Shown here: piece after piece, positions 1 to 64,000 of the stretch
How positions within the stretch are numbered: position 1 is the first letter of the stretch
Layout of the letters: every line of letters begins with the position of its first letter
DNA from: Pseudanabaena sp. UWO311
GTDB lineage: Bacteria; Cyanobacteriota; Cyanobacteriia; Pseudanabaenales; Pseudanabaenaceae
DNA length: 64,000 bases
Assembly: GCF_006937785.1 (NCBI RefSeq)
Contig: NZ_SJEE01000022.1
Span: 1-64,000, forward strand
Direction: 5' to 3'
The notes under the pieces: generated by a model
Databases searched by the model: none
The model's input: the letters and a program-made list of their open reading frames with translations, nothing else
What the model was told of the DNA's origin: nothing
Position numbers and translations under genes: made by a program

Positions 1-187
1 GTAGTTCTGCCTTGCGTCCTCCCCCATATTCTCGTTTTCTTTCACTACCTTCAATGAATTGCTTATATATGTAGTCTTGCCATGCTGCCTCGAAACTCGG
101 TACTATTGCCTCGAACTCGGCAACACTTATTCCTGTCAAACTTTGTAGAATCCGAGGTTTATTTTTTAGTTTGGCGTATGACAGCAT
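1..187 (-). CDS. IS5-like DDE transposase, N-terminal part (cut by window edge)
   Basis: The minus strand reads open from an ATG at 187 to the window edge for 62 codons, starting MLSYAKLKNKPRILQSL and reaching an RKREYGGGRK stretch. This is the N-terminal helix-turn-helix region typical of cyanobacterial IS5-like transposases; the DDE catalytic domain would lie to the left of the window. Whether the element is intact cannot be judged. No terminal inverted repeat was recognised in 188-329, which otherwise shows only A+T-rich leader sequence of the next gene. Identification rests on recall of the family N-terminus. Confidence 0.7.
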   Translation of the reverse strand, partial: MLSYAKLKNKPRILQSLTGISVAEFEAIVPSFEAAWQDYIYKQFIEGSERKREYGGGRKAEL

Positions 188-329
188 TTTCTAACTTGCA
201 ATTTTCTGAAATGCACCTATTTTAGCAACTTCTTTTGTTTATTTCCGATAAAGTCTATTGAAGCAATTCGTCAAGTTTATGAAAAAGTGCTTTGTGGTAA
301 AATCCCTTAGCCCTGCTTAGTATCTACAT

Positions 330-1205
330 ATGGCTAATGAATTTAATCTTGGCGGACAGAGAGTTTACTATCATGACGAAGGAGATGAGAGTGGCTACTT
401 TCATACCTATGATGCTTTGCAGTTAGAACGAGGCGATCAGCCCCGTAAAGTACATATTTTTCTGCCTCGCTCCTATGGCAATCATAATCGCTACCCTGTA
501 GTTTATATGAATGATGGTAATACTACTTTCTGGGCTGGCGGATTGAGTCCTTACTCATGGGAAGTACCAATTGTCATCAGCAATTTATACCAACAACAAG
601 AAATACAGCCTGTAATCATTGTGGCTGTTCATCCACTCAATCGTTCTTACGAATATCTTCATGTTGAAGAGTTCACAACTCCTTTCAAAAAGGAAGGTGG
701 TGGGCTGCCAGAATATTCTAATTATATGGCGCGTTTGAAATCTTTTATCGACACTAATTACAAGACCATAAGCGATCGCAAGTCTACTACTATTCTTGGT
801 TCGTCTCATGGTGGCTTAGCCGCTTTCTATACGGGATGTTTAAATTGCCATCTTTTTGGCAATATTGCCGCGCTCTCTCCATCATTTTGGGCGGGTGGGG
901 TTTTTAACTTGCCTAGTTCTCCTTTAATGCAAACTGTGGATAAATATCTGCATCAAGACAACCAATTTCGTCCTAATTTGTGGATTGACTGGGGATGCAA
1001 ACGTTCAGAGGGTTTCCACAATTTTGTGATTGAGCAACAGGCTGCTAGATGGGGACGTAGGATGTCTGAGCTTTTAGAGAGACAATATGGCTATGAACTT
1101 GGTAAGGATCTGTTTAAATATGAGGATAAGAAGGGCGGTCATGATGAGAGAGCATGGTCTTATCGTTTGGGATTAGTACTCAAGCAATTTTATAAAACCA
1201 TGTAG
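330..1205 (+). CDS. putative alpha/beta-hydrolase esterase (esterase D/IroE-like)
   Basis: A 291-residue protein without signal peptide, so probably cytoplasmic. The segment KVHIFLPRSYG followed by YPVVYMNDGN is the usual start of the PF00756 putative-esterase fold, and GSSHGG at residues 157-162 is the nucleophile elbow with Ser159 as likely catalytic serine. A histidine near residue 272 (GGHDERAW) fits the C-terminal catalytic His. Full length for the family. The substrate cannot be told from sequence. The gene stands alone; the transposase lies on the opposite strand upstream and a short inverted-repeat element follows. Confidence 0.75.
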   Translation: MANEFNLGGQRVYYHDEGDESGYFHTYDALQLERGDQPRKVHIFLPRSYGNHNRYPVVYMNDGNTTFWAGGLSPYSWEVPIVISNLYQQQEIQPVIIVAVHPLNRSYEYLHVEEFTTPFKKEGGGLPEYSNYMARLKSFIDTNYKTISDRKSTTILGSSHGGLAAFYTGCLNCHLFGNIAALSPSFWAGGVFNLPSSPLMQTVDKYLHQDNQFRPNLWIDWGCKRSEGFHNFVIEQQAARWGRRMSELLERQYGYELGKDLFKYEDKKGGHDERAWSYRLGLVLKQFYKTM

Positions 1206-1239
1206 AGAATTTCTGTGAAATGCTATAAATACTGATGGC

Positions 1240-1383
1240 TGATGTTACGTGGATGGAATCATCATCTCTTATCCCTCAGGCTATCGTGTATACGGTAGGG
1301 GCGGGTTTAGTTGATAATTCTGTGATGAAGCAAGAGCTATCTGCAAAACCCGCCCCTACTTTAGAAACTTCCACGTAACGTCA
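1240..1383. repeat. MITE-like nested inverted repeat, 144 bp
   Basis: The outer ends TGATGTTACGTGGA (1240-1253) and TCCACGTAACGTCA (1370-1383) are inverted copies with one mismatch. Inside them GTAGGGGCGGGTTT (1295-1308) and its exact reverse complement (1346-1359) form a second pair. A related inner element with GTAGGGGCAGGTTT arms and a similar spacer occurs at 57197-57262, so this is a dispersed repeat. There is no coding capacity. It fills the gap between the esterase and the oxoprolinase gene. Confidence 0.7.
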
Positions 1384-1411
1384 GTGATGAGAATTGAATG
1401 TTGAGATTAAA

Positions 1412-4400
1412 ATGAGTGATAGTTCAGTAGAAGTGATCCAAGACAACAATAAATGGCAATTCTGGATCGATCGCGGCGGTACATTTACCGATATTGTCGC
1501 GCAGATGCCTGATGGTGCGATTGTATTGCATAAACTGCTTTCTGAAAATCCCGATCGCTATATTGATGCCCCGATTCAAGGAATTCGCGATATTCTTGGT
1601 CTTGCGCTGTCTGAGCCTATTCCAGTAGCTGAGATTACGGCTATCAAAATGGGAACAACTGTGGCGACTAATGCACTTTTAGAACGAAAAGGCGATCGCA
1701 CAGTTTTATTAATTACGAAAGGATTTCGGGATGCTTTACGAATTGGTTATCAGAACCGCCCGAATATTTTTGCAAGGCATATTATTTTGCCTGAGATGCT
1801 TTATGAACAGGTGATTGAGGTTGAGGAACGTTATAGTGCGCATGGAGAAGTTCTCATTGCGTTAGATGAGGAATTGGCTTTAAGAGAATTACAGAAAATC
1901 TATAATTTAGGGATTAGGGCTTGCGCGATCGCATTAATGCATAGTTATCGATATCCCGACCATGAGCGGCGCTTGGCTAAACTAGCAAAACAAGTTGGAT
2001 TTACACAAGTTTCCGTATCTCACGAAATTAGTTCCTTAATTAAATTTATAAGTCGAGGTGATACAACCGTAGTCGATGCCTATCTATCGCCAATTCTCAG
2101 ACGCTATGTAGATCGAGTTAGTGCTGAGCTTGGTAATCTCGACAATAATTCCACAAAGCTAATGTTTATGCAGTCCAATGGCGGACTCATCGACGCAAAC
2201 TCTTTTCAAGGTAAAAACAGCATTCTCTCTGGCCCCGCAGGTGGGATTGTCGGAGCAGTTCAAACCAGTCTAAAAGCAGGTTTTGATAAAATTATCAGCT
2301 TTGATATGGGCGGAACTTCGACAGATGTCGCCCATTACGCAGGTAGCTATGAGCGATCGCTATCTACAGAAGTCGCTGGGGTGAGACTTAGCACGCCAAT
2401 GATGGCGATTCATACGGTGGCGGCAGGTGGTGGCTCGTTATTGTTTTTTGATGGTGCAAGATATCGTGTTGGGCCCGAATCAGCAGGAGCTTTTCCTGGC
2501 CCCGCTTGTTATCGCAATGGCGGTGCGTTGGCGGTGACTGATTGTAATGTGATGTTAGGGAAGTTACAGCCCGATTTCTTCCCAAAAGTATTTGGGAAAG
2601 ACGGAGATTTGCCTCTTGAGCGCGAAATCGTAATTCAAAAGTTTACAGAGTTAGCGGAATCGATTGGTCAAGCCACAGGTCAACAAGTTTTACCCGAAGC
2701 AGTCGCTCAAGGGTTTCTGGAGATTGCTGTCGAAAAAATGGCGATGGCGATTAAAAAGATATCGGTGCAGCGTGGTTACGATGTTACTGAATATGTGTTG
2801 TGTTGTTTTGGTGGAGCGGGTGGACAACATGCCTGTGCGATCGCAGATGTCTTGGGAATGACACAAGTTTTTATTCATCCTTACGCGGGAGTATTGTCAG
2901 CCTATGGGATTGGTTTGGCAGATGTTCGGACAATTCGCGATCGCTCGGTCGAGTCAGAGCTTAGTTTAGATTTGCTTGCAGAATTAGAAATGTTAGCTCT
3001 AGAGCTAAGCGAGGAGGCGAAAAATGAGATTTTACATGGTGCTAGTGATCAGGATTTGCAAATCGAGACAGCTTTACGTTTGCGCTACGCAGGTACTGAT
3101 TCGTCACTAACTATTGCGATCGCTGATCCTTTGAGTTTCTATTCTCAAGAAATTTTAAACTTTTTGCAAACTAGTTTTGCTGCTTTACATAAAGAGCGTT
3201 ATGGATTTGTGTTTTCAGATAAAGCGTTGATCGTTGAGGCGATTGCAGTAGAGATGATTATGAAAATGCCGAAGGCGTTTAAGGAAAAAGGAAAAAGAAA
3301 AAAAGAAAAAGTTGGGGAGGCTGCTGCGATCGCCTCTGCGCGGGTGTATATGGGTGGGCAGTGGATGGAAACGCCTATATATAAGCGGGAGGATTTGCGG
3401 GTGGGCGATCGCATTGTTGGGGCGGCGTTGATTATTGATGCGACGGGGACTAATGCGATCGAGCCAAATTGGGAAGCGGAATTGACGGATGATGATTGTT
3501 TGATATTGAGGCGTACCCCCATAGCCCCCCTTGAAAGGGGGGGAGAAGAATTTCTTCAAGTCCCCCTTCCCAAGGGGGATTCAGGGGGTTCTCCTGATCC
3601 TATTAAGCTGGAGATTTTTAATAATCTCTTCCAATCGATCGCAGAACAGATGGGTTTTACGCTGCAAAACACTAGCGCTAGCGTTAATATCCGCGAGCGA
3701 TTAGATTTTTCTTGCGCGATCTTTGATCGGGCGGGTGAGCTAGTTGCCAATGCGCCGCATATTCCTGTGCATCTTGGCTCGATGGGCGAGAGTGTCATTG
3801 CTTTAATACGCGATCGCGGCGATCGCATATTTCTTGGTGATGTTTTTGCTACTAATAATCCTTACAACGGCGGTACACATTTGCCCGATATCACGGTAAT
3901 TACACCTGTTTTTATTGGAGCTAGTGAAATGCCTACTTTCTTTGTCGCCTCACGGGGACATCATGCCGATATTGGTGGAATTACCCCTGGTTCGATGCCT
4001 TCAAATAGTACAAGTATTGAAGAGGAAGGCATCTTATTTGATAATTTTCAGCTTGTGGAAAGTGGACACTTTTGTGAAGTTGAGACTCTGGCTCTACTGA
4101 CTTCTAGCCAATATCCTGCACGTAATCCTGCTCAAAATATTGCTGACTTACAAGCTCAAATTGCAGCGAATGCTTGTGGTGCAAAAGAACTTCAGCGGAT
4201 GGTTGCCCATTATGGTGTCGCAACTGCTCAATCCTATATGGGGCATGTACGGGATAATGCCGAGCTTGCCATTCGTAAAGCGATCGCAAGTTTAGGAAAG
4301 GAAAAAGGAAAAGGGAAAAAGGAAAAATATGAACAGAAGTTCGTTTATCCGATTGATAATGGTAGCCAGATTGTGGTGTCGGTTAGTTTGAATACTGAGG

Positions 4401-5149
4401 ATAGAACCGCAAAGATTGACTTTACGGGGACTTCGGCGCAACTTCTGAATAATTTCAATGCACCGATTGCTGTTTGTAAGGCAGTTGTATTATATGTTTT
4501 TCGGACTCTTGTTGATGATGATATTCCGCTTAATGCTGGTTGCCTTGTCCCTCTAGAAATAATTGTGCCTGAAGGTTCGATGCTCAATCCTATATATCCT
4601 GCGGCGGTGGTGGCGGGAAATGTCGAAACTTCGCAGGCGATCGCAAATGCTCTATATGGAGCGCTTGGTGTGATGGCAGCCTCGCAAGGCACGATGAATA
4701 ACTTTACTTTTGGTAGCGATCGCTATCAGTACTATGAAACGATTTGCGGTGGATCTGGAGCGGGAATTGATTTTGATGGAACTGATGCGATCCAAACTCA
4801 TATGACTAATTCGCGATTGACAGATCCCGAAATTTTGGAATGGCGATTTCCAGTTCTTTTAGAAGAGTTTGCAATCAGAGCGAACAGTGGTGGCAATGGA
4901 AGGCATCAGGGTGGAAATGGCGTAAATCGTCGTATTAAGTTTCTCGAACCAATGACAGCAGCGATTTTGTCTAGTAGTCGAGTCATTCCTCCCTTTGGTC
5001 TAAATGGTGGGGAATCAGGAGCAACTGGTCGGAATTATGTGATTAGGAATAATGGAGAAATCACCGATTTACCAAGTACTGCCACAGTGCAAATGGAAGT
5101 AGGTGATACCTTTGTGATTGAAACTCCTAGTGGTGGTGGTTATGGATAA
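1412..5149 (+). CDS. fused hydantoinase/5-oxoprolinase (HyuA-HyuB type)
   Basis: ATP-dependent opening of 5-oxoproline (pyroglutamate) or related hydantoins in the cytoplasm is the family role. Residues 1 to about 690 are HyuA-like: RGGTFTD near residue 21, the actin-like DMGGTSTD near 298 and FGGAGGQHA near 466. Residues from about 735 are HyuB-like, with [11 protein letters not shown] and [10 protein letters not shown] near 848. The frame stays open from TTG 1394, but ATG 1412 is the more likely start. Three unusual in-frame insertions are visible: lysine-rich purine tracts near residues 624-635 and 960-975, and a palindromic element at 702-726 exactly between the two halves. The fused form is the eukaryotic/bacterial 5-oxoprolinase arrangement; the exact substrate is not certain. 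Confidence 0.85.
3515..3589. repeat. palindromic C/G-run element inserted in frame in the oxoprolinase gene
   Basis: Two small hairpins, CCCCCCTT-gaa-AGGGGGG and TCCCCCTT-ccc-AAGGGGGA, lie inside an outer pairing of ACCCCC with GGGGG. They are translated without a stop as a Pro/Gly/Leu-rich linker between the HyuA and HyuB halves. The element resembles that at 9480-9552 in another gene. Such G/C-run palindromes are common between cyanobacterial genes and unusual inside them. Confidence 0.75.
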
Positions 5150-5161
5150 TCGCTAATTGTT

Positions 5162-5794
5162 CTAACTAGCGATTCCTGTCTGTAATGTTTTAAGAACTAC
5201 TGACATATCGTTTCGCAAAATTGCATTTACATTTAGCCACAAACCCTCAAATTCTCGACTACGAATAATTCCTGAATTATCAGGTTCTAAATTCTGATAT
5301 TCGCCATTTTCTAAAATAAACCAATCGATTTGACGATCTAATGTCCGCCAGACAATGTATTCTTTTACGCCATTGCGTTCGTAGATACGTTTTTTGCTGT
5401 ATAAGTCATAGGATACAGTACTGGCGGCAATTTCGGCGATGAGTTCAGGCGCTCCAGTAATGTAGCCATCAGCATCGATTTGAGCATTGCCACCAATACG
5501 GAATAAAACGGCATCGGGTTGAGGTTCGTTGTCATCATCAAGGCGGACTGTGGGTTCGACACCAACTTCTAGCGCAGTCACCATTGATTGATAAGTAACT
5601 AACCAGCCAATGATTTGACTATGGGGTTTACCATGAGATGTAAAGCGTAAGGGCAAAGCCACATGTACAATTCCTTCGATTAGTTCTGCTTTTTTGATAT
5701 TAGATGCAGTATAGCGCCGCTCAAATTCTTCTCGACCGAGCCGATCGCCATTTTCGAGAATAGTTACTGGTGATTGAGAGTTCGCAATAACCAT
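5162..5794 (-). CDS. Uma2 family PD-(D/E)XK nuclease-like protein
   Basis: 210 residues. EPQPDAVLF supplies the conserved Asp and LIAEIAAST the Glu region of the PD-(D/E)XK fold, followed by the family-typical YSKKRIYERNGVKEYIVW. These proteins (DUF820/Uma2) are strongly expanded in cyanobacteria and often linked to mobile elements; their substrate is unknown. It is convergent with the oxoprolinase gene, 12 bp away. A second Uma2 gene lies at 29344-29907. The start at ATG 5794 gives MVIANSQSPVT. Confidence 0.85.
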   Translation of the reverse strand: MVIANSQSPVTILENGDRLGREEFERRYTASNIKKAELIEGIVHVALPLRFTSHGKPHSQIIGWLVTYQSMVTALEVGVEPTVRLDDDNEPQPDAVLFRIGGNAQIDADGYITGAPELIAEIAASTVSYDLYSKKRIYERNGVKEYIVWRTLDRQIDWFILENGEYQNLEPDNSGIIRSREFEGLWLNVNAILRNDMSVVLKTLQTGIAS

Positions 5795-5910
5795 AGCTGT
5801 TTAGAGATGATGCTTGTACATATTTTAACAGGAAATATCTGATGATGAGCCTTGTTCCACTCAATTCGCCATTAAGTCTTTTACAGCAATTATCGATCAA
5901 ACGAACCACA

Positions 5911-5957
5911 AGATATTTTTTGAAAGTTTTGCTTCGCAAAACTTTCAAAAAATATCT
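5911..5957. repeat. long perfect hairpin, 22-bp stem, in a divergent promoter region
   Basis: AGATATTTTTTGAAAGTTTTG (split by the apex GC-TTC-GC) pairs exactly with the downstream arm. It lies between the divergent starts of the Uma2 gene (minus) and the large membrane protein gene (plus), where no terminator is expected. One of the family of long hairpins in this window. Confidence 0.8.
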
Positions 5958-6082
5958 CGGTTTGGGTTTGAGTGCCAAGCACTATAGGCATACTAATAAT
6001 TTTTTGGTACTTAGCATTTGGTAATTTTCAACTGAACATATAATGAATGCGATCTCTGAATTTTGACTTGGAGCGATTGCCC

Positions 6083-9000
6083 ATGCCAGCTGAACCAGTG
6101 CAGTATTTACGCCTAGATCTGGAAATTTCATTGCCATATAGCGTTGTTCTTCAAGGACTTGAGGTTTGGTTTGAGTGGGGATTAATTTCTGAAATAGATT
6201 TTAAATGGCGTAATAATCGAAGTTCGGCAAATCGGCTGACGATCGTGGCATTTCAAAATGATCAGATTCTCCAAGGGCTGGACTTATTCCTTGAGCTTGG
6301 CTTAATTACTCAAAAGTCAGTCAAGCTAATTGGTGAAACTCGCTTTGTTTGTGAAATCAAAGCAACAGCGGCTGAGTCAGTACTTTCCAGATTGACCGCT
6401 AATAGTTTTGAAAATTCAGAAACAACTTTGCTTCCAGCGAATATTTCTGGCTCTAGATTGCCGCGATCTCGTGTTGTTGAAATACCCGCAAAAGTCAAAG
6501 CCCCACAAGAGCCAAGCAAAGTTGCGCAAACAGTGCGATCGCTGCTTTCTGAATTCAGCACCATGTGGTTGCTATTTTTAGGTGTGTTTCTGGTTGTGGT
6601 TTCATCGGGGTTACTCGCCGCTAGTCAATGGGATAATTTTTCGCCACAAATACAATATTTATTGCTGCTTGCCTATACCCTCGGCTTTTTTGGCGTGGGT
6701 TTCTGGACAAGCAAAAACGATCGCTTACGGATGACCACTCGTGCTTTGCAATTAGTGACATTGCTACTAGTGCCAGCTAATTTCTGGGCAATGGATGGCT
6801 TAGGCTTACTTAAAAATCCTGCGGGAATTGGGCTCAGTGCGATCGCAGGATGTTTACTTTCAGCGATCGCTGTTTTTCTATTAGAAACATCTTTTGTCTT
6901 TCGAGAAGCTCAGATTTTATCTGAAGATTCGTCAACTAATAAGCCGCGAAAACGTACAAAAAGGCAACTTAGCCAAATCTCAATTTTGGCAATTTTATTT
7001 CTGGGTTGGCTACATCTTGGCTGGTTCTTATCACCATACTATCCATTAATCGCCGTCTACCTAGGCATCATTGCTATTGCCATCTCCACCTTTCTCAATC
7101 GCCGCCAAAGTTTAAATACTGCTGACAGTTCGACATTTCCACTTGCGCTGATTACTGGTGCTTATAGTACCGTATTACTAATTAGTCGGGCGCTTTTATT
7201 TGGGAATGTTTCCGTTTTTAAATTAGGCTTAGCTTTTGGAGTTTGCGGCTGGGTTTTAGTCCAAATTACTAACAAAGCCGAAAAGTTGCGATCGCCTTCA
7301 GGGTCATCTTCTGAAGCATCAAGTTTAACCACAACAAATCCATCAGCGATTAAATTTCAGTCTAATCTCGGTCAAATCCTCCTCGGTTTAGGTTGGCTGG
7401 TATCGGTTTGGGACAAATACCCTTGGCAGACTTTTACGATTAGTTTATTGATTGCATGGATGCTGTGCGATCGCTTAGTTAAACGCGAAGAATCGAGTGA
7501 TTTAACTTACTTATTCTTTTGGGGATTACAAATTCTTTGGTTAGTTCAAAGGCTAATTCCTGATGCTTGGAAAGGGAATTTCACTCAGCAATTATTAACT
7601 TTATTCCAAACTCAAGCTGAAATAAATTTGGTTGGAATTTTATTATTTCCCTATTTGATTATCACTTTAGTGATCTCTGCAATTTATCGCGATCGCCAAA
7701 AGCATCACTTAGCAAATACGGGTGAATTACTAGCTTTAGGATTTGGAGTTTTACTGACCATTCTTAGCGTTGGCTATCCGTCCACTATATTTGTTAATTT
7801 ATCACTTTCCGCAGTCACACTATTCATCGTCCAAGCAAGGCGATCGCCTACTAGCAAAGACTTGCATAGTCTGGTTTATTTCACCCATATCGTTACTCTC
7901 AGTGCGATCGTCTCTGGCATATACTTCTTCACTCGTTCCACAGCTATCTTTGCATGGGCTGGGTTTCTCTTAGTCACGATGTTAGTTGAATGGAGTGGTG
8001 TTTTGGTGATTGGGAAGCTGAGCCTGCGTCCCCAAGAAGAAAATCTTCACCTACAAGCATGGCGTGATAGCGCATGGCATATCGGCGCAAGTTTAGCAGC
8101 GCTCAGCTATATCTTGCTGTGGAGTTCTTCTGTGGCAGGACGAAATCTTGTTGGTAACAATTTAGTTAACAACAGCGAATTATTAGTTGCCTCAGGCTAC
8201 TGGGGTATAGCTTGGCTATCTGTTCCAATCTCTCTCACTTTTTTAGGGTCTTGGCGCGAATTTACCGATCGCGATTTGGCGATTAAACTGAGCATTGCTG
8301 GACTAGCGATCGCCCAGTTTTTAACATGGAATGGCGATGGTTCACGGGTGATTGGATTGGGTATTGCCTTTGCTCTGATGCTGGTTAATACTCGTCGCAG
8401 CAAATCGCTCCTGACCACCTTTAATACAGTTGGTTATGGATTACTGTTTATCGCTTCGTTACTCTGGCAATTCAAATTTGGAGATGGATATGTTGCTCAG
8501 TTAACCTTTGGAATTAATGGAGCAGTTGTCAGCGTCTTACTTTTATATGTTCTCAATCATTGGCTCAAATACCGCCGCGATCGCCATGTTGCTAACCTCA
8601 ATTTACCTTTAAATCAATCCTATTCCCAAGCTTTTGATATCTGGGCAGCGATTCTCTCCACGGCATTACTGCTTCTGCAAACATCTCAAGCAGCACTTGT
8701 TTTTGGCTTTAATCAAAACGATCAATTATTTGTCAATCTTTTACCCAGTACGGTTTTAGTCACTTTAGGACTAGTTTATAGGATTTGGCAGGATACAGGC
8801 AAATCACCTTTTTGGACAGAATGGGGAATCGCATGGAGTGTTGAACTTCTCACATCAGGCGCAGTTGTGATCAGCAATGGCTCAGCAATTGAGCTAGCGA
8901 TCGCCAATATTGCGCTTGGATTCGTAACGCAGCTATGCGGCGATTGGTGGATGAAACGCACAGGCAAAGATGAATATCCCCGCAGTTGGGATATCATTCC

Positions 9001-10393
9001 CTTAATTTATGGGGTGATGGGTTCGTTATTAAGGATTGGCAACTTTAGCAGTCTCACAGGTTTATTTTCACTGAGTACATCACTGATTGGCATCGGCATC
9101 GGACGCAGATCTTCTCAATCTAATCCTGTTTTCAAAGCGCTCACCTATCTCTCGATGGTCGTAGCCACATTCTCTGCTTACGAACTGCTTTTCTATCAAA
9201 TGCTGTCTAGTCCTCAAGGTGGGAGCCTTGGCGATGGTTTAGTTGTTCTCGCGGTATTAGGTTGCGCGATCGCCTATGCCTACAAGCTATTCGCTAACTG
9301 GATCGCGCCATATTTAAGGCTCTCATATAGAGAGATTGGCATTTCCGCGCATTTACATTGGACTGCAAGCGCAATCTTTCTATTATTAGGAAGCTTCTTA
9401 AATCCTGCCACAACTAGCGGTGTGCTCGGCGGCGGTGTTGCGATCGCATTGGCTGCCTATGCGATCGCGCAGGGCAAGAGATCCCCACTAGCCCCCCTTG
9501 TAAAGGGGGGAATGGATTCAGGTTACATTTATAAAGGGGATTTAGGGGGATCAGAACTTTGGATTTATACAGGTATAACTACTGCGATCGGCGCGATCGC
9601 CTATTTCATTTTCTTCGCATTCCCAAATCCTTGGTTGATTAATAACGTGATTCAACCCTACGCCGCCGTGATCGCCTGTATTATTGCGGCGATTCTCTAT
9701 CAGCCACCTTGGGAAGAATGGGGCTGGGAAGAACGACCTTGGCATAATTCCGCTTTCGCATTGCCATTGATTTTTACGTTTATGACTCAAAGTGCGATCG
9801 CGATACCATGTCTAGTCATCGTCGGAATTTTCTATGCTATCTATGCCAAAGTCCAAGACCAAATCCGCGCCACTTACATCACTGTTTTTCTATGGGATTG
9901 GGCGATTTTTCAGAATATATCCCAGAGTCTCAATGAATTTTCTAGCTTCAAATTTTTGATCAATATTTGTGTGATTGGCTTCACTGGACTATATTTTGCT
10001 CAAGTCGAACCAAACCTGCAATCGCCTCGTACTAAAGATCTACGCCATGCTTTTAGAAGTCTTTTAAGTGGTGGCATGGGACTAATTGCCTTTGTTTATT
10101 CCTTTACTAATCCCAGTATTGCGCTCTCAACTTGGGGATTAAGTGCTGCCTTCATCATTGCAGGGCTGGCATTTCGAGTCCGAGCCTATCTATTTATGGG
10201 AACGTTCACTTTTATTTTGCTAGTGATCTCCCAAGCCGTAACTTTAGTCACCCAATATTCTTTCCTGATGTGGGCGCTTGGTATCTTTGCGGGGATTGGG
10301 TTTATTCTGGTTGCCGCTAATTTTGAAGTGCGACGCGATCGCATTCTGGCGCTATTTCGTAATGTTGCGATCGAGTTGGAAGCATGGGAATAG
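6083..10393 (+). CDS. very large multi-pass membrane protein, unknown function
   Basis: About 1436 residues. The first ~160 residues are soluble and hydrophilic; after that come many hydrophobic segments, first at LWLFLGVFLVVVSSGLL, continuing to the C-terminus (well over 25 by eye). I recognise no catalytic motif. Start: ATG 6083 has GGAG nine bases upstream and is preferred; an in-frame ATG at 6047 would add 12 residues. A palindromic element is translated in frame at 9480-9552, giving a hydrophilic SPLAPLVKGG-type loop. It could be a cyanobacterial DUF2157-like membrane protein, but I cannot confirm this. No operon partner: the next gene is convergent 47 bp away. Confidence 0.75.
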   Translation: MPAEPVQYLRLDLEISLPYSVVLQGLEVWFEWGLISEIDFKWRNNRSSANRLTIVAFQNDQILQGLDLFLELGLITQKSVKLIGETRFVCEIKATAAESVLSRLTANSFENSETTLLPANISGSRLPRSRVVEIPAKVKAPQEPSKVAQTVRSLLSEFSTMWLLFLGVFLVVVSSGLLAASQWDNFSPQIQYLLLLAYTLGFFGVGFWTSKNDRLRMTTRALQLVTLLLVPANFWAMDGLGLLKNPAGIGLSAIAGCLLSAIAVFLLETSFVFREAQILSEDSSTNKPRKRTKRQLSQISILAILFLGWLHLGWFLSPYYPLIAVYLGIIAIAISTFLNRRQSLNTADSSTFPLALITGAYSTVLLISRALLFGNVSVFKLGLAFGVCGWVLVQITNKAEKLRSPSGSSSEASSLTTTNPSAIKFQSNLGQILLGLGWLVSVWDKYPWQTFTISLLIAWMLCDRLVKREESSDLTYLFFWGLQILWLVQRLIPDAWKGNFTQQLLTLFQTQAEINLVGILLFPYLIITLVISAIYRDRQKHHLANTGELLALGFGVLLTILSVGYPSTIFVNLSLSAVTLFIVQARRSPTSKDLHSLVYFTHIVTLSAIVSGIYFFTRSTAIFAWAGFLLVTMLVEWSGVLVIGKLSLRPQEENLHLQAWRDSAWHIGASLAALSYILLWSSSVAGRNLVGNNLVNNSELLVASGYWGIAWLSVPISLTFLGSWREFTDRDLAIKLSIAGLAIAQFLTWNGDGSRVIGLGIAFALMLVNTRRSKSLLTTFNTVGYGLLFIASLLWQFKFGDGYVAQLTFGINGAVVSVLLLYVLNHWLKYRRDRHVANLNLPLNQSYSQAFDIWAAILSTALLLLQTSQAALVFGFNQNDQLFVNLLPSTVLVTLGLVYRIWQDTGKSPFWTEWGIAWSVELLTSGAVVISNGSAIELAIANIALGFVTQLCGDWWMKRTGKDEYPRSWDIIPLIYGVMGSLLRIGNFSSLTGLFSLSTSLIGIGIGRRSSQSNPVFKALTYLSMVVATFSAYELLFYQMLSSPQGGSLGDGLVVLAVLGCAIAYAYKLFANWIAPYLRLSYREIGISAHLHWTASAIFLLLGSFLNPATTSGVLGGGVAIALAAYAIAQGKRSPLAPLVKGGMDSGYIYKGDLGGSELWIYTGITTAIGAIAYFIFFAFPNPWLINNVIQPYAAVIACIIAAILYQPPWEEWGWEERPWHNSAFALPLIFTFMTQSAIAIPCLVIVGIFYAIYAKVQDQIRATYITVFLWDWAIFQNISQSLNEFSSFKFLINICVIGFTGLYFAQVEPNLQSPRTKDLRHAFRSLLSGGMGLIAFVYSFTNPSIALSTWGLSAAFIIAGLAFRVRAYLFMGTFTFILLVISQAVTLVTQYSFLMWALGIFAGIGFILVAANFEVRRDRILALFRNVAIELEAWE
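9480..9552. repeat. palindromic C/G-run element inserted in frame in the membrane protein gene
   Basis: GATCCCC-acta-GCCCCCCTT at the left pairs imperfectly with AAAGGGGATTTAGGGGGATC at the right, with a small internal hairpin around TTGTAAAGGGGGG. Related to 3515-3589. It is translated as SPLAPLVKGGMDSGYIYKG and following residues, apparently as an inter-helix loop, with no frameshift or stop. Confidence 0.75.
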
Positions 10394-10440
10394 AATCAGA
10401 AATGACTCAGCCAAACGCTCGCCTCTCATCACAACAAGTA

Positions 10441-12093
10441 CTAATTTAATGGGTTTGGAAGAGAAGCAGGTGCTAAAAAATCACAAATAGATTCTGGCTG
10501 AATTGGGCAAGGTTGTTGGCTAATTCGATTGCCTTGAAGACTAACTTTAGTTAATTTAGTTAATCTTGATAGGGGCTTAATATCTTGGATTCTATTGCCA
10601 CTTAAATCAAGTTCAATTAGATTGGTTAAATCTACTAGAGGCGTAATTTCAACAATTTCGTTTCCTAAAAGATTAAGGAATTTTAATTTAGCCAAACTTG
10701 ATATTGGCTTAATATTACTAACTTGATTTTTACTAATACTAAGATGGTTGAGATTAGTCAAACTGGCTAGGGGATTTATATCACTAATTTGATTGTCATT
10801 GAGTTCTAAAAGAGTCAAATTAGTCAAACTAGATAAAGGTTTAATATTTCCAATTTGATTGCTAATTAGACCAAGTTCAGATAATTTAGTTAAACTAGAT
10901 AAAGGTTTTAAATCACTTATCTCATTATTATACAGATATAGCTTATTCAATCCAATCAAACTAGACAAAGGCTGCAAATCACTAATTTGATTATTGGAGA
11001 GATAGAGTGTGTTCAAATTAATAATATTAGCTAGAGGCTTGATATTACTGATTTTATTACTAGATAGCCAAAGCTCTGTTAGACTATACAATTTTTCTAG
11101 AGGTCTAATATCATTAACTTGGTTATCAAAAAGAGTTAGTGACCTGAGAGTAAATAAACCTGATAGTGGATTAATATTACTAATTTTATTTTGATGCAGT
11201 TCGAGTCTATATAAACCAGGCATACTTGCTAGAGCTTGAATATCACTGATTTGATTATTGGAGAGATAGAGTGAGATCAAATTAGTCAAGCTTGATAAAG
11301 ACTTAATATTGCTAATTCGATTTTCAGAGAGAGAAAGAAGCGTCAAGCTTTTCAAATCCTGTAAAGAGTTAATATCACTAATTTGGTTTTGGTGAAGTTC
11401 AAGTCTAGATAAACGATTTAAACTTGCTAAGGGTTTAATATTACTGATCTGATTACCGTAGAGCCAAAGTACTTTTAAATTAATTAGACCTGCTATCGGC
11501 TTGATATCCTTGATCTGATTTTTAGACAACGATAACACGCTCAAATTCTTCAACTTCTGTAAAGGCTGAACATTAGTGATGCTATTGCCATGCAGATTGA
11601 GTATGATTAGTTTAGTCAAATTTTTAAGCGGTTCAATATTACTAATGCGATTGCTATTCAAATTAATCTCATTTAAAGCAACTAAATTTTCTAGAGCTTT
11701 AATATCTTTAATTTGATTACTTGATAAATAGACTCCAGTTAGTTTTTTCAAACTAGCTATTGGTTGAATATCGCTAATTTGATTGTTGTCAAGACCCAGC
11801 TTCGTTAAATTTTTCAAACTAGCGATCGGTCTAATATCGCTGATCTGATTCTTTTCGAGCTTAAGTTCAGAAAGACTATTGAGATTTTTATCAGCCGCTT
11901 TGCAGTCTTGAGTACCAGACTTTTTTAGTAGTACATCAATTGTATTTTTAGTTTCAGGAGAGAGTGATTTTTTTTGCAAGCACCATTGTTCAAAGCTTAG
12001 ATTTTCGGTCGAAACTGCTTCTGCATTTAGGCTGTGGACAAATAAAAGGAAAGTTGCGGCTGAAAAAATCCCAAAGATTAAAAATAATTTCAT
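10441..12093 (-). CDS. secreted leucine-rich-repeat protein (internalin-type LRR)
   Basis: 550 residues: a signal peptide (MKLFLIFGIFSAATFLLF, cleavage likely after LNA near residue 24), a short cap with two cysteines (QWCLQKK and TQDCKAA) and about 21 consecutive 22-residue repeats of the form LxxLxLxxNxISxIxPLxxL, to near residue 530. LRR arrays of this kind bind proteins; the partner is unknown. The ATG overlaps the end of the CHAT-TPR gene by 4 bp, so the two are translationally coupled and probably act together. The repeats are well diverged at DNA level, arguing for long-term selection. Confidence 0.85.
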   Translation of the reverse strand: MKLFLIFGIFSAATFLLFVHSLNAEAVSTENLSFEQWCLQKKSLSPETKNTIDVLLKKSGTQDCKAADKNLNSLSELKLEKNQISDIRPIASLKNLTKLGLDNNQISDIQPIASLKKLTGVYLSSNQIKDIKALENLVALNEINLNSNRISNIEPLKNLTKLIILNLHGNSITNVQPLQKLKNLSVLSLSKNQIKDIKPIAGLINLKVLWLYGNQISNIKPLASLNRLSRLELHQNQISDINSLQDLKSLTLLSLSENRISNIKSLSSLTNLISLYLSNNQISDIQALASMPGLYRLELHQNKISNINPLSGLFTLRSLTLFDNQVNDIRPLEKLYSLTELWLSSNKISNIKPLANIINLNTLYLSNNQISDLQPLSSLIGLNKLYLYNNEISDLKPLSSLTKLSELGLISNQIGNIKPLSSLTNLTLLELNDNQISDINPLASLTNLNHLSISKNQVSNIKPISSLAKLKFLNLLGNEIVEITPLVDLTNLIELDLSGNRIQDIKPLSRLTKLTKVSLQGNRISQQPCPIQPESICDFLAPASLPNPLN

Positions 12094-15000
12094 TGTTGCA
12101 AACCATTACTAATTAAAATGAATGCTGACCAATAGAAGGGATGCGAGAAATTTTTAGAGCGAATTGTCGCGATTTGCGCTTGTCGTAAAGACTCAGCCTT
12201 AGAGCGATCGCCTTGCTTGACATCATTATAAAATGCTTGCATTAACGCTTGCGTCCCCTCATCACTTACTTGCCAGAGAGATGCGATCGCTGCTTTTGCA
12301 CCAGCCCGTTGCACTTGATAACCAAATCCCAAAATTTCAATGCCATTACCTAATTTCCCGACTCCAGTTTGGCAAGCGCTGAGAACGATCAAGTCAACAT
12401 TGGACATTGGTAAATCCTTCATTTCACTGAGCAAAATCTTATCGCCATTACCAAAAATCAAGAATGAATCTTCGGGTTTACCAGAGTTAAACTCGGCATG
12501 AGTCGCTAAGTGTACAATATTTTTATTTTGCATTTGGGTTTCAGTAGCTTTGCGACTGAAATCGTTTGCCACTAGTTTTGTCGTATCAGGCAAAGCATCA
12601 GAAATAGATTGAACTTCGGTAACTGTAGCGGGCAGAGCAACCTGTCCAAACTTAGTAGTATTTTGAGCACCGCCAAATGCTCCCGCTAAGATACGAAGTT
12701 GCCTTTGTGGCTTTTGTGTAAAGTCACTGAGACTATAAGCAATTAAGTTGTTAACGCGGTACTTCTCAACCAGCCATTGTTTGCCATCATAGAGTGCAGC
12801 AATTGGGATATAGCGTAGGAGTCCATCAGGGGCATAGAGAATGGTATTCGTATTTGCAAGGTCGGCTTCGATAGGCTTGATTAGCAAATTATAGAGTTTA
12901 GTTGCAGGTTCAATCACATCCAACGAGTCAGTGTCGCGTAGCCCTGCTTTAAAATCTATAACTAGTTGGTTGATCTCTACTTCTTTAATCGCCACAGATC
13001 GATGAATTGGTGGTTTGTTAGGTATAAATAAAATCAGTTCTATGCGATCACTTAAAAGCAGTGGATAGAGCAAAGCATGACCTTGAGGTAGTTTTTGCAA
13101 ATAGTCAGGGACGCGATTGAGTTCTGCGGGTGCCATTTGAAGCAATTGTTGGACGATCTTTTGATTCCCATCTACCAATGGTTTAATAGAATTTATCGGC
13201 TGAGCCGTAATTAATTGAACTTGTGAACTTTCTTCAGGAAATAGATATATGCCTTGGGCAGTTCGCTCATTCCCCTTGACGTTTAGTAAGTAGTCTTGGA
13301 GTTCCTGTACTTTCAGCAAATCCAAAACCTGTAATGCTTCCATTACTCGTCCTTTTTCCAATAAAAGAGCAGCTAGGACACGATAGTTAGCAGCAACAGT
13401 CTGTTGATAGGATCTTTGCTGCTCTAAAGACAGTGCACGCAGTTCTTTGCGGATGGATTCAGTCAAATTAACTGATTGTTTGTAGAAGGCGATCGCTAGT
13501 TCAGGATATTGTCGCCTGATCAACAAGCCCAAATTCCCGACTAACTTACTTTCTCGGTTGCGATCGCCAACTTCACGAGCATAGGGGATTGAGTCTTGAA
13601 AAGCCTGAAAAGCCTTATCATTCTGATCTGACAAGGTATAGGTTAAACCAAGACTATAAAGAGCAGAACCAATACCAGCCTGATCGCCGATGGCTCGATA
13701 TATATCTAATGCCTGTTGATGGGAGGCGATCGCTTGAGCCGCTTGATTTAGCTCCGAATATATAGAGCCTAACTGTGAAAGCATTGAGGCTTCATAAGCA
13801 CGATTGCCCGATTGTTTAAAAAACTCCAATAAACTCAATGTGGATTTTAATTGGGCTTGGGGATCTTTTGAAGATGGATTGGTTCTTAATGCCGCAATTA
13901 AGAATTGCTGCATTTTTTGGATTTGGGGGACGCTTGTAATTGATTTAGGCAATTTTTTAAAAAGTTCTAATACTTTCTCAGGCTCCCCCAATTGAGAATA
14001 AACCGCTCCTGTAAACATTAATGCTACTCCTTCACCAGTGACATCACCTAGCGATTGATAGATTGATCTGGCTTCTTGAAGTGTATTAAGGGCTTTTGGA
14101 TATTGACTAAGTGAAGTGTAGAGGCTCCCTTGACCAACGAGAATACTCGCGAGAGTATTGCGATCGCTGGGTTTAGCATTAGCAGTATTAGTCAGATCTC
14201 GATAAATAGTACTCGCTTGTTCAAAGAGAACCAAAGCTTCGCGATTCTGTCCTTGAGCAAGACGGACTTCAGCAATATTTTTTAAATTGCGTCCTTCCCC
14301 AGCGCGATCTCCTAGTTGTTGATAGACTTTTTCAGCTTGGAGATAGATTTCGATTGCTTTAGGGAATTCGGTGAGATTACGATAGGATTGGGCAACAGCG
14401 TTGAGCTGCTCAGCTTCGCGAGGTCGATCGCCTGCCTTTCGCACCAATTCTAAAGCTTTAAGATTTAGCTGCAATACTTTGGTATATTCAAATGATATGT
14501 TTAAAATATTTGCTTCCAGATTCAGAGCACTTGCCTCTCCTAAAAAATTGCCAAGCTGCTGATATGCGATCGAGCTTTGCCGAGTCATCGCCAAAGATTT
14601 ATCCTTTTGACCGAGTAACCCATAGGCTGAAGCTAAATAGAAGAGATTTTGTGCTTCTGCGGCGCGATTTCCCTCAGCACGACTAAGTTCTAGAGCAGGT
14701 TCAAAATACTGGAGCGATTTTTGGAAATCAAATTTCTTTACAAAAATAATTCCGATCGTGGCAAGGGTTTTTCCCTCACGATAGCTATCTTTTACTCTTT
14801 TGCGAATTGCTAATGACTCCTCCAGCAATGGCAGAGCTTTAGCATATTGTTCTAGACCTATATAAGCCTTGCCCAATTGATATCGAGTTTCACCTTCCGC
14901 CTTCAGAAAAAGCTTCTTATCCGCAGATGTTGAACTTGCCTGCTGTGACTGTTGAATCGCGAGTGCTTGCTGCAAATTTTCTAGAGATTGGGCTTCTTGC

Positions 15001-15350
15001 CATAGTCCAATCTGTGCTGAGCCAATCCCAGTTAAGGCAATTGACTCACCAAGGCGATCGCCTCGGCTACGATGATTAATTAAAGCTTGTTGGTAATGCT
15101 TTAAAGATTCTTGAAAATTACCCTGATCAAAAAGTTTTTCGGCTTTTTGTAAAAGCACATCCGCTGATGTAGAAGTTGGTTCGGAAGATATATTTTTAGG
15201 TCGATCAATAGATTCAATCGTGATTATTTTAGTGGGGATATCCTTCAAAGCATTGGAATAGGAAGGCTTGATGCCAACTTCTGATATAGCCAGCATCATC
15301 CCTAAAACAAGTGAGCGTGATAGGCGAGCGCTGATAATTTTTTTTGGCAT
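12090..15350 (-). CDS. TPR-CHAT protein (caspase-like protease domain), probably exported
   Basis: About 1086 residues. TPR repeats run from about residue 60 to 620 (repeated A-x-x-Y-x-x-A-L-x-x-Y patterns). A CHAT domain fills the last ~350, with the His of HLATHAEF near residue 951 and the Cys of LSACQTG near 993, the expected His-Cys dyad of clan CD peptidases. Start: ATG 15350 has AGGA about 9 bases upstream and yields an N-terminal hydrophobic segment ending PSYSNA that looks like a signal peptide; the GTG/ATG-type extension to 15383 lacks this support. CHAT proteins are common in filamentous cyanobacteria; the target is not known. It heads an operon with the LRR gene. Confidence 0.85.
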   Translation of the reverse strand: MPKKIISARLSRSLVLGMMLAISEVGIKPSYSNALKDIPTKIITIESIDRPKNISSEPTSTSADVLLQKAEKLFDQGNFQESLKHYQQALINHRSRGDRLGESIALTGIGSAQIGLWQEAQSLENLQQALAIQQSQQASSTSADKKLFLKAEGETRYQLGKAYIGLEQYAKALPLLEESLAIRKRVKDSYREGKTLATIGIIFVKKFDFQKSLQYFEPALELSRAEGNRAAEAQNLFYLASAYGLLGQKDKSLAMTRQSSIAYQQLGNFLGEASALNLEANILNISFEYTKVLQLNLKALELVRKAGDRPREAEQLNAVAQSYRNLTEFPKAIEIYLQAEKVYQQLGDRAGEGRNLKNIAEVRLAQGQNREALVLFEQASTIYRDLTNTANAKPSDRNTLASILVGQGSLYTSLSQYPKALNTLQEARSIYQSLGDVTGEGVALMFTGAVYSQLGEPEKVLELFKKLPKSITSVPQIQKMQQFLIAALRTNPSSKDPQAQLKSTLSLLEFFKQSGNRAYEASMLSQLGSIYSELNQAAQAIASHQQALDIYRAIGDQAGIGSALYSLGLTYTLSDQNDKAFQAFQDSIPYAREVGDRNRESKLVGNLGLLIRRQYPELAIAFYKQSVNLTESIRKELRALSLEQQRSYQQTVAANYRVLAALLLEKGRVMEALQVLDLLKVQELQDYLLNVKGNERTAQGIYLFPEESSQVQLITAQPINSIKPLVDGNQKIVQQLLQMAPAELNRVPDYLQKLPQGHALLYPLLLSDRIELILFIPNKPPIHRSVAIKEVEINQLVIDFKAGLRDTDSLDVIEPATKLYNLLIKPIEADLANTNTILYAPDGLLRYIPIAALYDGKQWLVEKYRVNNLIAYSLSDFTQKPQRQLRILAGAFGGAQNTTKFGQVALPATVTEVQSISDALPDTTKLVANDFSRKATETQMQNKNIVHLATHAEFNSGKPEDSFLIFGNGDKILLSEMKDLPMSNVDLIVLSACQTGVGKLGNGIEILGFGYQVQRAGAKAAIASLWQVSDEGTQALMQAFYNDVKQGDRSKAESLRQAQIATIRSKNFSHPFYWSAFILISNGLQQ

Positions 15351-15621
15351 AGATTTTTCCTGTAATGTAAATTTCTGCTTCACAATTTCGCTAAGTACCT
15401 ACTTAAGAATTTTTTGGGATCTCCTACTAGAAAGGGGATCGGGGGAATCCCTTAAAGCTTTATCACGACAGATTTTATTTCTTAAATAGTTTCTAGAACT
15501 AGATCACCCATCACGTTGTCATATAATCTAACAGCTGAATAAGATATACGGTGAATTGCACTTCGTATCTTAACTGTCCTAATTTAGCAAATATTTTTAC
15601 AGAAAGACACAGCCAAAAGTT

Positions 15622-16362
15622 ATGGAAATATCTGATATCTCTGAGATTATTGAGGAAAACAACGAAGATGAACCTAAAGAATTAGGAGATCAAGACAGCT
15701 CTCAAAAGCAAAATGATTCGCCAAAAGAGCAAAAAAACAAAAATAAGAATCAGCTTAATAATTACGTGGCGATCACAGTAGTTTTGTTTGTTACCTTTAT
15801 GGGCGTATGCAAAGTTAAAAGTGACAATGTAGTCCAAGCCATGCAAAAAGCTCAAGCCGATCGCATTGATACATGGGCATTTTATCAAGCTCGAAATGTT
15901 CGCGCGGAAATTGCCAAATCGACAGTTGCTCAATTAAAGTTACAAGCTCTGGCGACACAGCAGACCAAAGCCCTTGCTGAGTACAGTAAAGAAATTGCCA
16001 AGTATGAAGCGATCGCTGCTAAACAAGATAAAGAAAAAGACAAACTACAGCAGCAAGCCTTAGATACTGAAAAACTCTACGAGCAGTTGAATGTCCATGA
16101 TGACCAGTTTGACTTGTCAGAAGCTGCGTTTGCCCTTGCGATCGCCTTGCTAGCAATGACATCTCTCACCCAAAAAGGTTGGCTTTATGGTGCAGCTATG
16201 GTTCCTGCCGCTTTCGGTTTGTTTATGGGGCTAGCTGGTCTATTAAACTGGGATTATCATCCTGAAGCTTTGACAAAATATTTGTCAGAAAATACTACTT
16301 ACAAAGCCGAGCACAAAATCTCGACCTTGCCTTACCCACAGCTAAAAAGCTCAAATCCATAG
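15622..16362 (+). CDS. DUF4337-family membrane protein
   Basis: 246 residues. An acidic, Asn/Lys/Gln-rich N-terminus (1-45) is followed by a transmembrane segment (YVAITVVLFVTFMGVCKV), then KSDNVVQAMQKAQADRIDTWAFYQA, the characteristic DUF4337 block, a coiled coil to about residue 165, and two C-terminal membrane segments. The function of the family is unknown. Transcribed divergently from the CHAT gene across a ~270-bp region that contains a half copy of the C/G-run palindrome (about 15431-15452) but no clear operator. Confidence 0.75.
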   Translation: MEISDISEIIEENNEDEPKELGDQDSSQKQNDSPKEQKNKNKNQLNNYVAITVVLFVTFMGVCKVKSDNVVQAMQKAQADRIDTWAFYQARNVRAEIAKSTVAQLKLQALATQQTKALAEYSKEIAKYEAIAAKQDKEKDKLQQQALDTEKLYEQLNVHDDQFDLSEAAFALAIALLAMTSLTQKGWLYGAAMVPAAFGLFMGLAGLLNWDYHPEALTKYLSENTTYKAEHKISTLPYPQLKSSNP

Positions 16363-16414
16363 ACATAAAAGGTTCTGAGCGAATTTTTTACTAATGTATT
16401 AAACTAACTAAACA

Positions 16415-16618
16415 ATGAAAAACTTTATCCAAAACCTGCTGCGATACCCCAAATTCCTCGCCCTAATCACCGGTGGCGTTCTCTCTGTAGTGATTGCGCC
16501 AATTATTCCTTTATTCAACAATCCTCTGACTGCGATCGCTATGATTTCAGCAATCATTAGTGGTTTTATTGGTGTATCACTAGTATTAAGAGCTATGCTA
16601 GGACTAGACATCGCTTAG
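16415..16618 (+). CDS. small DUF751/Ycf33-like membrane protein
   Basis: 67 residues with two membrane segments. The pattern F-x-x-N-x-x-RYPKF near the start and NPLTAIAMISAIISGF followed by LRAMLGL at the end matches the cyanobacterial DUF751 (Ycf33-like) family as I remember it. Lying shortly before rbfA is a common cyanobacterial arrangement. Its function is unknown; thylakoid or plasma-membrane location is inferred. Confidence 0.7.
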   Translation: MKNFIQNLLRYPKFLALITGGVLSVVIAPIIPLFNNPLTAIAMISAIISGFIGVSLVLRAMLGLDIA

Positions 16619-16676
16619 TGAATCTTGACGCAGATTTGATTTGAGCTTCAACTTCGCCACATGTTGAACTATCACC

Positions 16677-16979
16677 ATGTTAAGCATTATGTTAGATATC
16701 ATTATCATCTTATTAGTGGGTGTAGCGCCACCAATCCTATCCCTGTGGGTGCTTCACCGTACTCAAGCTCATTATCGGCAAATAAATTCGGCGGCGATCT
16801 CCACGCCTATATCCTTAAAGCTCAAAGCACCAGTACCAGCCGAGATGACCTGCATTGATGGATTTGGTTATGTGATTGGCAAAGTCAGCTGCAAATATAA
16901 TGCGCGATCGCCTTACATTCGCTGTGCGGTCAACCCCTGTGGTCCCTGTCAGGATTGTCGGTATTACGACAGCCTATGA
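16677..16979 (+). CDS. small DUF6464-like protein with N-terminal membrane anchor
   Basis: 100 residues: one hydrophobic segment (IMLDIIIILLVGVAPPILSL) and a soluble C-terminus ending CKYNARSPYIRCAVNP followed by CGPCQDCRYY. The five clustered cysteines suggest metal or redox chemistry. I recall this C-terminal motif from the cyanobacterial DUF6464 family. Start at ATG 16677 or 16689. Its TGA lies inside the hairpin at 16977-17011. Confidence 0.65.
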   Translation: MLSIMLDIIIILLVGVAPPILSLWVLHRTQAHYRQINSAAISTPISLKLKAPVPAEMTCIDGFGYVIGKVSCKYNARSPYIRCAVNPCGPCQDCRYYDSL

Positions 16980-17011
16980 TATAAAGTCCATCCGAGATGG
17001 ACTTTATATCA
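16977..17011. repeat. perfect 15-bp hairpin between DUF6464 gene and rbfA
   Basis: TGATATAAAGTCCAT and its exact inverse are separated by ccgag. The left arm contains the stop codon of the upstream gene; the right arm begins with an ATG (16997) in frame with rbfA that is therefore unlikely to be the real start. It could act as an attenuator, RNA processing site or weak terminator. Confidence 0.75.
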
Positions 17012-17053
17012 AAAAGTTCAAAACTTAAAGTTTATTGTGATAAGTACAAATCT

Positions 17054-17458
17054 ATGGCTACTACAAGACGAGTTGCTCGTGTTGCTGAATTAATTAAGCG
17101 AGAAGTCAGTAACATGTTGCTTAAAGATATTAAAGATGATCGCGTGGGCATGGGTATGGTTAGTGTTACCGATGCCGAGCTATCAGGCGATCTCCAACAT
17201 GTAAAAATCTTTGTCAGTATATATGGTACTGAAGAAGCTAGAGCGCAAACTATGGAGGCTCTCGCTTCAGCCACTGGCTTTATCAAGCGCGAAGTTGGGC
17301 AACGGTTATCATTACGGCGCGTTCCCGAAGTTGTCTTCCATGAAGATCGATCCTTTGAACGTGGTGTCAAAGTGCTGTCGCTAATTAATCAACTAAGTCG
17401 AGAACGCGAAGAACGAGAGTCAACCGCAGAAGAAAAGGAGTCCAATTCAAGTGATTGA
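17054..17458 (+). CDS. rbfA: 30S ribosome-binding factor A
   Basis: 134 residues from ATG 17054, the usual RbfA length. It binds the 30S subunit near the decoding region and helps 16S rRNA 5'-end maturation, and matters for cold growth. [19 protein letters not shown] starts the KH-like fold; [20 protein letters not shown] and [17 protein letters not shown] are family hallmarks. The upstream in-frame ATG at 16997 is inside a hairpin and rejected. The stop overlaps the GTG of the following exbB-like gene, implying coupling. Confidence 0.93.
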
Positions 17459-18083
17459 GTTGTTCAAGGCGGGGGGACTAGTTATGTACCCACTCACGGC
17501 ACTATCAGTATTTGCGTTGGCTGGGATCATGGAGCGGCTAATTTTTTGGTTTGCCATCATCAAGCAAGAACGAAAAACTGCCGAAAACATTTTGGCGATC
17601 GCTCGCCAAGACCTGAAACTAGCAGCAGTGGCAGCGGAGCAATCCTTAAAGGTTCCTGTGGCAAGGTTTCTCTATGCTCCCTTAGCCCTAGAGGAGCCAG
17701 ACCCTGAACTATTTCGGCTGGCGCTTGAAAGTACTGCCGACGAAGAATTAACAGAAATGCTCAAGGGTGAAAAGCTGCTCGAAGCAGTGATTACGATCGC
17801 GCCTTTATTGGGGCTACTAGGAACTGTAATAGGGTTAATCAGTTCCTTTTATTCTCTCAAAATTGGTGATGTTGCGGCTAATACGAAGTCGGGATCACTA
17901 ACCGAAGGTATTGCAGAGGCACTAATTACAACTGCGACAGGTTTAATTATTGCCATTTTTGCTTCGGCATTTCATCGCCTATTCCTTGCACTGCAAGATC
18001 AGCAAACCAAGCTATTCATGAAGGTTGGCAATCAATTAGAGCTAATCTACCGCAAGCAATGTCAACACAAGTTATCCAAGTAA
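17451..18083 (+). CDS. MotA/TolQ/ExbB-family proton channel protein
   Basis: 210 residues with GTG start at 17451 preceded by AAGGAG ten bases upstream and overlapping rbfA by 8 bp. Membrane segments lie at about residues 8-30, 110-135 and 155-180; the block [20 protein letters not shown] and [17 protein letters not shown] are the signature of the TolQ/ExbB pore family. These use the proton gradient with an ExbD/TolR partner to energise outer-membrane processes. No ExbD-like gene follows in this window, so its partner must be encoded elsewhere. Confidence 0.88.
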
Positions 18084-18155
18084 AAAGGTAAAAGTAAAAA
18101 GTAAAAATGGTAAAGAATCGTAATTGTTCACTTTGGCGCAGTTAACGTCTCTATA

Positions 18156-18270
18156 TATAGCAATGTAAGTTTTGCTTAGGACAAAAAACCAAAAGACGAA
18201 TGGCGGTGCTTCGCGCCGCCATTCGTCTTTTGGTTTTTGATTTGTCCTAGCTATCTCTTACGTTGCTATA
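18156..18270. repeat. 115-bp palindromic repeat with 23-bp inner hairpin between convergent genes
   Basis: Ends TATAGCAATGTAAG and CTTACGTTGCTATA are inverted with one mismatch, and TAGGACAAA is repeated inverted next inside. The core stem (18184-18206 with 18216-18238, 23 bp, perfect) has a loop containing GCTTCGC. TAGGACAAA recurs beside the hairpin at 33148, and a CTATCTCTT...TTGCTATA end recurs beside 39725-39775. It probably also terminates exbB and dnaX transcription. Confidence 0.75.
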
Positions 18271-18276
18271 GATGTT

Positions 18277-18380
18277 ATACCAAAACACAAAATGGCTACA
18301 CCATTTTGTGTTTTTAAAACCTTTACAGGGTTTGGGTTTTAATTCACAGAAGTGTTGCCACACTTTTAAGAATTGGTATT
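18277..18380. repeat. dispersed repeat, copy 1 (ATACCAA...TTGGTAT, two internal hairpins)
   Basis: Outer ATACCAA/TTGGTAT; hairpin AAACACAAAATGG-ctaca-CCATTTTGTGTTT at 18283-18313; second small hairpin AAGTGT/ACACTT at 18350-18365. A second full copy with compensatory changes lies at 42104-42206. Together with the preceding repeat it fills the whole 315-bp gap 18084-18398, apart from an A-rich GTAAAA-type simple repeat just after the exbB-like stop. Confidence 0.75.
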
Positions 18381-18398
18381 ACTTGAACCTAGAGCTAG

Positions 18399-20333
18399 CT
18401 ACTGCTCATCGGCTTCTTCATCAAGATCAACAATCTGTCCATTAAACAAATCTGCCAAATTTTTGATCACCCTATCATCTTCCGACATCCCAACATAACC
18501 TTTGTGTTGGCTCTGAGGTGGGTTAACAGGGTTAGGCGGCGCAATGTTTATTTGTGGAACTGTCGATGGAGGTGTAGCTGGAGTATTGGAAACTGAAGGT
18601 GGGATTGGATTTTGGTAAGTGACTGGCGGCGGTGCGATCGCAGGACTAACAGGAAGTGGAGCCGCAACTTTTACTGTTTCAGCTTGTGGAGGTGTAGACA
18701 CAAATGAAAACATCACCTTAATCGGGCGCTGCAAATGTTTGGCAAAAACTTCTTCTAGTTCTGGGCGCTTCTGAACCACGATATTTTTTGTGGTTTCATC
18801 ACGCTTCCCAGCTAAGCCGATTTTGACACTACTACTATCGATCGTAAGAATATGAGCCTGTATCTGGATAAAAACCCATTTTGTAGGTGTTGGCAACATT
18901 GACAAAATGCTTTGCCACATCTGCTCTAAATCATATCCAACTGAAGCAAAGTTCTCAATATCATCACTTCCAGATGATATCGGCGTTTCAATAGCAGGTA
19001 GGGGGGATATTGAAGGTGCAGAGGGTTCAGCCACTTTCAACGTTTGAGGGATTGGCGGTGATTCTTGTATTGGAATTGATAGAGCTTGAGGTGGAGCTTG
19101 TACAGCAGGATTTGTTTTCGGTGGTTGGGTGGCAACTTGCGGAGTTGCAGGGGTCCGCAATGGAATAAATGGTTGTGCCGAAGAAGGGAGTGGTGATTGT
19201 GGCTGAGCGATCGCACCCTGTGCTGATGGCAGTAAACCCATGAGTGTAACTTCTAGCCATAGGCGAGGCTGAGTGGTGTTACGGATTTGCAATTCTGCCG
19301 ATCGCAAATGTTGTTGACCTAGCAAAATATTAGGAATGGGTAAACTTTGAGCTAGTTGACTCAGCCTTTCCCAACCAGAACTAGTCATGGCAACGAGGTC
19401 ACTGCGATCGCTGGCTGTTTTCGCAATTAATAGATCTCGATATACATTCGCTAAGTTCTGCAAAACGATCAAGGGTTCTCGACCCCGATCCATAATTCGT
19501 CGCACATAATCAATTAGTTGAATGGAATGATCGGCTGCGATCGCTTCGATCAATGATAGTAAATCCTGTTCAGGAACTGAACCTACTAAATCCCATACTG
19601 CTTCAACTGTGATCTCTCCATCCAATAGACTCAATTGATCGAGTAGAGATTCTGCATCACGTAATCCACCCTGAGCAATCTGAGCAACTAAAGTTAGTGC
19701 TTCAATATGAATATTAATATTCTCATTTGCAGCAATCTTCCCTAAATGCTTGACCATCGCATCAAGTGGAATCCGCCGAAAGTCAAATCGCTGACATCGC
19801 GAAATAATCGTTGGTAATACGCGCTGTGGATCGGTAGTTGCAAGAATAAAAGTAACGCGATCGGGAGGCTCTTCAAGGGTTTTTAGCAGTGCGTTAAACG
19901 CTGCTGTGCTGAGCATATGACATTCGTCAATAATATAAACCTTAAATCTTGCCTTAACTGGCGCAAACTGGGCGCGTTCGATTAATTCTCGAATATTATC
20001 AACACCAGTATTACTTGCCGCATCAATTTCGGTAATATCCAGCGCATTACCATTAGCGATGCTGTGGCATAGTTCACACTTGCCACAAGGGTTGGGAGTA
20101 GGTTGGTCAGAGCTTAGGCAATTGAGCGACTTTGCCATGATTCGCGCACTGGACGTTTTGCCTGTACCTCTTGCGCCTGTAAATAGGTATGCGGGTGCGA
20201 TACGCTTAGTGTTTAAGGCATTGCTAAGAGTATGCGCGATCGCCTCTTGCCCAACGAGGTCAGCAAAGATTTGCGGTCGATATTTGTGGTGTAGTGGCTC
20301 ATAGCCCATAGGAACACGATGATGCTCAAGCAC
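18399..20333 (-). CDS. dnaX: DNA polymerase III subunit gamma/tau
   Basis: 644 residues; the clamp-loader ATPase that loads the sliding clamp. Walker A GARGTGKTS at residues 53-61, zinc-binding cysteines C72, C83, C86 and C89, DECHML at about 136-141 as Walker B/sensor region, and TFILATTDP with SRCQRFDF sensor 1/arginine finger region. Residues about 375-480 form a Pro/Gln/Ser-rich linker, then a tau-like C-terminal domain. The first codon used is GTG at 20333; ATG 20309 is an alternative. No intein is present, unlike the split or inserted inteins known in some cyanobacterial dnaX genes. Confidence 0.93.
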   Translation of the reverse strand: MLEHHRVPMGYEPLHHKYRPQIFADLVGQEAIAHTLSNALNTKRIAPAYLFTGARGTGKTSSARIMAKSLNCLSSDQPTPNPCGKCELCHSIANGNALDITEIDAASNTGVDNIRELIERAQFAPVKARFKVYIIDECHMLSTAAFNALLKTLEEPPDRVTFILATTDPQRVLPTIISRCQRFDFRRIPLDAMVKHLGKIAANENINIHIEALTLVAQIAQGGLRDAESLLDQLSLLDGEITVEAVWDLVGSVPEQDLLSLIEAIAADHSIQLIDYVRRIMDRGREPLIVLQNLANVYRDLLIAKTASDRSDLVAMTSSGWERLSQLAQSLPIPNILLGQQHLRSAELQIRNTTQPRLWLEVTLMGLLPSAQGAIAQPQSPLPSSAQPFIPLRTPATPQVATQPPKTNPAVQAPPQALSIPIQESPPIPQTLKVAEPSAPSISPLPAIETPISSGSDDIENFASVGYDLEQMWQSILSMLPTPTKWVFIQIQAHILTIDSSSVKIGLAGKRDETTKNIVVQKRPELEEVFAKHLQRPIKVMFSFVSTPPQAETVKVAAPLPVSPAIAPPPVTYQNPIPPSVSNTPATPPSTVPQINIAPPNPVNPPQSQHKGYVGMSEDDRVIKNLADLFNGQIVDLDEEADEQ

Positions 20334-20386
20334 TGCTGGTCAAATATATCATTCACCAGTATAGCGATTACTCTTAGTTTTATATA

Positions 20387-20405
20387 GATGACGCTTCGCG
20401 TCATC
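20387..20405. repeat. short hairpin GATGACGC-TTC-GCGTCATC
   Basis: Eight-bp perfect stem closing on the GCTTCGC apex, in the divergent region upstream of dnaX. The same stem occurs at 28173-28198. Confidence 0.65.
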
Positions 20406-20418
20406 CCAGATTCAATCT

Positions 20419-20619
20419 ATGGCTCTGTCGATGTTTGATGGATTAGCGAAGTATCCGATGACTTTAAAGGCAAAGGATCGTCCTGTTAATTCGATCCTAG
20501 TGGAGTCGCAAGGCAAAATCATTGAATCTAATGTTACCGATCGAGATGCAGCCAATATCAGTAGGGCTGTCGCCATGTTGAATGCACAGCAAACCAAACC
20601 TCTTGAAAATCAGAAATAA
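20419..20619 (+). CDS. small hypothetical protein upstream of topA
   Basis: 66 residues from ATG 20419, co-directional with and 37 bp before topA. The sequence (AKYPMTLKAKDRPVNSILV..., then RDAANISRAVAMLNAQQ) has ordinary protein composition, but no domain was recognised and no clear ribosome-binding site precedes it. The reverse strand also has short open frames here, so it may be an uncoded leader of topA. Confidence 0.4.
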   Translation: MALSMFDGLAKYPMTLKAKDRPVNSILVESQGKIIESNVTDRDAANISRAVAMLNAQQTKPLENQK

Positions 20620-20656
20620 GTCCGTTTGGCGATAAAGTTTACACAGGTATAAAAAT

Positions 20657-22927
20657 ATGAAAAAGCTATTACTCGTTGAATCTCCATCCAAATGCAAAAC
20701 CATCCAAGCCATCCTTGGCAGTGAATGGCAAGTGGAAGCTTCTTTTGGTCACTTTACGGAACTGGCTAAAGATGGTGAAGATAGTTTGGGCTTTACCATG
20801 CACAAAGATACCAACAAAATTGAATGCCGTTATCAATTGACGGAAGGTAAGGGTCAACAGGTAGTCACCAAATTACGGGCGGCGGTGAAGAATGCTTCAG
20901 AAGTGGTGCTGGCTACCGATGGCGATCGCGAGGGTGAGGGGATTGCATGGCATTTACAACAGCAACTCCATCTTCGTAATCCTAAACGGGCTGTTTATAA
21001 CCAGATTACGCCTACGGCAGTTAAAGCGGCGATCGCCAATGCTCATCAGTTAGATTTGAACTTGATTTCCGCGCAACGTGCTAGACAATGCTTGGACAGG
21101 TTGATTGGGTTTAAGGTTTCACCACTTGTGCGTCGTACTAGCGGCGGTAGCTCGGCTGGGCGGGTGCAGTCGGTGGCTTTGCATATCGTCTGTCAGAGGG
21201 AACGCGAGATTAATACCTTTGTGCCGATTACTTACTGGTCGGTATGGACAGAATATGCTGAAGGGTTCACAGCTTTCTATGCGGGTAGCAGTGAGATTGA
21301 GCCTGTGCTTGACGATAACGATGTCACCGATGATGCGGCGGAAGTGAATGCGGAATCTACGGTTGAGTCAAAACGGGTTTTGTCGGAAGCGGAAGCTACC
21401 AGAATTATTCAAGTAGCCCGTAATCATCCCCATGTTGTTCGCGAAGCTTCGGGTGTCACTGCTCAAAAATCCCCGTTGCCGCCTTTTATTACCAGTTCAC
21501 TCCAGCAAGCTGCCTCGGTAAGATTAGGGCTATCGCCTGAAGAGACGATGAAGGTGGCTCAAGAGTTGTTTGAGGGTGTCGATTTGCCCCAAGGTCGCAA
21601 GGGTTTGATTACCTATCACCGCACTGATAGCACTAGTCTCGCTCCTGAGTTTTGTGCGGAGGTGAAGGAATGGCTATCAAAACACGATCCTGATAATGTG
21701 CCCAAGAAAACTACTCGTCATCGCGAACAGGCGAATGCTCAATCCGCCCATGAAGCGATTCGTCCTACCTATTTGAGTATTACGCCGAAAACGGTGAGAG
21801 ACCATCTCAGTGCGAAACAACATCAACTGTATGAGTTAATCTGGCGCAGAGCCGTGGCTTCTCAATGTGCGAATGCTTTGATTCAGAAAAGTCGGGTGAT
21901 TATTCAGGCAGGTTCGACGCTTTGGCAGACTAGGGGTAGTATTCTCACCTTTGCGGGTTATACGCGCTATTGGAATGATTTGAGTAAGGATAAACATATT
22001 CCTGCGTTAACGAGCGGTCAGACCTTGGCTTTGGCAAATGCGGGGTTTACGCAGAAACAAACTCAACCTCCTGCTAGGTATAGCGAGGCAAAGTTGGTAC
22101 AGGTGCTAGAGCGTCAGGGTGTGGGTAGACCGAGTACGTTTGCAGCGATCGTCAAGACGCTTAAGGATAGAACCTATGTGTTACTCAAGGGTAAGGTTCT
22201 CGAACCTACGGCTTTGGGAATGTCTACGGATGATGTGTTGCATAAAACTTTTCCCGATTTGCTCAGAGCCGATTTCACCGCAGGGATGGAGACGACTTTG
22301 GATGAAATCTCGGTGGGTAAGTTGGAATGGCAAAGCTATTTGATTGGTTGGCATCAGTCCTATTTTCAGCCAATGTTGGCGCGGGCTTATACAAATCTCG
22401 GTGCGGATTTACAGCCAAGCGATCGTAAAAATGAGCTTTCGGATGTGGCTTGTCCTACTTGTAACCATCCGCTCAGTAAGATTCCTTCTAAGAAGGTGAG
22501 TGGTGGGCATTTTCTCAAGTGCGAGCATGGCTGTGAGAATCTGGTCATGTTTTGGAGCGATCGCCGTAATCAGTGGGAGATTCCTCAACCGAAGGGCGAG
22601 AATGCAGTGACGGCGGAGGTTACTAGTTTTGCTTGTCCAGTCTGTGGTAAGCCTTTGGCTAAGTTTCCCTATACTAAGGAAGGTGTGAATAAGGTGATGT
22701 TGAAGTGTGCGGATGTTCAGGCGCGTCAACGCAAGGATCATGCGGATGTGGTCTTTTTCTGGTCTTCTCAGGAGAAGTGGTGGTCGAAGAAGTTTGGCGA
22801 TCTTGATGAGGCGGCTAAGCCGAATTTGGGTAAGGTTGCTACTGGGAAAGAAAAGAAAGCTGCTCAGGGGAAGCCAAAGCGATCTAGTAAAGTGGCTAAG
22901 CCTAGTCCTAAAAAGCGAGACGCTTGA
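20657..22927 (+). CDS. topA: type IA DNA topoisomerase
   Basis: 756 residues; relaxes negative supercoils by single-strand passage. TOPRIM domain at the N-terminus with LLLVESPSK (Glu9) and DGDREGEG near residue 90, and the active-site tyrosine in ITYHRTDS at about Tyr320. The C-terminus has a complete four-cysteine zinc ribbon (CPTCNHPL...LKCEHGCENL) and a second one that keeps CPVCGKPL but has only one further Cys (LKCADVQ). It ends in a Lys/Pro-rich basic tail. At 756 residues it is shorter than the main cyanobacterial TopA I recall (~880), so it could be a second type IA enzyme. Confidence 0.9.
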   Translation: MKKLLLVESPSKCKTIQAILGSEWQVEASFGHFTELAKDGEDSLGFTMHKDTNKIECRYQLTEGKGQQVVTKLRAAVKNASEVVLATDGDREGEGIAWHLQQQLHLRNPKRAVYNQITPTAVKAAIANAHQLDLNLISAQRARQCLDRLIGFKVSPLVRRTSGGSSAGRVQSVALHIVCQREREINTFVPITYWSVWTEYAEGFTAFYAGSSEIEPVLDDNDVTDDAAEVNAESTVESKRVLSEAEATRIIQVARNHPHVVREASGVTAQKSPLPPFITSSLQQAASVRLGLSPEETMKVAQELFEGVDLPQGRKGLITYHRTDSTSLAPEFCAEVKEWLSKHDPDNVPKKTTRHREQANAQSAHEAIRPTYLSITPKTVRDHLSAKQHQLYELIWRRAVASQCANALIQKSRVIIQAGSTLWQTRGSILTFAGYTRYWNDLSKDKHIPALTSGQTLALANAGFTQKQTQPPARYSEAKLVQVLERQGVGRPSTFAAIVKTLKDRTYVLLKGKVLEPTALGMSTDDVLHKTFPDLLRADFTAGMETTLDEISVGKLEWQSYLIGWHQSYFQPMLARAYTNLGADLQPSDRKNELSDVACPTCNHPLSKIPSKKVSGGHFLKCEHGCENLVMFWSDRRNQWEIPQPKGENAVTAEVTSFACPVCGKPLAKFPYTKEGVNKVMLKCADVQARQRKDHADVVFFWSSQEKWWSKKFGDLDEAAKPNLGKVATGKEKKAAQGKPKRSSKVAKPSPKKRDA

Positions 22928-22933
22928 ATAGAG

Positions 22934-23194
22934 CTATTCGTAATGACTCCACATCCGATAGATTTTGATCAATTTTTCTGATTCAAAGATTTCGTAAACT
23001 ATCCGATGCTGTTTGTTGATGCGGCGACTGATTAGCCCTTTCATGTCTCCTTTTAAAAATTCATAATCTGGCGGATATTGTAATGGGTCTTCTTCAATAA
23101 TCTTGATTAGTTGCAGAACTTTGGGTTTCAATCCACTGGAAGCAAGCTTTTTGGCATCTTTTTGAGCTTGCGTCATGAAAATTATTTTGTACAT
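22934..23194 (-). CDS. Txe/YoeB-family mRNA interferase toxin
   Basis: 86 residues from ATG 23194. The block LKGDMKGLISRRINKQHRIVYE and the C-terminal RMWSHYE closely follow YoeB/Txe ribonucleases, which cut mRNA on the ribosome, with the Arg, His and terminal Tyr expected for activity. The ATG overlaps the antitoxin stop as TAATG, the classic coupled arrangement, with the antitoxin first. A TTG start six bases upstream is less likely. Six bp from the convergent topA stop. Confidence 0.85.
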   Translation of the reverse strand: MYKIIFMTQAQKDAKKLASSGLKPKVLQLIKIIEEDPLQYPPDYEFLKGDMKGLISRRINKQHRIVYEIFESEKLIKIYRMWSHYE

Positions 23195-23412
23195 TACCAA
23201 TCCAGTTTATCTAGAGTTACGCCTTGTTCAATGGGTTCAGCACGGGCTATCTTGATACTTTGAACCATTCCTTCAATTCCTCTAAGATATTCATCATCGC
23301 TGACATAATCGGATTGGTCTAAAATTTTAATTTCGTCTTTAGAGAAGCGATCAAGTAACCATAGAAATTTGTCGCTAACGCTATCATCAATTTGTAGGGT
23401 GATTGTCCGCAT
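23194..23412 (-). CDS. cognate antitoxin of YoeB-like toxin
   Basis: 72 residues, MRTITLQIDDSVSDKFLWLL..., an N-terminal beta-strand/helix followed by an acidic helical tail (YVSDDEYLRG...). It is probably a ribbon-helix-helix or Phd-like antitoxin; I cannot assign the exact family. Directly upstream of and coupled to the toxin (TAATG overlap). Such antitoxins usually repress their own promoter, which would lie in 23413-23567, shared with the divergent ParD-like gene. Confidence 0.75.
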   Translation of the reverse strand: MRTITLQIDDSVSDKFLWLLDRFSKDEIKILDQSDYVSDDEYLRGIEGMVQSIKIARAEPIEQGVTLDKLDW

Positions 23413-23567
23413 AAGTTAACTCCTAATTTCTGTGTATAAATCACTTTCACATTGAGGTTTATACTTTGATATCTTATCATCTCTACCCTGAATCGCGATC
23501 GCTGTTTGACAAAAGTTGGCAATATTTGCCATAATTGAATAGTCAGAAATATACATAACTACTAGCT

Positions 23568-23819
23568 ATGACTACAGTAAATATCTCTGTTCCTGATTCT
23601 ATGAAGACTTTTATAGATGAACAGGTTGCTAAGGGTGGCTACAGTACTACGAGTGAATATATTCGGCAGTTGCTGCGTCAAGAGGCGGAGAGGGTTGCTC
23701 AAGCGCGTTTGGAAACTTTGCTGTTAGAGGGTTTGGATAGTGGTGAGGCGATCGAGATTAATGATGATTGGTGGCAACAAAAACGAATTCAACTTCTAGA
23801 GAGACTTCGCAAAAAGTAA
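23568..23819 (+). CDS. ParD-like ribbon-helix-helix antitoxin without adjacent toxin
   Basis: 83 residues. MTTVNISVPDSMKTFIDEQV and GGYSTTSEYIRQLLRQE are the ParD/CC2985-type DNA-binding region; the tail INDDWWQQKR is the toxin-binding part. A ParE/RelE gene normally follows within a few bases, but the next gene here is a DUF433 protein and no ParE-like frame is visible. So it is either an orphan that survived toxin loss or acts with a distant toxin. Confidence 0.8.
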   Translation: MTTVNISVPDSMKTFIDEQVAKGGYSTTSEYIRQLLRQEAERVAQARLETLLLEGLDSGEAIEINDDWWQQKRIQLLERLRKK

Positions 23820-23876
23820 TCAGAAGTTTGGTTATGTATGATGGTTGTGATAAGTCAAGTTAAATTCTTAGAAAAT

Positions 23877-24122
23877 ATGAAAGAACAAAATTTGTTAAAT
23901 CGGATCTCTTCTAGTCCTAGAGTGATGGTGGGAAAGCCTGTCATTAGAGGGACACGGTTATCTGTTGAGTACATTCTAAATCTGCTGGCTCATGGTGCAA
24001 CTGTGACGGAGATTTTGGATGAGTATGAAGGTTTGGTTGAGGCGGATATTAGGGCTTGTTTGCTGTTTGCATCTCGTGCGTTGGAAAGTGCAAGTTTTAT
24101 GCCTTTGGCGGAGATTGCTTAG
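23877..24122 (+). CDS. DUF433-family antitoxin-like protein
   Basis: 81 residues from ATG 23877 (in-frame ATG 23838 would add 13). RISSSPRVMVGKPVIRGTRLSVEYILNLLAHG is followed by EILDEYEGLVEADIRACLLFA, the DUF433 winged-helix family, usually paired with a DUF5615 PIN-like partner. No such partner follows. The gene probably shares a transcript with the ParD-like gene 57 bp upstream. Confidence 0.8.
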   Translation: MKEQNLLNRISSSPRVMVGKPVIRGTRLSVEYILNLLAHGATVTEILDEYEGLVEADIRACLLFASRALESASFMPLAEIA

Positions 24123-24186
24123 GTGCGGTTTTTGACGGTTATACTGTATTTAATCAATCAAAATTTAGTGTTGTCTACGAGGCAAT

Positions 24187-24564
24187 ATGTCTGAGTCGAT
24201 CGCTTTAGAACGTCCCGAACCTTTGGCAAAAAAAGTTAGGGAAATTGCTGCGCTCAATCGTCAGGGGATTGAAGAAATGCTGATTGAATGGATCGATCGC
24301 ACAATTAATGATATTCCCATAGAGGCACTGCCTGATGAACAGGTTCTGGCTCTTTGTAATTTGCAAATGGGTGGACAGCAGCAAAGGCTTTTTAGTGATT
24401 TACAAGCTCGAAATAGTGAAGGATTGCTTAATGCACAGGAAGTTAAAAAGCTGAATGAGTTAATGCAGGTTTATCGTCATGGTTCAGTGCGGAAAGCTAA
24501 GGCAATGCAGGTTGCGGTGATGCGTGGATTAATCCCTGCTTTGAATGCTGTCTGTTATTCATAG
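24187..24564 (+). CDS. hypothetical antitoxin-like protein
   Basis: 125 residues, largely helical. The C-terminal pattern (LLNAQEVKKLNELMQVYRHGSVRKAKAMQVAVMRG) resembles cyanobacterial proteins that precede HNH endonucleases in two-gene units, as I recall them. No HNH gene follows; its end overlaps the convergent restriction-modification gene by 10 bp. The function is not established. Third member of the plus-strand antitoxin-like row. Confidence 0.6.
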   Translation: MSESIALERPEPLAKKVREIAALNRQGIEEMLIEWIDRTINDIPIEALPDEQVLALCNLQMGGQQQRLFSDLQARNSEGLLNAQEVKKLNELMQVYRHGSVRKAKAMQVAVMRGLIPALNAVCYS

Positions 24565-27020
24565 GGACCAAGAAACCTTTCTCCGTTGAAATGAATCATA
24601 TGGTCTGGCTGATCAGCTACCCAAACTTCCGTTTCCCAAGAAATTTCGGCTAGATATTTTGTCATTTCTTTTCGGCTTGGGAATGCGGTAACAAAAACTA
24701 ATCCAGCTCGGCTGGAATGAAAAATTTGCTTTAATTCATTGCGACGCTTTAGATTAACAGCACCGTGACTAGTTACAGCTTCTATTAATACAAGCCAGCC
24801 CTTATCTTCATAATGCACTACCAAGTCTGGTATTTTACCGTGGGGATCGAGTTCGATACCAAGTTCTTTAAATCTTTGAGTCGCATTAACAATAAATTTC
24901 TCTCCCGCATCACCAACGTATAAAACGATTCCTTTCGGTGTAAATCTAGGACAGAACTCTTCTAAGATGTCTTTTATTAATAAATTTTGTCCGCCTGCCG
25001 AAAGCTGAATTGAGCTACCATCAGGTAATGTAACTGGAATCATCGATATATTTCGTTCCTTATCCTGCAATATATTTCTGACTGAAATAGCATAATTCTG
25101 CCGAGATTCTTCCCACTGCTCAGAACCATACGATTGTAAAAGATAAAGAGCTTGTGGATGAAGTTGATAACACCACTTAGGACTATTAATTGGTCTATCT
25201 GGACGATCTGGATTCTCTATTACTAGTCCCATTTGTACAAATTGATGCATCGTTTGTCTTCTTACTGTTTCTCTTGTATTAGGTGCATATTGTTTACCGT
25301 AGTAATCACGAAACCAATCCATCATTTCGGTAATTCTGCGGCTTGGGGCTGTCGCTTGACTCCAAAGATGATCGGGACGAATATTTGCCAATGCCAGCAA
25401 GCAAAGCGCTGAGCGTTCATTTTGCTGTTCTTTAGGTGCAGAGATATTTTTGAGAATAGCAAGAGCTTCTTCAATGCGCTGACTAGCTTGGATTGCGTTA
25501 GTTACTTCGCTCATAATTGACAGAGTTTTATGGACAAGATTATCGAGAGATTTTTGATCGAGTATGGAGTCATCAATTTGACTCCCTAAAGACATCAAAG
25601 TATTTTTACAAGGATATTTCATTCTACGCAAATCTGTGGCGTTGATTTGTGTATGACCACTAAATTGACGAAAATAATTGTCAAATAATGTTGAATTGAG
25701 AAAAGCTGTTAAACCTCTTGCGAGATCAGGGTGCAAGCTTTTCCCTTTAGCATGAAAGTAGTTAAGATGGTTTTCTATACCCAATAACGGTTCATCCATA
25801 GGAGGACAAACCGCAGCCGTAACGCGACGTTTTTCTTCTTTTGCTGAAAATCGCTTGGTCATAACGTACCACCCTTTGGGGATTAACCATTGCTGGGTTG
25901 CAGAATTATGTTCGATTGCGATCGCTTTACGCGGGTTTTTTGGAGGGAAGTCAACCATACCTGCTTTGATTGATTCTGGATAGAGAAGAGGAATATTTTT
26001 ATTATCTAAGTAACTTCTTAAATGAGCCTTGAGCCGAAAATCAACAATTGGACCAGTTGATATATCTAAACCAAGTTCGTTTAAAGTACAGGGCATTTTA
26101 TGCATTTGTATTCTTAATGCATCTTCTAGAGAGTTAGTGATAATGTGAATAAATTGTTCACGATCATTCATATCAATTACTTGATCGTAGGGAGCTTTTC
26201 TTATTTCTGAAAATTCATCTAAAGTATTTCCAGTATGATTAGTAACTTCTATAAAATTAGGTTTAAGTTTTGTTTTGACAGCCTGAAAAACAATATTTTC
26301 TTGCAATACATCATCATCGATAAAAGCAGTTGAACGACTCTTGAAAATATGGATTTTGTGAATCCCCATATCTTGTAAAATCGCTTTACGAAAAGGACGA
26401 AAATACATCCCATTACAAAAACTTCTTGGGGTAATAGCAACCATCTCTCCATCTTCTGCAAGTTGCAACATCGCAATCCAGACAAAAGCACTGTAAAGAT
26501 TAACCGTATCAATGCCAAGATTTAAGAGAGCTTTTTTTTCAGATGATTGACTGTTAATTTTTTTGTAAGGTGGATTTAGAATTGCATGACTAAATAAGCT
26601 TTTAAATTTAGTCAGAAGTGGTGAATTTATTTGAGCAGAATCTTCTATAAAGTTCTTTTCATATAAGCAATAACCAGACTTAATTCCTTTATGCTCTAAA
26701 GCAACACAGCATTCGATCAATTGCTGTTTTAAAGTTGGGATAAAACTTGGCTCAATCTCATAGGCAGTTATAAAACAACTTTCTATTGGATTAGTAGTAA
26801 CTAACAATTGCTCTACAAAAGCTGCGCATAATGCTCCAACACCTGCTCCTGCATCAAGCAAACTGATATGTCCTGAAAGATTATTAAATTGTCTTGCCAT
26901 AAAACGAGCAATTGGAGCAGGTGTTAAAAACTGTCCCAATTGGCTACGGTTCTGTATGTTTATCTTTGAGGATAAATGAATTCTATTTATATCAGTAGAG
27001 TCAGTAAGGAAATACATCAT
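24555..27020 (-). CDS. single-chain restriction-modification enzyme: N6-adenine methylase fused to BsuBI/PstI-type endonuclease
   Basis: 821 residues. The N-terminal half is an Eco57I/N6-adenine methyltransferase: QLGQFLTPAPIARFMA, AdoMet motif I LLDAGAGVGALC near residues 54-65, catalytic NPPY near 148-151, and a target-recognition-like region to about 440. The C-terminal ~300 residues are BsuBI/PstI-endonuclease-like: VLYVGDAGEKF, a PD-(D/E)XK core with PDLVV near 730 and IEAVTSHG near 745, then FVTAFPSRKEMTKY and ending IHFNGERFLGPYE. Methylase and nuclease are separate proteins in the PstI and BsuBI systems; here one chain carries both. The specificity may be CTGCAG, by analogy. It starts at ATG 27020. 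Confidence 0.88.
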   Translation of the reverse strand: MMYFLTDSTDINRIHLSSKINIQNRSQLGQFLTPAPIARFMARQFNNLSGHISLLDAGAGVGALCAAFVEQLLVTTNPIESCFITAYEIEPSFIPTLKQQLIECCVALEHKGIKSGYCLYEKNFIEDSAQINSPLLTKFKSLFSHAILNPPYKKINSQSSEKKALLNLGIDTVNLYSAFVWIAMLQLAEDGEMVAITPRSFCNGMYFRPFRKAILQDMGIHKIHIFKSRSTAFIDDDVLQENIVFQAVKTKLKPNFIEVTNHTGNTLDEFSEIRKAPYDQVIDMNDREQFIHIITNSLEDALRIQMHKMPCTLNELGLDISTGPIVDFRLKAHLRSYLDNKNIPLLYPESIKAGMVDFPPKNPRKAIAIEHNSATQQWLIPKGWYVMTKRFSAKEEKRRVTAAVCPPMDEPLLGIENHLNYFHAKGKSLHPDLARGLTAFLNSTLFDNYFRQFSGHTQINATDLRRMKYPCKNTLMSLGSQIDDSILDQKSLDNLVHKTLSIMSEVTNAIQASQRIEEALAILKNISAPKEQQNERSALCLLALANIRPDHLWSQATAPSRRITEMMDWFRDYYGKQYAPNTRETVRRQTMHQFVQMGLVIENPDRPDRPINSPKWCYQLHPQALYLLQSYGSEQWEESRQNYAISVRNILQDKERNISMIPVTLPDGSSIQLSAGGQNLLIKDILEEFCPRFTPKGIVLYVGDAGEKFIVNATQRFKELGIELDPHGKIPDLVVHYEDKGWLVLIEAVTSHGAVNLKRRNELKQIFHSSRAGLVFVTAFPSRKEMTKYLAEISWETEVWVADQPDHMIHFNGERFLGPYE

Positions 27021-27240
27021 TTAGTCAATTTATTTGATTACTATGTCCTAATCACTTTGCCTATAGCTATAGTACAACTTAATGCAGCACTCATAAAAAT
27101 CCTAGATATATCTAAGGGTATTTTCGCTCTGTCAAAGCTTAATCTTGTGCGATCGCCTATAACAACCTTGCTACAATAAGCATGACCCACAATCTTCAAA
27201 TCCTAGCCAATGAAATTACCCTATTGATTAGAAAACAACT

Positions 27241-27483
27241 ATGAACGAAATCCAAGAATATGATCTTGTTGCTTTAACAGAAGAGGCGATCGCTACTCAT
27301 AAAGTCACTCATCAGCAAATTCTACTGCGACGAGGACAAATGGGAACAGTTTTAATGTCCTTTGATAACAAAGCATTCCTAATCGACTTTACCGATAAAA
27401 AAGGCAATACCTTCGCTATGGAAACAATCGAACCTGTCAAGCTATTACGCCTCATCAATGAACCTGAATTAGTCTATTCATGA
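27241..27483 (+). CDS. DUF4926 small protein
   Basis: 80 residues: EYDLVALTEE, then LLRRGQMGTVLMSFDNKAFLIDF and FAMETIEPVKLLRL, the SH3-like DUF4926 pattern found beside toxin-antitoxin-like genes in cyanobacteria. The function is unknown. Its TGA overlaps the next ATG (ATGA), so it is translationally coupled to the Mfd-like fragment. The 220-bp gap before it, 27021-27240, holds only A+T-rich leader. Confidence 0.7.
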   Translation: MNEIQEYDLVALTEEAIATHKVTHQQILLRRGQMGTVLMSFDNKAFLIDFTDKKGNTFAMETIEPVKLLRLINEPELVYS

Positions 27484-28184
27484 CTATACCCATGACCCTC
27501 ACAGCAGTCCTAGAGAACATAGCCCGATCGCCTATAGCCACAAAAATAGGTGAGAAACTGACAACAGCTAAAAGCATATCCCTATCAGGACTATCACGCT
27601 TAGGCAAAGGACTGATTAGCACCCACCTATGTCAACAACAAACTAAACCATTACTCATCGTCACCGCCACCGTCGAAGAAGCAACCCGATGGGCATTACA
27701 ACTCCAGTCAATGTCATGGCGCGTTTATCTATATCAACCCCTTGATACATTTCCCTACGAATCCACCCAAATCGATTTAGAAACTGCTTGGACAAGGATT
27801 GAGATATTAGCGGAATTGCTTGCCAAACCACAACATAACCTAGCGATCGCTACCACCATTAACGCGCTCCAGCCCCATCTACCATCCCCTCAAGTCTTCC
27901 AAAAACATAGCATCTATCTCAATATCGGCGATTCGCAATCAGTTAAATTACTAGCTTCTGCTTTGGCAAGATTGGGATATGAAGAAGTCAAAGAAGTAAA
28001 AGAATCAAAACAATGGAACCGCAAAGGATTTAGTTTTGAAGTGTTTCCAGTTAATCGAAATCTTCCCATTCGCCTAAGCTGCAATCGCGGTACTGTCGAA
28101 AAAATCAGAGAGTTTGACCCCACTAATCCCAAAAGCTTCACTGACCTATCCAGCATTGCGATCGCCCCTGTCGATGACGCGTGA
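27480..28184 (+). pseudogene. mfd: N-terminal Mfd (transcription-repair coupling factor) fragment, 234 codons
   Basis: The whole frame corresponds to the first ~230 residues of a cyanobacterial Mfd (domains D1a-D2-D1b, UvrB-like, the UvrA-contacting region): ISLSGLSRLGKGLISTHL, LIVTATVEEATRWALQL, FPYESTQIDLE, LQPHLPSP, and RLSCNRGTVEKIREFDP. A complete Mfd has ~1100 further residues (RNAP-interaction and helicase domains); none follow. The frame is intact but ends abruptly at SIAIAPVDDA, the TGA being supplied by the hairpin at 28173-28198. It is either a truncated remnant or a retained stand-alone UvrA-binding module; the open frame and coupling to DUF4926 leave the second possible. Confidence 0.75.
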
Positions 28185-28198
28185 CGCGAAGCGTCATC
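28173..28198. repeat. hairpin at the end of the Mfd fragment
   Basis: GATGACGC (28173-28180) and TGACGC (28183-28188) both can pair with GCGTCATC (28191-28198) around the apex GCGAAGC. It shares its stem with 20387-20405 and provides the stop codon of the Mfd fragment. It may also end transcription of the convergent ketoacyl synthase gene. Confidence 0.65.
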
Positions 28199-28199
28199 T

Positions 28200-29360
28200 C
28201 TATAAATTTTGACCGAAAGCAACAATCGCATTTTGACCTCCAAAGCCAAAGCTGAAATTAAGCGCATATTGAAGATTAGGCGATTGCTCAGCTTGTCGAA
28301 GCATTTGTAAATCAAAAGCAGGAGTTTGCATTCCTAAAGTAGGAGGCAAAATACGATCGCGCAAAGCTAATAGACAAAATGCTGCCTCGATCATCCCTGT
28401 TGCACCCAGCGTATGCCCTGTGGCTCCTTTGGTTGTGCTCACTTTACTCTCAGGAAAAAGTCTTTGGATTAATTCTGCTTCACGGGCATCATTCATTTGC
28501 GTCCCCGTACCATGCACATTGATATAACCAATATCACCAGCACTAATTTCCGATCGCGTTAAACAATTTTTAATTGCGATCGCCGCCATTTTATTGTCAG
28601 GATTAGGACTAGTGGCGTGATAAGCATCATTAGTAATTCCCCAACCCAAAACTTTACCATAAATTTTACAACCTCTCTGCCTTGCAGATTCCAACGACTC
28701 TAGTACTAGCACGGCTGCTCCTTCCCCTAAAGCAAAACCTTCACGCTCCTGACTGAAGGGATACACACCTGATTTAGCTAATACATTGATTTTTTGAAAT
28801 CCTGCGATCGTGAGTGGTGTAATCGCCGCATCGGTTGCACCTGCGATCGCCATTTCACATTGACCTGAACGGATTAATTGACAAGCTTGAGCAATCGCCC
28901 AGTTAGCAGTTGCGCAGGCTGCCATCGGCGCGAATACAGGAGCTTGAGTTTGCAATAAATTAGCAATTTGTGCTGATAAATTCGCTGGCTGACATTGCCA
29001 CCATTTATTCTCAATTAAGATCTGGTCAGGTTTATCTAGAAGTAATTCTAATTCTCTTTGGTTACTACGACTAGAACCAATGACTACCCCGCATTTCAGT
29101 AATGGAATTTCTAGATTTGCATCAGCGATCGCTTCTAAAGTAGCTTTTTCTAATAAATCTTGCGATCGCGATGAATGAGAATTCTCTAAACAATTAATTC
29201 TGGCAACAGGAAGTTGTAATTGATGGTCAAACTTAATTCCTGATTTGTTCTCTAAAAGTTTTTGCCAAGTATTTTCACGACCCGATGCGATCGCTGTCAT
29301 CATGCCAATACCTGTCACAACAACTGTTGTTCTATCAGCTTCTCTATCCCAAGATTTCAT
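28200..29360 (-). CDS. beta-ketoacyl-ACP synthase (FabF/KAS II-like)
   Basis: 386 residues with the thiolase-fold Cys-His-His triad: Cys149 in APMAACATAN, His near 284 in NVHGTGTQMND, and His near 319 in GATGHTLGATG, plus the C-terminal NFSFGFGGQN. It condenses malonyl-ACP with an acyl chain. Shorter and more diverged than a housekeeping FabF (~415), so probably a secondary KAS for a special lipid or a decarboxylating subunit; no ACP or ketoreductase gene is nearby. ATG 29360 overlaps the Uma2 stop by 17 bp, and no strong ribosome-binding site is visible. Confidence 0.85.
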   Translation of the reverse strand: MKSWDREADRTTVVVTGIGMMTAIASGRENTWQKLLENKSGIKFDHQLQLPVARINCLENSHSSRSQDLLEKATLEAIADANLEIPLLKCGVVIGSSRSNQRELELLLDKPDQILIENKWWQCQPANLSAQIANLLQTQAPVFAPMAACATANWAIAQACQLIRSGQCEMAIAGATDAAITPLTIAGFQKINVLAKSGVYPFSQEREGFALGEGAAVLVLESLESARQRGCKIYGKVLGWGITNDAYHATSPNPDNKMAAIAIKNCLTRSEISAGDIGYINVHGTGTQMNDAREAELIQRLFPESKVSTTKGATGHTLGATGMIEAAFCLLALRDRILPPTLGMQTPAFDLQMLRQAEQSPNLQYALNFSFGFGGQNAIVAFGQNL

Positions 29361-29907
29361 CGACAGTAATACTTACCTCATGAAAAGCAAGAATAGATAA
29401 GTTTTGACCACGATAGAATTTCTGGATTTCTTGATAACCATTCGCAGTGGGCTGACGATAAACTTCTATACAAGCACTATTAATATCAACTAACCAAACT
29501 TCAGTAATTCCATCTTCAGCATAGAGAGGAATTTTTAACTCGCGATCGCTATCAACAGTACTATCCGCCACCTCGATTAATAGAAATACATCAGCAGGCT
29601 GTGGTAGTCCAGACTCATAGCAATCAGATTTACGCTTTAACAACACTACATCTGGTTCAGGCTTAGAAGTGTTATCTAAAGCTAAAGGGTTCTGCACACT
29701 TAGTAAAATGCGATCACCTAATTTTCTTGTAAAAACATCAGACAATCGAATTACACAAGCTGCATGTCTTCTACCAATGGGTGACATTTTAATTATTTCT
29801 CCTCTAATTAGTTCTACGCGCTCACCGTCAGCTATCACTCCAGATTCAGACATCCGATCATATTCTTTCACGTTGAAGAGGCGCTTAAGTACTGATGTAG
29901 CTGGCAT
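29344..29907 (-). CDS. Uma2 family PD-(D/E)XK nuclease-like protein (second copy)
   Basis: 187 residues. RVELIRGEIIKMSPIGRRHA opens the fold; KPEPDVVLLK gives the conserved Asp and LLIEVADSTVDSDRE the Glu, followed by YAEDGITEVWLVD. Clearly related to, but not a recent duplicate of, the protein at 5162-5794. It overlaps the downstream ketoacyl synthase gene by 17 bp and starts at ATG 29907, with GGAGG a few bases upstream on the minus strand. Confidence 0.85.
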   Translation of the reverse strand: MPATSVLKRLFNVKEYDRMSESGVIADGERVELIRGEIIKMSPIGRRHAACVIRLSDVFTRKLGDRILLSVQNPLALDNTSKPEPDVVLLKRKSDCYESGLPQPADVFLLIEVADSTVDSDRELKIPLYAEDGITEVWLVDINSACIEVYRQPTANGYQEIQKFYRGQNLSILAFHEVSITVDEILG

Positions 29908-29982
29908 ATATTTACCTCCGTGGAACTGATTGTATTTTAACCTTAAATTATGCTGTTACAACGCTTTGCGCTCAACCCAGAA

Positions 29983-30035
29983 AAAAGAAAATCCTATAAA
30001 GTGTTGCGAAGCAACACTTTATAGGATTTTCTTTT
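29983..30035. terminator. perfect 25-bp hairpin, GAA loop, downstream of the WD40-like gene
   Basis: AAAAGAAAATCCTATAAAGT followed by GTTGC pairs perfectly with its inverse around GAA; the apex is GCGAAGC (30006-30012). It ends 26 bp after the stop of the minus-strand gene 30061-31554, so it may terminate it. The arm beyond the stem is T/A-rich. Confidence 0.75.
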
Positions 30036-30060
30036 ATTTCGTTCCGAAAATTGCCGTAGT

Positions 30061-31554
30061 CTATGGCAACCAGCGTGGAACTGTGCCGAACATGGGCAAT
30101 ACTTCGGGTTGCAGAGGATTTGCTCCTTGATTATTAATCGGCAACATAATTAACTGGGTTGGCACTTGCGGAGCGCGGGTGTTTCTAGAAGCTTGAGCAG
30201 AATCTTCGGGAATAGGTGATGAATTAGAGGTGTTTTTGTCACTGGGAATTGCAGAATTTAAGAGGATTGATTGACCATCAGGAGCAATATTAAATTGAAC
30301 TTCTCTTTGTGGTGGAAGTTCTAAAAGTCTTCGCAATTCAGTTGTTTCTAAATTAATGGCAGCGAGATATGGCTTCTCACGGAATATATTTTTGGCAGTA
30401 TCTTGTTCAACATCAGTGAGTAAGCAATATATAGTCTTTTCTTGAGGATCAAACTGAGCACCAAGAATTGACCCATTAATTTTCGTGAGTTCCTTTTGTA
30501 CTCCTTGGTTATTTACCAAATATAGCGATCGCGTATAGTCCTTATTAAATTTAATCGTGGCTGCTTGCGTACCGCTTCTACCAAAATTTAAAACCGTACC
30601 GAATCTTGGGAGAAAGTCCAGCGGTGGGGCTTGTGGCTCAAGAGGCAAAATCGCAACTCCTTCGCCTTGAGCGATTGCCACCGACGCGCTGTCGGGCGTA
30701 AACATAAAATCGCCTCCTGGCTGATTATCAAGCGATCTTGGTTGTTCGTTATCTTTGATAAGCCAGAGTCCATATCGCCCGACTTGTTGGCGGCTAAGGC
30801 GCTGCACCAAGATGTTTTTGCCATCGGGCGAGAGATCGAATTTAAAGTTTTGAAAGTCATCACTACCAAGTATAGGTTTGATTTCTGGCGGATTTGGCGT
30901 TAAGCGATCTTCGCGATCGATTCCCGTTGTTACCAGATAAAGTTTTTGATCAAGTAAGCTTTGCCCCACCGATTCAATCGCCCCAAAAAGGATTTTTTGG
31001 CGATCAGGATAAATCCGAAAATCTATAACAGCCAGATTAGCAGGTGTTAGAATGCGCTTATTCTTTTGTAGCACATCGTAAATTATAAGGCGACTTTTTT
31101 CTTCTCCCTGTGAGCCGATATATGCAAAATAAGAATTTGGTGTCGTAAAACTACCAGTAAATGGTTCGATCACTTTTTTATTACCAGATTCACTAGCAAA
31201 GCGATCATAGGCATTTTCTAGTTTAACTGTATAGGATTTACCATAGGTGGCTGGCGCTAAGGGCGTATAGGACATCCGCCGTGATGACCAACTGGTTTTC
31301 CCTGAGAGCGGTGGATCAAATTTGAGGTTTTTCTCAACGCTATCGCGATCCATTGGACGATTAAATGTTAGAGAAAAAGAGATATTAGTAGCATCAATCC
31401 TCTGTCCCTGCCAGCTAAACTCTCTCACCTGTGGTGCTGTGCGATCGCCTACCCATAAAAGTATGGCGATCGCTACTGCTAACAATGCTGCTAGCCCAAT
31501 CGCATAGCGATCGAGCGGTTGAGAAAACCATTTAAATCGAGGGCTAAGTTGCAT
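30061..31554 (-). CDS. membrane-anchored periplasmic protein with Ig-like and beta-propeller-like domains
   Basis: 497 residues. A single transmembrane anchor lies at about residues 17-36 (IGLAALLAVAIAILLWV). Residues 40-130 resemble a bacterial Ig-like (SbsA-type) domain, with NISFSLTFNRPMDRDSVEKN. The remainder to about 450 shows repeated YLVTTG/LSPDGKNILV/FTPDSASVAIA strands typical of WD40-like/TolB-type propellers. A Ser/Pro-rich segment precedes the last 30 residues. The function is unknown; surface or periplasmic binding is inferred. Confidence 0.7.
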   Translation of the reverse strand: MQLSPRFKWFSQPLDRYAIGLAALLAVAIAILLWVGDRTAPQVREFSWQGQRIDATNISFSLTFNRPMDRDSVEKNLKFDPPLSGKTSWSSRRMSYTPLAPATYGKSYTVKLENAYDRFASESGNKKVIEPFTGSFTTPNSYFAYIGSQGEEKSRLIIYDVLQKNKRILTPANLAVIDFRIYPDRQKILFGAIESVGQSLLDQKLYLVTTGIDREDRLTPNPPEIKPILGSDDFQNFKFDLSPDGKNILVQRLSRQQVGRYGLWLIKDNEQPRSLDNQPGGDFMFTPDSASVAIAQGEGVAILPLEPQAPPLDFLPRFGTVLNFGRSGTQAATIKFNKDYTRSLYLVNNQGVQKELTKINGSILGAQFDPQEKTIYCLLTDVEQDTAKNIFREKPYLAAINLETTELRRLLELPPQREVQFNIAPDGQSILLNSAIPSDKNTSNSSPIPEDSAQASRNTRAPQVPTQLIMLPINNQGANPLQPEVLPMFGTVPRWLP

Positions 31555-31601
31555 GTCAGCTTATTTATACCAAAAGACACGGATATTATTTAAAGTAAAT
31601 C

Positions 31602-31630
31602 GTAAAAAGGAGCGCATCGCGCCCCCCTTT
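31602..31630 (-). terminator. possible intrinsic terminator after the FTR1 gene
   Basis: On the minus strand GGGGGGCGC-gat-GCGCTCC is followed by TTTTTACG, about 12 bp after the FTR1 stop. The stem has one G-G/C-type mismatch. Confidence 0.5.
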
Positions 31631-31642
31631 ATTTTTTTTGTT

Positions 31643-32572
31643 TTAGCGAAAAAGCTTTTTACCTTCTAGAGAACGGAAATATATGGTTCCCATCGTTGAT
31701 AGAAATATACAATAACTGACAACCTGATTGGCGTATAACTTATCAGAATAGCCAAATAAAGTTGAGAAGATAATCCCAGGAAATTTATCGGCAGGTAATA
31801 TTGATGAAGTATCTGTAACCTGTGAGCCTAGGGTAAACCATTCTATGACTCGACGAGGTGGATCGAGAAACTCATAGGATTGAGTTATGGGATTGAAAAC
31901 TTTGTCAATCGTATTTGCCAGATCAAATGCTGAAAGAGAAGTAATGACTAATCCTGAAACAATTAGTAACAGGATAACTCCTAAAACTTGAAAGAAAGCG
32001 CGAATATTTAGCTTGACCCCAAACTTAAAAATAGCTAGCCCGATTGCGATCGCAGCAAAAATTCCTGCAACACAACCGATCGCTGGTGCATACTGAGCCA
32101 TCCCTGATACAGTTTGGTCAGGAGACAATGTACCTGTAATAAATAGAACTGTTTCTGCGCCTTCTCGCAAAACTGCAACCGCAATTAAGGTAAATACGCC
32201 CCAACCTGCTTTGCGCGTTTCTGTCGAGTTAATTGCTTTTTCGAGATTGGCTTGAACTTGATGGCGCATAGTTTTAGCTTGTTGAGTCATCCAAATCAAC
32301 ATCCAACTCAGCATCACGATCGCCGCTAGCGAAAAAATACCTTTAGTCAAATAATAGATCGTACCGCTAAAGCCACCAAGGAGCTTCTGAGCGATCGCGC
32401 CCATGATGCTACTGACGAACAAACCTGCCGCCACCCCTAAATAAACCCATTTTTGTAGGTTAGATTGCTTTGCCTGTATCAAGTAAGCTAACACTATTCC
32501 CACAACCAAAGTTGCCTCTGTTCCTTCTCTAAGGGTGATTAAGAAAGTCGGCAGTGCGCTACTAAAATCCAT
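31643..32572 (-). CDS. FTR1-family iron permease
   Basis: 309 residues with about seven membrane segments. The two REGxE iron-binding motifs of the family are present: REGTE at residues 15-19 and REGAE at 136-140. It transports iron (Fe3+, after oxidation in EfeUOB-like systems) across the plasma membrane. The upstream neighbour, 7 bp away, is a lipoprotein with a helix-hairpin-helix-like domain, so the two form an operon; no EfeO or EfeB homologue is nearby. Confidence 0.9.
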   Translation of the reverse strand: MDFSSALPTFLITLREGTEATLVVGIVLAYLIQAKQSNLQKWVYLGVAAGLFVSSIMGAIAQKLLGGFSGTIYYLTKGIFSLAAIVMLSWMLIWMTQQAKTMRHQVQANLEKAINSTETRKAGWGVFTLIAVAVLREGAETVLFITGTLSPDQTVSGMAQYAPAIGCVAGIFAAIAIGLAIFKFGVKLNIRAFFQVLGVILLLIVSGLVITSLSAFDLANTIDKVFNPITQSYEFLDPPRRVIEWFTLGSQVTDTSSILPADKFPGIIFSTLFGYSDKLYANQVVSYCIFLSTMGTIYFRSLEGKKLFR

Positions 32573-32579
32573 ACTTTTT

Positions 32580-32939
32580 CTACTTGGTGGTTTCAGTGGT
32601 AACTAGATTTTGAATTAGCTTGAATTCTTCTACGGAGATCACCTTTTTCGTTACGAGGTCATCAATTTGTTTATAGGGTCTGCCACCTTGAATCCTTTCC
32701 GATAACGAAGGTTTTGTTCCTGGAAGCTCTAATTTGTCAAGTTCCGCAATTGGAGCTGTGTTGATATCAATTTTGCTGGATTTAGATGCCGTAGGCGTTA
32801 CCGCAGTAGGTGACGCTGGAGTAGTATTAGCTCCAGACTTAGCAGCTTCTGGGGTGCTTGTGCCACTACAGCCCGTCACTAAACAAAAAACAAGCCCTGA
32901 AAGTATTAGAGGAGCATAAAAAAAAATGGGTTTCATCAC
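32580..32939 (-). CDS. lipoprotein with ComEA-like helix-hairpin-helix region
   Basis: 119 residues: a lipoprotein signal peptide with lipobox LVTGC (Cys24), a Thr/Ala/Pro/Ser-rich linker to about 55, then KIDINTAPIAELDKLELPG...LSERIQGGRPYKQIDDLV, the duplicated helix-hairpin-helix layout of ComEA-type domains. In ComEA it binds incoming DNA; here, paired with an iron permease, a role as a periplasmic accessory of iron uptake is inferred only from context. Probably anchored in the plasma membrane. Confidence 0.75.
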   Translation of the reverse strand: MMKPIFFYAPLILSGLVFCLVTGCSGTSTPEAAKSGANTTPASPTAVTPTASKSSKIDINTAPIAELDKLELPGTKPSLSERIQGGRPYKQIDDLVTKKVISVEEFKLIQNLVTTETTK

Positions 32940-33147
32940 AGAAAATATGCCAAGTAAAAAAATTTAGTATTAGAAATTTGTCTTTGTTGCTCACAAATCG
33001 ATTGTTAGGAGCATTAATCAAATTATTTGCTGGTTAACTATATTTATACACTAAAGAGAATTACTTGCAATAGTTTCAATAAATTTATTTTAGTTATTGC
33101 AAATCTTTATCTATGTGTAGCTGTCGCCAAGTGTACTAGGACAAATC

Positions 33148-33199
33148 AAAACCCAAAGGATAGTTGCGTTTGAAGTGCTGCAACTATCCTTTGGGTTTT
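33148..33199. repeat. perfect 20-bp hairpin
   Basis: AAAACCCAAAGGATAGTTGC pairs with its inverse around a 12-base loop. The preceding CTAGGACAAATC matches an end of the repeat at 18156-18270. It lies in the 388-bp gap 32940-33327 between the divergently placed lipoprotein start and the Get3-like gene end, together with the next hairpin; no gene is seen in that gap. Confidence 0.75.
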
Positions 33200-33264
33200 A
33201 TGTCTAAAAAGATGGGGCAGCACGAAGCTACTCCCTTCCCACCCAAAAAAATGGTCATTATTAA

Positions 33265-33315
33265 AGTGAATAATTATGCGTGCGCGGCTTTGCCGTGCAC
33301 GCATAATTATTCACT
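33265..33315. terminator. 24-bp hairpin downstream of the Get3/ArsA-like gene
   Basis: AGTGAATAATTATGCGTGC plus GCGGC pairs with its inverse with one mismatch around a TTT loop, 12 bp after the minus-strand gene 33328-34389. It is likely a terminator or a member of the hairpin family. Confidence 0.7.
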
Positions 33316-33327
33316 GAGAAGGCAGTA

Positions 33328-34389
33328 TTAGCCAAAGGAAATGATGAGATAGGAATCCTGAAACTTAGCACCTGTAGCTTGTTTGCCTGACAGCTCGTTT
33401 GGCAAGAAAATATTGCGGCGTTGATCGCCTGCTTCGATGGTGACTTCTGGCCCCAACTGGATTAGTTTGACCTGTTTTTTATTGAATGTTGGCAAAAACA
33501 ACTTGACTTGCTTAGTTACTGCATTTATTTCAATGGGTTTTGGTGCAAGATTAGCAAGATTCTCAGGAATTGTTAACTCAGTCACCTGATCGGGAACTTG
33601 GCATACTGCAAGAGGTTCAAAATCTGAATCGGTAATCTGATCTCTAGAAAATACACCACCAACGGTTAAGCCAATTTGCTGTGCACTGCCCCATAGATAT
33701 TTGGCTGTAGCGATCGCATAGGGATCTCCAGTTGTGACCAAATAAGCCGCTACGCGACTCGGATCGTTCACAGCTTTTTGACCGCGTGTTAATACTGAAG
33801 ACATTTCACCAGCCTGTTGCGAAATATCATCGGTGCTAGAAACTTGCAGAATGCTTCTTAAAATTGGCTCAACAAAAGGTGATATTGCTTGACCGATCGC
33901 AGAACCTGTTAATACCTGTTTAAAACGACGTAAATACCATCCTAAAATTTCTGGCATCCCTAACATTCTTAAGGTTTCAAGATCGCCCATGCCATCGTAA
34001 ATAATTACGTCATATTTGCTTTCGGCATCACGTTCCCGCAAAAAGCTCAAGCCTAGAGCTGAATCCATACCTGGCAAAATGCCAAGTTCTTGACCATAAA
34101 CCTCTTTAAAAAAAGGAGTACGTAGGTACTGATTTTCCAGCCCTTTCATTTTGTCCCAATATTTTTCCAGCAAAACAGTTGATTGCAAATGTACGGCTGC
34201 AAAATTTGGCGCGACCAATTGTGGCTCACTGCTCAGATCTACGCCGAGCCTCATGCTGAGAGTATCACCAGCTTGTTGACCAACATATAAAACTTTTTTG
34301 TTCTCGGCGGCAAAAGCACGCGCAGCAGCGATCGCAGTTGTCGTTTTGCCAACGCCGCCCTTACCGATAAATGTCAGAATTAGGCTCAT
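33328..34389 (-). CDS. Get3/ArsA-fold ATPase with C-terminal alpha-crystallin-like domain
   Basis: 353 residues. The deviant Walker A GKGGVGKTT at 9-17 and DVIIYDGMGDLETLRML (switch region) identify the Get3/ArsA dimeric ATPase fold. The last ~70 residues (QVKLFLPTF...KLIQLGPEVTIEAGDQRRNIFLP) look like the alpha-crystallin/Hsp20-type domain known in cyanobacterial and chloroplast Get3-like proteins. The proposed role is targeting tail-anchored membrane proteins; no arsenite-pump gene is nearby. It follows the HU gene on the same strand with a 26-bp hairpin between. Confidence 0.82.
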   Translation of the reverse strand: MSLILTFIGKGGVGKTTTAIAAARAFAAENKKVLYVGQQAGDTLSMRLGVDLSSEPQLVAPNFAAVHLQSTVLLEKYWDKMKGLENQYLRTPFFKEVYGQELGILPGMDSALGLSFLRERDAESKYDVIIYDGMGDLETLRMLGMPEILGWYLRRFKQVLTGSAIGQAISPFVEPILRSILQVSSTDDISQQAGEMSSVLTRGQKAVNDPSRVAAYLVTTGDPYAIATAKYLWGSAQQIGLTVGGVFSRDQITDSDFEPLAVCQVPDQVTELTIPENLANLAPKPIEINAVTKQVKLFLPTFNKKQVKLIQLGPEVTIEAGDQRRNIFLPNELSGKQATGAKFQDSYLIISFG

Positions 34390-34419
34390 TGGATCTTCTT
34401 AGTTAGGCTTTTGAAATTT

Positions 34420-34480
34420 AATAAAGAACCAATTTTTAGTGGCTTAGCAAAGCCAAGCCACTAAAAATTGGTTCTTTATT
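34420..34480. terminator. perfect 26-bp hairpin containing the HU stop codon
   Basis: AATAAAGAACCAATTTTTAG plus TGGCTT pairs with its exact inverse around AGCAAAGCC. The right arm holds the TAA of the minus-strand HU gene (34476-34478). The outer arm AATAAAGAACCAATTT recurs in the hairpin at 35107-35162 with a different inner stem. Confidence 0.8.
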
Positions 34481-34781
34481 TTACCTCCACTTCCTTAGGC
34501 TTTTGCACCAGCTTTTTTAGATTAGGGCTTGGGGTGAAATGGGGAATATTAACTTCGGGAATCTGAATTGGCTGATGGGTACGAGGATGCATACCTAAAC
34601 GGGCTCGACGATGACGCACTCCAAACTTGCCAAAATCACTTAAGATGACTGACTGGTGGTCGGCTAAAGCCTTGGTGACGCAAGCTAAAGCTGCTTCAAG
34701 ACTAGCTGAAGCCATGCTATAGCTTAATCCATCAACCTCAGCCATCATGCCCCGAATAATATCTTGACGATTAATATCTGC
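34476..34781 (-). CDS. HU-family DNA-binding protein
   Basis: 101 residues from ATG 34781 (MADINRQDIIRGM); a TTG 15 bases earlier would add five residues but is unlikely. The HU fold is recognisable in ACVTKALADHQSVILSDFGKF, then VRHRRARLGMHPRTHQPIQI (the DNA-inserting arm with its Pro) and NIPHFTPSPNLKKLV. It bends and compacts DNA as a dimer. The N-terminal motif is more diverged than in the main cyanobacterial HU, so it may be a second HU-like protein. Confidence 0.85.
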   Translation of the reverse strand, partial: ADINRQDIIRGMMAEVDGLSYSMASASLEAALACVTKALADHQSVILSDFGKFGVRHRRARLGMHPRTHQPIQIPEVNIPHFTPSPNLKKLVQKPKEVEVK

Positions 34782-34798
34782 CATAGGGCTTATCAACG

Positions 34799-34825
34799 AT
34801 GATGTCGCGCATTGCGCGACATCAT
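34799..34825. repeat. 12-bp GC-rich hairpin ATGATGTCGCGC-ATT-GCGCGACATCAT
   Basis: Perfect stem with three-base loop between the PetP-like stop and the HU start on the minus strand. It may terminate petP or separate the two transcripts. Confidence 0.7.
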
Positions 34826-34832
34826 GACAGTT

Positions 34833-35027
34833 TTAGACTACTGATTCTAACTCATCTGCAAAAAACCAAGACTTGGTACTGTCAGGGAATTTGACAACGA
34901 AGCCCCATTTACTACCATCCATAATCTTTTCTTCTTTAATGACTCCGATCTCGCCGACTTTATTAGCGATCGCCTTACCGCTACCATCTTTGAAACTACG
35001 AACACGAACTTTTTGACCAACTTGCAT
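34833..35027 (-). CDS. petP: PetP-like cytochrome b6f subunit (DUF2862)
   Basis: 64 residues. MQVGQKVRVRSFKDGSG, VGEIGVIKEEKIMDGSKWG and SWFFADELESV match the SH3-like DUF2862/PetP family: a soluble cyanobacterial and red-algal subunit on the cytoplasmic face of the b6f complex that affects linear electron flow. Usual length. It lies between HU and the divergent panB. The assignment within DUF2862 to PetP proper is probable, since paralogues exist. Confidence 0.72.
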   Translation of the reverse strand: MQVGQKVRVRSFKDGSGKAIANKVGEIGVIKEEKIMDGSKWGFVVKFPDSTKSWFFADELESVV

Positions 35028-35108
35028 AATGTTTGCTTCTCGTACCGAACTCGATAAATCTTTTGCGTTTGCTTTAAAAAGTTTACATTAGATGTTAGCC
35101 CTATAAAA

Positions 35109-35160
35109 TAAAGAACCAATTTGTTGTGGCGCGGCAGAGCAACAACAAATTGGTTCTTTA
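35109..35160. repeat. perfect 19-bp hairpin in the petP/panB divergent region
   Basis: TAAAGAACCAATTTGTTGT pairs with its inverse around a 14-base loop. It shares its outer arm with 34420-34480. It lies between two divergent starts, so it is not a normal terminator; panB's GAGG ribosome-binding site follows 9 bp later. Confidence 0.8.
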
Positions 35161-35181
35161 ATACTTGCGAGGAATGCCCCG

Positions 35182-35952
35182 ATGTCAGTAACGATCGCCC
35201 AATTGCAAAAATTGAAACAGCAAAAAAAGCCGATCACGGCGCTGACAGCAAGTGACTATGCGATCGCTAAACTGCTTGATAAAGCTGGCGTGGATATGAT
35301 TTTGGTGGGTGATTCTTTGGCGATGGTGACGCTTGGATATAAAAACACGCTTCCCGTTACTCTTGATGCAATGATCCATCATGCTCAAGCTGTTGGGCGC
35401 GGGGTCGAAAATGCTTTTCTAATTGTCGATATGCCATTTCTTAGCTATCAAGTTAGTACTGAAGAAGCGATGCTATCGGCTGGGCGTATTTTTAAAGAAA
35501 CCGATGCGCGGGGTATTAAGCTCGAAGGTGGCTATCCCGATATGGTGGCAACTATTCACAAATTAGTGCAAGCGGGAATGCCTGTGATGGGGCATGTAGG
35601 ATTAACGCCACAATCTGTACATCGAATCGGTTATCGGGTTCAAGGTAGTACTCCTGATGCAGCCTCAGAAATTTTACATCAATCCAAAGCTTTAGTTGAA
35701 GCTGGTATTTTTGCACTCTTATTAGAAAATATTCCTGCGGAGTTAGCGACCCAGATTACGAAACTGATTCCTGTTCCTACAATTGGCATTGGTGCGGGGC
35801 AAGGCTGTGATGGACAGATCCTTGTAACCCACGATGTCTTGGGCTTATCCGATTGGCAACCGCCTTTTGCAAACAAGTATGTAGACCTAAACAGCATAAT
35901 TACGGAAGCAGTTAAACAATATTGCCAAGATGTGCGAAAGCCCAAGAATTGA
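35182..35952 (+). CDS. panB: 3-methyl-2-oxobutanoate hydroxymethyltransferase
   Basis: 256 residues. It transfers a hydroxymethyl group from methylene-tetrahydrofolate to ketoisovalerate, the first step to pantothenate/Co[30 protein letters not shown] with the metal Asp, [16 protein letters not shown] and [18 protein letters not shown] are all family blocks. Start ATG 35182 with GAGGA just upstream. Its last residues KPKN and stop lie in the left arm of a 25-bp palindrome whose right arm encodes the same KPKN-stop for the convergent AlkD-like gene. Confidence 0.95.
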
Positions 35953-35991
35953 GTGACGGCACGAAATGCCGTCACTCAATTCTTGGGCTTT
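35937..35991. terminator. perfect 25-bp palindrome spanning the stops of panB and the AlkD-like gene
   Basis: AAAGCCCAAGAATTGAGTGA followed by CGGCA pairs without mismatch with its inverse around CGAAA. The two convergent stops (35950-35952 and 35976-35978) sit at mirror positions in the arms, so both proteins end Lys-Pro-Lys-Asn. It probably acts as a bidirectional terminator. Confidence 0.85.
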
Positions 35992-36686
35992 GACAAATAT
36001 GCTTTTCGGTTTGGTTCATCAAAATGCTCGATCGCATAGCGCAACATCGTGCGGGGCATTTGCTGATAGTAGATATCCAAAAAACCTACTAAAATCTGAC
36101 GATCTTGTTTGCCAACTTCACGCAACATCCAGCCAACTGCTTTATGAATGAGATCGTGAGAATGATTTAGCAGAATTATGGCAATTTCGAGAGTATCGGC
36201 AAACTGTTGATGTTTGATAAATTCTAGGGTAGAAACAATTGAGATTCTCTGTTCCCAAAGATTTTGCGATCGGGCTAATTCGTAAAGAATATTACGGTCT
36301 TGATTAAGTAAATGTACGCCCAAAATTTGACGACAGGTGACATCTACTAAATCCCAGTTGTTAATCCACTTGGTATGTTTGAGATAGAAATTAAATATTG
36401 CTTCTCTTTTAAAAACATCGACTTTAGGATATTGATAGGTGAGAATCAACAGCGCAGTAAGACGGTATTCATGAATATCAGTTTGGAGAAGTTGTTCTAT
36501 CTCATCAAAGCTTAGACTGATAAATTTTTGGGCTAATTGGCGTTGCTCTGGCACGGTAATACCTAAAAAGCGATCGCCTTCTCCATACTCGCCTTTACCA
36601 GTTTTAAAAAAGCGAGAAAGCGCGATCGCTTTTGTTGGACTAGCCAATGCATCTAGCTCACTCTTTAGATCGTCTTGTGTTAGCAT
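35976..36686 (-). CDS. DNA alkylation repair protein (AlkD-like HEAT-repeat glycosylase)
   Basis: 236 residues. GDRFLGITVPEQRQLAQKF, KWINNWDLVDVTCRQILGVHL and DLIHKAVGWMLREVGK are typical of the AlkC/AlkD HEAT-repeat family, which excises bulky or cationic N3/N7-alkylated bases. Start ATG 36686. It ends in the shared palindrome with panB; LSKPKN is therefore likely an added or replaced C-terminus. No operon partner. Confidence 0.88.
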   Translation of the reverse strand: MLTQDDLKSELDALASPTKAIALSRFFKTGKGEYGEGDRFLGITVPEQRQLAQKFISLSFDEIEQLLQTDIHEYRLTALLILTYQYPKVDVFKREAIFNFYLKHTKWINNWDLVDVTCRQILGVHLLNQDRNILYELARSQNLWEQRISIVSTLEFIKHQQFADTLEIAIILLNHSHDLIHKAVGWMLREVGKQDRQILVGFLDIYYQQMPRTMLRYAIEHFDEPNRKAYLSKPKN

Positions 36687-36753
36687 AATTTACAGGGTGT
36701 TTTCGTTTATATTAACCTTTGTTTGCCCTAGTCAGATGGACAGGTAAAATCAC

Positions 36754-37626
36754 ATGCTAAGCGCTCCTGTAGGATACAAAACCCAATCCATTGACACCAG
36801 CATTGATGCAGAGATATATCTGTTTAGTCGGTTAAAAGCACTAACTCTAATTCAAAAAGCTGAAAGGGCAACCAGTTGGACAAAAGGATGCTTAGAACTT
36901 TGTTTAATTGGTCTTCAACAACGTTATCCAAAAGCAAGCTTAGAGGAATTGCGATATGAATTTGCTAAAGCTACATTAAAATCTAATTTTTCCGATCTTG
37001 TCTATCAAAATATTTCTGAATACGCTCAACCGCTTATGCTTACTGATCCAATTTCACTAGCGCTGGATATAGCCACTGTTTTTAATAATTTAGATATTCC
37101 CTATTTAGTCGGTGGCTCAGTTGCAAGTACATTGATGGGAGAGCCGAGAGCAACCGAAGATGTGGATATTGTTGCTGATTTAGAAATAGGAAAACTAATT
37201 CCACTACTGCAAGCTCTTCAACCGAGATTCTATGTGTCTGAAGATGCGGTTCGAGATGCAATTAGGTTTAAACGTTCTTTTAATCTTATTGATAATGACT
37301 CTCTGGGGAAAATAGATGTTTTTGTACTTAAAGATAATCCTTTTCCTCAAATTGAATTTCAACGTCGGCGATCGCAACTAGTTCGGCAAAACCCCGATCA
37401 AATGCTAGTCTTGCCCACTCCTGAAGATATCATTTTGCAAAAACTAGTCTGGTATCGGATGACTAAGAATGAATCACAGAGGCAATGGCGCGATGTTTTG
37501 GGTGTGCTAAAAATTCAGGGCGATCGCCTTGATTTTGATTATTTGCAAAAATGGTCTGGGGAGCTGAGTTTAAGTGATTTGCTGGAGACTGCTTGTACAG
37601 AGTCAGGAATAAAACTTTTCTTTTAA
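36754..37626 (+). CDS. nucleotidyltransferase-fold protein fused to an N-terminal helical domain (AbiEii-like)
   Basis: 290 residues. The C-terminal part has PYLVGGSVASTLMGEPRAT followed by EDVDIVADL, a polymerase-beta-type nucleotidyltransferase core with GGS and DxD, then LPTPEDIILQKLVWYR and RQWRDVLGVLKIQGDRLD. The N-terminal ~90 residues (ERATSWTKGCLELCLIGLQQRYP...) resemble a small protein that, as I remember, is usually encoded by a separate gene just upstream. Such pairs behave like AbiE-type toxin systems. Full-length and intact, standing alone. Confidence 0.72.
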   Translation: MLSAPVGYKTQSIDTSIDAEIYLFSRLKALTLIQKAERATSWTKGCLELCLIGLQQRYPKASLEELRYEFAKATLKSNFSDLVYQNISEYAQPLMLTDPISLALDIATVFNNLDIPYLVGGSVASTLMGEPRATEDVDIVADLEIGKLIPLLQALQPRFYVSEDAVRDAIRFKRSFNLIDNDSLGKIDVFVLKDNPFPQIEFQRRRSQLVRQNPDQMLVLPTPEDIILQKLVWYRMTKNESQRQWRDVLGVLKIQGDRLDFDYLQKWSGELSLSDLLETACTESGIKLFF

Positions 37627-37627
37627 G

Positions 37628-37660
37628 AAACAAAAGGAGCGTTTAGCGCTCCTTTTGTTT
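37628..37660. terminator. 14-bp hairpin between convergent genes
   Basis: AAACAAAAGGAGCG-tttag-CGCTCCTTTTGTTT. It directly follows the nucleotidyltransferase stop and ends at the stop codon of the ABC1 kinase gene; T- and A-rich flanks fit a bidirectional terminator. Confidence 0.8.
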
Positions 37661-39618
37661 TACCAACTACGACCATTTACAGGTCGTCTTAAACCAGAGC
37701 CAACTAGTTCTCGCTCTTCACCTTGAGGATTGCGAATAGAATTATTGACCAAATCCTGCTGCTGATCATCTTGATATTTCTTCTCGTCGCGTAATAACAC
37801 TTCACGCACTACTCTTACTAGCGATCGCTGAGCTAGTTTAGAGATTACATCACGTCCAATGGTGAGAGTCTGTCGCTTGCTGAGTATGCGGGTCGCTAAA
37901 GGCAAAATATCGAACGGTGCGATCGCCTTATCTTTTTGAAGAATTGTCCATAGTCTGGCAATATAACCCAAACTTGAAGGAGCCTCAGTTGTAGATATTG
38001 ATACTTTGACTTTAGGATCAATCACAATATCGCCAATTAGAGAAGAACGCAATCTTTCTGGTAAACGCTTGCTAGTCTCAACTTCAATACCTTTAACGAT
38101 TTCATCAATAATGCGATCGTGCATGAACTCACTGCGATCTGACAGTAAGAAATCAATGCCCTTGTCGAGAGTTCCATTCAAGTTATAGTCAGGGTTTTCT
38201 TGAGCATTGCTCAGCAAATTCTCTAGACGGTTCCAACGGAACTCACCATCGCGGAATAGTAAATCCTTCAGAGCCATACGTAATTCTGGGGCAGTGTCAT
38301 TTAGCAAACGATTTGCCACATAGGGATAGGCGACCGCTAAAACTTTAAAATTGGGATCGACGCTCAAAGCAATCCCTTCTAGAGTAACTAGCGATCTAAT
38401 GATCAGTGCATAATAGGCTGGTACTTGGAAAGGATAGTCATACATGATCTGCGAAAGTTGATCGGTCATGTCTTTGAAATCCATTTGAGTCAGGCTCTGA
38501 CCTTCAGGTGGATTAAAGACCTCCGATAGAGCAGGTACAATTCCTTCAAAGTCAATATCTTCTGTCAAAAATCCTAGACGCACATAGTCTTTAGATAAAG
38601 CCACAAAATCACGATTGACTAAATGCACGATCGCTTCGATTAGTCCAAAGCGCTGTTCAGCCGAAACTTGGCTCATCATCCCAAAGTCTAAATAGGCGAG
38701 TTTGCCATCACCCATTACTAATAAGTTGCCTGGATGAGGATCTGCATGAAAATAGCCATAATCAAGTAACTGACGCAGAGAGCACTGCACGCCAACTTCG
38801 ATGATGTGGCGGCTATCAAAGCCTGCTTCTTTTACTGCAAGCACATTAGTTAATTTGATGCCTTCAATCCATTCCATTGTCAATACCCGTTTAGCGGTAT
38901 ATTGCCAATAGATTTTGGGAACATAAACCTCGTCTAATCCTCCATAGTACTTAGCAAACTTCTCGGCATTTTGACCTTCAAAGGTGTAGTCCATTTCTTC
39001 AAAGATGCGACTAGCAAACTCATCAAGGATCGCTGCTAAATTTGTGCGAACGAATTTAAAGGTCTTTTTGAGCCATACGGAAATACCGCGCAGGATATAC
39101 ATGTCAAGGGCGATACCCGCAGCAATGTCAGGGCGCTGCACTTTGATAGCAACGAGTTCACCTGTTTTGAGCTTGCCTTTATAAACTTGCCCGAGGGAAG
39201 CAGCTGCGATCGGGTTGTCGGAGATCTCTGCATAAACTTCTAATGGATCGGCTCCCAGTGCATCACGAATAAATTGGAAGGCGATTTCATTAGGAAACGG
39301 TGGTAGCTGGTCTTGCAGTTCAGCGAGTTCATCCATGAACACAGGCGGCACGATGTCAGGACGAGTGGAAAGTGCTTGACCGATTTTGATAAATGCAGGG
39401 CCCAAACGGGTAAGCAGCTTACGCGATTCGATCGCTAATTTTTTTAATTCTTTTGCTGAAGCTTTAGCATTGAGGCGCAGTCTCAGAAACAACCAGATTA
39501 ATGGCACAAAAATCACTATGCACCGCCACCAGACTCGCAAAGGTTGGTTGCGATAGTAGTCTGCGATCGCATCGACATCATAACGATCTAACGCAAAGTC
39601 TTTTTTGGTTGCAGGCAT
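37660..39618 (-). CDS. ABC1/AarF/UbiB family atypical kinase
   Basis: 652 residues. The family signatures are all there: KIGQ at 78-81 (inhibitory KxGQ), Ala-rich loop AAASLGQVYKG from 138, Lys159, HADPHPGN at 291-298 and DFG at 311-313. A membrane-proximal hydrophobic stretch lies at about 31-46 (WRCIVIFVPLIWLFL). In cyanobacteria and plastids these proteins act in prenylquinone or thylakoid-lipid metabolism; the substrate is unknown. C-terminal ~150 residues are diverged. Confidence 0.9.
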   Translation of the reverse strand: MPATKKDFALDRYDVDAIADYYRNQPLRVWWRCIVIFVPLIWLFLRLRLNAKASAKELKKLAIESRKLLTRLGPAFIKIGQALSTRPDIVPPVFMDELAELQDQLPPFPNEIAFQFIRDALGADPLEVYAEISDNPIAAASLGQVYKGKLKTGELVAIKVQRPDIAAGIALDMYILRGISVWLKKTFKFVRTNLAAILDEFASRIFEEMDYTFEGQNAEKFAKYYGGLDEVYVPKIYWQYTAKRVLTMEWIEGIKLTNVLAVKEAGFDSRHIIEVGVQCSLRQLLDYGYFHADPHPGNLLVMGDGKLAYLDFGMMSQVSAEQRFGLIEAIVHLVNRDFVALSKDYVRLGFLTEDIDFEGIVPALSEVFNPPEGQSLTQMDFKDMTDQLSQIMYDYPFQVPAYYALIIRSLVTLEGIALSVDPNFKVLAVAYPYVANRLLNDTAPELRMALKDLLFRDGEFRWNRLENLLSNAQENPDYNLNGTLDKGIDFLLSDRSEFMHDRIIDEIVKGIEVETSKRLPERLRSSLIGDIVIDPKVKVSISTTEAPSSLGYIARLWTILQKDKAIAPFDILPLATRILSKRQTLTIGRDVISKLAQRSLVRVVREVLLRDEKKYQDDQQQDLVNNSIRNPQGEERELVGSGLRRPVNGRSW

Positions 39619-39724
39619 AGGATTTTTGGAGACTCATCTTGTAGACTTTAGTTTACATATTATTTTAACAATTTGTAACAAAATTCGGGATAGCTCTCTA
39701 GACTTATGTTTGCAATATTTTCCT

Positions 39725-39775
39725 AGAATATAAAACCCAAATAAAATCGCCTCTTTTATTTGGGTTTTATATTCT
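39725..39775. repeat. perfect 22-bp hairpin in a divergent promoter region
   Basis: AGAATATAAAACCCAAATAA plus AA pairs with its inverse around TCGCCTC. Then comes AACTATCTCTTGAATTGCTATA, similar to the right end of the repeat at 18156-18270. It lies between the divergent ABC1 kinase and 39870 genes. Confidence 0.75.
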
Positions 39776-39869
39776 AACTATCTCTTGAATTGCTATAGGA
39801 TTATCTTAAATTTTAGGTATTCCAAGGTATGCAGTAGAATGAAACATAGTTTTTTATTCATTTGCTGCT

Positions 39870-40229
39870 ATGAGTCAACCCGATAACCTAGAAGAACGCT
39901 TTCGTGAGCTAGAGCGCGAAGTGATGGGCAATAAACAACAAGCAAGTGGTCAAACTCACGACCCCAACAAACGTGCTGAGCCAGAACGTATTGCTATTGG
40001 TCAGAGCGTTGATGCAGCTAAAACTGGATTAGGCAGCCTGATTGCTTGGGTCAATAGCCTAACTGGAGCAACCAAAGTCGCTGCGATAGTAGTAATCGGC
40101 TTGGTTTCCTTTACAATCCTGAGTTTTATCTTTAAACTAGTTGCAGCTGCGATTTCCATCGGCATTATGGCGCTAGTCGGATTTATTTTATATAAAGTAT
40201 TCTTTGAGCCAAGTCCAACTAATTCATAA
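39870..40229 (+). CDS. small hypothetical membrane protein
   Basis: 119 residues. A charged N-terminus (LEERFRELEREVMG, a short helix) is followed by an Ala/Gly region and two closely spaced hydrophobic segments (VAAIVVIGLVSFTILSFIF and VAAAISIGIMALVGFILY). No family recognised. It could be a thylakoid-associated CAAD-like protein, but this is not supported by a motif. Followed by a hairpin and a second small gene on the same strand. Confidence 0.65.
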   Translation: MSQPDNLEERFRELEREVMGNKQQASGQTHDPNKRAEPERIAIGQSVDAAKTGLGSLIAWVNSLTGATKVAAIVVIGLVSFTILSFIFKLVAAAISIGIMALVGFILYKVFFEPSPTNS

Positions 40230-40233
40230 TAAT

Positions 40234-40268
40234 TAAGAATGTGCGGCGCTTTGCGCCGCACATTCTTA
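40234..40268. terminator. 16-bp GC-rich hairpin
   Basis: TAAGAATGTGCGGCGC-TTT-GCGCCGCACATTCTTA, perfect, four bp after the small membrane protein gene and 35 bp before the next start. Terminator or hairpin-family member. Confidence 0.75.
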
Positions 40269-40302
40269 ACCTTCCAAACCATGCCCATCAGGACTAAATC
40301 CT

Positions 40303-40647
40303 ATGACTATTTCTCGAGCATCTAGAAGACCAATCCAGCCGAAGTTACGTTCGATGCCACTGCGTAAAACGCCTTCAGCGTTATATATTCAGATGCATCA
40401 ACTCGCCAATGAAAAAGAGCGTCTGCAAGAAGAATTAGTGCGAGTATGCGATCGCCAGCAACAAATAGTAAATCGCCTTGCTGAACTTGATCGCAACCTC
40501 GCTCAACTAGATCTTGACGTTGAGAATAGTGCTGTAAATGCTGAGATGACTGAAGCGCAATTTGTGAATAAGATTAAAGCCAAGCCTACTGAGAGAATTC
40601 AAACAACTCATGGGACAACCTACGAAAGTATGACTATTGAATATTAG
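40303..40647 (+). CDS. coiled-coil protein, possibly GvpV-like
   Basis: 114 residues. A basic N-terminus with PKLRSMPLRKT is followed by a clear coiled coil at about 30-75 (MHQLANEKERLQEELVRVC, then QQIVNRLAELDRNLAQLD). The RSMP...LANEKERLQ pattern reminds me of the small gas-vesicle protein GvpV, but no other gas-vesicle gene is in the window, so this is weak. It may simply be an uncharacterised structural protein. Confidence 0.6.
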   Translation: MTISRASRRPIQPKLRSMPLRKTPSALYIQMHQLANEKERLQEELVRVCDRQQQIVNRLAELDRNLAQLDLDVENSAVNAEMTEAQFVNKIKAKPTERIQTTHGTTYESMTIEY

Positions 40648-40757
40648 TATTTCATCACAACCCTTATTTTTTATTTTTTTTGTATTTTGAGAGCTAATTT
40701 CTATAAGAGAAGTCTAGTGCTAAGGAATGAGAGGCTCAAGGAATTGGCAAAACAATA

Positions 40758-41939
40758 ATGAGTAATTCTTCTAAACTTTTATCTTTCTCAATTTTAATTT
40801 GCGCCTCAATGAGTAGCATATCTCCTGCATTGAGAGCAGAAGATATGCAGGACAAGAAAGGGACATATCAAGAACAAAACAATCAGGTCAATCTTCTCGG
40901 TATTAAAGATAGCTCAAACATCTTGCCACTTCAAGAGATTGAAAAATCACTAAATAGAAGCCAAGATAGAATTTTAGCATTACCTAGTAGATTGAATCCT
41001 AGTTTGCAAACACCCGAACCAGAGATAATTCCTGTTCAAGAATTCATTTCGCCTCCTAAACTGGAGTCAGTAATGACTGATTATGCTGTCCTTGATAGCA
41101 TGACGACAAATTTCCAAGGTGATGATGATAAAATCGGACAAGTCAACCAGATTTTTGAACCTACTTGGAAATGGCGGTTTAAAGATGGAACTGTTATTAG
41201 CTTTCAGACAGGCTTTAATTCATTTAAATTAGCTGGAAAAGAGTCTATATACAATGTCCCGATACAGTTCGGAGTTGCAAAAAGAATTGGACCAGTGAAT
41301 CTTGATGTGCGAGGGGGAATTGATATCTTTAATCGCGTACCAACCACAGCAAATATAGAAGTGAATGCTAATCTATCAGTTTTTGACGGAGTGACTTTGT
41401 TTGGATTTTTTGAACAAAAGCCTTATAAGTCAAACGTAAATACCATCGAAAACCAAATCAAGATTCGCAGATTTGGACCTAATGTTTATTGGCAAATTGA
41501 TCCCTATACTACTTTATTCTCTTTGTATAGATGGGGTGATTATAGCGATGGCAACACGGATCAACAGTCTTTCAGTCGGTTAGAGCGGAAATGGGGACAG
41601 TTTGCGATCGCTGCTAATTTATTTACTTGGTTTTACGAACGAGAATCTGCACCCAATACTTATTTTTCACCAAGAGATTTTCTAGTCTATACAGGTGAAC
41701 TATCGTGGCAAGGGGATATATTTAATTTTTTAAATTGTCGGGTAGCATTAAATGCTGGAGAACAGAGAGGAGCAGGTAATTTTTCGCCTGCAAATAGTTA
41801 CCAAGCTAAGTGTACTGCAAAGATTTCCCCAAACATTGAGGCGGATTTGGGATATGCACATAGCAATGTCCGCAAGCCAGATACAGGACTTAGCTCTAAT
41901 AGCGAGTCAGTATCGGGGCAGGTCAGAATGAAATTTTAG
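40758..41939 (+). CDS. outer-membrane beta-barrel protein, BcsC-C-like (copy A)
   Basis: 393 residues: a signal peptide to about residue 27 (SPALRA), ~90 residues of linker, then a beta-barrel with alternating strands ending in RMKF, the C-terminal aromatic expected for BAM-assembled barrels. NTYFSPRDFLVYTGELSWQGDI resembles the signature region of the BcsC C-terminal (cellulose export) barrel. A paralogue with near-identical stretches (FSLYRWGDYxDGNTDQQSFS) lies at 46720-47910. Export channel for a polysaccharide is inferred from similarity and context. Confidence 0.65.
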   Translation: MSNSSKLLSFSILICASMSSISPALRAEDMQDKKGTYQEQNNQVNLLGIKDSSNILPLQEIEKSLNRSQDRILALPSRLNPSLQTPEPEIIPVQEFISPPKLESVMTDYAVLDSMTTNFQGDDDKIGQVNQIFEPTWKWRFKDGTVISFQTGFNSFKLAGKESIYNVPIQFGVAKRIGPVNLDVRGGIDIFNRVPTTANIEVNANLSVFDGVTLFGFFEQKPYKSNVNTIENQIKIRRFGPNVYWQIDPYTTLFSLYRWGDYSDGNTDQQSFSRLERKWGQFAIAANLFTWFYERESAPNTYFSPRDFLVYTGELSWQGDIFNFLNCRVALNAGEQRGAGNFSPANSYQAKCTAKISPNIEADLGYAHSNVRKPDTGLSSNSESVSGQVRMKF

Positions 41940-42310
41940 ACAAGATAAAATAGTGGAAATAAACAAAAAAAAAGGGGGGGGTAGTAAGCAAAAATGCTGA
42001 CGCAATTTATCAATATTAAGGGAATAGTATTAATTGACTAAGCTATTTCTTTAATAATAAGCCCACTAATTCTGACGCAAGCTAGCCAATTGCAACAGAA
42101 CTTATACCAAAGCACAAAATGGCGTAGACATTTTGTGCTTTTAAACCCCTTACTGGATTTGGTTTTTAATTTACAAAAGTGTCGTCACACTTTTGTGAAT
42201 TGGTATTACACAAGAAAATGTATTGTAAAGGCAATTCATGTCTTGCCTATACATTGCGATGCAGATTTTGCGTAAGTTCTATAAGAATCATTTTGTAATA
42301 AAGAACAAAT
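41940..42310. other. intergenic region with homopolymer tract and dispersed repeat
   Basis: Just after the barrel gene there is an A9-G8 homopolymer junction (about 41966-41983), then A+T-rich sequence and the dispersed repeat 42104-42206. No gene is seen. Confidence 0.6.
42104..42206. repeat. dispersed repeat, copy 2 (ATACCAA...TTGGTAT)
   Basis: Hairpin around AAGCACAAAATG/CATTTTGTGCTT, then ...CCCTTACTGGATTTGGTTTTTAA and a second hairpin AAAGTGT/ACACTTT, ending TTGGTATTAC. Same order and length as 18277-18380, with changes in one hairpin arm (A to G) matched in the other (T to C), i.e. compensatory. Confidence 0.75.
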
Positions 42311-42928
42311 ATGAATGACAAAAAGATCAAAGAACAATATGAGTTGGGGGCAAGAGAGTTTGTTGGCATAAATTTAGTAGGAGTAGACTTGTCTAACACT
42401 TGTTTGAATGAGATAAATTTATCTGGATCGAATCTTATGGGCGCAAAGCTCAATAACGTTGAATTTTGCAAAGCCAACCTGTCAGGAGTTCAGTTGATTG
42501 CAGCTTCTGCGATCCAATCCAATTTTAAGGAGACCGATTTCAGTAAAGCCGATTTGAGCGGAGCTACTTTTGTAGACTCAAATCTGGTAGAATCAAACCT
42601 CAGTGAAGCAACTTTGGTAGGCATTAATTTAAGTATGTCAAACCTTAGCAAGGCTGACTTAACTAAAGTCAATTTAAAGGGATGCTCACTTCTGCTTGGA
42701 ACCATTTTGGTTGGAGCTAATCTAAGTGGAGCTAATTTGAGTGGAGTTGTTTTAAGCGGCAGTAATTTGACTGGGGCGAACCTTAATGGAGCTAATTTAA
42801 GTGAAGCCAACTTAAATGGAGCCAATCTTAGCGAGGCAAATCTGAGTGATGCAAATTTACGTGGAGCCAAATTGGATAACACTAATTTTCAAGGAGCTAA
42901 TCTAACTGGTACGAAAGGACTAGATTAG
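42311..42928 (+). CDS. pentapeptide repeat protein
   Basis: 205 residues, from about residue 20 onward almost entirely A(N/D)L-x-x pentapeptides (SGANLSGVVLSGSNL, NGANLSEANL and so on), which fold into a right-handed beta-helix. No signal peptide or membrane segment, so probably cytoplasmic. Pentapeptide proteins are very common in cyanobacteria and mostly of unknown function; some mimic DNA. It lies at the head of the polysaccharide gene run, 78 bp before opgC, and may or may not belong to it. Confidence 0.88.
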   Translation: MNDKKIKEQYELGAREFVGINLVGVDLSNTCLNEINLSGSNLMGAKLNNVEFCKANLSGVQLIAASAIQSNFKETDFSKADLSGATFVDSNLVESNLSEATLVGINLSMSNLSKADLTKVNLKGCSLLLGTILVGANLSGANLSGVVLSGSNLTGANLNGANLSEANLNGANLSEANLSDANLRGAKLDNTNFQGANLTGTKGLD

Positions 42929-43006
42929 TCGGAACTTTGAGGATATAGAAACTCATCTTTATTAAATTTGCATCTCTAAATAACCAATTATTATTTCTTG
43001 ATTCCT

Positions 43007-44158
43007 ATGCTTAATTTACCTAAAACACCTTTTGACTTCCTTCGTGTTCCTTGGCGCTATGATCCAACGATGGATGAAAAGCGTGATTTTCGCCTTGATT
43101 TTTTACGGGGAATTGCGATCGTCTTTATGGTCGTAAACCATTTAGAGAGTAATTCTTATTTCAATAATGTGACACAGGGGCATATCTATGCCAGCGCTGC
43201 CGAAGGGTTTGTATTCCTCTCAGGTTTTGTACTGGGAATGGTTACTTTAAAGCGGATTAGCAAATTGGGCTTGACAGAAGCCATGAAAAAACTAGTAGAG
43301 CGATCGCTAGTTCTCTATGTGACCAGCTTTACACTGATGGCAGTTTTAGGATTATTAAGCATTATTGCTCCAGGTTGGACATTGCCATGTTTTGAGCAAG
43401 CTCCAGGCGCTTGGTGGCAAATTTTATTGGCGGCGGCAACTTTCCATTTAGCTCCTCCAGTAATCGATATTTTGCAGCTCTATGTGCTCTGTTTACTTGC
43501 TTCTCCAGTCATGTTTTGGTTGCTGAGACGAGGTTTCTGGATGCCGCTTCTGGCTATATCTTGGTCATTGTGGGGACTAAATCAGTTTCATCCCCATGTA
43601 TTTAGTTTTCATCCTATTGATCGCGATCATCCTTACTTCACCTTTGCCACTTGGCAACTGCTCTATGTGCATGGTCTGACAATGGGCTATCACAAAGAAT
43701 CTGTGGGCAAGATTTGGAATCGGATTCCTAAAATTCCATTTTTATTAGCGATGGGAGCGATCGCTATTGGGGCGATCGTGGCGGCTCAATATGATTTGCA
43801 GCTAGGCACTTGGCCAACCAAAGTTAACGATCGCGCATTATGGCTAAACCTCACTGATCGCAGTATCAACGGGCCAGTTCGCCTAGTAACGCTCGTAGCA
43901 TTATTCTCATTGCTATTTTCATTCATCGATGCTTGTTGGCAACCACTCTATAAAACCCTAGGAAATTTACTAGTTCCTTTAGGGCAAAACTCTCTTTACA
44001 TCTACACTACACATGTTCCCGTAACCGTGATTTGGTTTCTAGTTCCTGGACTTGTTCAAGGCAGTGCTTGGCTAACGACATTATTACAGGCGATCGCGAT
44101 CGCGGGTTTCTGGTTTGCTGTGAAATATAAAGTCCTATTCAATGTTATCCCTCGCTAA
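43007..44158 (+). CDS. OpgC-family membrane acyltransferase
   Basis: 383 residues from ATG 43007 (a TTG at 42998 would add three). About ten membrane segments. RDFRLDFLRGIAIVFMVVNH is the OpgC/acyltransferase-3-like N-terminal motif, with the conserved Asp/Arg and NH; SAAEGFVFLSGFVLG and LGQNSLYIYTTHVP follow. OpgC succinylates osmoregulated periplasmic glucans; here it may acylate the polysaccharide made by the downstream GT2. Two bp separate it from the DUF3131 gene. Confidence 0.85.
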   Translation: MLNLPKTPFDFLRVPWRYDPTMDEKRDFRLDFLRGIAIVFMVVNHLESNSYFNNVTQGHIYASAAEGFVFLSGFVLGMVTLKRISKLGLTEAMKKLVERSLVLYVTSFTLMAVLGLLSIIAPGWTLPCFEQAPGAWWQILLAAATFHLAPPVIDILQLYVLCLLASPVMFWLLRRGFWMPLLAISWSLWGLNQFHPHVFSFHPIDRDHPYFTFATWQLLYVHGLTMGYHKESVGKIWNRIPKIPFLLAMGAIAIGAIVAAQYDLQLGTWPTKVNDRALWLNLTDRSINGPVRLVTLVALFSLLFSFIDACWQPLYKTLGNLLVPLGQNSLYIYTTHVPVTVIWFLVPGLVQGSAWLTTLLQAIAIAGFWFAVKYKVLFNVIPR

Positions 44159-44160
44159 TC

Positions 44161-45441
44161 ATGAAAGTTTTATCTTCTCAAGGTCAACGTTTTTGGTCTT
44201 TCATTCTCTGTGGCTTTATTTTTCTGGCAGCTTGGGGAACTCACCAAATTATACTTTGGCATCAAAGCACAGCCGTACCTAAACCTGTAGTGCATCGTAT
44301 TCCCTTAAGCGAAGAAGATCGCCAACTGGCTCGAAGTGCATGGCGCTATTTTGAACTAAATCGCCAACCGACAGGGTTAGTCTCCTCAGCCGCATTTTTT
44401 CCTGCAACCACAATGTGGGATGTCGGCAGTCAGTTTGCTGGCATGACGGCTGCCCGTGAATTAGGATTGCTACCTGCCGATGAATTTGATCGTTGGATGG
44501 CTCAGTCTTTGGAGGCTCTAGCTAAAATAAAACTCTACAACAACGAACTTCCGAATAAAGCCTACAATGCTGCGACGCTTCAACCTGTTAACTATGGCAA
44601 ACTCGATACTTATCAGGAAATTGGCTTTTCAGCTTTAGATATGGGGCGATTGGGAATGTGGTTTGATATAATCTCTGCTCGCTATCCTCAGCATGCCAGT
44701 GCCATCAAAACAGTAACGTCCCAATGGAATCTCACTCGCTTAAGTAAGCAGGGACAACTGATGGGTACTGATGCACGTAATGGCAAAGAAGAATGGCAAC
44801 AGGAAGGAAGACTTGGCTATGAACAATATGGAGCTTACGGTTTAGCAAAATTAGGGCTTCAGCCAACAGTATCCCTAAATCCAAATACAGAAATGACTAC
44901 CTTTGATATTCTGGGTGTTGCTGTTCCTGTCGATCGCCGTACTACCTATCACAATTACGTGACCAGCGAGCCTTATGTTTTAGACGGACTAGAAAGTGGC
45001 TTTAAGGCATTGCCCGCCGAGTTTGCGGCTCGTATATTGCAAGTGCAGCAACGACGTTATTGGGCAACCAATCAGCTAACTGCTTGGTCAGAAGATAATC
45101 TTGATCGCGCTCCTTGGTTTGTCTATAACAACATCTTTGTCGATGGTCAGCCATGGAAAACTCTCGACTCCTCAGGTAAAGATGCTTCTGCTTTTCGTGG
45201 TAGCAGCACTAAGGCTGCGGTCGGATGGAATATGCTATTTCGTACTAGCTATACTGAGCGAGTTTATAAAGGGATGCGCTGGCTAGCTGATCCAGAGCGT
45301 GGCGTATTTGCTGGATACTACGAAGAAAGCCAAGAACCAAATCGAGCGCTTACGATAAATACCAATGGCATCATTTTAGAAGCATTACTATATAGTCACG
45401 TCGGTAAACCATTGGAGGAATGGGCTCATGCACCTCGTTAA
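44161..45441 (+). CDS. DUF3131 protein, single domain (membrane-anchored)
   Basis: 426 residues: N-terminal anchor at about 10-30 (SFILCGFIFLAAWGTHQII), then one DUF3131 domain: AWRYFELNRQPTGLV, LPNKAYN, GFSALDMGRLGMWFDI, QQEGRLGYEQYGAYGL, SEDNLDRAPWFVYNNIFVDG, TKAAVGWNMLF and NTNGIILEALLYS. The fold is expected to be an alpha/alpha-barrel like glycoamylases; the catalytic activity is unproven. Periplasmic location inferred. The next gene starts within its last codons (14-bp overlap). Confidence 0.85.
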   Translation: MKVLSSQGQRFWSFILCGFIFLAAWGTHQIILWHQSTAVPKPVVHRIPLSEEDRQLARSAWRYFELNRQPTGLVSSAAFFPATTMWDVGSQFAGMTAARELGLLPADEFDRWMAQSLEALAKIKLYNNELPNKAYNAATLQPVNYGKLDTYQEIGFSALDMGRLGMWFDIISARYPQHASAIKTVTSQWNLTRLSKQGQLMGTDARNGKEEWQQEGRLGYEQYGAYGLAKLGLQPTVSLNPNTEMTTFDILGVAVPVDRRTTYHNYVTSEPYVLDGLESGFKALPAEFAARILQVQQRRYWATNQLTAWSEDNLDRAPWFVYNNIFVDGQPWKTLDSSGKDASAFRGSSTKAAVGWNMLFRTSYTERVYKGMRWLADPERGVFAGYYEESQEPNRALTINTNGIILEALLYSHVGKPLEEWAHAPR

Positions 45442-46696
45442 ATTGTTTCAGGTACTTCAATTCCCCAAAAGATTACTGCACAATTTTTTGGGGGATCGAG
45501 ATACTTCAAAGCAAAGGGTCTTAAAAATTTTAGTATTAGGACTATTGCTAAGTTTTGCTTGCGAGTTGGGGATTGTTGAAAAGGGAATTTCCAATCCTGT
45601 TATAAATTCTCAAGTTTTGAGCAAAGCCTTCCCGATTAATCAAATGACTACGCCACCTAAAGTCGTGTTTTTTGGCTCTAGCACAACTGTGGGACTATGG
45701 GCATCCAGAGGCGATCGCCGTTGGAGTACTTTACTTTCTCGCTATATGGGCTGGCAGGAGATCAATGAGAGTCTCTCTGGCTCCACTTTATCGAAGGCAT
45801 CTCGCGATGGCAAGCCTTTACGCACGACAGCGGCTGTGCAGCGTTGGCGTGAAGCGATCACACCGCGACATCCTGATTTAGTTGTGATGTTATACGGAGT
45901 CAATGATGCCTATTGGAAATTGCCCTTGGGCGATGAGGTTAACCCCAAACCAGCAACTTTTCGCGGCGATCTGGAAACTATGCTTACAGGTATGGCTCAA
46001 GTGTTGCGCCCTGATCGCTTAGTCGTTGTCACCCCACAGCCAAATCAAGCTACTCGCGATCGGCGATCGCCTTATGACCTTGCTCTAAAAGAAGGAGCTA
46101 ATAAGATTGGGGCTAATTTTATTGATGCAGGACAAGAAGCCTTTCCCATTGACGAGTTATCCAACTATTCCGCTGATGGACTGCACTTAAATAATCTTGG
46201 ACATGCTGCGTTGGCTTCCTATATAGCAGGAAAGCTTATCGATATAGGGGTTGTGACTCCTCCTCCCATGGCCAAAGGTGGGAATAACATACCCGAAGCC
46301 AGAGAAGCTTTATCTGGCGGATTTTTGCGGATTGACGTTGATCGCCCGCTATCTTTTGGAGTTATTCGATCTATTTCAGCGCGTTGGCTGACTTCTGGTC
46401 AAGCTAGATTCGCTCTCATGCGTCCCGATGGACGTGGCGGCTACGAGCTAATTTATCGCACACCTAAATTTGCTGTATCTAAGGACATTACCGAAACAAA
46501 AGTTCCGCGTTGGTGGGTTTTAGAAGGCGATCGCTTGGCGGTATGGACTGACGGAAATTGTCTGGGTTCGCAGTCTACTGAGACGACTGCAATTCATCAT
46601 TTAGCGATCGAAATAAAGCAAGACATGTCAATTTCAGATGTTAAGTCTAGTAGTATTCGTGCTGATGATCACAAGCTTGCTATATGGACTTCATAA
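45428..46696 (+). CDS. SGNH/GDSL hydrolase, membrane-anchored
   Basis: 422 residues with an anchor at about 31-48 (VLKILVLGLLLSFACELGI). SGNH blocks: FFGSSTTVG with Ser84/85, SLSGST near 115-120, GVND at 157-160 and DGLHLNNLGH with Asp250 and His253. Residues ~290-410 form an extra beta-rich domain. Likely removes or transfers acyl groups on a carbohydrate; its pairing with OpgC and overlap with the DUF3131 gene support a polysaccharide substrate (inference). Confidence 0.85.
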   Translation: MHLVKLFQVLQFPKRLLHNFLGDRDTSKQRVLKILVLGLLLSFACELGIVEKGISNPVINSQVLSKAFPINQMTTPPKVVFFGSSTTVGLWASRGDRRWSTLLSRYMGWQEINESLSGSTLSKASRDGKPLRTTAAVQRWREAITPRHPDLVVMLYGVNDAYWKLPLGDEVNPKPATFRGDLETMLTGMAQVLRPDRLVVVTPQPNQATRDRRSPYDLALKEGANKIGANFIDAGQEAFPIDELSNYSADGLHLNNLGHAALASYIAGKLIDIGVVTPPPMAKGGNNIPEAREALSGGFLRIDVDRPLSFGVIRSISARWLTSGQARFALMRPDGRGGYELIYRTPKFAVSKDITETKVPRWWVLEGDRLAVWTDGNCLGSQSTETTAIHHLAIEIKQDMSISDVKSSSIRADDHKLAIWTS

Positions 46697-46719
46697 AATG
46701 TTTTCCCTTTAATAAATCG

Positions 46720-47910
46720 ATGCGGCTTTCTAAACTACTAAAATCTACTTTTTTTACGCTCTACTTCTGGCTATTTATTAGTATTACAGAAGCATCATTA
46801 TTTGCACAAGAGCAGCAGCTTTATATTGAAAATATTGAAAAAATAAATTCTGACGAAAATCAAGAAAGTAAAACTCTCTTAAATAAGGATATTTATAATT
46901 TGCAGTTTGCCACTCTAAAAGAGATTGAAGACTTGAACAAAATAGCAGATAAAATATTAATCGTAAGCCCCAGCATGAAAATGTCAGATCGAAAGTCATT
47001 ACCTATCGAAGAGTTTATCGCATCACCCAAAAAAGAACTAGTAATGACGGATTATGCAGTACTTGAGAGCATGATTATCAATTACCAAACCGATGATGAT
47101 AAAAATGGTCAATATAATCAAATTATTGAACCAACTTGGAAATTGCGTTTTAAAGACGATACTGTTATCAGTTTTCAAACAGGATTTAATTCCTTTAACT
47201 TATCGAAAAAACGATCAATATATAATACCCCATTACAGTTTGGAATTGGGAAAAAATTAGGCTCTGTCAACCTTAATTTGCGTGCTGGAATCGACATTTA
47301 TGATCGCTTAGCAACAACAGCAAATATAGAAGTAAATGCGAGTATTCCTGTCTTAAATGGTGTAACCCTATTTGGCTTTTTTGAGCAAAGACCTTATAAA
47401 TCAAATGTAAACACGCTTGAGAATCAAATCAAAATTCGCAGATTTGGACCAAATATTTATTGGCAAATCGATCCAAATACAGCTTTGTTTTCTCTATATC
47501 GGTGGGGTGACTACAATGATGGTAATACCGATCAACAGTCTTTTAGCCGATTAGAACGTAAGTTTGGTCAGTTTGCGATCGCTGCCAATTTATTTACTTG
47601 GTTTTACGAACGAGAAGCTACGCCAAATACCTACTTTTCACCACGAGATTTTCTCGTATACACTGGTGAACTATCTTGGCAAGGAGATATATTTAATTTC
47701 TTAAACTGTCGATTAGCCATTAGTAGTGGAGAACAAAGGGTAGACGCTATTTTTTCTCCTGCAAGTAGCTATCAAGCGAAATGTGTAGTCAAAGTTTCTC
47801 CAAATATTGAGGCTGATTTAGGCTATGCCTTTAGTAATGTGCGTAAGTCTGATACAGGGGATAGTTCAAAAAACGAAACCATTTCTGGGCAGCTGCGAAT
47901 GAAATTCTAA
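46720..47910 (+). CDS. outer-membrane beta-barrel protein, BcsC-C-like (copy B)
   Basis: 396 residues from ATG 46720, which starts a good signal peptide (MRLSKLLKSTFFTLYF... cut near SLFAQ); the in-frame ATG 46684 lies inside the SGNH gene and is less likely. Paralogue of 40758-41939: the barrel halves share long stretches (ATTANIEVNA, KIRRFGPNxYWQIDP, NTYFSPRDFLVYTGELSWQGD), while the N-terminal 100 residues differ apart from the VMTDYAVLxSM block. It ends RMKF. Predicted export barrel of the polysaccharide system. Confidence 0.68.
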   Translation: MRLSKLLKSTFFTLYFWLFISITEASLFAQEQQLYIENIEKINSDENQESKTLLNKDIYNLQFATLKEIEDLNKIADKILIVSPSMKMSDRKSLPIEEFIASPKKELVMTDYAVLESMIINYQTDDDKNGQYNQIIEPTWKLRFKDDTVISFQTGFNSFNLSKKRSIYNTPLQFGIGKKLGSVNLNLRAGIDIYDRLATTANIEVNASIPVLNGVTLFGFFEQRPYKSNVNTLENQIKIRRFGPNIYWQIDPNTALFSLYRWGDYNDGNTDQQSFSRLERKFGQFAIAANLFTWFYEREATPNTYFSPRDFLVYTGELSWQGDIFNFLNCRLAISSGEQRVDAIFSPASSYQAKCVVKVSPNIEADLGYAFSNVRKSDTGDSSKNETISGQLRMKF

Positions 47911-48012
47911 TGATACTTTAATGATCTTTAGCCTTATGATTATAGTTAGCGACGCAATGCGACGTTTATCGATTTCTACCAAGTTCTTATGGGGTATTAC
48001 AGGAATTCAAAT

Positions 48013-49524
48013 ATGAATAACGATTTTGAGCCACCACCAAAAAAATGGGTCTTGCTAGCAACTTTTGGGGGAGTAGCCACCGCGATCGCAATTATTTTCG
48101 GGATGGAACAACTTTCCAGCAATCTTAAGCAGCCTTTACTGTCTTCATCAACAGCGATCGCGACACCAACCGAAAAAGCAACTCAGCCACCAACTCAGCC
48201 AGTAAGGCTGCCAACCCCAACCCCTACTTCTACTGCAAAGCCATTATCGGCGCAGGAAATTCAGGCGATCACGAAACTTGATAATGAATCTATGAAATTA
48301 GCTGGACAAGCCGTAGCTGTAGAACAACAAGAAATTAGTAATCCGCCATATATCGCGCCCAAAGTTGGTAAACTCACTGCCGAAGAAATGGCGACAGCTA
48401 AGCAAGCATGGCGTTATTTTGAAAAGAATTGGAATGAAGACACGGGCTTAGTCAATTCTGCTGATGGGTTTCCCGCAGTCACATTATGGGATCAGGCAGC
48501 AGCGATCGCAGCTTTGGTTAGCGCCAAGGAACTTGGCTTTGTGACTGAAGCAGACTTCGAGAAAAAGATGCGGCGCTCATTGCAAACTTTAGCTAAGTTA
48601 AAACTTTACAAAGGCGAATTACCCAATAAAGTCTATAACTCTAAAACCCTGATTCCTGTTAACTATGGAAAGTTAGATCAGTCAGAAGAAATTGGCTGGT
48701 CAGCTCTGGATATCGGGAGAATGGCGATCTGGCTGAAGATCGTTGCAACCAAATATCCAAGTCTCACTGAAGATGCGGAAGCAGTTTGGAAAAGCTGGAA
48801 AGTGGAGCGTCTCACCAAAGATGGACAGATGTACGGCACTAGTGTTGATAAGGGCAAGGAGTCTTATAACCAAGAAGGTCGATTGGGTTATGAAAACTAT
48901 GCTGCCTATGGGTTGAAACTCTGGGGTCTGGATGTATCTAAGGCAATTGATGCAAAATCTCAGGTAGCCTTTGTTGATCTCTATGGACAGGGGGTTCCCT
49001 ATGACAAGCGGGACTATAAGAACTCCGAGGCAAACAACTATGTTTTGAGTGAGCCCTTCATTCTTGATGGCATAGAAACTGGTTTTCAGTCATTACCCAA
49101 AGCCTATGCCGATCGCGTATTGGCTGCCCAAGAAGGGAGATATAAAGCCACTAAGATACTTACGGCTGTTACTGAAGATAATTTAGATCGTGCTCCCTAT
49201 TTTGTTTACAGCACTTTGTTTGTAAATGGGAGCGCATGGGCGACCATTACCGATACTCGCGAAACTCGCAATGATTTGCGCTTCTTGAGTGCTAAGGCTG
49301 CGATCGGCTGGCATGTGCTTTATGACAGCGCCTATACCCAAAAGCTATTTGGATTTGTGACCGCAAATCTCAAAGCCGATCTGGGCTGGTATAACGGTTT
49401 TTATGAGGCATTAGGTGAACCTAACAAGTCGCTGACAGCTAATAACAACGGTGTGATTTTAGAAAGTTTGCTCTATAAAAAAGTGGGACAACCGTTAAGT
49501 GTATGGGCAGGAATTTCTCCTTAA
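48013..49524 (+). CDS. DUF3131 protein, single domain with Pro/Thr-rich stalk
   Basis: 503 residues from ATG 48013, which has AGGA nine bases upstream (ATG 47989 is in frame but unsupported). Anchor at about 14-32 (WVLLATFGGVATAIAIIFG), a Thr/Pro-rich stalk to about 80, then one DUF3131 domain from about 125: AWRYFEKNWNEDTGLVNS, LPNKVYN, GWSALDIGRMAIW, QEGRLGYENYAAYGL, TEDNLDRAPYFVYSTLFVNG, NNNGVILESLLYKKVG. Overlaps the next gene by 22 bp. Confidence 0.85.
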   Translation: MNNDFEPPPKKWVLLATFGGVATAIAIIFGMEQLSSNLKQPLLSSSTAIATPTEKATQPPTQPVRLPTPTPTSTAKPLSAQEIQAITKLDNESMKLAGQAVAVEQQEISNPPYIAPKVGKLTAEEMATAKQAWRYFEKNWNEDTGLVNSADGFPAVTLWDQAAAIAALVSAKELGFVTEADFEKKMRRSLQTLAKLKLYKGELPNKVYNSKTLIPVNYGKLDQSEEIGWSALDIGRMAIWLKIVATKYPSLTEDAEAVWKSWKVERLTKDGQMYGTSVDKGKESYNQEGRLGYENYAAYGLKLWGLDVSKAIDAKSQVAFVDLYGQGVPYDKRDYKNSEANNYVLSEPFILDGIETGFQSLPKAYADRVLAAQEGRYKATKILTAVTEDNLDRAPYFVYSTLFVNGSAWATITDTRETRNDLRFLSAKAAIGWHVLYDSAYTQKLFGFVTANLKADLGWYNGFYEALGEPNKSLTANNNGVILESLLYKKVGQPLSVWAGISP

Positions 49525-52500
49525 GCATCTATCCACGCTGGGTCAGATTAGTATCAGGTTTCATTATTGGTGTGATGCTGGCGATTTTATGTTCGCAAGT
49601 TCAGATTGAGCTAGCGATCGCCCAAAATCAACGTAATCGCGATCGGACGATCCCTAGTAGTTCAGGTAACGCTTGTGCAGTTTTGCCAGCACTACTCAAT
49701 AGTGAAGAGAAGGAATATGCTAGAGCCGCTTGGCAATATTTTGCGAAGAACTATCAACCTGCCACAGGATTTGTGAATGCGACGGGAGGATATCCTTCGG
49801 GGACATTATGGGATTATGGAAATTACCTAGTTGCCTTAAATACAGCCCGTTGGCTGGACTTAATTTCTCAAAAAGAATTTGATGAAAAGTTCAATAAGTT
49901 CCTAGTAGGTTTAGGTTCACTTAAACTCTTTGATGGTACTTTGCCAAACAAGGTCTACAACTCAGCTAATGGTGCAATGGTAGATTATGGCAACAATCCG
50001 ACCCCACGTGGTATTGGTTGGTCAGCTTTAGATATTGGCAGAATTCTGGCAGCGTTTCATATTATTCGTACCTGTCATCCTAAGTATAATGACTGGATGA
50101 AGGGGATTTTGGGGAATTGGAAGCTGACACAATCGCTCCTAAACGATCAACTCTACGGAGCAACGATAACACCCGACGGCAAAACCATGCTAGTCCAAGA
50201 AGGAAGACTAGGCTATGAAGAATATGCCGTGCGCGGTTACGAACTATGGGGATTTAAAGCAGACAAAGCCAAATCCAATCATCCATTTAAATTTGTAGAT
50301 ATCTATGGCATCAAGATCCCTGTGGATTTACGTGACTTCCAAAGTACCAATGCTAATAATTATGTGGTCAGCGAGTCTTATATCCTTGATGGAATTGAGT
50401 TTGGATGGGATGCAGAACTAGCAGATTATGCGGGTAGAGTATTGGAAGTACAACGTCGTCGCTATTCCAATACGGGGCAGTTGACTGCCGTAACCGAAGA
50501 TAACCTTGATGCGCCGCCTTACTTTATTTACAATACGGTTTATTCCAATGGGGTAAACTTTGCGGCGATTACCGATGAGAATAAGCCGATCCCACAATTT
50601 CGCAGTATCAGTACTAAAGCTGCTTTTGGTTGGCACTATCTCTATCCCACCAATGCCTATGCGAAAAAGGTTTTTGATGCAGTCAAAGGGCTACGCAGTC
50701 AAAAAGGCGAAGGTTTTTATGCAGGTATCTATGAAGCCTCAAAAATTCCTAATAAGTCTTTAACAGGAAATACGAATGGGTTGATTTTAGAAATCCTTTA
50801 TTACAAAGCAAGAGGAAATCGTCCCATCGTCGATCGCGGAGATTTAAAACCAACTCCAGCCGCCACAGGTTCAGAGACAGGCGATAACGCTAATGCAACT
50901 GCGGCAGCAATACCAGAACCGATCGCGCCAGTTCCTGCGGAGTCCACACCTTGCCCTAAGCTGAACCAACCTCTGTCGATCTCTGAACGACGCTATGCTC
51001 TAGCTGCTTGGCAATATTTTCGCACTAATTCCCAAGCAACGGGTTTAATCAACGATCGCAGTGATTTTAAGGGCGTAACTCTCTGGGGATTGGGAGATTA
51101 CCTTGCGGCTCTGCGATCGGCAAGGGTCTTAGAGATCATTCCTCAAGATGAATTTGATCGCTATGTGAGGCAATTACTGGGAACGGTCAAGCAACTTCCC
51201 TTAGTTGGCGGCGAGCTACCTAACCGCGCTTACGATCCTTGGTCACTGCAACCTGTAGACTATGGAGGCAATCCAACCGATGGGACAGGCTGGTCGGCTG
51301 CCGATCTAGGTCGATTTCTATCGGCTTTGCATGGCTTAAAGTCCTGCTACCCTCAATACACTGATGCTGTCGATCGCACTTTACTAGATTGGTCATATTT
51401 GCGTGTAGTTCGCGATCGCGCTTTAGTTAGCGGCACTGTCACTAGAGATAATGCAGGTCGCAGCTTGGCTCGGGCACAACCTGAAACTCGTTTAGGCTAT
51501 AGCGAATATGCCGCCAGAGCATTTCAGTTATGGGGCTTTGATGTTGATCGTTCCGTAGTCGGAACTCAATATACCAAAGCCAATATCGAAGGCATGGAAG
51601 TACCTGTGCAACGAAATGATGCACCAAAATCAAAGGAGACAATTTATACGGTTAGTGAACCATTTTTGCTTTATGGCTTAGAATTTGGCTTTGATCCGCA
51701 GATGAGAGCTTTAGCTGAGCCGATTTTTAAAGCGCAAGCAGAACGCTATCGACGCACGAAGTTATTCACCGCAGCCAATACGGCGGCAATCAATACCCCT
51801 CCATTTGTTTTGCATAGCACGATCGTCGGTAATGGTCAGGGCTGGGCAAACCTCGATGATGAGGGTAAATCGGTAAAGAGCGATCGCCTCGTCAGTACAG
51901 GTGTAGCTTTTGCGATGTATGCGCTTTTTCCTGACGATCCCTATAGTCGAGAACTTTGGCAATCTGTTACCGATCTTTATAATCCGCAACTTGGATTTTA
52001 CGAGGGTTTTTACGAAAGCTCTGGCAATCGCGAAAACAATCAAACCGCCAATACCAATAGCTTGATTTTGCAAGCGATGCTCTATCGGGCGACCAATCGC
52101 CAGCCGCTTTTACGCCCTACGTCAAATAATTCTCCTTGGTGGCAAGCGATCGCCTCCGACGATATGAGCCGAGGATTACCAAACAGCAAAATTCCAACTG
52201 CAAAACTTGTTACCGATGGAACTAATACTTTCTGGGTATCACTAAATGTTGAAGTTGCAAGCATTCCAAAACCACCAGATATTCCTGCTGTCATCAAACA
52301 ACCCGTTCCTATAACCGTCAAACCAGTAGTTGATCCAGTTATACCGCCGCCGCTTAAAGCTCAACCGATCTCTTTATCTGACAGCGATGCGATCGCCGCA
52401 AGGCAAGCATGGAAATATTTTGAGAATAACTCCAATCCGCAGACAGGACTGGTCAATGCGGTTAATGGCTATGCATGGACAACACTTTGGGATCAAGGCA

Positions 52501-53516
52501 GTGCTTTACTCGGCTTACATGCTGCACAGCAGCTTGGCATAATTTCGCCAGAAATTTTTCAGCAGCGTCTTAATACGCTCCTTAACACCCTCGAAAAACT
52601 GTCATTGCCTAAACATGGCTTACCAAACAAAGCCTATAGCACTATCTCTGCTGCTATGTTTCAGCTCGACAATACCCCTGACCCTAATGGCATCAGCGGA
52701 TGGTCGGCTCTGGATACAGCGCGTTTTTTGGGTGCAATGCATATCATGCGGGTTCATCATCCTATCTATAGTGAGCGCATTAACAACATCGTCAAGCGTT
52801 GGCAATTAGCCAAATTAGTCAGAGATGGTTTACTTTATGGTGGACATCCCGACTCTAGCGATCGCCTGCAATATCTTCAAGAGGGACGACTCGGCTATGA
52901 GCAATATGCTGCAAGCTGTCTCAAACTTTGGGATATCGAAGCCAAGAATGCACTTAATAATCCTCCGATCAAAACTGTACAAGTCGATGGCATCAGTTTA
53001 GATACAGATCGACGCGATCTTCAAAGCTCAGGTGCAAGCAATCATCTCACTAATGATCCTTATGTCTTATGGGGCTTAGAAATTGGCTGGAATGAAATGG
53101 GTAAGCGCCAAGCCGAGACTCTATATCAACTGCAAAAGCAACGCTATGAACGAACCAAAATTGTTACCTGCATCAATGAAGATTCCATTAATCGACCGCC
53201 TTACTTCCTTTACTACAGTGCTTTTGTCAATGGACAACCTTGGCAAGCTATTGATAGCAAAGGCAATCCCCATCCTGAATTAAAATTTGCCAGCACCAAG
53301 GCAGCCTTTGGTTGGAGCGTTCTCAAAACTGATGACTATGCTATTAAGCTACGCGAAACTGTAAGTTTTCTAGCTGACAAAAATCTCGGTTATCTCTCTG
53401 GGAGGTATGAAGACCCTAACTTAGGAGTGAACAACATAGCGGATGTCAATACTAATGCGATCGTTTTAGAAAGCATATTGTTCAAGGCGAGAGGCAGGGT
53501 TCCACTTATTGTCTAA
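49503..53516 (+). CDS. triple-DUF3131 periplasmic protein
   Basis: 1337 residues. Signal peptide/anchor at about 13-40 (LVSGFIIGVMLAILC), then three DUF3131 domains at about 63-442, 490-870 and 955-1337, separated by Pro-rich linkers (IPKPPDIP..., VIPPPLKAQP). Domains 1 and 3 keep the family signature (TEDNLDAPPYF, NEDSINRPPYF; QEGRLGYE), whereas domain 2 has TAANTAAINTPPF and QPETRLGYSE in the same places, losing the Glu-Asp pair. A degenerate binding domain between two possibly active ones is the simplest reading. Overlaps the upstream DUF3131 gene by 22 bp. Confidence 0.85.
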   Translation: MGRNFSLSIYPRWVRLVSGFIIGVMLAILCSQVQIELAIAQNQRNRDRTIPSSSGNACAVLPALLNSEEKEYARAAWQYFAKNYQPATGFVNATGGYPSGTLWDYGNYLVALNTARWLDLISQKEFDEKFNKFLVGLGSLKLFDGTLPNKVYNSANGAMVDYGNNPTPRGIGWSALDIGRILAAFHIIRTCHPKYNDWMKGILGNWKLTQSLLNDQLYGATITPDGKTMLVQEGRLGYEEYAVRGYELWGFKADKAKSNHPFKFVDIYGIKIPVDLRDFQSTNANNYVVSESYILDGIEFGWDAELADYAGRVLEVQRRRYSNTGQLTAVTEDNLDAPPYFIYNTVYSNGVNFAAITDENKPIPQFRSISTKAAFGWHYLYPTNAYAKKVFDAVKGLRSQKGEGFYAGIYEASKIPNKSLTGNTNGLILEILYYKARGNRPIVDRGDLKPTPAATGSETGDNANATAAAIPEPIAPVPAESTPCPKLNQPLSISERRYALAAWQYFRTNSQATGLINDRSDFKGVTLWGLGDYLAALRSARVLEIIPQDEFDRYVRQLLGTVKQLPLVGGELPNRAYDPWSLQPVDYGGNPTDGTGWSAADLGRFLSALHGLKSCYPQYTDAVDRTLLDWSYLRVVRDRALVSGTVTRDNAGRSLARAQPETRLGYSEYAARAFQLWGFDVDRSVVGTQYTKANIEGMEVPVQRNDAPKSKETIYTVSEPFLLYGLEFGFDPQMRALAEPIFKAQAERYRRTKLFTAANTAAINTPPFVLHSTIVGNGQGWANLDDEGKSVKSDRLVSTGVAFAMYALFPDDPYSRELWQSVTDLYNPQLGFYEGFYESSGNRENNQTANTNSLILQAMLYRATNRQPLLRPTSNNSPWWQAIASDDMSRGLPNSKIPTAKLVTDGTNTFWVSLNVEVASIPKPPDIPAVIKQPVPITVKPVVDPVIPPPLKAQPISLSDSDAIAARQAWKYFENNSNPQTGLVNAVNGYAWTTLWDQGSALLGLHAAQQLGIISPEIFQQRLNTLLNTLEKLSLPKHGLPNKAYSTISAAMFQLDNTPDPNGISGWSALDTARFLGAMHIMRVHHPIYSERINNIVKRWQLAKLVRDGLLYGGHPDSSDRLQYLQEGRLGYEQYAASCLKLWDIEAKNALNNPPIKTVQVDGISLDTDRRDLQSSGASNHLTNDPYVLWGLEIGWNEMGKRQAETLYQLQKQRYERTKIVTCINEDSINRPPYFLYYSAFVNGQPWQAIDSKGNPHPELKFASTKAAFGWSVLKTDDYAIKLRETVSFLADKNLGYLSGRYEDPNLGVNNIADVNTNAIVLESILFKARGRVPLIV

Positions 53517-53599
53517 AAGTATTGGTTGAGAGTTCAATTTATTACTTCATGGTCAAAATTGCTTGATTTACTCTACTAATAAAGTTTTCAATAATCACT

Positions 53600-54748
53600 A
53601 TGTTTAAATCTTTTAAATTATCTCCAACCTTCCATAAAAAAAATCAGTCGCAAAATCGATTGATGAAACTATCCTTTCTCTTTAGTCCGATTTTGAGCCT
53701 ATTTCTATATGGAGTTAGTGATGCTGAGTCTAGACCTCATATTAACTCCTCTCCCAAGGAAGCAATCGAAGCTTTACCAACAGCTAAAGCTGCCATCAAG
53801 CCTCCTATTTTACTTGGTCTTTATCCCAGTGGTTATGTAGGAGAACAAAGCGTGATTAATCGTGAACTTCGTGAATTAGAGGAATGGGCAGGTAAAAAAC
53901 ATGCGATCGTGGGTATCTTTATGGACATTCAAGACGAAAATCCTGACTACAACATTGGTCATCGATTGGAACTCCTTCGAGAGAATGGCTATACTGCATT
54001 CATCAATCTCAAATCTACTTATAATGCTGCGGCGATCGCCAGAGGAGATTTAGATCAAGACATACGCAGAGTAGCAAATGCTGTTGCTGATTGGACAAAA
54101 AAAGGTGATGAACGGATGATGTTCATTGCTCCATTGCAAGAAATGAATATCAGTGGTGAAGCTTATAGCCTCGATCCTGAAAATTTCAAACTTGCTTATA
54201 AAAGATTTCAGCAAATTTTTGCGGAATTCGACATCCCTCCAAAATCTGTACTTTGGGTGTTTTCTCCCAATGGTTTTAGCAGAGTTCGCAATCACGACTT
54301 CGAGAACTATTATCCGAGTGATGCCCAAGTTGATATCGTCGGTTTTAGTGGTTATAACTGGGGATATTGTGAGAGCCCACTTAATCAAAGAAAACTCTGG
54401 GACAAACCTGAACATGTCTATGAGCCTTTTATCAAGAGAATGCAAAAGCTTGCCCCAAATAAACCAATTTTTATTACCCAAATTGCTTCTAGTAGCTACT
54501 CAAGCCCTAAAAATTCCAATAACATAGCCAAAGACAATTGGTTATATGACACTTACAAATATTTTGCTGCTTCTCAATCTGTACAAGCCATCATCTATTT
54601 CAATATCCAAAAAGAGTGTGATTGGGCTTTAAACTCTCAAAGTCAAAACACGACTAGAAACTATAGGGAAAGTGTCGCTGATAAAACATATGGATACATC
54701 GAGCCTCAAAATATGTCCCAATTTTTTCAATCGCTAATCAAGTTCTAG
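53600..54748 (+). CDS. GH26-like glycanase-fold protein, exported
   Basis: 382 residues with an N-terminal signal or anchor (about 21-43, LMKLSFLFSPILSLFLYGV). LLGLYPSGYVGE and HAIVGIFMDIQDENP, FIAPLQEMNISGE with Glu near residue 179 (acid/base position) and VDIVGFSGYNWGY fit a TIM-barrel of the GH26 mannanase/glycanase type. At the expected nucleophile position the sequence is PIFITQIASS, with Gln294 in place of Glu. If the alignment is right this protein may bind but not cut, or use another residue. Family assignment is tentative. Confidence 0.6.
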   Translation: MFKSFKLSPTFHKKNQSQNRLMKLSFLFSPILSLFLYGVSDAESRPHINSSPKEAIEALPTAKAAIKPPILLGLYPSGYVGEQSVINRELRELEEWAGKKHAIVGIFMDIQDENPDYNIGHRLELLRENGYTAFINLKSTYNAAAIARGDLDQDIRRVANAVADWTKKGDERMMFIAPLQEMNISGEAYSLDPENFKLAYKRFQQIFAEFDIPPKSVLWVFSPNGFSRVRNHDFENYYPSDAQVDIVGFSGYNWGYCESPLNQRKLWDKPEHVYEPFIKRMQKLAPNKPIFITQIASSSYSSPKNSNNIAKDNWLYDTYKYFAASQSVQAIIYFNIQKECDWALNSQSQNTTRNYRESVADKTYGYIEPQNMSQFFQSLIKF

Positions 54749-54812
54749 ATCCCTCCAATTTTTTACTTGTCAGATCTTTTTTAATTTTTTAATTACTAAA
54801 TGCAGGTAGTTT

Positions 54813-56807
54813 ATGACTTCACCCACTACGATTCTTGAGAACGCCCCAAGCTTTATCGGAAACATGCGATCGCGTCTAAAGGATCGCACTTTACTATTTC
54901 GCTATCTTGCTGAAATCAATATTATTTTAGGAGCTTGGTATATATCTTGGCGATTTAGCCATTCTATAAATTTCAATGCGCTCTGGATATCGATTCCTTT
55001 AATTCTGGCAGAGCTTTATAGTTTTATCGGCGGCACGATGTTCACTATTGGGCTATGGAGACCGCTCGAACGCGAAGTGCGATCACTTGACCAAATGCGT
55101 CCTGCGTTACCAGCAGATGATTTCCCTACTGTTGATATATTCATCACCTGCTACAACGAACCTGTCGAAATGGTTGAAGAAACGGCAAAAGCTGCCTTAG
55201 CTATGGACTATCCAGTGAGTAAGCTGCGAGTATACATCCTCGATGATGGCAGGTCAGACGATATGAGAAATATGGCGCAAATGCTGGCGATCGCCGATTT
55301 GCGATCGCCGAAAAATCAAGTAGAAGCCGAAAGGCTGGGCAGCGAACTTAATGACCTAGAGCAAAAACTCCAGAAATTACAAAGTCTCTTACCTGATACT
55401 CAATCCGCTGAATTGTTTCTTCAAAATCCCCCCGATTCTCATCCTGCGGTGAAGTTCTTGCAAACAATGCGAGATTCTCTAATGATTGTCAGCAGCGCGA
55501 CTAAGAGTGAAGTCAGTGTCAGCGATCGCTTAGCCAGCGAACAAAAACATCTAGAAAAAGCGATCGCTCAAAAGCAAAGAGAACTAGGCGATCTTGCCCG
55601 TTGTCGTTACATTGGACGCATCAAAGCAAAGGGCAAGGCTCACCATGCTAAAGCAGGTAATATCAACCATGCCATCTTTTCTGGAGAAACTCATGGTGCA
55701 TTTATTCTTACTCTTGATGCTGACCATATTCCTAAACCCCAATTTCTCAAGCGTATTCTCCCTTACTTCTTTAGTTATAATCAGTGGAATGGAAAATACG
55801 ACAGTAATAGGATCGCCTTTGTACAAACGCCTCAAGATTTTTACAACTTGCCTGAAGGTGATCCCTATGGACATTCAGCACATTTGTTCTATGGCCCAAT
55901 TCAGCAAGGTAAAGATGGCTTGAACTCAGCTTTTTATACAGGCACAAATGCAATTTTGCGCCGAGAAGCGTTACTAAGCGTCGGTTTACAATACTTCTCA
56001 GAATCTTTAGACAAAGATGCCGATCGCATTAACGAATTTAATTTAATTGGTGGGATGTCCAGCAGCAGCATTACCGAAGATATGAACACTGCCATGCGAT
56101 TGCATAGTGCTGGCTGGAAATCTGTCTATCATAATGAGTTATTAGCTAAAGGGCTGGCTCCTGACGATCTAGTCTCGACCCTGAAGCAACGGCTGCGATG
56201 GGCACAAGGAACAATTCAGGTACTTCTGCAAGAAAATCCAATAACTAAGCCTGGGCTATCTTTTTGGCAGCGACTGCAATATTTCCAGACCATGTATAGC
56301 TACTTTTCTGGATTCTTCACCGTAATTTTTATCTGTTGTCCCATTATCTTTTTCTTTACAGATATTGCTCCTGTCAGTTCTTATGGCGCTGACTTTGCAA
56401 TTCATTTCTTTCCTGCTTTCGTGATTAATCGCCTAACCTTCCTTGCGGCAACTTGGGGGATTCCTGCGGGAGAGCTATGGCGCTCTGAGCAATATGCGAT
56501 CGCCCTGTTCCCTTTGTTTATTCAATCTGTTTGGAGTGTTTTTTCTAGAACCCCACTGAGTTTTCAAGTCACTCCAAAACAGCGTCAGTCAGGTAATTAT
56601 CTTTACCTTGTTGTGCCACAATTAACAATTATTGCTCTCTCTGTTTTGGGAATGACATGGAGCTTAATTCGATTTATGATGGGTACATTGTCTGACCCTT
56701 GGGTTCACCTTCTCAATAGTGGTTGGGCAATATATAATGTTTGCTTACTCAGTGTCGTTGTCAAGGCAGCTGTGTGGCAACCGAAAGAAGAATCTCCAAA
56801 AGTATAA
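54813..56807 (+). CDS. cellulose-synthase-like family 2 glycosyltransferase (processive, membrane)
   Basis: 664 residues: two N-terminal membrane segments (34-50, 57-80), a cytoplasmic GT-A domain with DDG at 144-146, DAD at 302-304, TED at 421-423 and QRLRW at 459-463, then about five C-terminal membrane segments. These are the BcsA/CesA hallmarks for synthesis and export of a beta-glucan. Two oddities: a ~100-residue, coiled-coil-rich insertion (165-265) between DDG and DAD, and no PilZ c-di-GMP domain. The product could be cellulose or another beta-linked glycan. Weak AGG ribosome-binding site before ATG 54813. Confidence 0.9.
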   Translation: MTSPTTILENAPSFIGNMRSRLKDRTLLFRYLAEINIILGAWYISWRFSHSINFNALWISIPLILAELYSFIGGTMFTIGLWRPLEREVRSLDQMRPALPADDFPTVDIFITCYNEPVEMVEETAKAALAMDYPVSKLRVYILDDGRSDDMRNMAQMLAIADLRSPKNQVEAERLGSELNDLEQKLQKLQSLLPDTQSAELFLQNPPDSHPAVKFLQTMRDSLMIVSSATKSEVSVSDRLASEQKHLEKAIAQKQRELGDLARCRYIGRIKAKGKAHHAKAGNINHAIFSGETHGAFILTLDADHIPKPQFLKRILPYFFSYNQWNGKYDSNRIAFVQTPQDFYNLPEGDPYGHSAHLFYGPIQQGKDGLNSAFYTGTNAILRREALLSVGLQYFSESLDKDADRINEFNLIGGMSSSSITEDMNTAMRLHSAGWKSVYHNELLAKGLAPDDLVSTLKQRLRWAQGTIQVLLQENPITKPGLSFWQRLQYFQTMYSYFSGFFTVIFICCPIIFFFTDIAPVSSYGADFAIHFFPAFVINRLTFLAATWGIPAGELWRSEQYAIALFPLFIQSVWSVFSRTPLSFQVTPKQRQSGNYLYLVVPQLTIIALSVLGMTWSLIRFMMGTLSDPWVHLLNSGWAIYNVCLLSVVVKAAVWQPKEESPKV

Positions 56808-56845
56808 GCAGTTTTTACGCCACTTGATTTAGTGAGGATTAAGTA

Positions 56846-57163
56846 ATGAATGAATCGATCAGTGTATTTCAGCCAGAAGGTATTATCGATAGTGTTGGTG
56901 GTAATCAAATTCGTCAAGATGTTGGCGATCGCCTTGAGGCTGGAGTTGAGACAATTTTGATTGACCTTACCAATATTTCTTTTATGGATAGTTCTGGTCT
57001 GGGGGCGATGGTGGTGACACTGCAACGAGTTAGATCAAAAGGAGCTAAGTTATATCTTTGCTCTCTCAACGATCAGATCAAAATCATTTTGGAATTAACC
57101 AAAATGGATAAGGTTTTTGATATTTTGCCAGACCGCGCCGCATTTGATGCATTGATCGCCTAA
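56846..57163 (+). CDS. STAS anti-sigma factor antagonist (RsbV/SpoIIAA-like)
   Basis: 105 residues. TILIDLTNISFMDSSGLGAM contains the DSSG phosphorylation site (Ser49/Ser50 region) of SpoIIAA/RsbV proteins, followed by RVRSKGAKLYLCSLNDQIK. Unphosphorylated, it should bind the RsbW-like kinase and free its target. It sits 38 bp behind the GT2 gene with GAGG upstream of ATG, probably on the same transcript; a REC-PP2C phosphatase and an RsbW-like kinase gene follow. Confidence 0.9.
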   Translation: MNESISVFQPEGIIDSVGGNQIRQDVGDRLEAGVETILIDLTNISFMDSSGLGAMVVTLQRVRSKGAKLYLCSLNDQIKIILELTKMDKVFDILPDRAAFDALIA

Positions 57164-57196
57164 AAGTCGAAATAGCTGATTGACTGACAGATCGCT

Positions 57197-57262
57197 GTAG
57201 GGGCAGGTTTAGTAGATCCGTGATTGGCTTACAGCAAAGCTTTTAGCAAAACCTGCCCCTAC
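57197..57262. repeat. inverted repeat GTAGGGGCAGGTTT...AAACCTGCCCCTAC
   Basis: Perfect 14-bp arms; the spacer (TTTAGTAGAT...GTGATTGG...GCAAAGCTTTTAGC) parallels that of the element at 1295-1359. Shorter outer CTGACA ends. Second copy of the dispersed MITE-like family. Confidence 0.7.
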
Positions 57263-57294
57263 GGTAAAATGCGGATTCCAACAGTTTTGTCAGC

Positions 57295-57336
57295 CAAGTC
57301 AAAATATAGTTGCTGCTGCAACTATATTTTGACTTG
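57295..57336. terminator. perfect 19-bp hairpin between convergent STAS and phosphatase genes
   Basis: CAAGTCAAAATATAGTTGC pairs with its inverse around TGCT. Convergent position suits a bidirectional terminator; it lacks a long T-run on the plus side. Confidence 0.75.
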
Positions 57337-57364
57337 ACTGTGCAAAGCGCTGCTCTATCTATTT

Positions 57365-58501
57365 CTATAGGAAATCTATTTTCAATAATGAAACATCATC
57401 ATCAAACTTAGCAGTTGGTGTTTCGGTACGGATCTGTTGAAGAACTAAACTTGCGTTGACTTCTTCATCTACGGCAAATTTCTCTTTCAAGAGATCGAAA
57501 AATTTTGCCACACCCCAAATTTTGCCATTTTCTTGAGTAACCTCGAAAATACCATCACTAAAAATATAGAGCCTACTATCTGGAGGAACCGATATCTCCG
57601 CACTAGTGTATTCAACATCTGGGAAAAATCCTACAGGCATATCTAAACTCGGCAGTTCTTGAATTTGAGGATTTTCATGATCTCTGGCAATCAATAGCCC
57701 TTGGGGATGTCCAGCATTAGCATAGGTCAGCTTACGTTGCGATCGCTTAAATACTCCGTACCACATCGTAAAGTAACGCCCATTATGCTGTTTCATCTGA
57801 AAAGCATGATTTAGTTCAGTCATAATTTTACTTGGCTCGTAAAACATCTCTTTCCCGAAAGACTGGGATCGTAGAAGATTTAAAATCGATATGGATAGTA
57901 ATGCTGACCCCACCCCATGACCTGAAGTATCGATTAGATAAATAGCAAGATGATCATCGTCTAGCCAATAAAAATCATAACAATCTCCACCTAATTGGCT
58001 AGAAGGAATAAACTCGGCTAAGATGTTAACCTCACCATTTAAAGTCGTTGGCAAAAGAGATTTAATATATTCACTTGCCTCTGCAAGCTCTGCTTCTAGT
58101 AATTGCTTTTGTACTTGTAGGTCTTGGTTAAGCTGATAAATTCGTAGACCAGCTCTTACACTAGCGATTAATTCAGTTTTATCGATCGGTTTAGACAAGA
58201 AATCATCAGCTCCATTATCTAAAGCCTGAACCTTATCTTCTACAGCTCCTTTAGAGGTTAGCAAAATAAAAATTGTTGACGATAAATTCTGATCTAGCTT
58301 TAGTTGGCGGCAGACTTCTAGCCCATCTACATCAGGCATCATCCAATCACAGATAACTAGGGCAGGGAGGTTTTTCTTTGCTAAAGATATTCCCTCGTTC
58401 CCATTTTTAGCCACAATTACCTTATAGCCTTGACCTTGCAGAGTGTTTTTTAAAATCATCTGCATAACAAGATCGTCATCAATTACTAGAATTTGCAACA
58501 T
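57365..58501 (-). CDS. response-regulator PP2C phosphatase (REC-RsbU/SpoIIE type)
   Basis: 378 residues from ATG 58501, preceded by CAGG; a GTG 18 bases earlier is also in frame. REC domain 1-120 with VIDDD, phospho-Asp52 in VICDWMMPD, and FLSKP Lys; a short coiled coil; then a PP2C/SpoIIE domain from about 160 with GGDCYDFYWLDD and DTSGHGVGSALLS metal-binding Asps and FSDGIFE. It should dephosphorylate the STAS protein next door when its REC is switched, perhaps by the neighbouring hybrid kinases. Confidence 0.9.
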   Translation of the reverse strand: MLQILVIDDDLVMQMILKNTLQGQGYKVIVAKNGNEGISLAKKNLPALVICDWMMPDVDGLEVCRQLKLDQNLSSTIFILLTSKGAVEDKVQALDNGADDFLSKPIDKTELIASVRAGLRIYQLNQDLQVQKQLLEAELAEASEYIKSLLPTTLNGEVNILAEFIPSSQLGGDCYDFYWLDDDHLAIYLIDTSGHGVGSALLSISILNLLRSQSFGKEMFYEPSKIMTELNHAFQMKQHNGRYFTMWYGVFKRSQRKLTYANAGHPQGLLIARDHENPQIQELPSLDMPVGFFPDVEYTSAEISVPPDSRLYIFSDGIFEVTQENGKIWGVAKFFDLLKEKFAVDEEVNASLVLQQIRTETPTAKFDDDVSLLKIDFL

Positions 58502-58542
58502 TCTGTTTGCCTGAAGCACTATATTTAGATAGAGTTGTATGA

Positions 58543-58570
58543 ATTAATTTAATTAGATTAATTTAATTAG
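58543..58570. repeat. tandem 14-bp direct repeat in the phosphatase/kinase divergent region
   Basis: ATTAATTTAATTAG occurs twice back to back, and each copy is itself partly palindromic. It lies between the divergent REC-PP2C and RsbW-like genes; it could be an operator or simply A+T-rich promoter DNA. Confidence 0.55.
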
Positions 58571-58682
58571 AAAAAAATCATTTAAACTGAAAAAAAGTTC
58601 CTTGAAGAACCGTATCTCAGTTACCAACAAATTTACAATCAGGTTTATATCTTATCTCAAAACTTATCTTGGTAGAACTGCG

Positions 58683-59105
58683 GTGACTCAAACAATTTTT
58701 TTGCAAGTAACTACTAGTCTTAGCGATCTTGTTCACGTTTTGAATTGGTTTGAGCAACTTCCACATACATCTGTACCAAATGCTGATTGGTTACGGTGTA
58801 AAACAGCTCTAGCTGAAGTATTTACCAACTCTGTGCGTCATGCCCATAGAGACATGTCATCGGAAACCCCCATTAGTTTAGAAGCTAGTCTTACTGATAG
58901 TTACATTGAGATCAAAGTATTTGATTTTGGGACAGGTTTCGATCTTTCAGAAAAACTATCAAAAATAGATGAAGTGGACGTTATGGCTCTAGGTGGCCGT
59001 GGGCTGGACTTGATCAGTCAAATGGTGGATGTTTTTACCTACGATAAAATCTCAGATGGACGAAGCTGTATGAAAATAGTCAGGTACTATGTCCCAATCT
59101 CTTGA
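58683..59105 (+). CDS. RsbW/SpoIIAB-like anti-sigma serine kinase (HATPase_c_2)
   Basis: 140 residues from GTG 58683 ([16 protein letters not shown], the usual family start); a TTG at 58602 would add 27 residues. N-box [17 protein letters not shown] with Glu and Asn, G1 [12 protein letters not shown]2 [11 protein letters not shown]. Family members phosphorylate the STAS partner and sequester a sigma factor or other target. With the STAS and PP2C genes it completes a partner-switching set similar in content to the Synechocystis icfG cluster. Its 3' end overlaps the convergent kinase gene by 19 bp. Confidence 0.85.
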
Positions 59106-61636
59106 GCTAAATTTTTTATTTGTTCAATATCTTTAGAGATTTTTTCAAGCAAAATAGTGGTGTTTTCTAACAGTTTTTTGTTTTTGCCACTTTCTTCTAA
59201 TATGCTTGCTAATCTGGTAACTCCAGTAATTCCGATCGCAGAACTTGAGCCTTTAATAAAATGCGCTTCACGCTCAATATCTACATATTCTTTTGTAGAT
59301 ATCGCGATCGCCAAGGCTTCTAGATGTTCAGGCATTGATGTTGAGTACGCTTGCAATAACTCTTGCTTAAATTCATCATTACCGCTACACATTTCGTCGA
59401 GATATTGCCAATCAATCTCTACATCAGAATCATTGAGGATGTCATCAACTTCAGAGGCATCACTACTTGGTAATAAGATCTCAATATTTGGAACAAGATT
59501 TATATCATCTTCCTCGGCAAGAATCTGGTTCCAGTAATCTAACTTCTTAGCCAAATCTTCTTTCCGCACAGGTTTACTTAAAAAGTCGTCCATGCCTGAA
59601 TCTAGACAGCGATCGCGATCTTCTCGCATTGCATTAGCGGTAAGAGCGATAATAATTACTTTTGGAAATTTGTAATTTGGGGATGCTTCGCGATCGCGAA
59701 TTTGCCGACTAGCATTGAAGCCATCAAGGATTGGCATTTGACAATCCATCAAAATAATATCGTAAGGAACTGTTGCAAGTAGATCCAAAGCTTCTTGCCC
59801 ATTACCAACAACATCTACCTTAAAGCCCAAATTGTGCAATTGATTGATGGCAACTTTTTGATTGATCGGACTATCTTCAGCTAGTAATATTCGGAGTTTT
59901 GAGGCAGGACGAACTTCCTTTGCCTTGAGATTCTTTCTGGAAGTTTTTGGTCCTTCTGGAGTCCCTGCGATCGTATCAACCAGACTGTTTAACAAACGGG
60001 CTTTGCGGACTGGTTTGCAGAGATAGTCAGCAAAGCCAATCTCCAACATACGGCTAGCAGCACCACTTTGGTCTAGAGAAGTAAGCATGGTTAAATGCAT
60101 ATCCTTCAAGATTTTGGAGCTTTTAATTTGGATTCCCAACTGCTCGCCGTCTAATTCAGGCATTTGCATATCAAGTAGTGCAACTTGATATGGCTGCCCC
60201 ATCTCTATGGCTCGAAGTAGACAAGGAATAACATCAGTAGATTGGATAAGTACATCGACCACCATCCCCCAAGATTTCAGTTGATGGTAAAGAATATTAC
60301 AGTTTGTGATGCTGTCATCAACCACCAAAACCTTTAGTCCTTGAAGATTTTCTATCCCAAAACTACACTGTTCACTGGATTTATTGATTTGCTTTTGCAA
60401 AGGCACTGTAAACCAGAAAGTTGAACCTTTATGTTCTTCGCTTTCTAAATGAATTTCTCCACCCATTAACTCTACCAATTGCTTGCAGATAGCTAGACCC
60501 AGCCCTGTACCACCATATTGTCTAGTAGTTGAGGCATCAACTTGGATAAAAGGCTGAAACAGCTTAGACTGTGAAGACAATGGAATCCCAATTCCCGTAT
60601 CGATTACAGCAAATCTTAAAACAACAGAATTTGCTAATTCAGATTCTAGGTTTACTTCAATGATTACCTCTCCTTGGCTGGTAAATTTAATAGCATTATT
60701 AGTCAAATTCAATAAAATTTGTCGTAAGCGGCTGATATCTCCTTGTAGATATTTTGGCGTATCTGGATGAATAAATGTGGCTATTTCCAGCCCTTTACTG
60801 TGAGCAGGCTTGGCTAATATATCAGCGATTTCCTCTATACTTGACTCTATATCAAAGTCAAGTACTTCCAACTGCATCTCACGAGCTTCCAATTTAGAGA
60901 AATCGAGGATTTCATTTATAAGGTTTAATAGATGCTCTCCACTGTTGTGAATTGTGTCAGCAAAATCTCGTTGTTGTGCATCCAAATTAGTTTCAAGCAA
61001 TAAGCCTGTCATTCCGATAACAGCATTCATCGGTGTCCGAATTTCATGGCTCATTGTTGCCAAGAAAGAACTTTTTGCCATATTAGAGTCCTCAGCTGCT
61101 TGCTTAGCTAGCTGAAGTTCGTAATTTTGTTGATTTAGCCGCTCATTCAATTCGACTAGTTCTTGAGTCCTAAGATTAACCCTCTTCTCTAATTCAGTTT
61201 TAGAATGCTGAAGTAATATCTGGGTTCTTTGTTGTTCTGTAATATCATTAATTGCAATAACTACGCTAATCTGTTTTGGCTCGCTAACCGCTATTTCCAC
61301 GTATGTAGAAGTAACTTCAAGGATCGAGCCTTTTTCACCAAGATTGCACTCGTAACGTTCACTAATTTTTTCTTTCTTCTCCATGGCTAGTGCCACAGGA
61401 TACTTTTCGGCTGGCACAAGAACGCCGTCATAATGCAAAGGCAAAAGTGGCGGCAATTCTTTGCCCAAGATCATAATATGCAACTTCCCTACTAAGCGAT
61501 CAAAAGATTTATTACACCATTGGATACGTCCTTCTGCGTTAGTCCACACAATTGCACTATCTACCGCCCCCAAAGCGATTTCCATTTTCCCTAGGGTCGA
61601 TCTCAGTTCCTGTAGATGAGAAGGAGTAGATTCCAT
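59087..61636 (-). CDS. hybrid histidine kinase: PAS-HisKA-HATPase-REC-REC-HPt
   Basis: 849 residues from ATG 61636; the frame is open to 61738, but that would overlap the PAS gene by 62 bp. PAS about 10-130 ([19 protein letters not shown]), coiled coil, HisKA with [14 protein letters not shown] (His near 196), HATPase with NNAIKFT, DTGIGIP and [13 protein letters not shown]1 has LLDMQMPE (Asp near 490), REC2 has ILMDCQMP (near 630), and the HPt His is in [12 protein letters not shown] (near 790). No membrane segment, so cytoplasmic. A close paralogue lies at 62654 onward. Confidence 0.9.
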
Positions 61637-61676
61637 GAATATAATCTTAGGATTGTTGACTAAGTTGACTAAAAAG

Positions 61677-62036
61677 TTAAGATTCGAGTGAACGAAGCGT
61701 TGCCCCAAAGCTCCACTGTTCGTCTTGTTTTTCGGCAAGAATATAGTGCTCAGATAGGATCTCGCGCTCGTCTTTGGTAATAACTTTAAGCTCTAGTGGA
61801 TGATTGAGAATTGTCGCAACGCCAGAGGCAGTGAAGCGAGAAAATCCCATATGATGAGATTCTCGAAAATAACTTGGTAAAATCACCGAGATCAGTTGTC
61901 CAACAATTTCCTGCTTTTCCCATCCAGTAAATATTTCAAAATGCTCATTGACATCAACAATAATTCCTTGAAAGTCAGCAATAACACCAGGGAGATCGCC
62001 AGTTAAAATCTCTGCTAGTGTCTGGGGACGGTTCAT
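61677..62036 (-). CDS. stand-alone PAS domain protein
   Basis: 119 residues that are a single PAS domain: [39 protein letters not shown] and [12 protein letters not shown]. No output domain. It lies 40 bp upstream of the hybrid kinase on the same strand, which itself starts with a PAS domain, so it is probably a separately encoded sensor input or a split-off domain. A ligand or cofactor cannot be predicted. Confidence 0.8.
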
Positions 62037-62233
62037 AGAGAAATCCTCAAAAATAATATGGTGTTACTTATGTTTTTACTAAAAACATATCTAGTCGATT
62101 ATTATACCTTTTGTCTGGGTTGCTGAGTAAATCGATACAATAAAAACTAATTTCTCAACTATTTTAAGCACTAAACATAGGGAGATTGCCTCAAAGTATA
62201 GGTTTTCTTAAGTTTGGATTGTTGCTCTAAGTA

Positions 62234-62294
62234 AAATACAAAATGGCATAAATATTTAATATCAGGCACTAAGTATTTATGACATTTTGTATTT
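62234..62294. repeat. 24-bp imperfect palindrome, diverged ACAAAATGGC repeat
   Basis: AAATACAAAATGGCATAAAT plus ATTT pairs with its inverse with two mismatches. The ACAAAATGGC arm recalls the first hairpin of the repeats at 18277 and 42104, but the rest of those elements is not recognisable. Confidence 0.55.
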
Positions 62295-62531
62295 TTAAAA
62301 TCCTTGTTGGCAAATTATAAAAGATGGAGATAAGTAATTAGACTCCACTAATATATCTCTTAAAAGATTTGGCACTTGATCGGCTTACGCTAGAGCTTTT
62401 AGTTCTGTTTTTGTATTTAATCGTACCTAGCTACCATACTTTTATAAATTGTTATAATTACCCTTGCATATCTAGATAATCTAAGCTTAGTGTCAACAGA
62501 ACTAACCAACAACAAAATTACTCAACAAAAC

Positions 62532-62570
62532 AAAAAACATATCACTTACTATACAAGTGATATGTTTTTT
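62532..62570 (-). terminator. terminator-like 16-bp hairpin with T-runs on both sides
   Basis: AAAAAACATATCACTT-actatac-AAGTGATATGTTTTTT. It lies 84 bp beyond the stop of the minus-strand hybrid kinase gene and reads as stem plus T-run on both strands. Confidence 0.75.
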
Positions 62571-62653
62571 TGCTTTCTATAGAAATGGAACAATTGCAGC
62601 TCAGCGCAGCCGAAATTATCACATAAGTAAGTGTTAATAAGATGCTTAGGAGT

Positions 62654-64000
62654 CTAAGTATGGGTTTCTATTTCACTAATACCTAAAGTCATTCTATCAA
62701 AAAGTAAGGTTGCATTTTCAGGTAGTACTTTTTGCTTACTACTCTCCTCTAATATTGAGGCAAGGTTGGCTATGCCATTAATGCCGATCGCAGCACTTGA
62801 ACCTTTAATAAAATGGGCTTCTCTCTCAATCTCAATATATTGATTTTGAGCGATCGCAATTTTCAGTGCGTCCATATGTTCGGGAAGGGAGCTTAAATAT
62901 GCTAGCAAAAGTTGCTGTTTAAACTCGACATCTCCGTTTGACATTTCTTCTAGATATGCCCAATCTACTTCTAACTCTTCTTCATCAATACTATTGGATT
63001 GCGCCACTTCACTGTCGGGTGAAGGCGCGATCGCGTTAAAATTACTCTTAACGATTTTGGTTCCCTCTAGATTACTCCTTTGATATATGATCTTGCTCCA
63101 TCGGGCGATGATATCAGCGAGATTCTCTTTGCGAACTGGCTTGCTGAGGTAGTCGTCCATTCCTGCTGCTATGCAGCGTTCTCGATCTTCCTGCAATGCA
63201 TTAGCGGTAAGGGCAATGATAATAACTTTATTGGAGTCTAAGCAGTGATTTTCTGTCTCTAATGCCCGAATTTGTCTACTAGTACTAAAACCATCCAAGA
63301 TTGGCATTTGACAGTCCATCAAAATAAGATCGTAATGAATTTGAGAATATAGATCTAACGCTTCCTGACCATTTGCAGCGACATCGGCTTGATATCCTAA
63401 ACTTTGAAGTTGATTGATCGCAACTTTCTGATTAACTAAACTATCTTCTGCAAGTAAGATCTTAAGGTTAGAAGGTTGAATGGCTGGAAGTATACATACA
63501 GGATAAATCGGTGATTCGATAGCTAATTTTTGGGAGATCCCAGAGATGGTCTCAATTAAACAATTTAAGAGGCGCATTTTGCGGACTGGTTTGCGAAGAT
63601 ACTCAGCAAAGCCAATCTCCATCATGCGGGTGGCATCTCCATTTTGATCAAGAGATGTCAGCATAACCAAGTGAGTATCTTTCAATTTTTCAGAGCATTT
63701 AATCTGCATCCCCAATTGCTTGCCATCAAATTCAGGCATTTGCATATCAAGGATCGCAATCTTATAAGGATCATCTTCAGCGATCGCCCTCTCTAAATAA
63801 GATAAAGTCAAACTAGATTGCTGGATCGTATCAACACGCATTCCAAAACTACAAAGTTGATGGTAAAGAATATTGCAATTAGCAATACTGTCATCAACTA
63901 CAAGTGCTCTTACATTTTCTAGGACTTCAGCACCTGTATTATTACGGAAACAATTAAGCTGTTTTTGTAAGGGAGTTGTGAACAAAAAAGTCGAACCCTT
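62654..64000 (-). CDS. hybrid histidine kinase, C-terminal part: REC-REC-HPt (5' end outside window)
   Basis: The frame continues through the right edge (the residues read KGSTFLFTTPLQKQL, the end of a HATPase domain), so this is not a new start. REC1 contains VVDDS and LDMQMPEFDG, REC2 LLAEDSLVNQKV and [11 protein letters not shown], HPt [12 protein letters not shown]. Colinear with and highly similar to the C-terminal half of the kinase at 59087-61636, so the two arose by duplication. Followed by a terminator-like hairpin. Confidence 0.9.
   Translation of the reverse strand, partial: KGSTFLFTTPLQKQLNCFRNNTGAEVLENVRALVVDDSIANCNILYHQLCSFGMRVDTIQQSSLTLSYLERAIAEDDPYKIAILDMQMPEFDGKQLGMQIKCSEKLKDTHLVMLTSLDQNGDATRMMEIGFAEYLRKPVRKMRLLNCLIETISGISQKLAIESPIYPVCILPAIQPSNLKILLAEDSLVNQKVAINQLQSLGYQADVAANGQEALDLYSQIHYDLILMDCQMPILDGFSTSRQIRALETENHCLDSNKVIIIALTANALQEDRERCIAAGMDDYLSKPVRKENLADIIARWSKIIYQRSNLEGTKIVKSNFNAIAPSPDSEVAQSNSIDEEELEVDWAYLEEMSNGDVEFKQQLLLAYLSSLPEHMDALKIAIAQNQYIEIEREAHFIKGSSAAIGINGIANLASILEESSKQKVLPENATLLFDRMTLGISEIETHT

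Follow-up and report, generated by a model that had tools for sequence, protein, structure and literature searches.

A conserved cyanobacterial gene cluster combining a PCR-type cellulose-synthase-like GT2, DUF3131 proteins and a partner-switching module

We analysed a 64,000-nucleotide stretch of Pseudanabaena sp. UWO311 (GCF_006937785.1, contig NZ_SJEE01000022.1, positions 1-64,000; hereafter the window), and our data support that a GT2 glycosyltransferase, a polysaccharide-export barrel and DUF3131 proteins form one conserved unit. We consider it fairly probable that the cluster is an envelope beta-glucan synthase system in which a partner switch, and not c-di-GMP and PilZ, exerts direct control over the GT2; the cluster probably also modifies and exports the polymer. 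An earlier note on this DNA had called the machine undescribed. The GT2 class and single Anabaena counterpart genes are in print, but no description of the system as a whole was found in the literature searched.

Layout and conservation of the cluster

The earlier note had read a co-directional run here, and every ORF that it named is present on the + strand at its coordinates (Table 1), except that the ORF of the DUF3131 protein D2 opens at 47989, and the start given for it, 48013, is an internal ATG. The tight overlaps are also real, at 14 bp between D1 and the SGNH gene and 22 bp between D2 and the triple DUF3131 protein. The genes of the run stand, but the cluster is larger and continues into a partner switch at 56846-61738; these regulatory genes and the pentapeptide-repeat gene inside the run had been left out of the inventory. 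Pfam bears out five DUF3131 domains in three proteins, the sole five matches in the genome, as well as the OpgC and SGNH identities.

Table 1. Features of the cluster in the window
Feature	Position	Strand	Evidence
Outer-membrane barrel 1, PgaA/PelB/BcsC-type, no TPR found	40758..41939	+	65% identity to barrel 2
Pentapeptide-repeat protein, inside optional module	42311..42928	+	Pfam Pentapeptide E 4e-52
OpgC-type membrane acyltransferase, optional acylation module	42998..44158	+	Pfam OpgC_C E 1e-49
DUF3131 protein D1, single-domain, N-terminal hydrophobic segment 13-33, optional module	44161..45441	+	Pfam E 7e-135
SGNH/GDSL acyl hydrolase or transferase, N-terminal hydrophobic segment; GSS, GVND, DGLH	45428..46696	+	Pfam Lipase_GDSL_2 E 1e-19
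Outer-membrane barrel 2, paralogue of barrel 1	46684..47910	+	Identity and structural model
DUF3131 protein D2, single-domain, N-terminal hydrophobic segment, core	47989..49524	+	Pfam E 6e-157
Triple DUF3131 protein; domains 49713-50816, 50991-52094, 52395-53495	49503..53516	+	Pfam
GH26-like protein, related to endoglucanase H (CtLic26A), nucleophile Gln	53600..54748	+	Pfam, phmmer, alignment
GT2, cellulose-synthase-like, PilZ match absent, 'PCR-type' architecture	54813..56807	+	Pfam Cellulose_synt E 3e-36, motifs
PCR-like insertion of GT2, between DDG and DAD, about residues 160-268	55290..55616	+	Motif positions
STAS-only protein, DSSG motif, 38 bp after GT2	56846..57163	+	Pfam STAS E 3e-18
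REC-SpoIIE serine phosphatase	57365..58519	-	Pfam SpoIIE E 2e-39, Response_reg E 7e-28
RsbW-like serine kinase (HATPase_c_2)	58602..59105	+	Pfam E 2e-15
Hybrid sensor kinase PAS-HisKA-HATPase-REC-REC-Hpt	59087..61738	-	Domain scan

Among 292 cyanobacterial genomes searched twice, the window's own included, strong DUF3131 matches were found in 16, this GT2 in 16 and both in 15 (Fisher 5e-23; the genomes are not independent), with the two no more than 5 kb apart in 14 of the 15. The core order barrel, DUF3131, triple DUF3131, GT2, STAS, SpoIIE and kinase recurs in cyanobacteria, and D2 adjoins the triple protein in relatives. One genome (G238) has a split cluster, with GT2, STAS, SpoIIE, kinase and barrel genes together and the DUF3131 genes 3 Mb away. 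Clusters combining GT2, DUF3131 and switch genes were also detected on Proteobacterial plasmids, and the functional set is kept across phyla.

The co-occurrence proposed in the earlier note thus holds for DUF3131 and GT2, but OpgC and SGNH are mostly absent: OpgC, SGNH and D1 have best matches in 4, 5 and 4 of 86 loci, respectively, and the pentapeptide-repeat gene in 6. Of the four loci with OpgC, two are on plasmids of Proteobacteria. OpgC, SGNH and D1 are an optional module in cyanobacteria, and acylation as a fixed part of the pathway is not supported. The absence of these three genes and the pentapeptide-repeat gene from most cyanobacterial clusters, together with their inversion in one genome (G013), would fit unrelated envelope operons lying side by side by chance in this strain. 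Such chance adjacency is nevertheless extremely improbable given a core order kept over many genera, a functional set kept over phyla and co-occurrence of DUF3131 and GT2 in 15 of 16 genomes; it is refuted for the core and possible for the pentapeptide-repeat gene.

The synthase and the partner switch behind it

The GT2 has the BcsA hallmarks claimed for it (DDG, DAD, TED, QRLRW and FQVTPK), but it scored 327.9 bits against TIGR03030, the NCBI cellulose synthase (CelA) model, below the cut-off of 699.1. Scores against OpgH models did not exceed 37 bits (cut-offs of at least 328), and a Pfam scan at E 0.1 found no PilZ on the protein. The distance between DDG and DAD is 158 residues, versus 48 in four Proteobacterial homologues, in which QRFKY replaces QRLRW. 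The window GT2 thus has the architecture of the PCR type, with no PilZ match and an insertion between U1 and U2. Judging from its motifs, its product is probably a beta-glucan, and probably cellulose-like. Passages of a 2025 review describe the interaction partners of the PilZ-less PCR-type cyanobacterial cellulose synthases as unresolved, and their control and role as likewise open (PMC12430437).

The STAS, HATPase_c_2 kinase and SpoIIE phosphatase genes behind the GT2 together make up a partner-switching module of the RsbU/V/W type, which is conserved in relatives. STAS was found within 1.5 kb of the GT2 in 46 of 51 loci (the window's genome has 11 STAS matches in total), while five loci had no STAS near the GT2 and 12 had no SpoIIE within 4 kb of it.

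In 11 GT2 ORFs, an RsbW-like kinase domain (E 5e-30 to 4e-51) is inserted at one site in the PCR-like region, at about residue 206 of the window GT2. The GT2 motifs are intact as far as covered in 10 of these 11 ORFs, and STAS lies within 2 kb in seven; further full-length matches to the fused protein occur in two genomes (G573 and G596). In one fused GT2 (L154) the catalytic motifs are gone, and the genome that carries it (G180) is not among the DUF3131 positives. A separate kinase gene was found at none of six fused loci versus 40 of 42 non-fused loci (p 2e-6), and at two loci with SpoIIE (L081 and L096) no kinase of either kind was found at E 1e-8. In the kinase tree, the separate kinases of cyanobacterial clusters fall among the fused ones, and the window's separate kinase belongs to the same lineage as the GT2-inserted domain. 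Given the fused kinase and the missing separate gene, the target of the switch is probably the synthase itself; the fusion shows association, not direction of control. A purely transcriptional role would not predict a kinase inside the synthase with the separate gene then not found.

The counterpart of the cluster in Anabaena PCC 7120 is alr3754-alr3758. Its STAS gene, alr3758, is reported, in the passages of the paper that concern it, as a HetR target expressed in heterocysts, with promoter data from PCC 7120 (PMC4192349). In relatives of PCC 7120, the GT2 gene upstream of STAS contains an exact match to the alr3758 promoter primer of that paper, and the matched stretch translates as FIQAVWSVF. 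On the PCC 7120 promoter data, the STAS gene of the cluster would be under HetR in heterocyst formers.

The switch might instead control a sigma factor that governs transcription of the cluster, in which case it would sit beside the GT2 through regulatory linkage only. Sigma factor control is the classic role of such partner switches. It was suggested for alr3758 in the HetR paper (PMC4192349), and passages of a further paper describe the STAS outputs SypA and HmpV as also still lacking a known target (PMC8256260). No sigma factor gene was found among the scanned cluster genes, however, and a kinase inside a membrane synthase in 11 ORFs fits this explanation poorly, which makes it distinctly unlikely.

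DUF3131 domains, the polymer and a proposed mechanism

The best structural match of DUF3131 was 8wy1 (GH189, a cyclic beta-1,2-glucan transglycosylase; Z 33.7), with GH144 at about 31. SGL-clan entries (GH144/162/189/192-194) gave Z scores of 24.9-33.7, while other (alpha/alpha)6 enzymes reached at most 21.5. In profile comparison, the whole-length DUF3131 gave 97% probability against a mixed GH144/GH189 profile, 60% against GH189 alone and 20% against GH144 alone; its second half alone gave 1%. The assignment of catalytic residues comes from weak profile alignments: the Glu of 'AVTEDN' aligns with the GH189 nucleophile E1442 in two low-confidence ones, the GH189-alone alignment stops short of the nucleophile, and residue alignment to the SGL-clan positions E239/F286/Y367 (XcSGL numbering) is unreliable. 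The idea that DUF3131 is a novel component of the unit gains from its conserved place beside the GT2 and its glucan-processing fold. The passages of literature found to name the domain state no function for it.

The DUF3131 domains could also be non-catalytic (alpha/alpha)6 domains that bind glycan or act as a scaffold. Up to five copies occur per cluster, most D1, D2 and third domains carry Asn or Gln where the candidate general acid would be, the second domain of the triple protein lacks the candidate nucleophile, and the GH26-like partner is likewise degenerate. Yet in the first domain of the triple protein both candidate sites are conserved as Glu (88/92 and 92/92 rows), and Asp106, Arg109, Glu228 and Glu340 are nearly invariant. 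We consider a wholly non-catalytic role unlikely, and this first domain is the likeliest to be active.

The two BcsC-like barrels of the earlier note hold up, barrel 2 by its fold (Z 28.0 with PgaA, 25.0 with PelB, 24.2 with BcsC and 17.5 with the next) and barrel 1 by its identity to barrel 2. Neither had a Pfam match, and TPR had no match in the window proteins; a Paracoccus cluster encodes a TPR-PgaA_barrel protein. Of 86 loci, 33 had a recognisable barrel homologue. The GH26-like protein scored 20.2 bits with Glyco_hydro_26, exactly at the Pfam cut-off, and matched endoglucanase H entries in phmmer (E 1e-12). Its acid/base Glu is kept, whereas Gln stands at the nucleophile position, which we take from CtLic26A, both in the window protein and in 14 of the 16 other aligned rows (12 distinct genomes including the window); the other two are a row with a gap at this site and a Glu-bearing row from a different GH26 gene. 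Trimming by this protein, as the earlier note proposed, is unlikely because the catalytic nucleophile is Gln in the cluster copies covering the site, and the protein is a probable pseudo-enzyme or glycan binder. Of the single route from synthesis to export, what stands is the unit of GT2, DUF3131 and export barrel.

Alternatively, though this is rather unlikely, the product could be an osmoregulated periplasmic glucan with beta-1,2 or mixed linkages, whose ring DUF3131 would close and to which OpgC would add acyl groups. Such a product agrees with the cyclic beta-1,2-glucan cyclization domain as best match of DUF3131, with the presence of OpgC, with GH16 genes in Vibrio and Paracoccus clusters, with QRFKY in the four Proteobacterial GT2s, with a GT2 score below the cellulose synthase cut-off, and with endoglucanase H, presumably a lichenase, as nearest PDB kin of the GH26-like protein. 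A Shewanella salt-shock module of four loci is also labelled DUF3131 in the passages concerned (PMC8371737). The cyanobacterial GT2, however, retains cellulose synthase motifs, no OpgG was found in the genome, and an export barrel is more in keeping with secretion of the polymer than with a ring retained in the periplasm. Moreover, the PCR-type cesA of Synechococcus 7002, comparable with the window GT2 by type only, makes a cellulose layer according to the review passages (PMC12430437).

For a secreted, probably cellulose-like glucan, domain composition, motifs and folds suggest the following sequence of events. The hybrid kinase would phosphorylate the REC domain of the SpoIIE phosphatase, which together with the RsbW-like kinase would set STAS phosphorylation at the DSSG serine. 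STAS would then act on the GT2 via the kinase, built into the GT2 in some lineages and encoded separately in that of the window; in view of the fusion and mutual exclusion, docking of STAS or kinase on the PCR-like region probably gates synthesis. The GT2 would make its glucan across the inner membrane, membrane-anchored DUF3131 domains in the periplasm may cleave or rejoin it, OpgC and SGNH, where present, may acylate the polymer, and the PgaA/PelB/BcsC-type barrel would be its exit.

Taken jointly, and with slightly less than even confidence, we suggest that PCR-type synthases are partner-switch-gated, with an RsbW-like kinase, whether built in or separate, docking on the plant-like PCR region and being bound and released by STAS; that DUF3131 is an unrecognised SGL-clan glycoside hydrolase or transglycosylase family processing the product; and that this envelope glucan system spans several phyla, is in part carried on plasmids and serves heterocyst formers under HetR. 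A signalling module familiar from sigma factor control would then open a polysaccharide synthase directly, which would explain the control of one class of cyanobacterial cellulose synthases and offer a candidate answer to the review's points on partners, control and role, checkable in Anabaena PCC 7120 alr3754-alr3758. DUF3131 would gain a candidate function, the HetR-target STAS gene one other than sigma control, and plasmid clusters of enterobacteria and roseobacters would be linked to the same machinery.

Comparison with known systems

The cluster shares with the bcs operon a BcsA-type GT2 with D,D,TED,QxxRW and the gating motif FxVTxK, and an export barrel of the BcsC/PgaA/PelB fold. As the earlier note held, it differs from the standard operon: BcsB (PF03170) has 0 matches in the genome, the BcsZ family is absent among the cluster genes, the GT2 lacks a PilZ match, no TPR was found on the barrel, and DUF3131 and a partner switch are present instead. 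With OpgGHC, which makes osmoregulated periplasmic glucan, it shares the OpgC-type acyltransferase, whereas OpgG (PF04349) has 0 matches in the genome. The window GT2 resembles the PCR-type cellulose synthases in having no PilZ and in the long stretch inserted between U1 and U2. Neither DUF3131 nor a barrel or partner switch is mentioned in the review passages on these enzymes, and STAS and OpgC have 0 occurrences (PMC12430437).

DUF3131 resembles the GH189 cyclic beta-1,2-glucan transglycosylase in its (alpha/alpha)6 fold, but it forms separate proteins beside the GT2 instead of being part of the synthase. It is still a family of its own in Pfam, and 'DUF' has 0 occurrences in the main text of the SGL clan paper (PMC12102758). 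'Block 3b' of Klebsiella pneumoniae, likened here by its gene list alone in passages of a population-genomics study, contains a cellulose synthase, three DUF3131, OpgC, a hybrid kinase, an anti-sigma factor and an antagonist (PMC12974863). Partner switches without a known sigma target are described, in passages of one paper, for SypE/SypA of Vibrio fischeri and HmpUVW of Nostoc punctiforme, alongside all4160, an Anabaena glycosyltransferase with an N-terminal STAS domain (PMC8256260). In the SypE/SypA and HmpUVW systems, as here, STAS, kinase and phosphatase genes are tied to polysaccharide, whereas in the present system the kinase domain sits inside the polysaccharide synthase itself in 11 ORFs.

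Cluster content and distribution in cyanobacteria

In the 5.2 Mb cyanobacterial host genome (G000), the ORFs and ORF overlaps described in the earlier note were confirmed. All members of its proposed co-directional run (40758-56807) are present, but the run was ended too early, as switch genes continue beyond the GT2 synthase gene (Table). Promoter and terminator scans gave a signal no better than chance.

Table. Features of the window cluster and of related loci.
Locus	Feature	Coordinates	Strand	Remarks
Window	Barrel 1		+	Run begins at 40758
Window	Pentapeptide-repeat protein	42311-42928	+	Within acylation module
Window	OpgC		+
Window	D1 (single-domain DUF3131)	44161-45441	+
Window	SGNH protein		+
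Window	Barrel 2		+
Window	D2 (single-domain DUF3131)	47989-49524	+
Window	Triple DUF3131 protein	49503-53516	+
Window	GH26-like protein	53600-54748	+	Nucleophile Glu to Gln
Window	GT2	54813-56807	+	Run ends at 56807
Window	STAS protein	56846-57163		38 bp 3' of GT2
Window	REC-SpoIIE phosphatase		-	After STAS
Window	RsbW-like kinase (HATPase_c_2)			Beyond REC-SpoIIE phosphatase
Window	Hybrid sensor kinase			PAS-HisKA-HATPase-REC-REC-Hpt; last of switch genes
L154 (G180)	Fused GT2	8583-10937
L122 (Pantoea)	299-residue protein	9142-10041
L157 (Salmonella)	299-residue protein	6323-7222
L122 (Pantoea)	Globin	17801-18235
L157 (Salmonella)	Globin	14798-15232
L123 (Pseudooceanicola)	Heme-NO-binding protein	11696-12238
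L126 (Sulfitobacter)	DUF3131 and GT2, polysaccharide-deacetylase domain in the GT2 protein	7541-13119
L125 (Mesorhizobium)	DUF3131 and GT2, weak polysaccharide-deacetylase domain in the DUF3131 protein	1-4106

The distribution of DUF3131 is patchy, with matches in 8 of 58 genomes (own genome counted) and in 4 of 25 other genomes of the genus; wherever it was found in the genomes examined, the cluster accompanied it. Among 292 evenly sampled cyanobacterial genomes, 16 had a strong DUF3131 match, 16 had the GT2 (E <1e-60) and 15 had both (Fisher 5e-23); given that loci and genomes are related, this and the p-values below overstate independence. Of the two exceptions, G180 carries the GT2 alone, and the GT2 of G088 scores E 4.8e-58. 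Three weak DUF3131 rows are not among the 16 (fragments over the cut-off in G119 and G141, and G282 below it); with these the figure becomes 15/19. With a single DUF3131 block taken for each genome (further DUF3131 lies elsewhere in G174 and G243), the distance to the GT2 was at most 5 kb in 14 of 15 genomes. In G238 the two lie 3 Mb apart, and GT2, STAS, SpoIIE, kinase and barrel remain together. A chance neighbourhood was rejected.

We scored gene content by blastp best hits (1e-5) in 86 loci, many of which end at contig ends: 80 from named genomes (the best 80 of 570 stretches) and six from plasmids. All of the best 80 were cyanobacterial by title, so other phyla are visible only via plasmids, and four genomes occur under two identifiers (L032/L041, L039/L043, L035/L093 and L061/L151). 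The most complete order was barrel, D2, triple DUF3131, (GH26-like), GT2, STAS, SpoIIE, kinase. GT2 (71 loci), SpoIIE (67), STAS (63), kinase (48) and barrel (33) were frequent, and GH26-like (9), pentapeptide (6), SGNH (5), OpgC (4) and D1 (4) genes were rare; thus, the acylation genes are optional in cyanobacterial clusters. The co-occurrence check proposed earlier held for DUF3131 with GT2 but not for OpgC and SGNH. In the window, two paralogous barrels flank the acylation genes, whose orientation is inverted in G013. In L077, L084 and L100, homologues of the pentapeptide gene adjoin an SGNH gene.

The GT2 synthase and the adjoining partner switch

The GT2 retains the BcsA motifs and the gating motif, reaches 328 bits on the NCBI cellulose synthase model against a cut-off of 699 and gave no PilZ match. 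Its DDG-DAD spacing is 158 residues; in four Proteobacterial homologues it is 48, and these also carry SED and QRFKY. Hydrophobicity indicated only four segments in the window GT2.

Neighbour distances were taken from 51 of the best 80 loci (of 570), after dropping 15 that reach contig ends and 14 without a full GT2. Of these 51, 46 had STAS at most 1.5 kb from the GT2, 39 had SpoIIE at most 4 kb away and 35 had the kinase at most 5 kb away; the own genome holds 11 STAS and 13 HATPase_c_2 matches in total. The GT2 of G180 (784 residues) contains a HATPase_c_2 domain at the equivalent of residue ~206 in the window GT2 (Pfam E 1e-16), and is followed 3' by STAS and then SpoIIE. Using a profile built from the separate cluster kinases, we detected 11 GT2 ORFs that carry this insertion in an identical position (L057, L080, L104-L107, L111-L114 and L154; E 5e-30 to 4e-51); a first fusion table, which demanded 6 kb of room, had covered 35 ORFs. 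Two further genomes contained a full-length match to the fused protein. STAS was located within 2 kb of the fused GT2 in 7 of 11 cases, and catalytic motifs were intact in 10 of 11 as far as covered, the L057 ORF being without the gating loop. The fused GT2 of L154 has lost its motifs (TEK, EKLHW, no FxVTxK), still adjoins STAS and SpoIIE, and is perhaps a purely regulatory relic.

Across all 75 GT2 ORFs, a separate kinase gene accompanied none of the 11 fused and 49 of the 64 non-fused synthases (p 1.6e-6); where SpoIIE was covered (48 of 75), the counts were 0/6 and 40/42 (p 2e-6). The cyanobacterial kinase HMM partly misses Proteobacterial kinases, L124 and L157 being scored as having none despite annotated ATP-binding proteins. 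Fused and separate kinases are mutually exclusive. In a tree of the window kinase, kinases from 16 of 17 hand-picked loci, all 11 fused domains and 6 of the 12 own-genome paralogues, the separate cyanobacterial kinases were nested among the fused ones, apart from five of the six paralogues; several of those forks fall under the starred support level, and the root is arbitrary, for drawing only. The sixth paralogue (L174, long branch) grouped with the separate kinases; the Pseudooceanicola kinase (L123) has a very long branch and did not group with them. Given this nesting, it looks as if the kinase had once been part of the synthase and split off later. Taken together, the insertion, the mutual exclusion and the nesting are good evidence that the synthase is the probable target of the switch; STAS binding would then gate GT2 catalysis.

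DUF3131 domains and the other envelope proteins

The best structural match of DUF3131 is the GH189 entry 8wy1 (Z 33.7); SGL-clan entries span 24.9-33.7, and (alpha/alpha)6 enzymes outside this clan start at Z 21.5. The same entry was the sole match of the DUF3131 profile among PDB sequences (E 4e-4, positions 2-89), and a Pfam search with E up to 10 returned no meaningful second family, only two hits at chance level, each in a single one of 19 members. Profile alignment over the whole length gave 97% with mixed GH144/GH189, 60% with GH189 alone and 20% with GH144 alone, using sequences obtained via a PF10091 search. E1356, E1400 and E1442 were placed in the GH189 sequences by the spacing given in PMC10834661. 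In two profile alignments the Glu of 'AVTEDN' pairs with the nucleophile E1442, and the GH189-alone alignment stops short of it. This Glu is kept in D1 (3/3), D2 (47/47), and the first (92/92) and third (35/36) domains of the triple protein; of 13 Proteobacterial rows 10 have it, and of 78 second domains none does. The candidate general acid (third position of 'GYEE') is Glu in 88/92 first and 77/78 second domains, Asn in 40/47 D2, and Gln in all 36 third domains and all three D1. On these counts, only the first domain of the triple protein looks fully equipped, and the remaining domains may bind glucan. The GH189 profile gave no usable score on the second half of DUF3131, and the catalytic residues are therefore tentative. 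Five genomes of the cyanobacterial phylum have long ORFs (L132, L133, L134, L135 and L138) in which a GH189-type domain precedes more synthase-like sequence; cyclic beta-1,2-glucan synthases seem to be encoded in a few genomes of this phylum.

PgaA, PelB and BcsC were the nearest structures to the barrel model (mean pLDDT 79, ~90 in the barrel part), by a clear margin over other barrels. SGNH motifs are retained, and OpgC beside an SGNH protein recalls AT3-SGNH acyltransferases. The GH26-like protein keeps the acid/base Glu where covered, and the nucleophile is Gln in the window and in 14 of 16 other rows, including L032, L034, L035, L037, L039, L044, L052, L056, L067, L079 and L088; the proposed trimming by GH26 activity is accordingly rejected. 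In Pseudanabaena biceps (L035), this protein is fused to the triple DUF3131 protein.

Counterparts in Anabaena, on plasmids and in known operons

The Anabaena (Nostoc) PCC 7120 counterpart includes alr3754, an outer-membrane protein with a BcsC domain whose expression rises ~10-fold under nitrogen starvation (PMC4365693); alr3757, listed as a PCR-type synthase whose mechanism and partners were still to be determined (PMC12430437); and alr3758, which encodes an anti-sigma antagonist, has a HetR ChIP-seq site and a promoter that is upregulated in heterocysts, and drops from 11 RNA-seq reads at 6 h to 0 in a hetR mutant (PMC4192349). The forward primer published for alr3758 has exact matches in 2 of 217 genomes of that family, both relatives of PCC 7120, inside the GT2 gene and upstream of STAS, where it encodes FIQAVWSVF (FIQSVWSVF in the window). 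The reverse primer had six mismatches in the relatives and the HetR site two, with one match within three mismatches against a chance mean of 0.68. From the relatives' order (barrel, D2, DUF3131, GT2, STAS, SpoIIE, kinase, hybrid kinase) it follows that alr3755 and alr3756 would be DUF3131 genes.

Beyond cyanobacteria, 27 plasmid records matched the triple protein. The Salmonella plasmid encodes kinase, STAS, response-regulator/phosphatase, OpgC, GT2, three DUF3131, a globin, a response-regulator protein and a GH2 protein; the Pantoea plasmid carries the same set, with OpgC as two unannotated pieces only, and an IS66 element sits amid its switch genes. In both, a 299-residue protein without a Pfam match adjoins the REC-SpoIIE gene, in Salmonella between it and OpgC. 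The Paracoccus cluster additionally contains two GH16 and a TPR-PgaA barrel, the Vibrio cluster SpoIIE, STAS, GT2, three DUF3131 and GH16, and the Pseudooceanicola cluster a heme-NO-binding protein and an acyltransferase. The globin and heme-NO-binding neighbours suggest O2 or NO as an input to the switch. A published Klebsiella block comprises cellulose synthase, three DUF3131, OpgC, a hybrid kinase and an anti-sigma factor with its antagonist (PMC12974863). Mesorhizobium and Sulfitobacter plasmids are arranged otherwise: polysaccharide-deacetylase domains accompany GT2 and DUF3131, and no partner switch was seen at these loci, which perhaps represent a second DUF3131 system.

Single parts of the system are already known. 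Searches of an open-access literature collection, a scope that excludes most subscription papers and all bioRxiv preprints, yielded no account of the whole system or of the kinase-GT2 fusion, and no mention of PF11329. The cluster yields a testable claim on the control of a synthase class. An OPG operon was rejected, OpgG being absent, as was a standard bcs operon: the latter has PilZ and BcsB, whereas the window cluster has neither.
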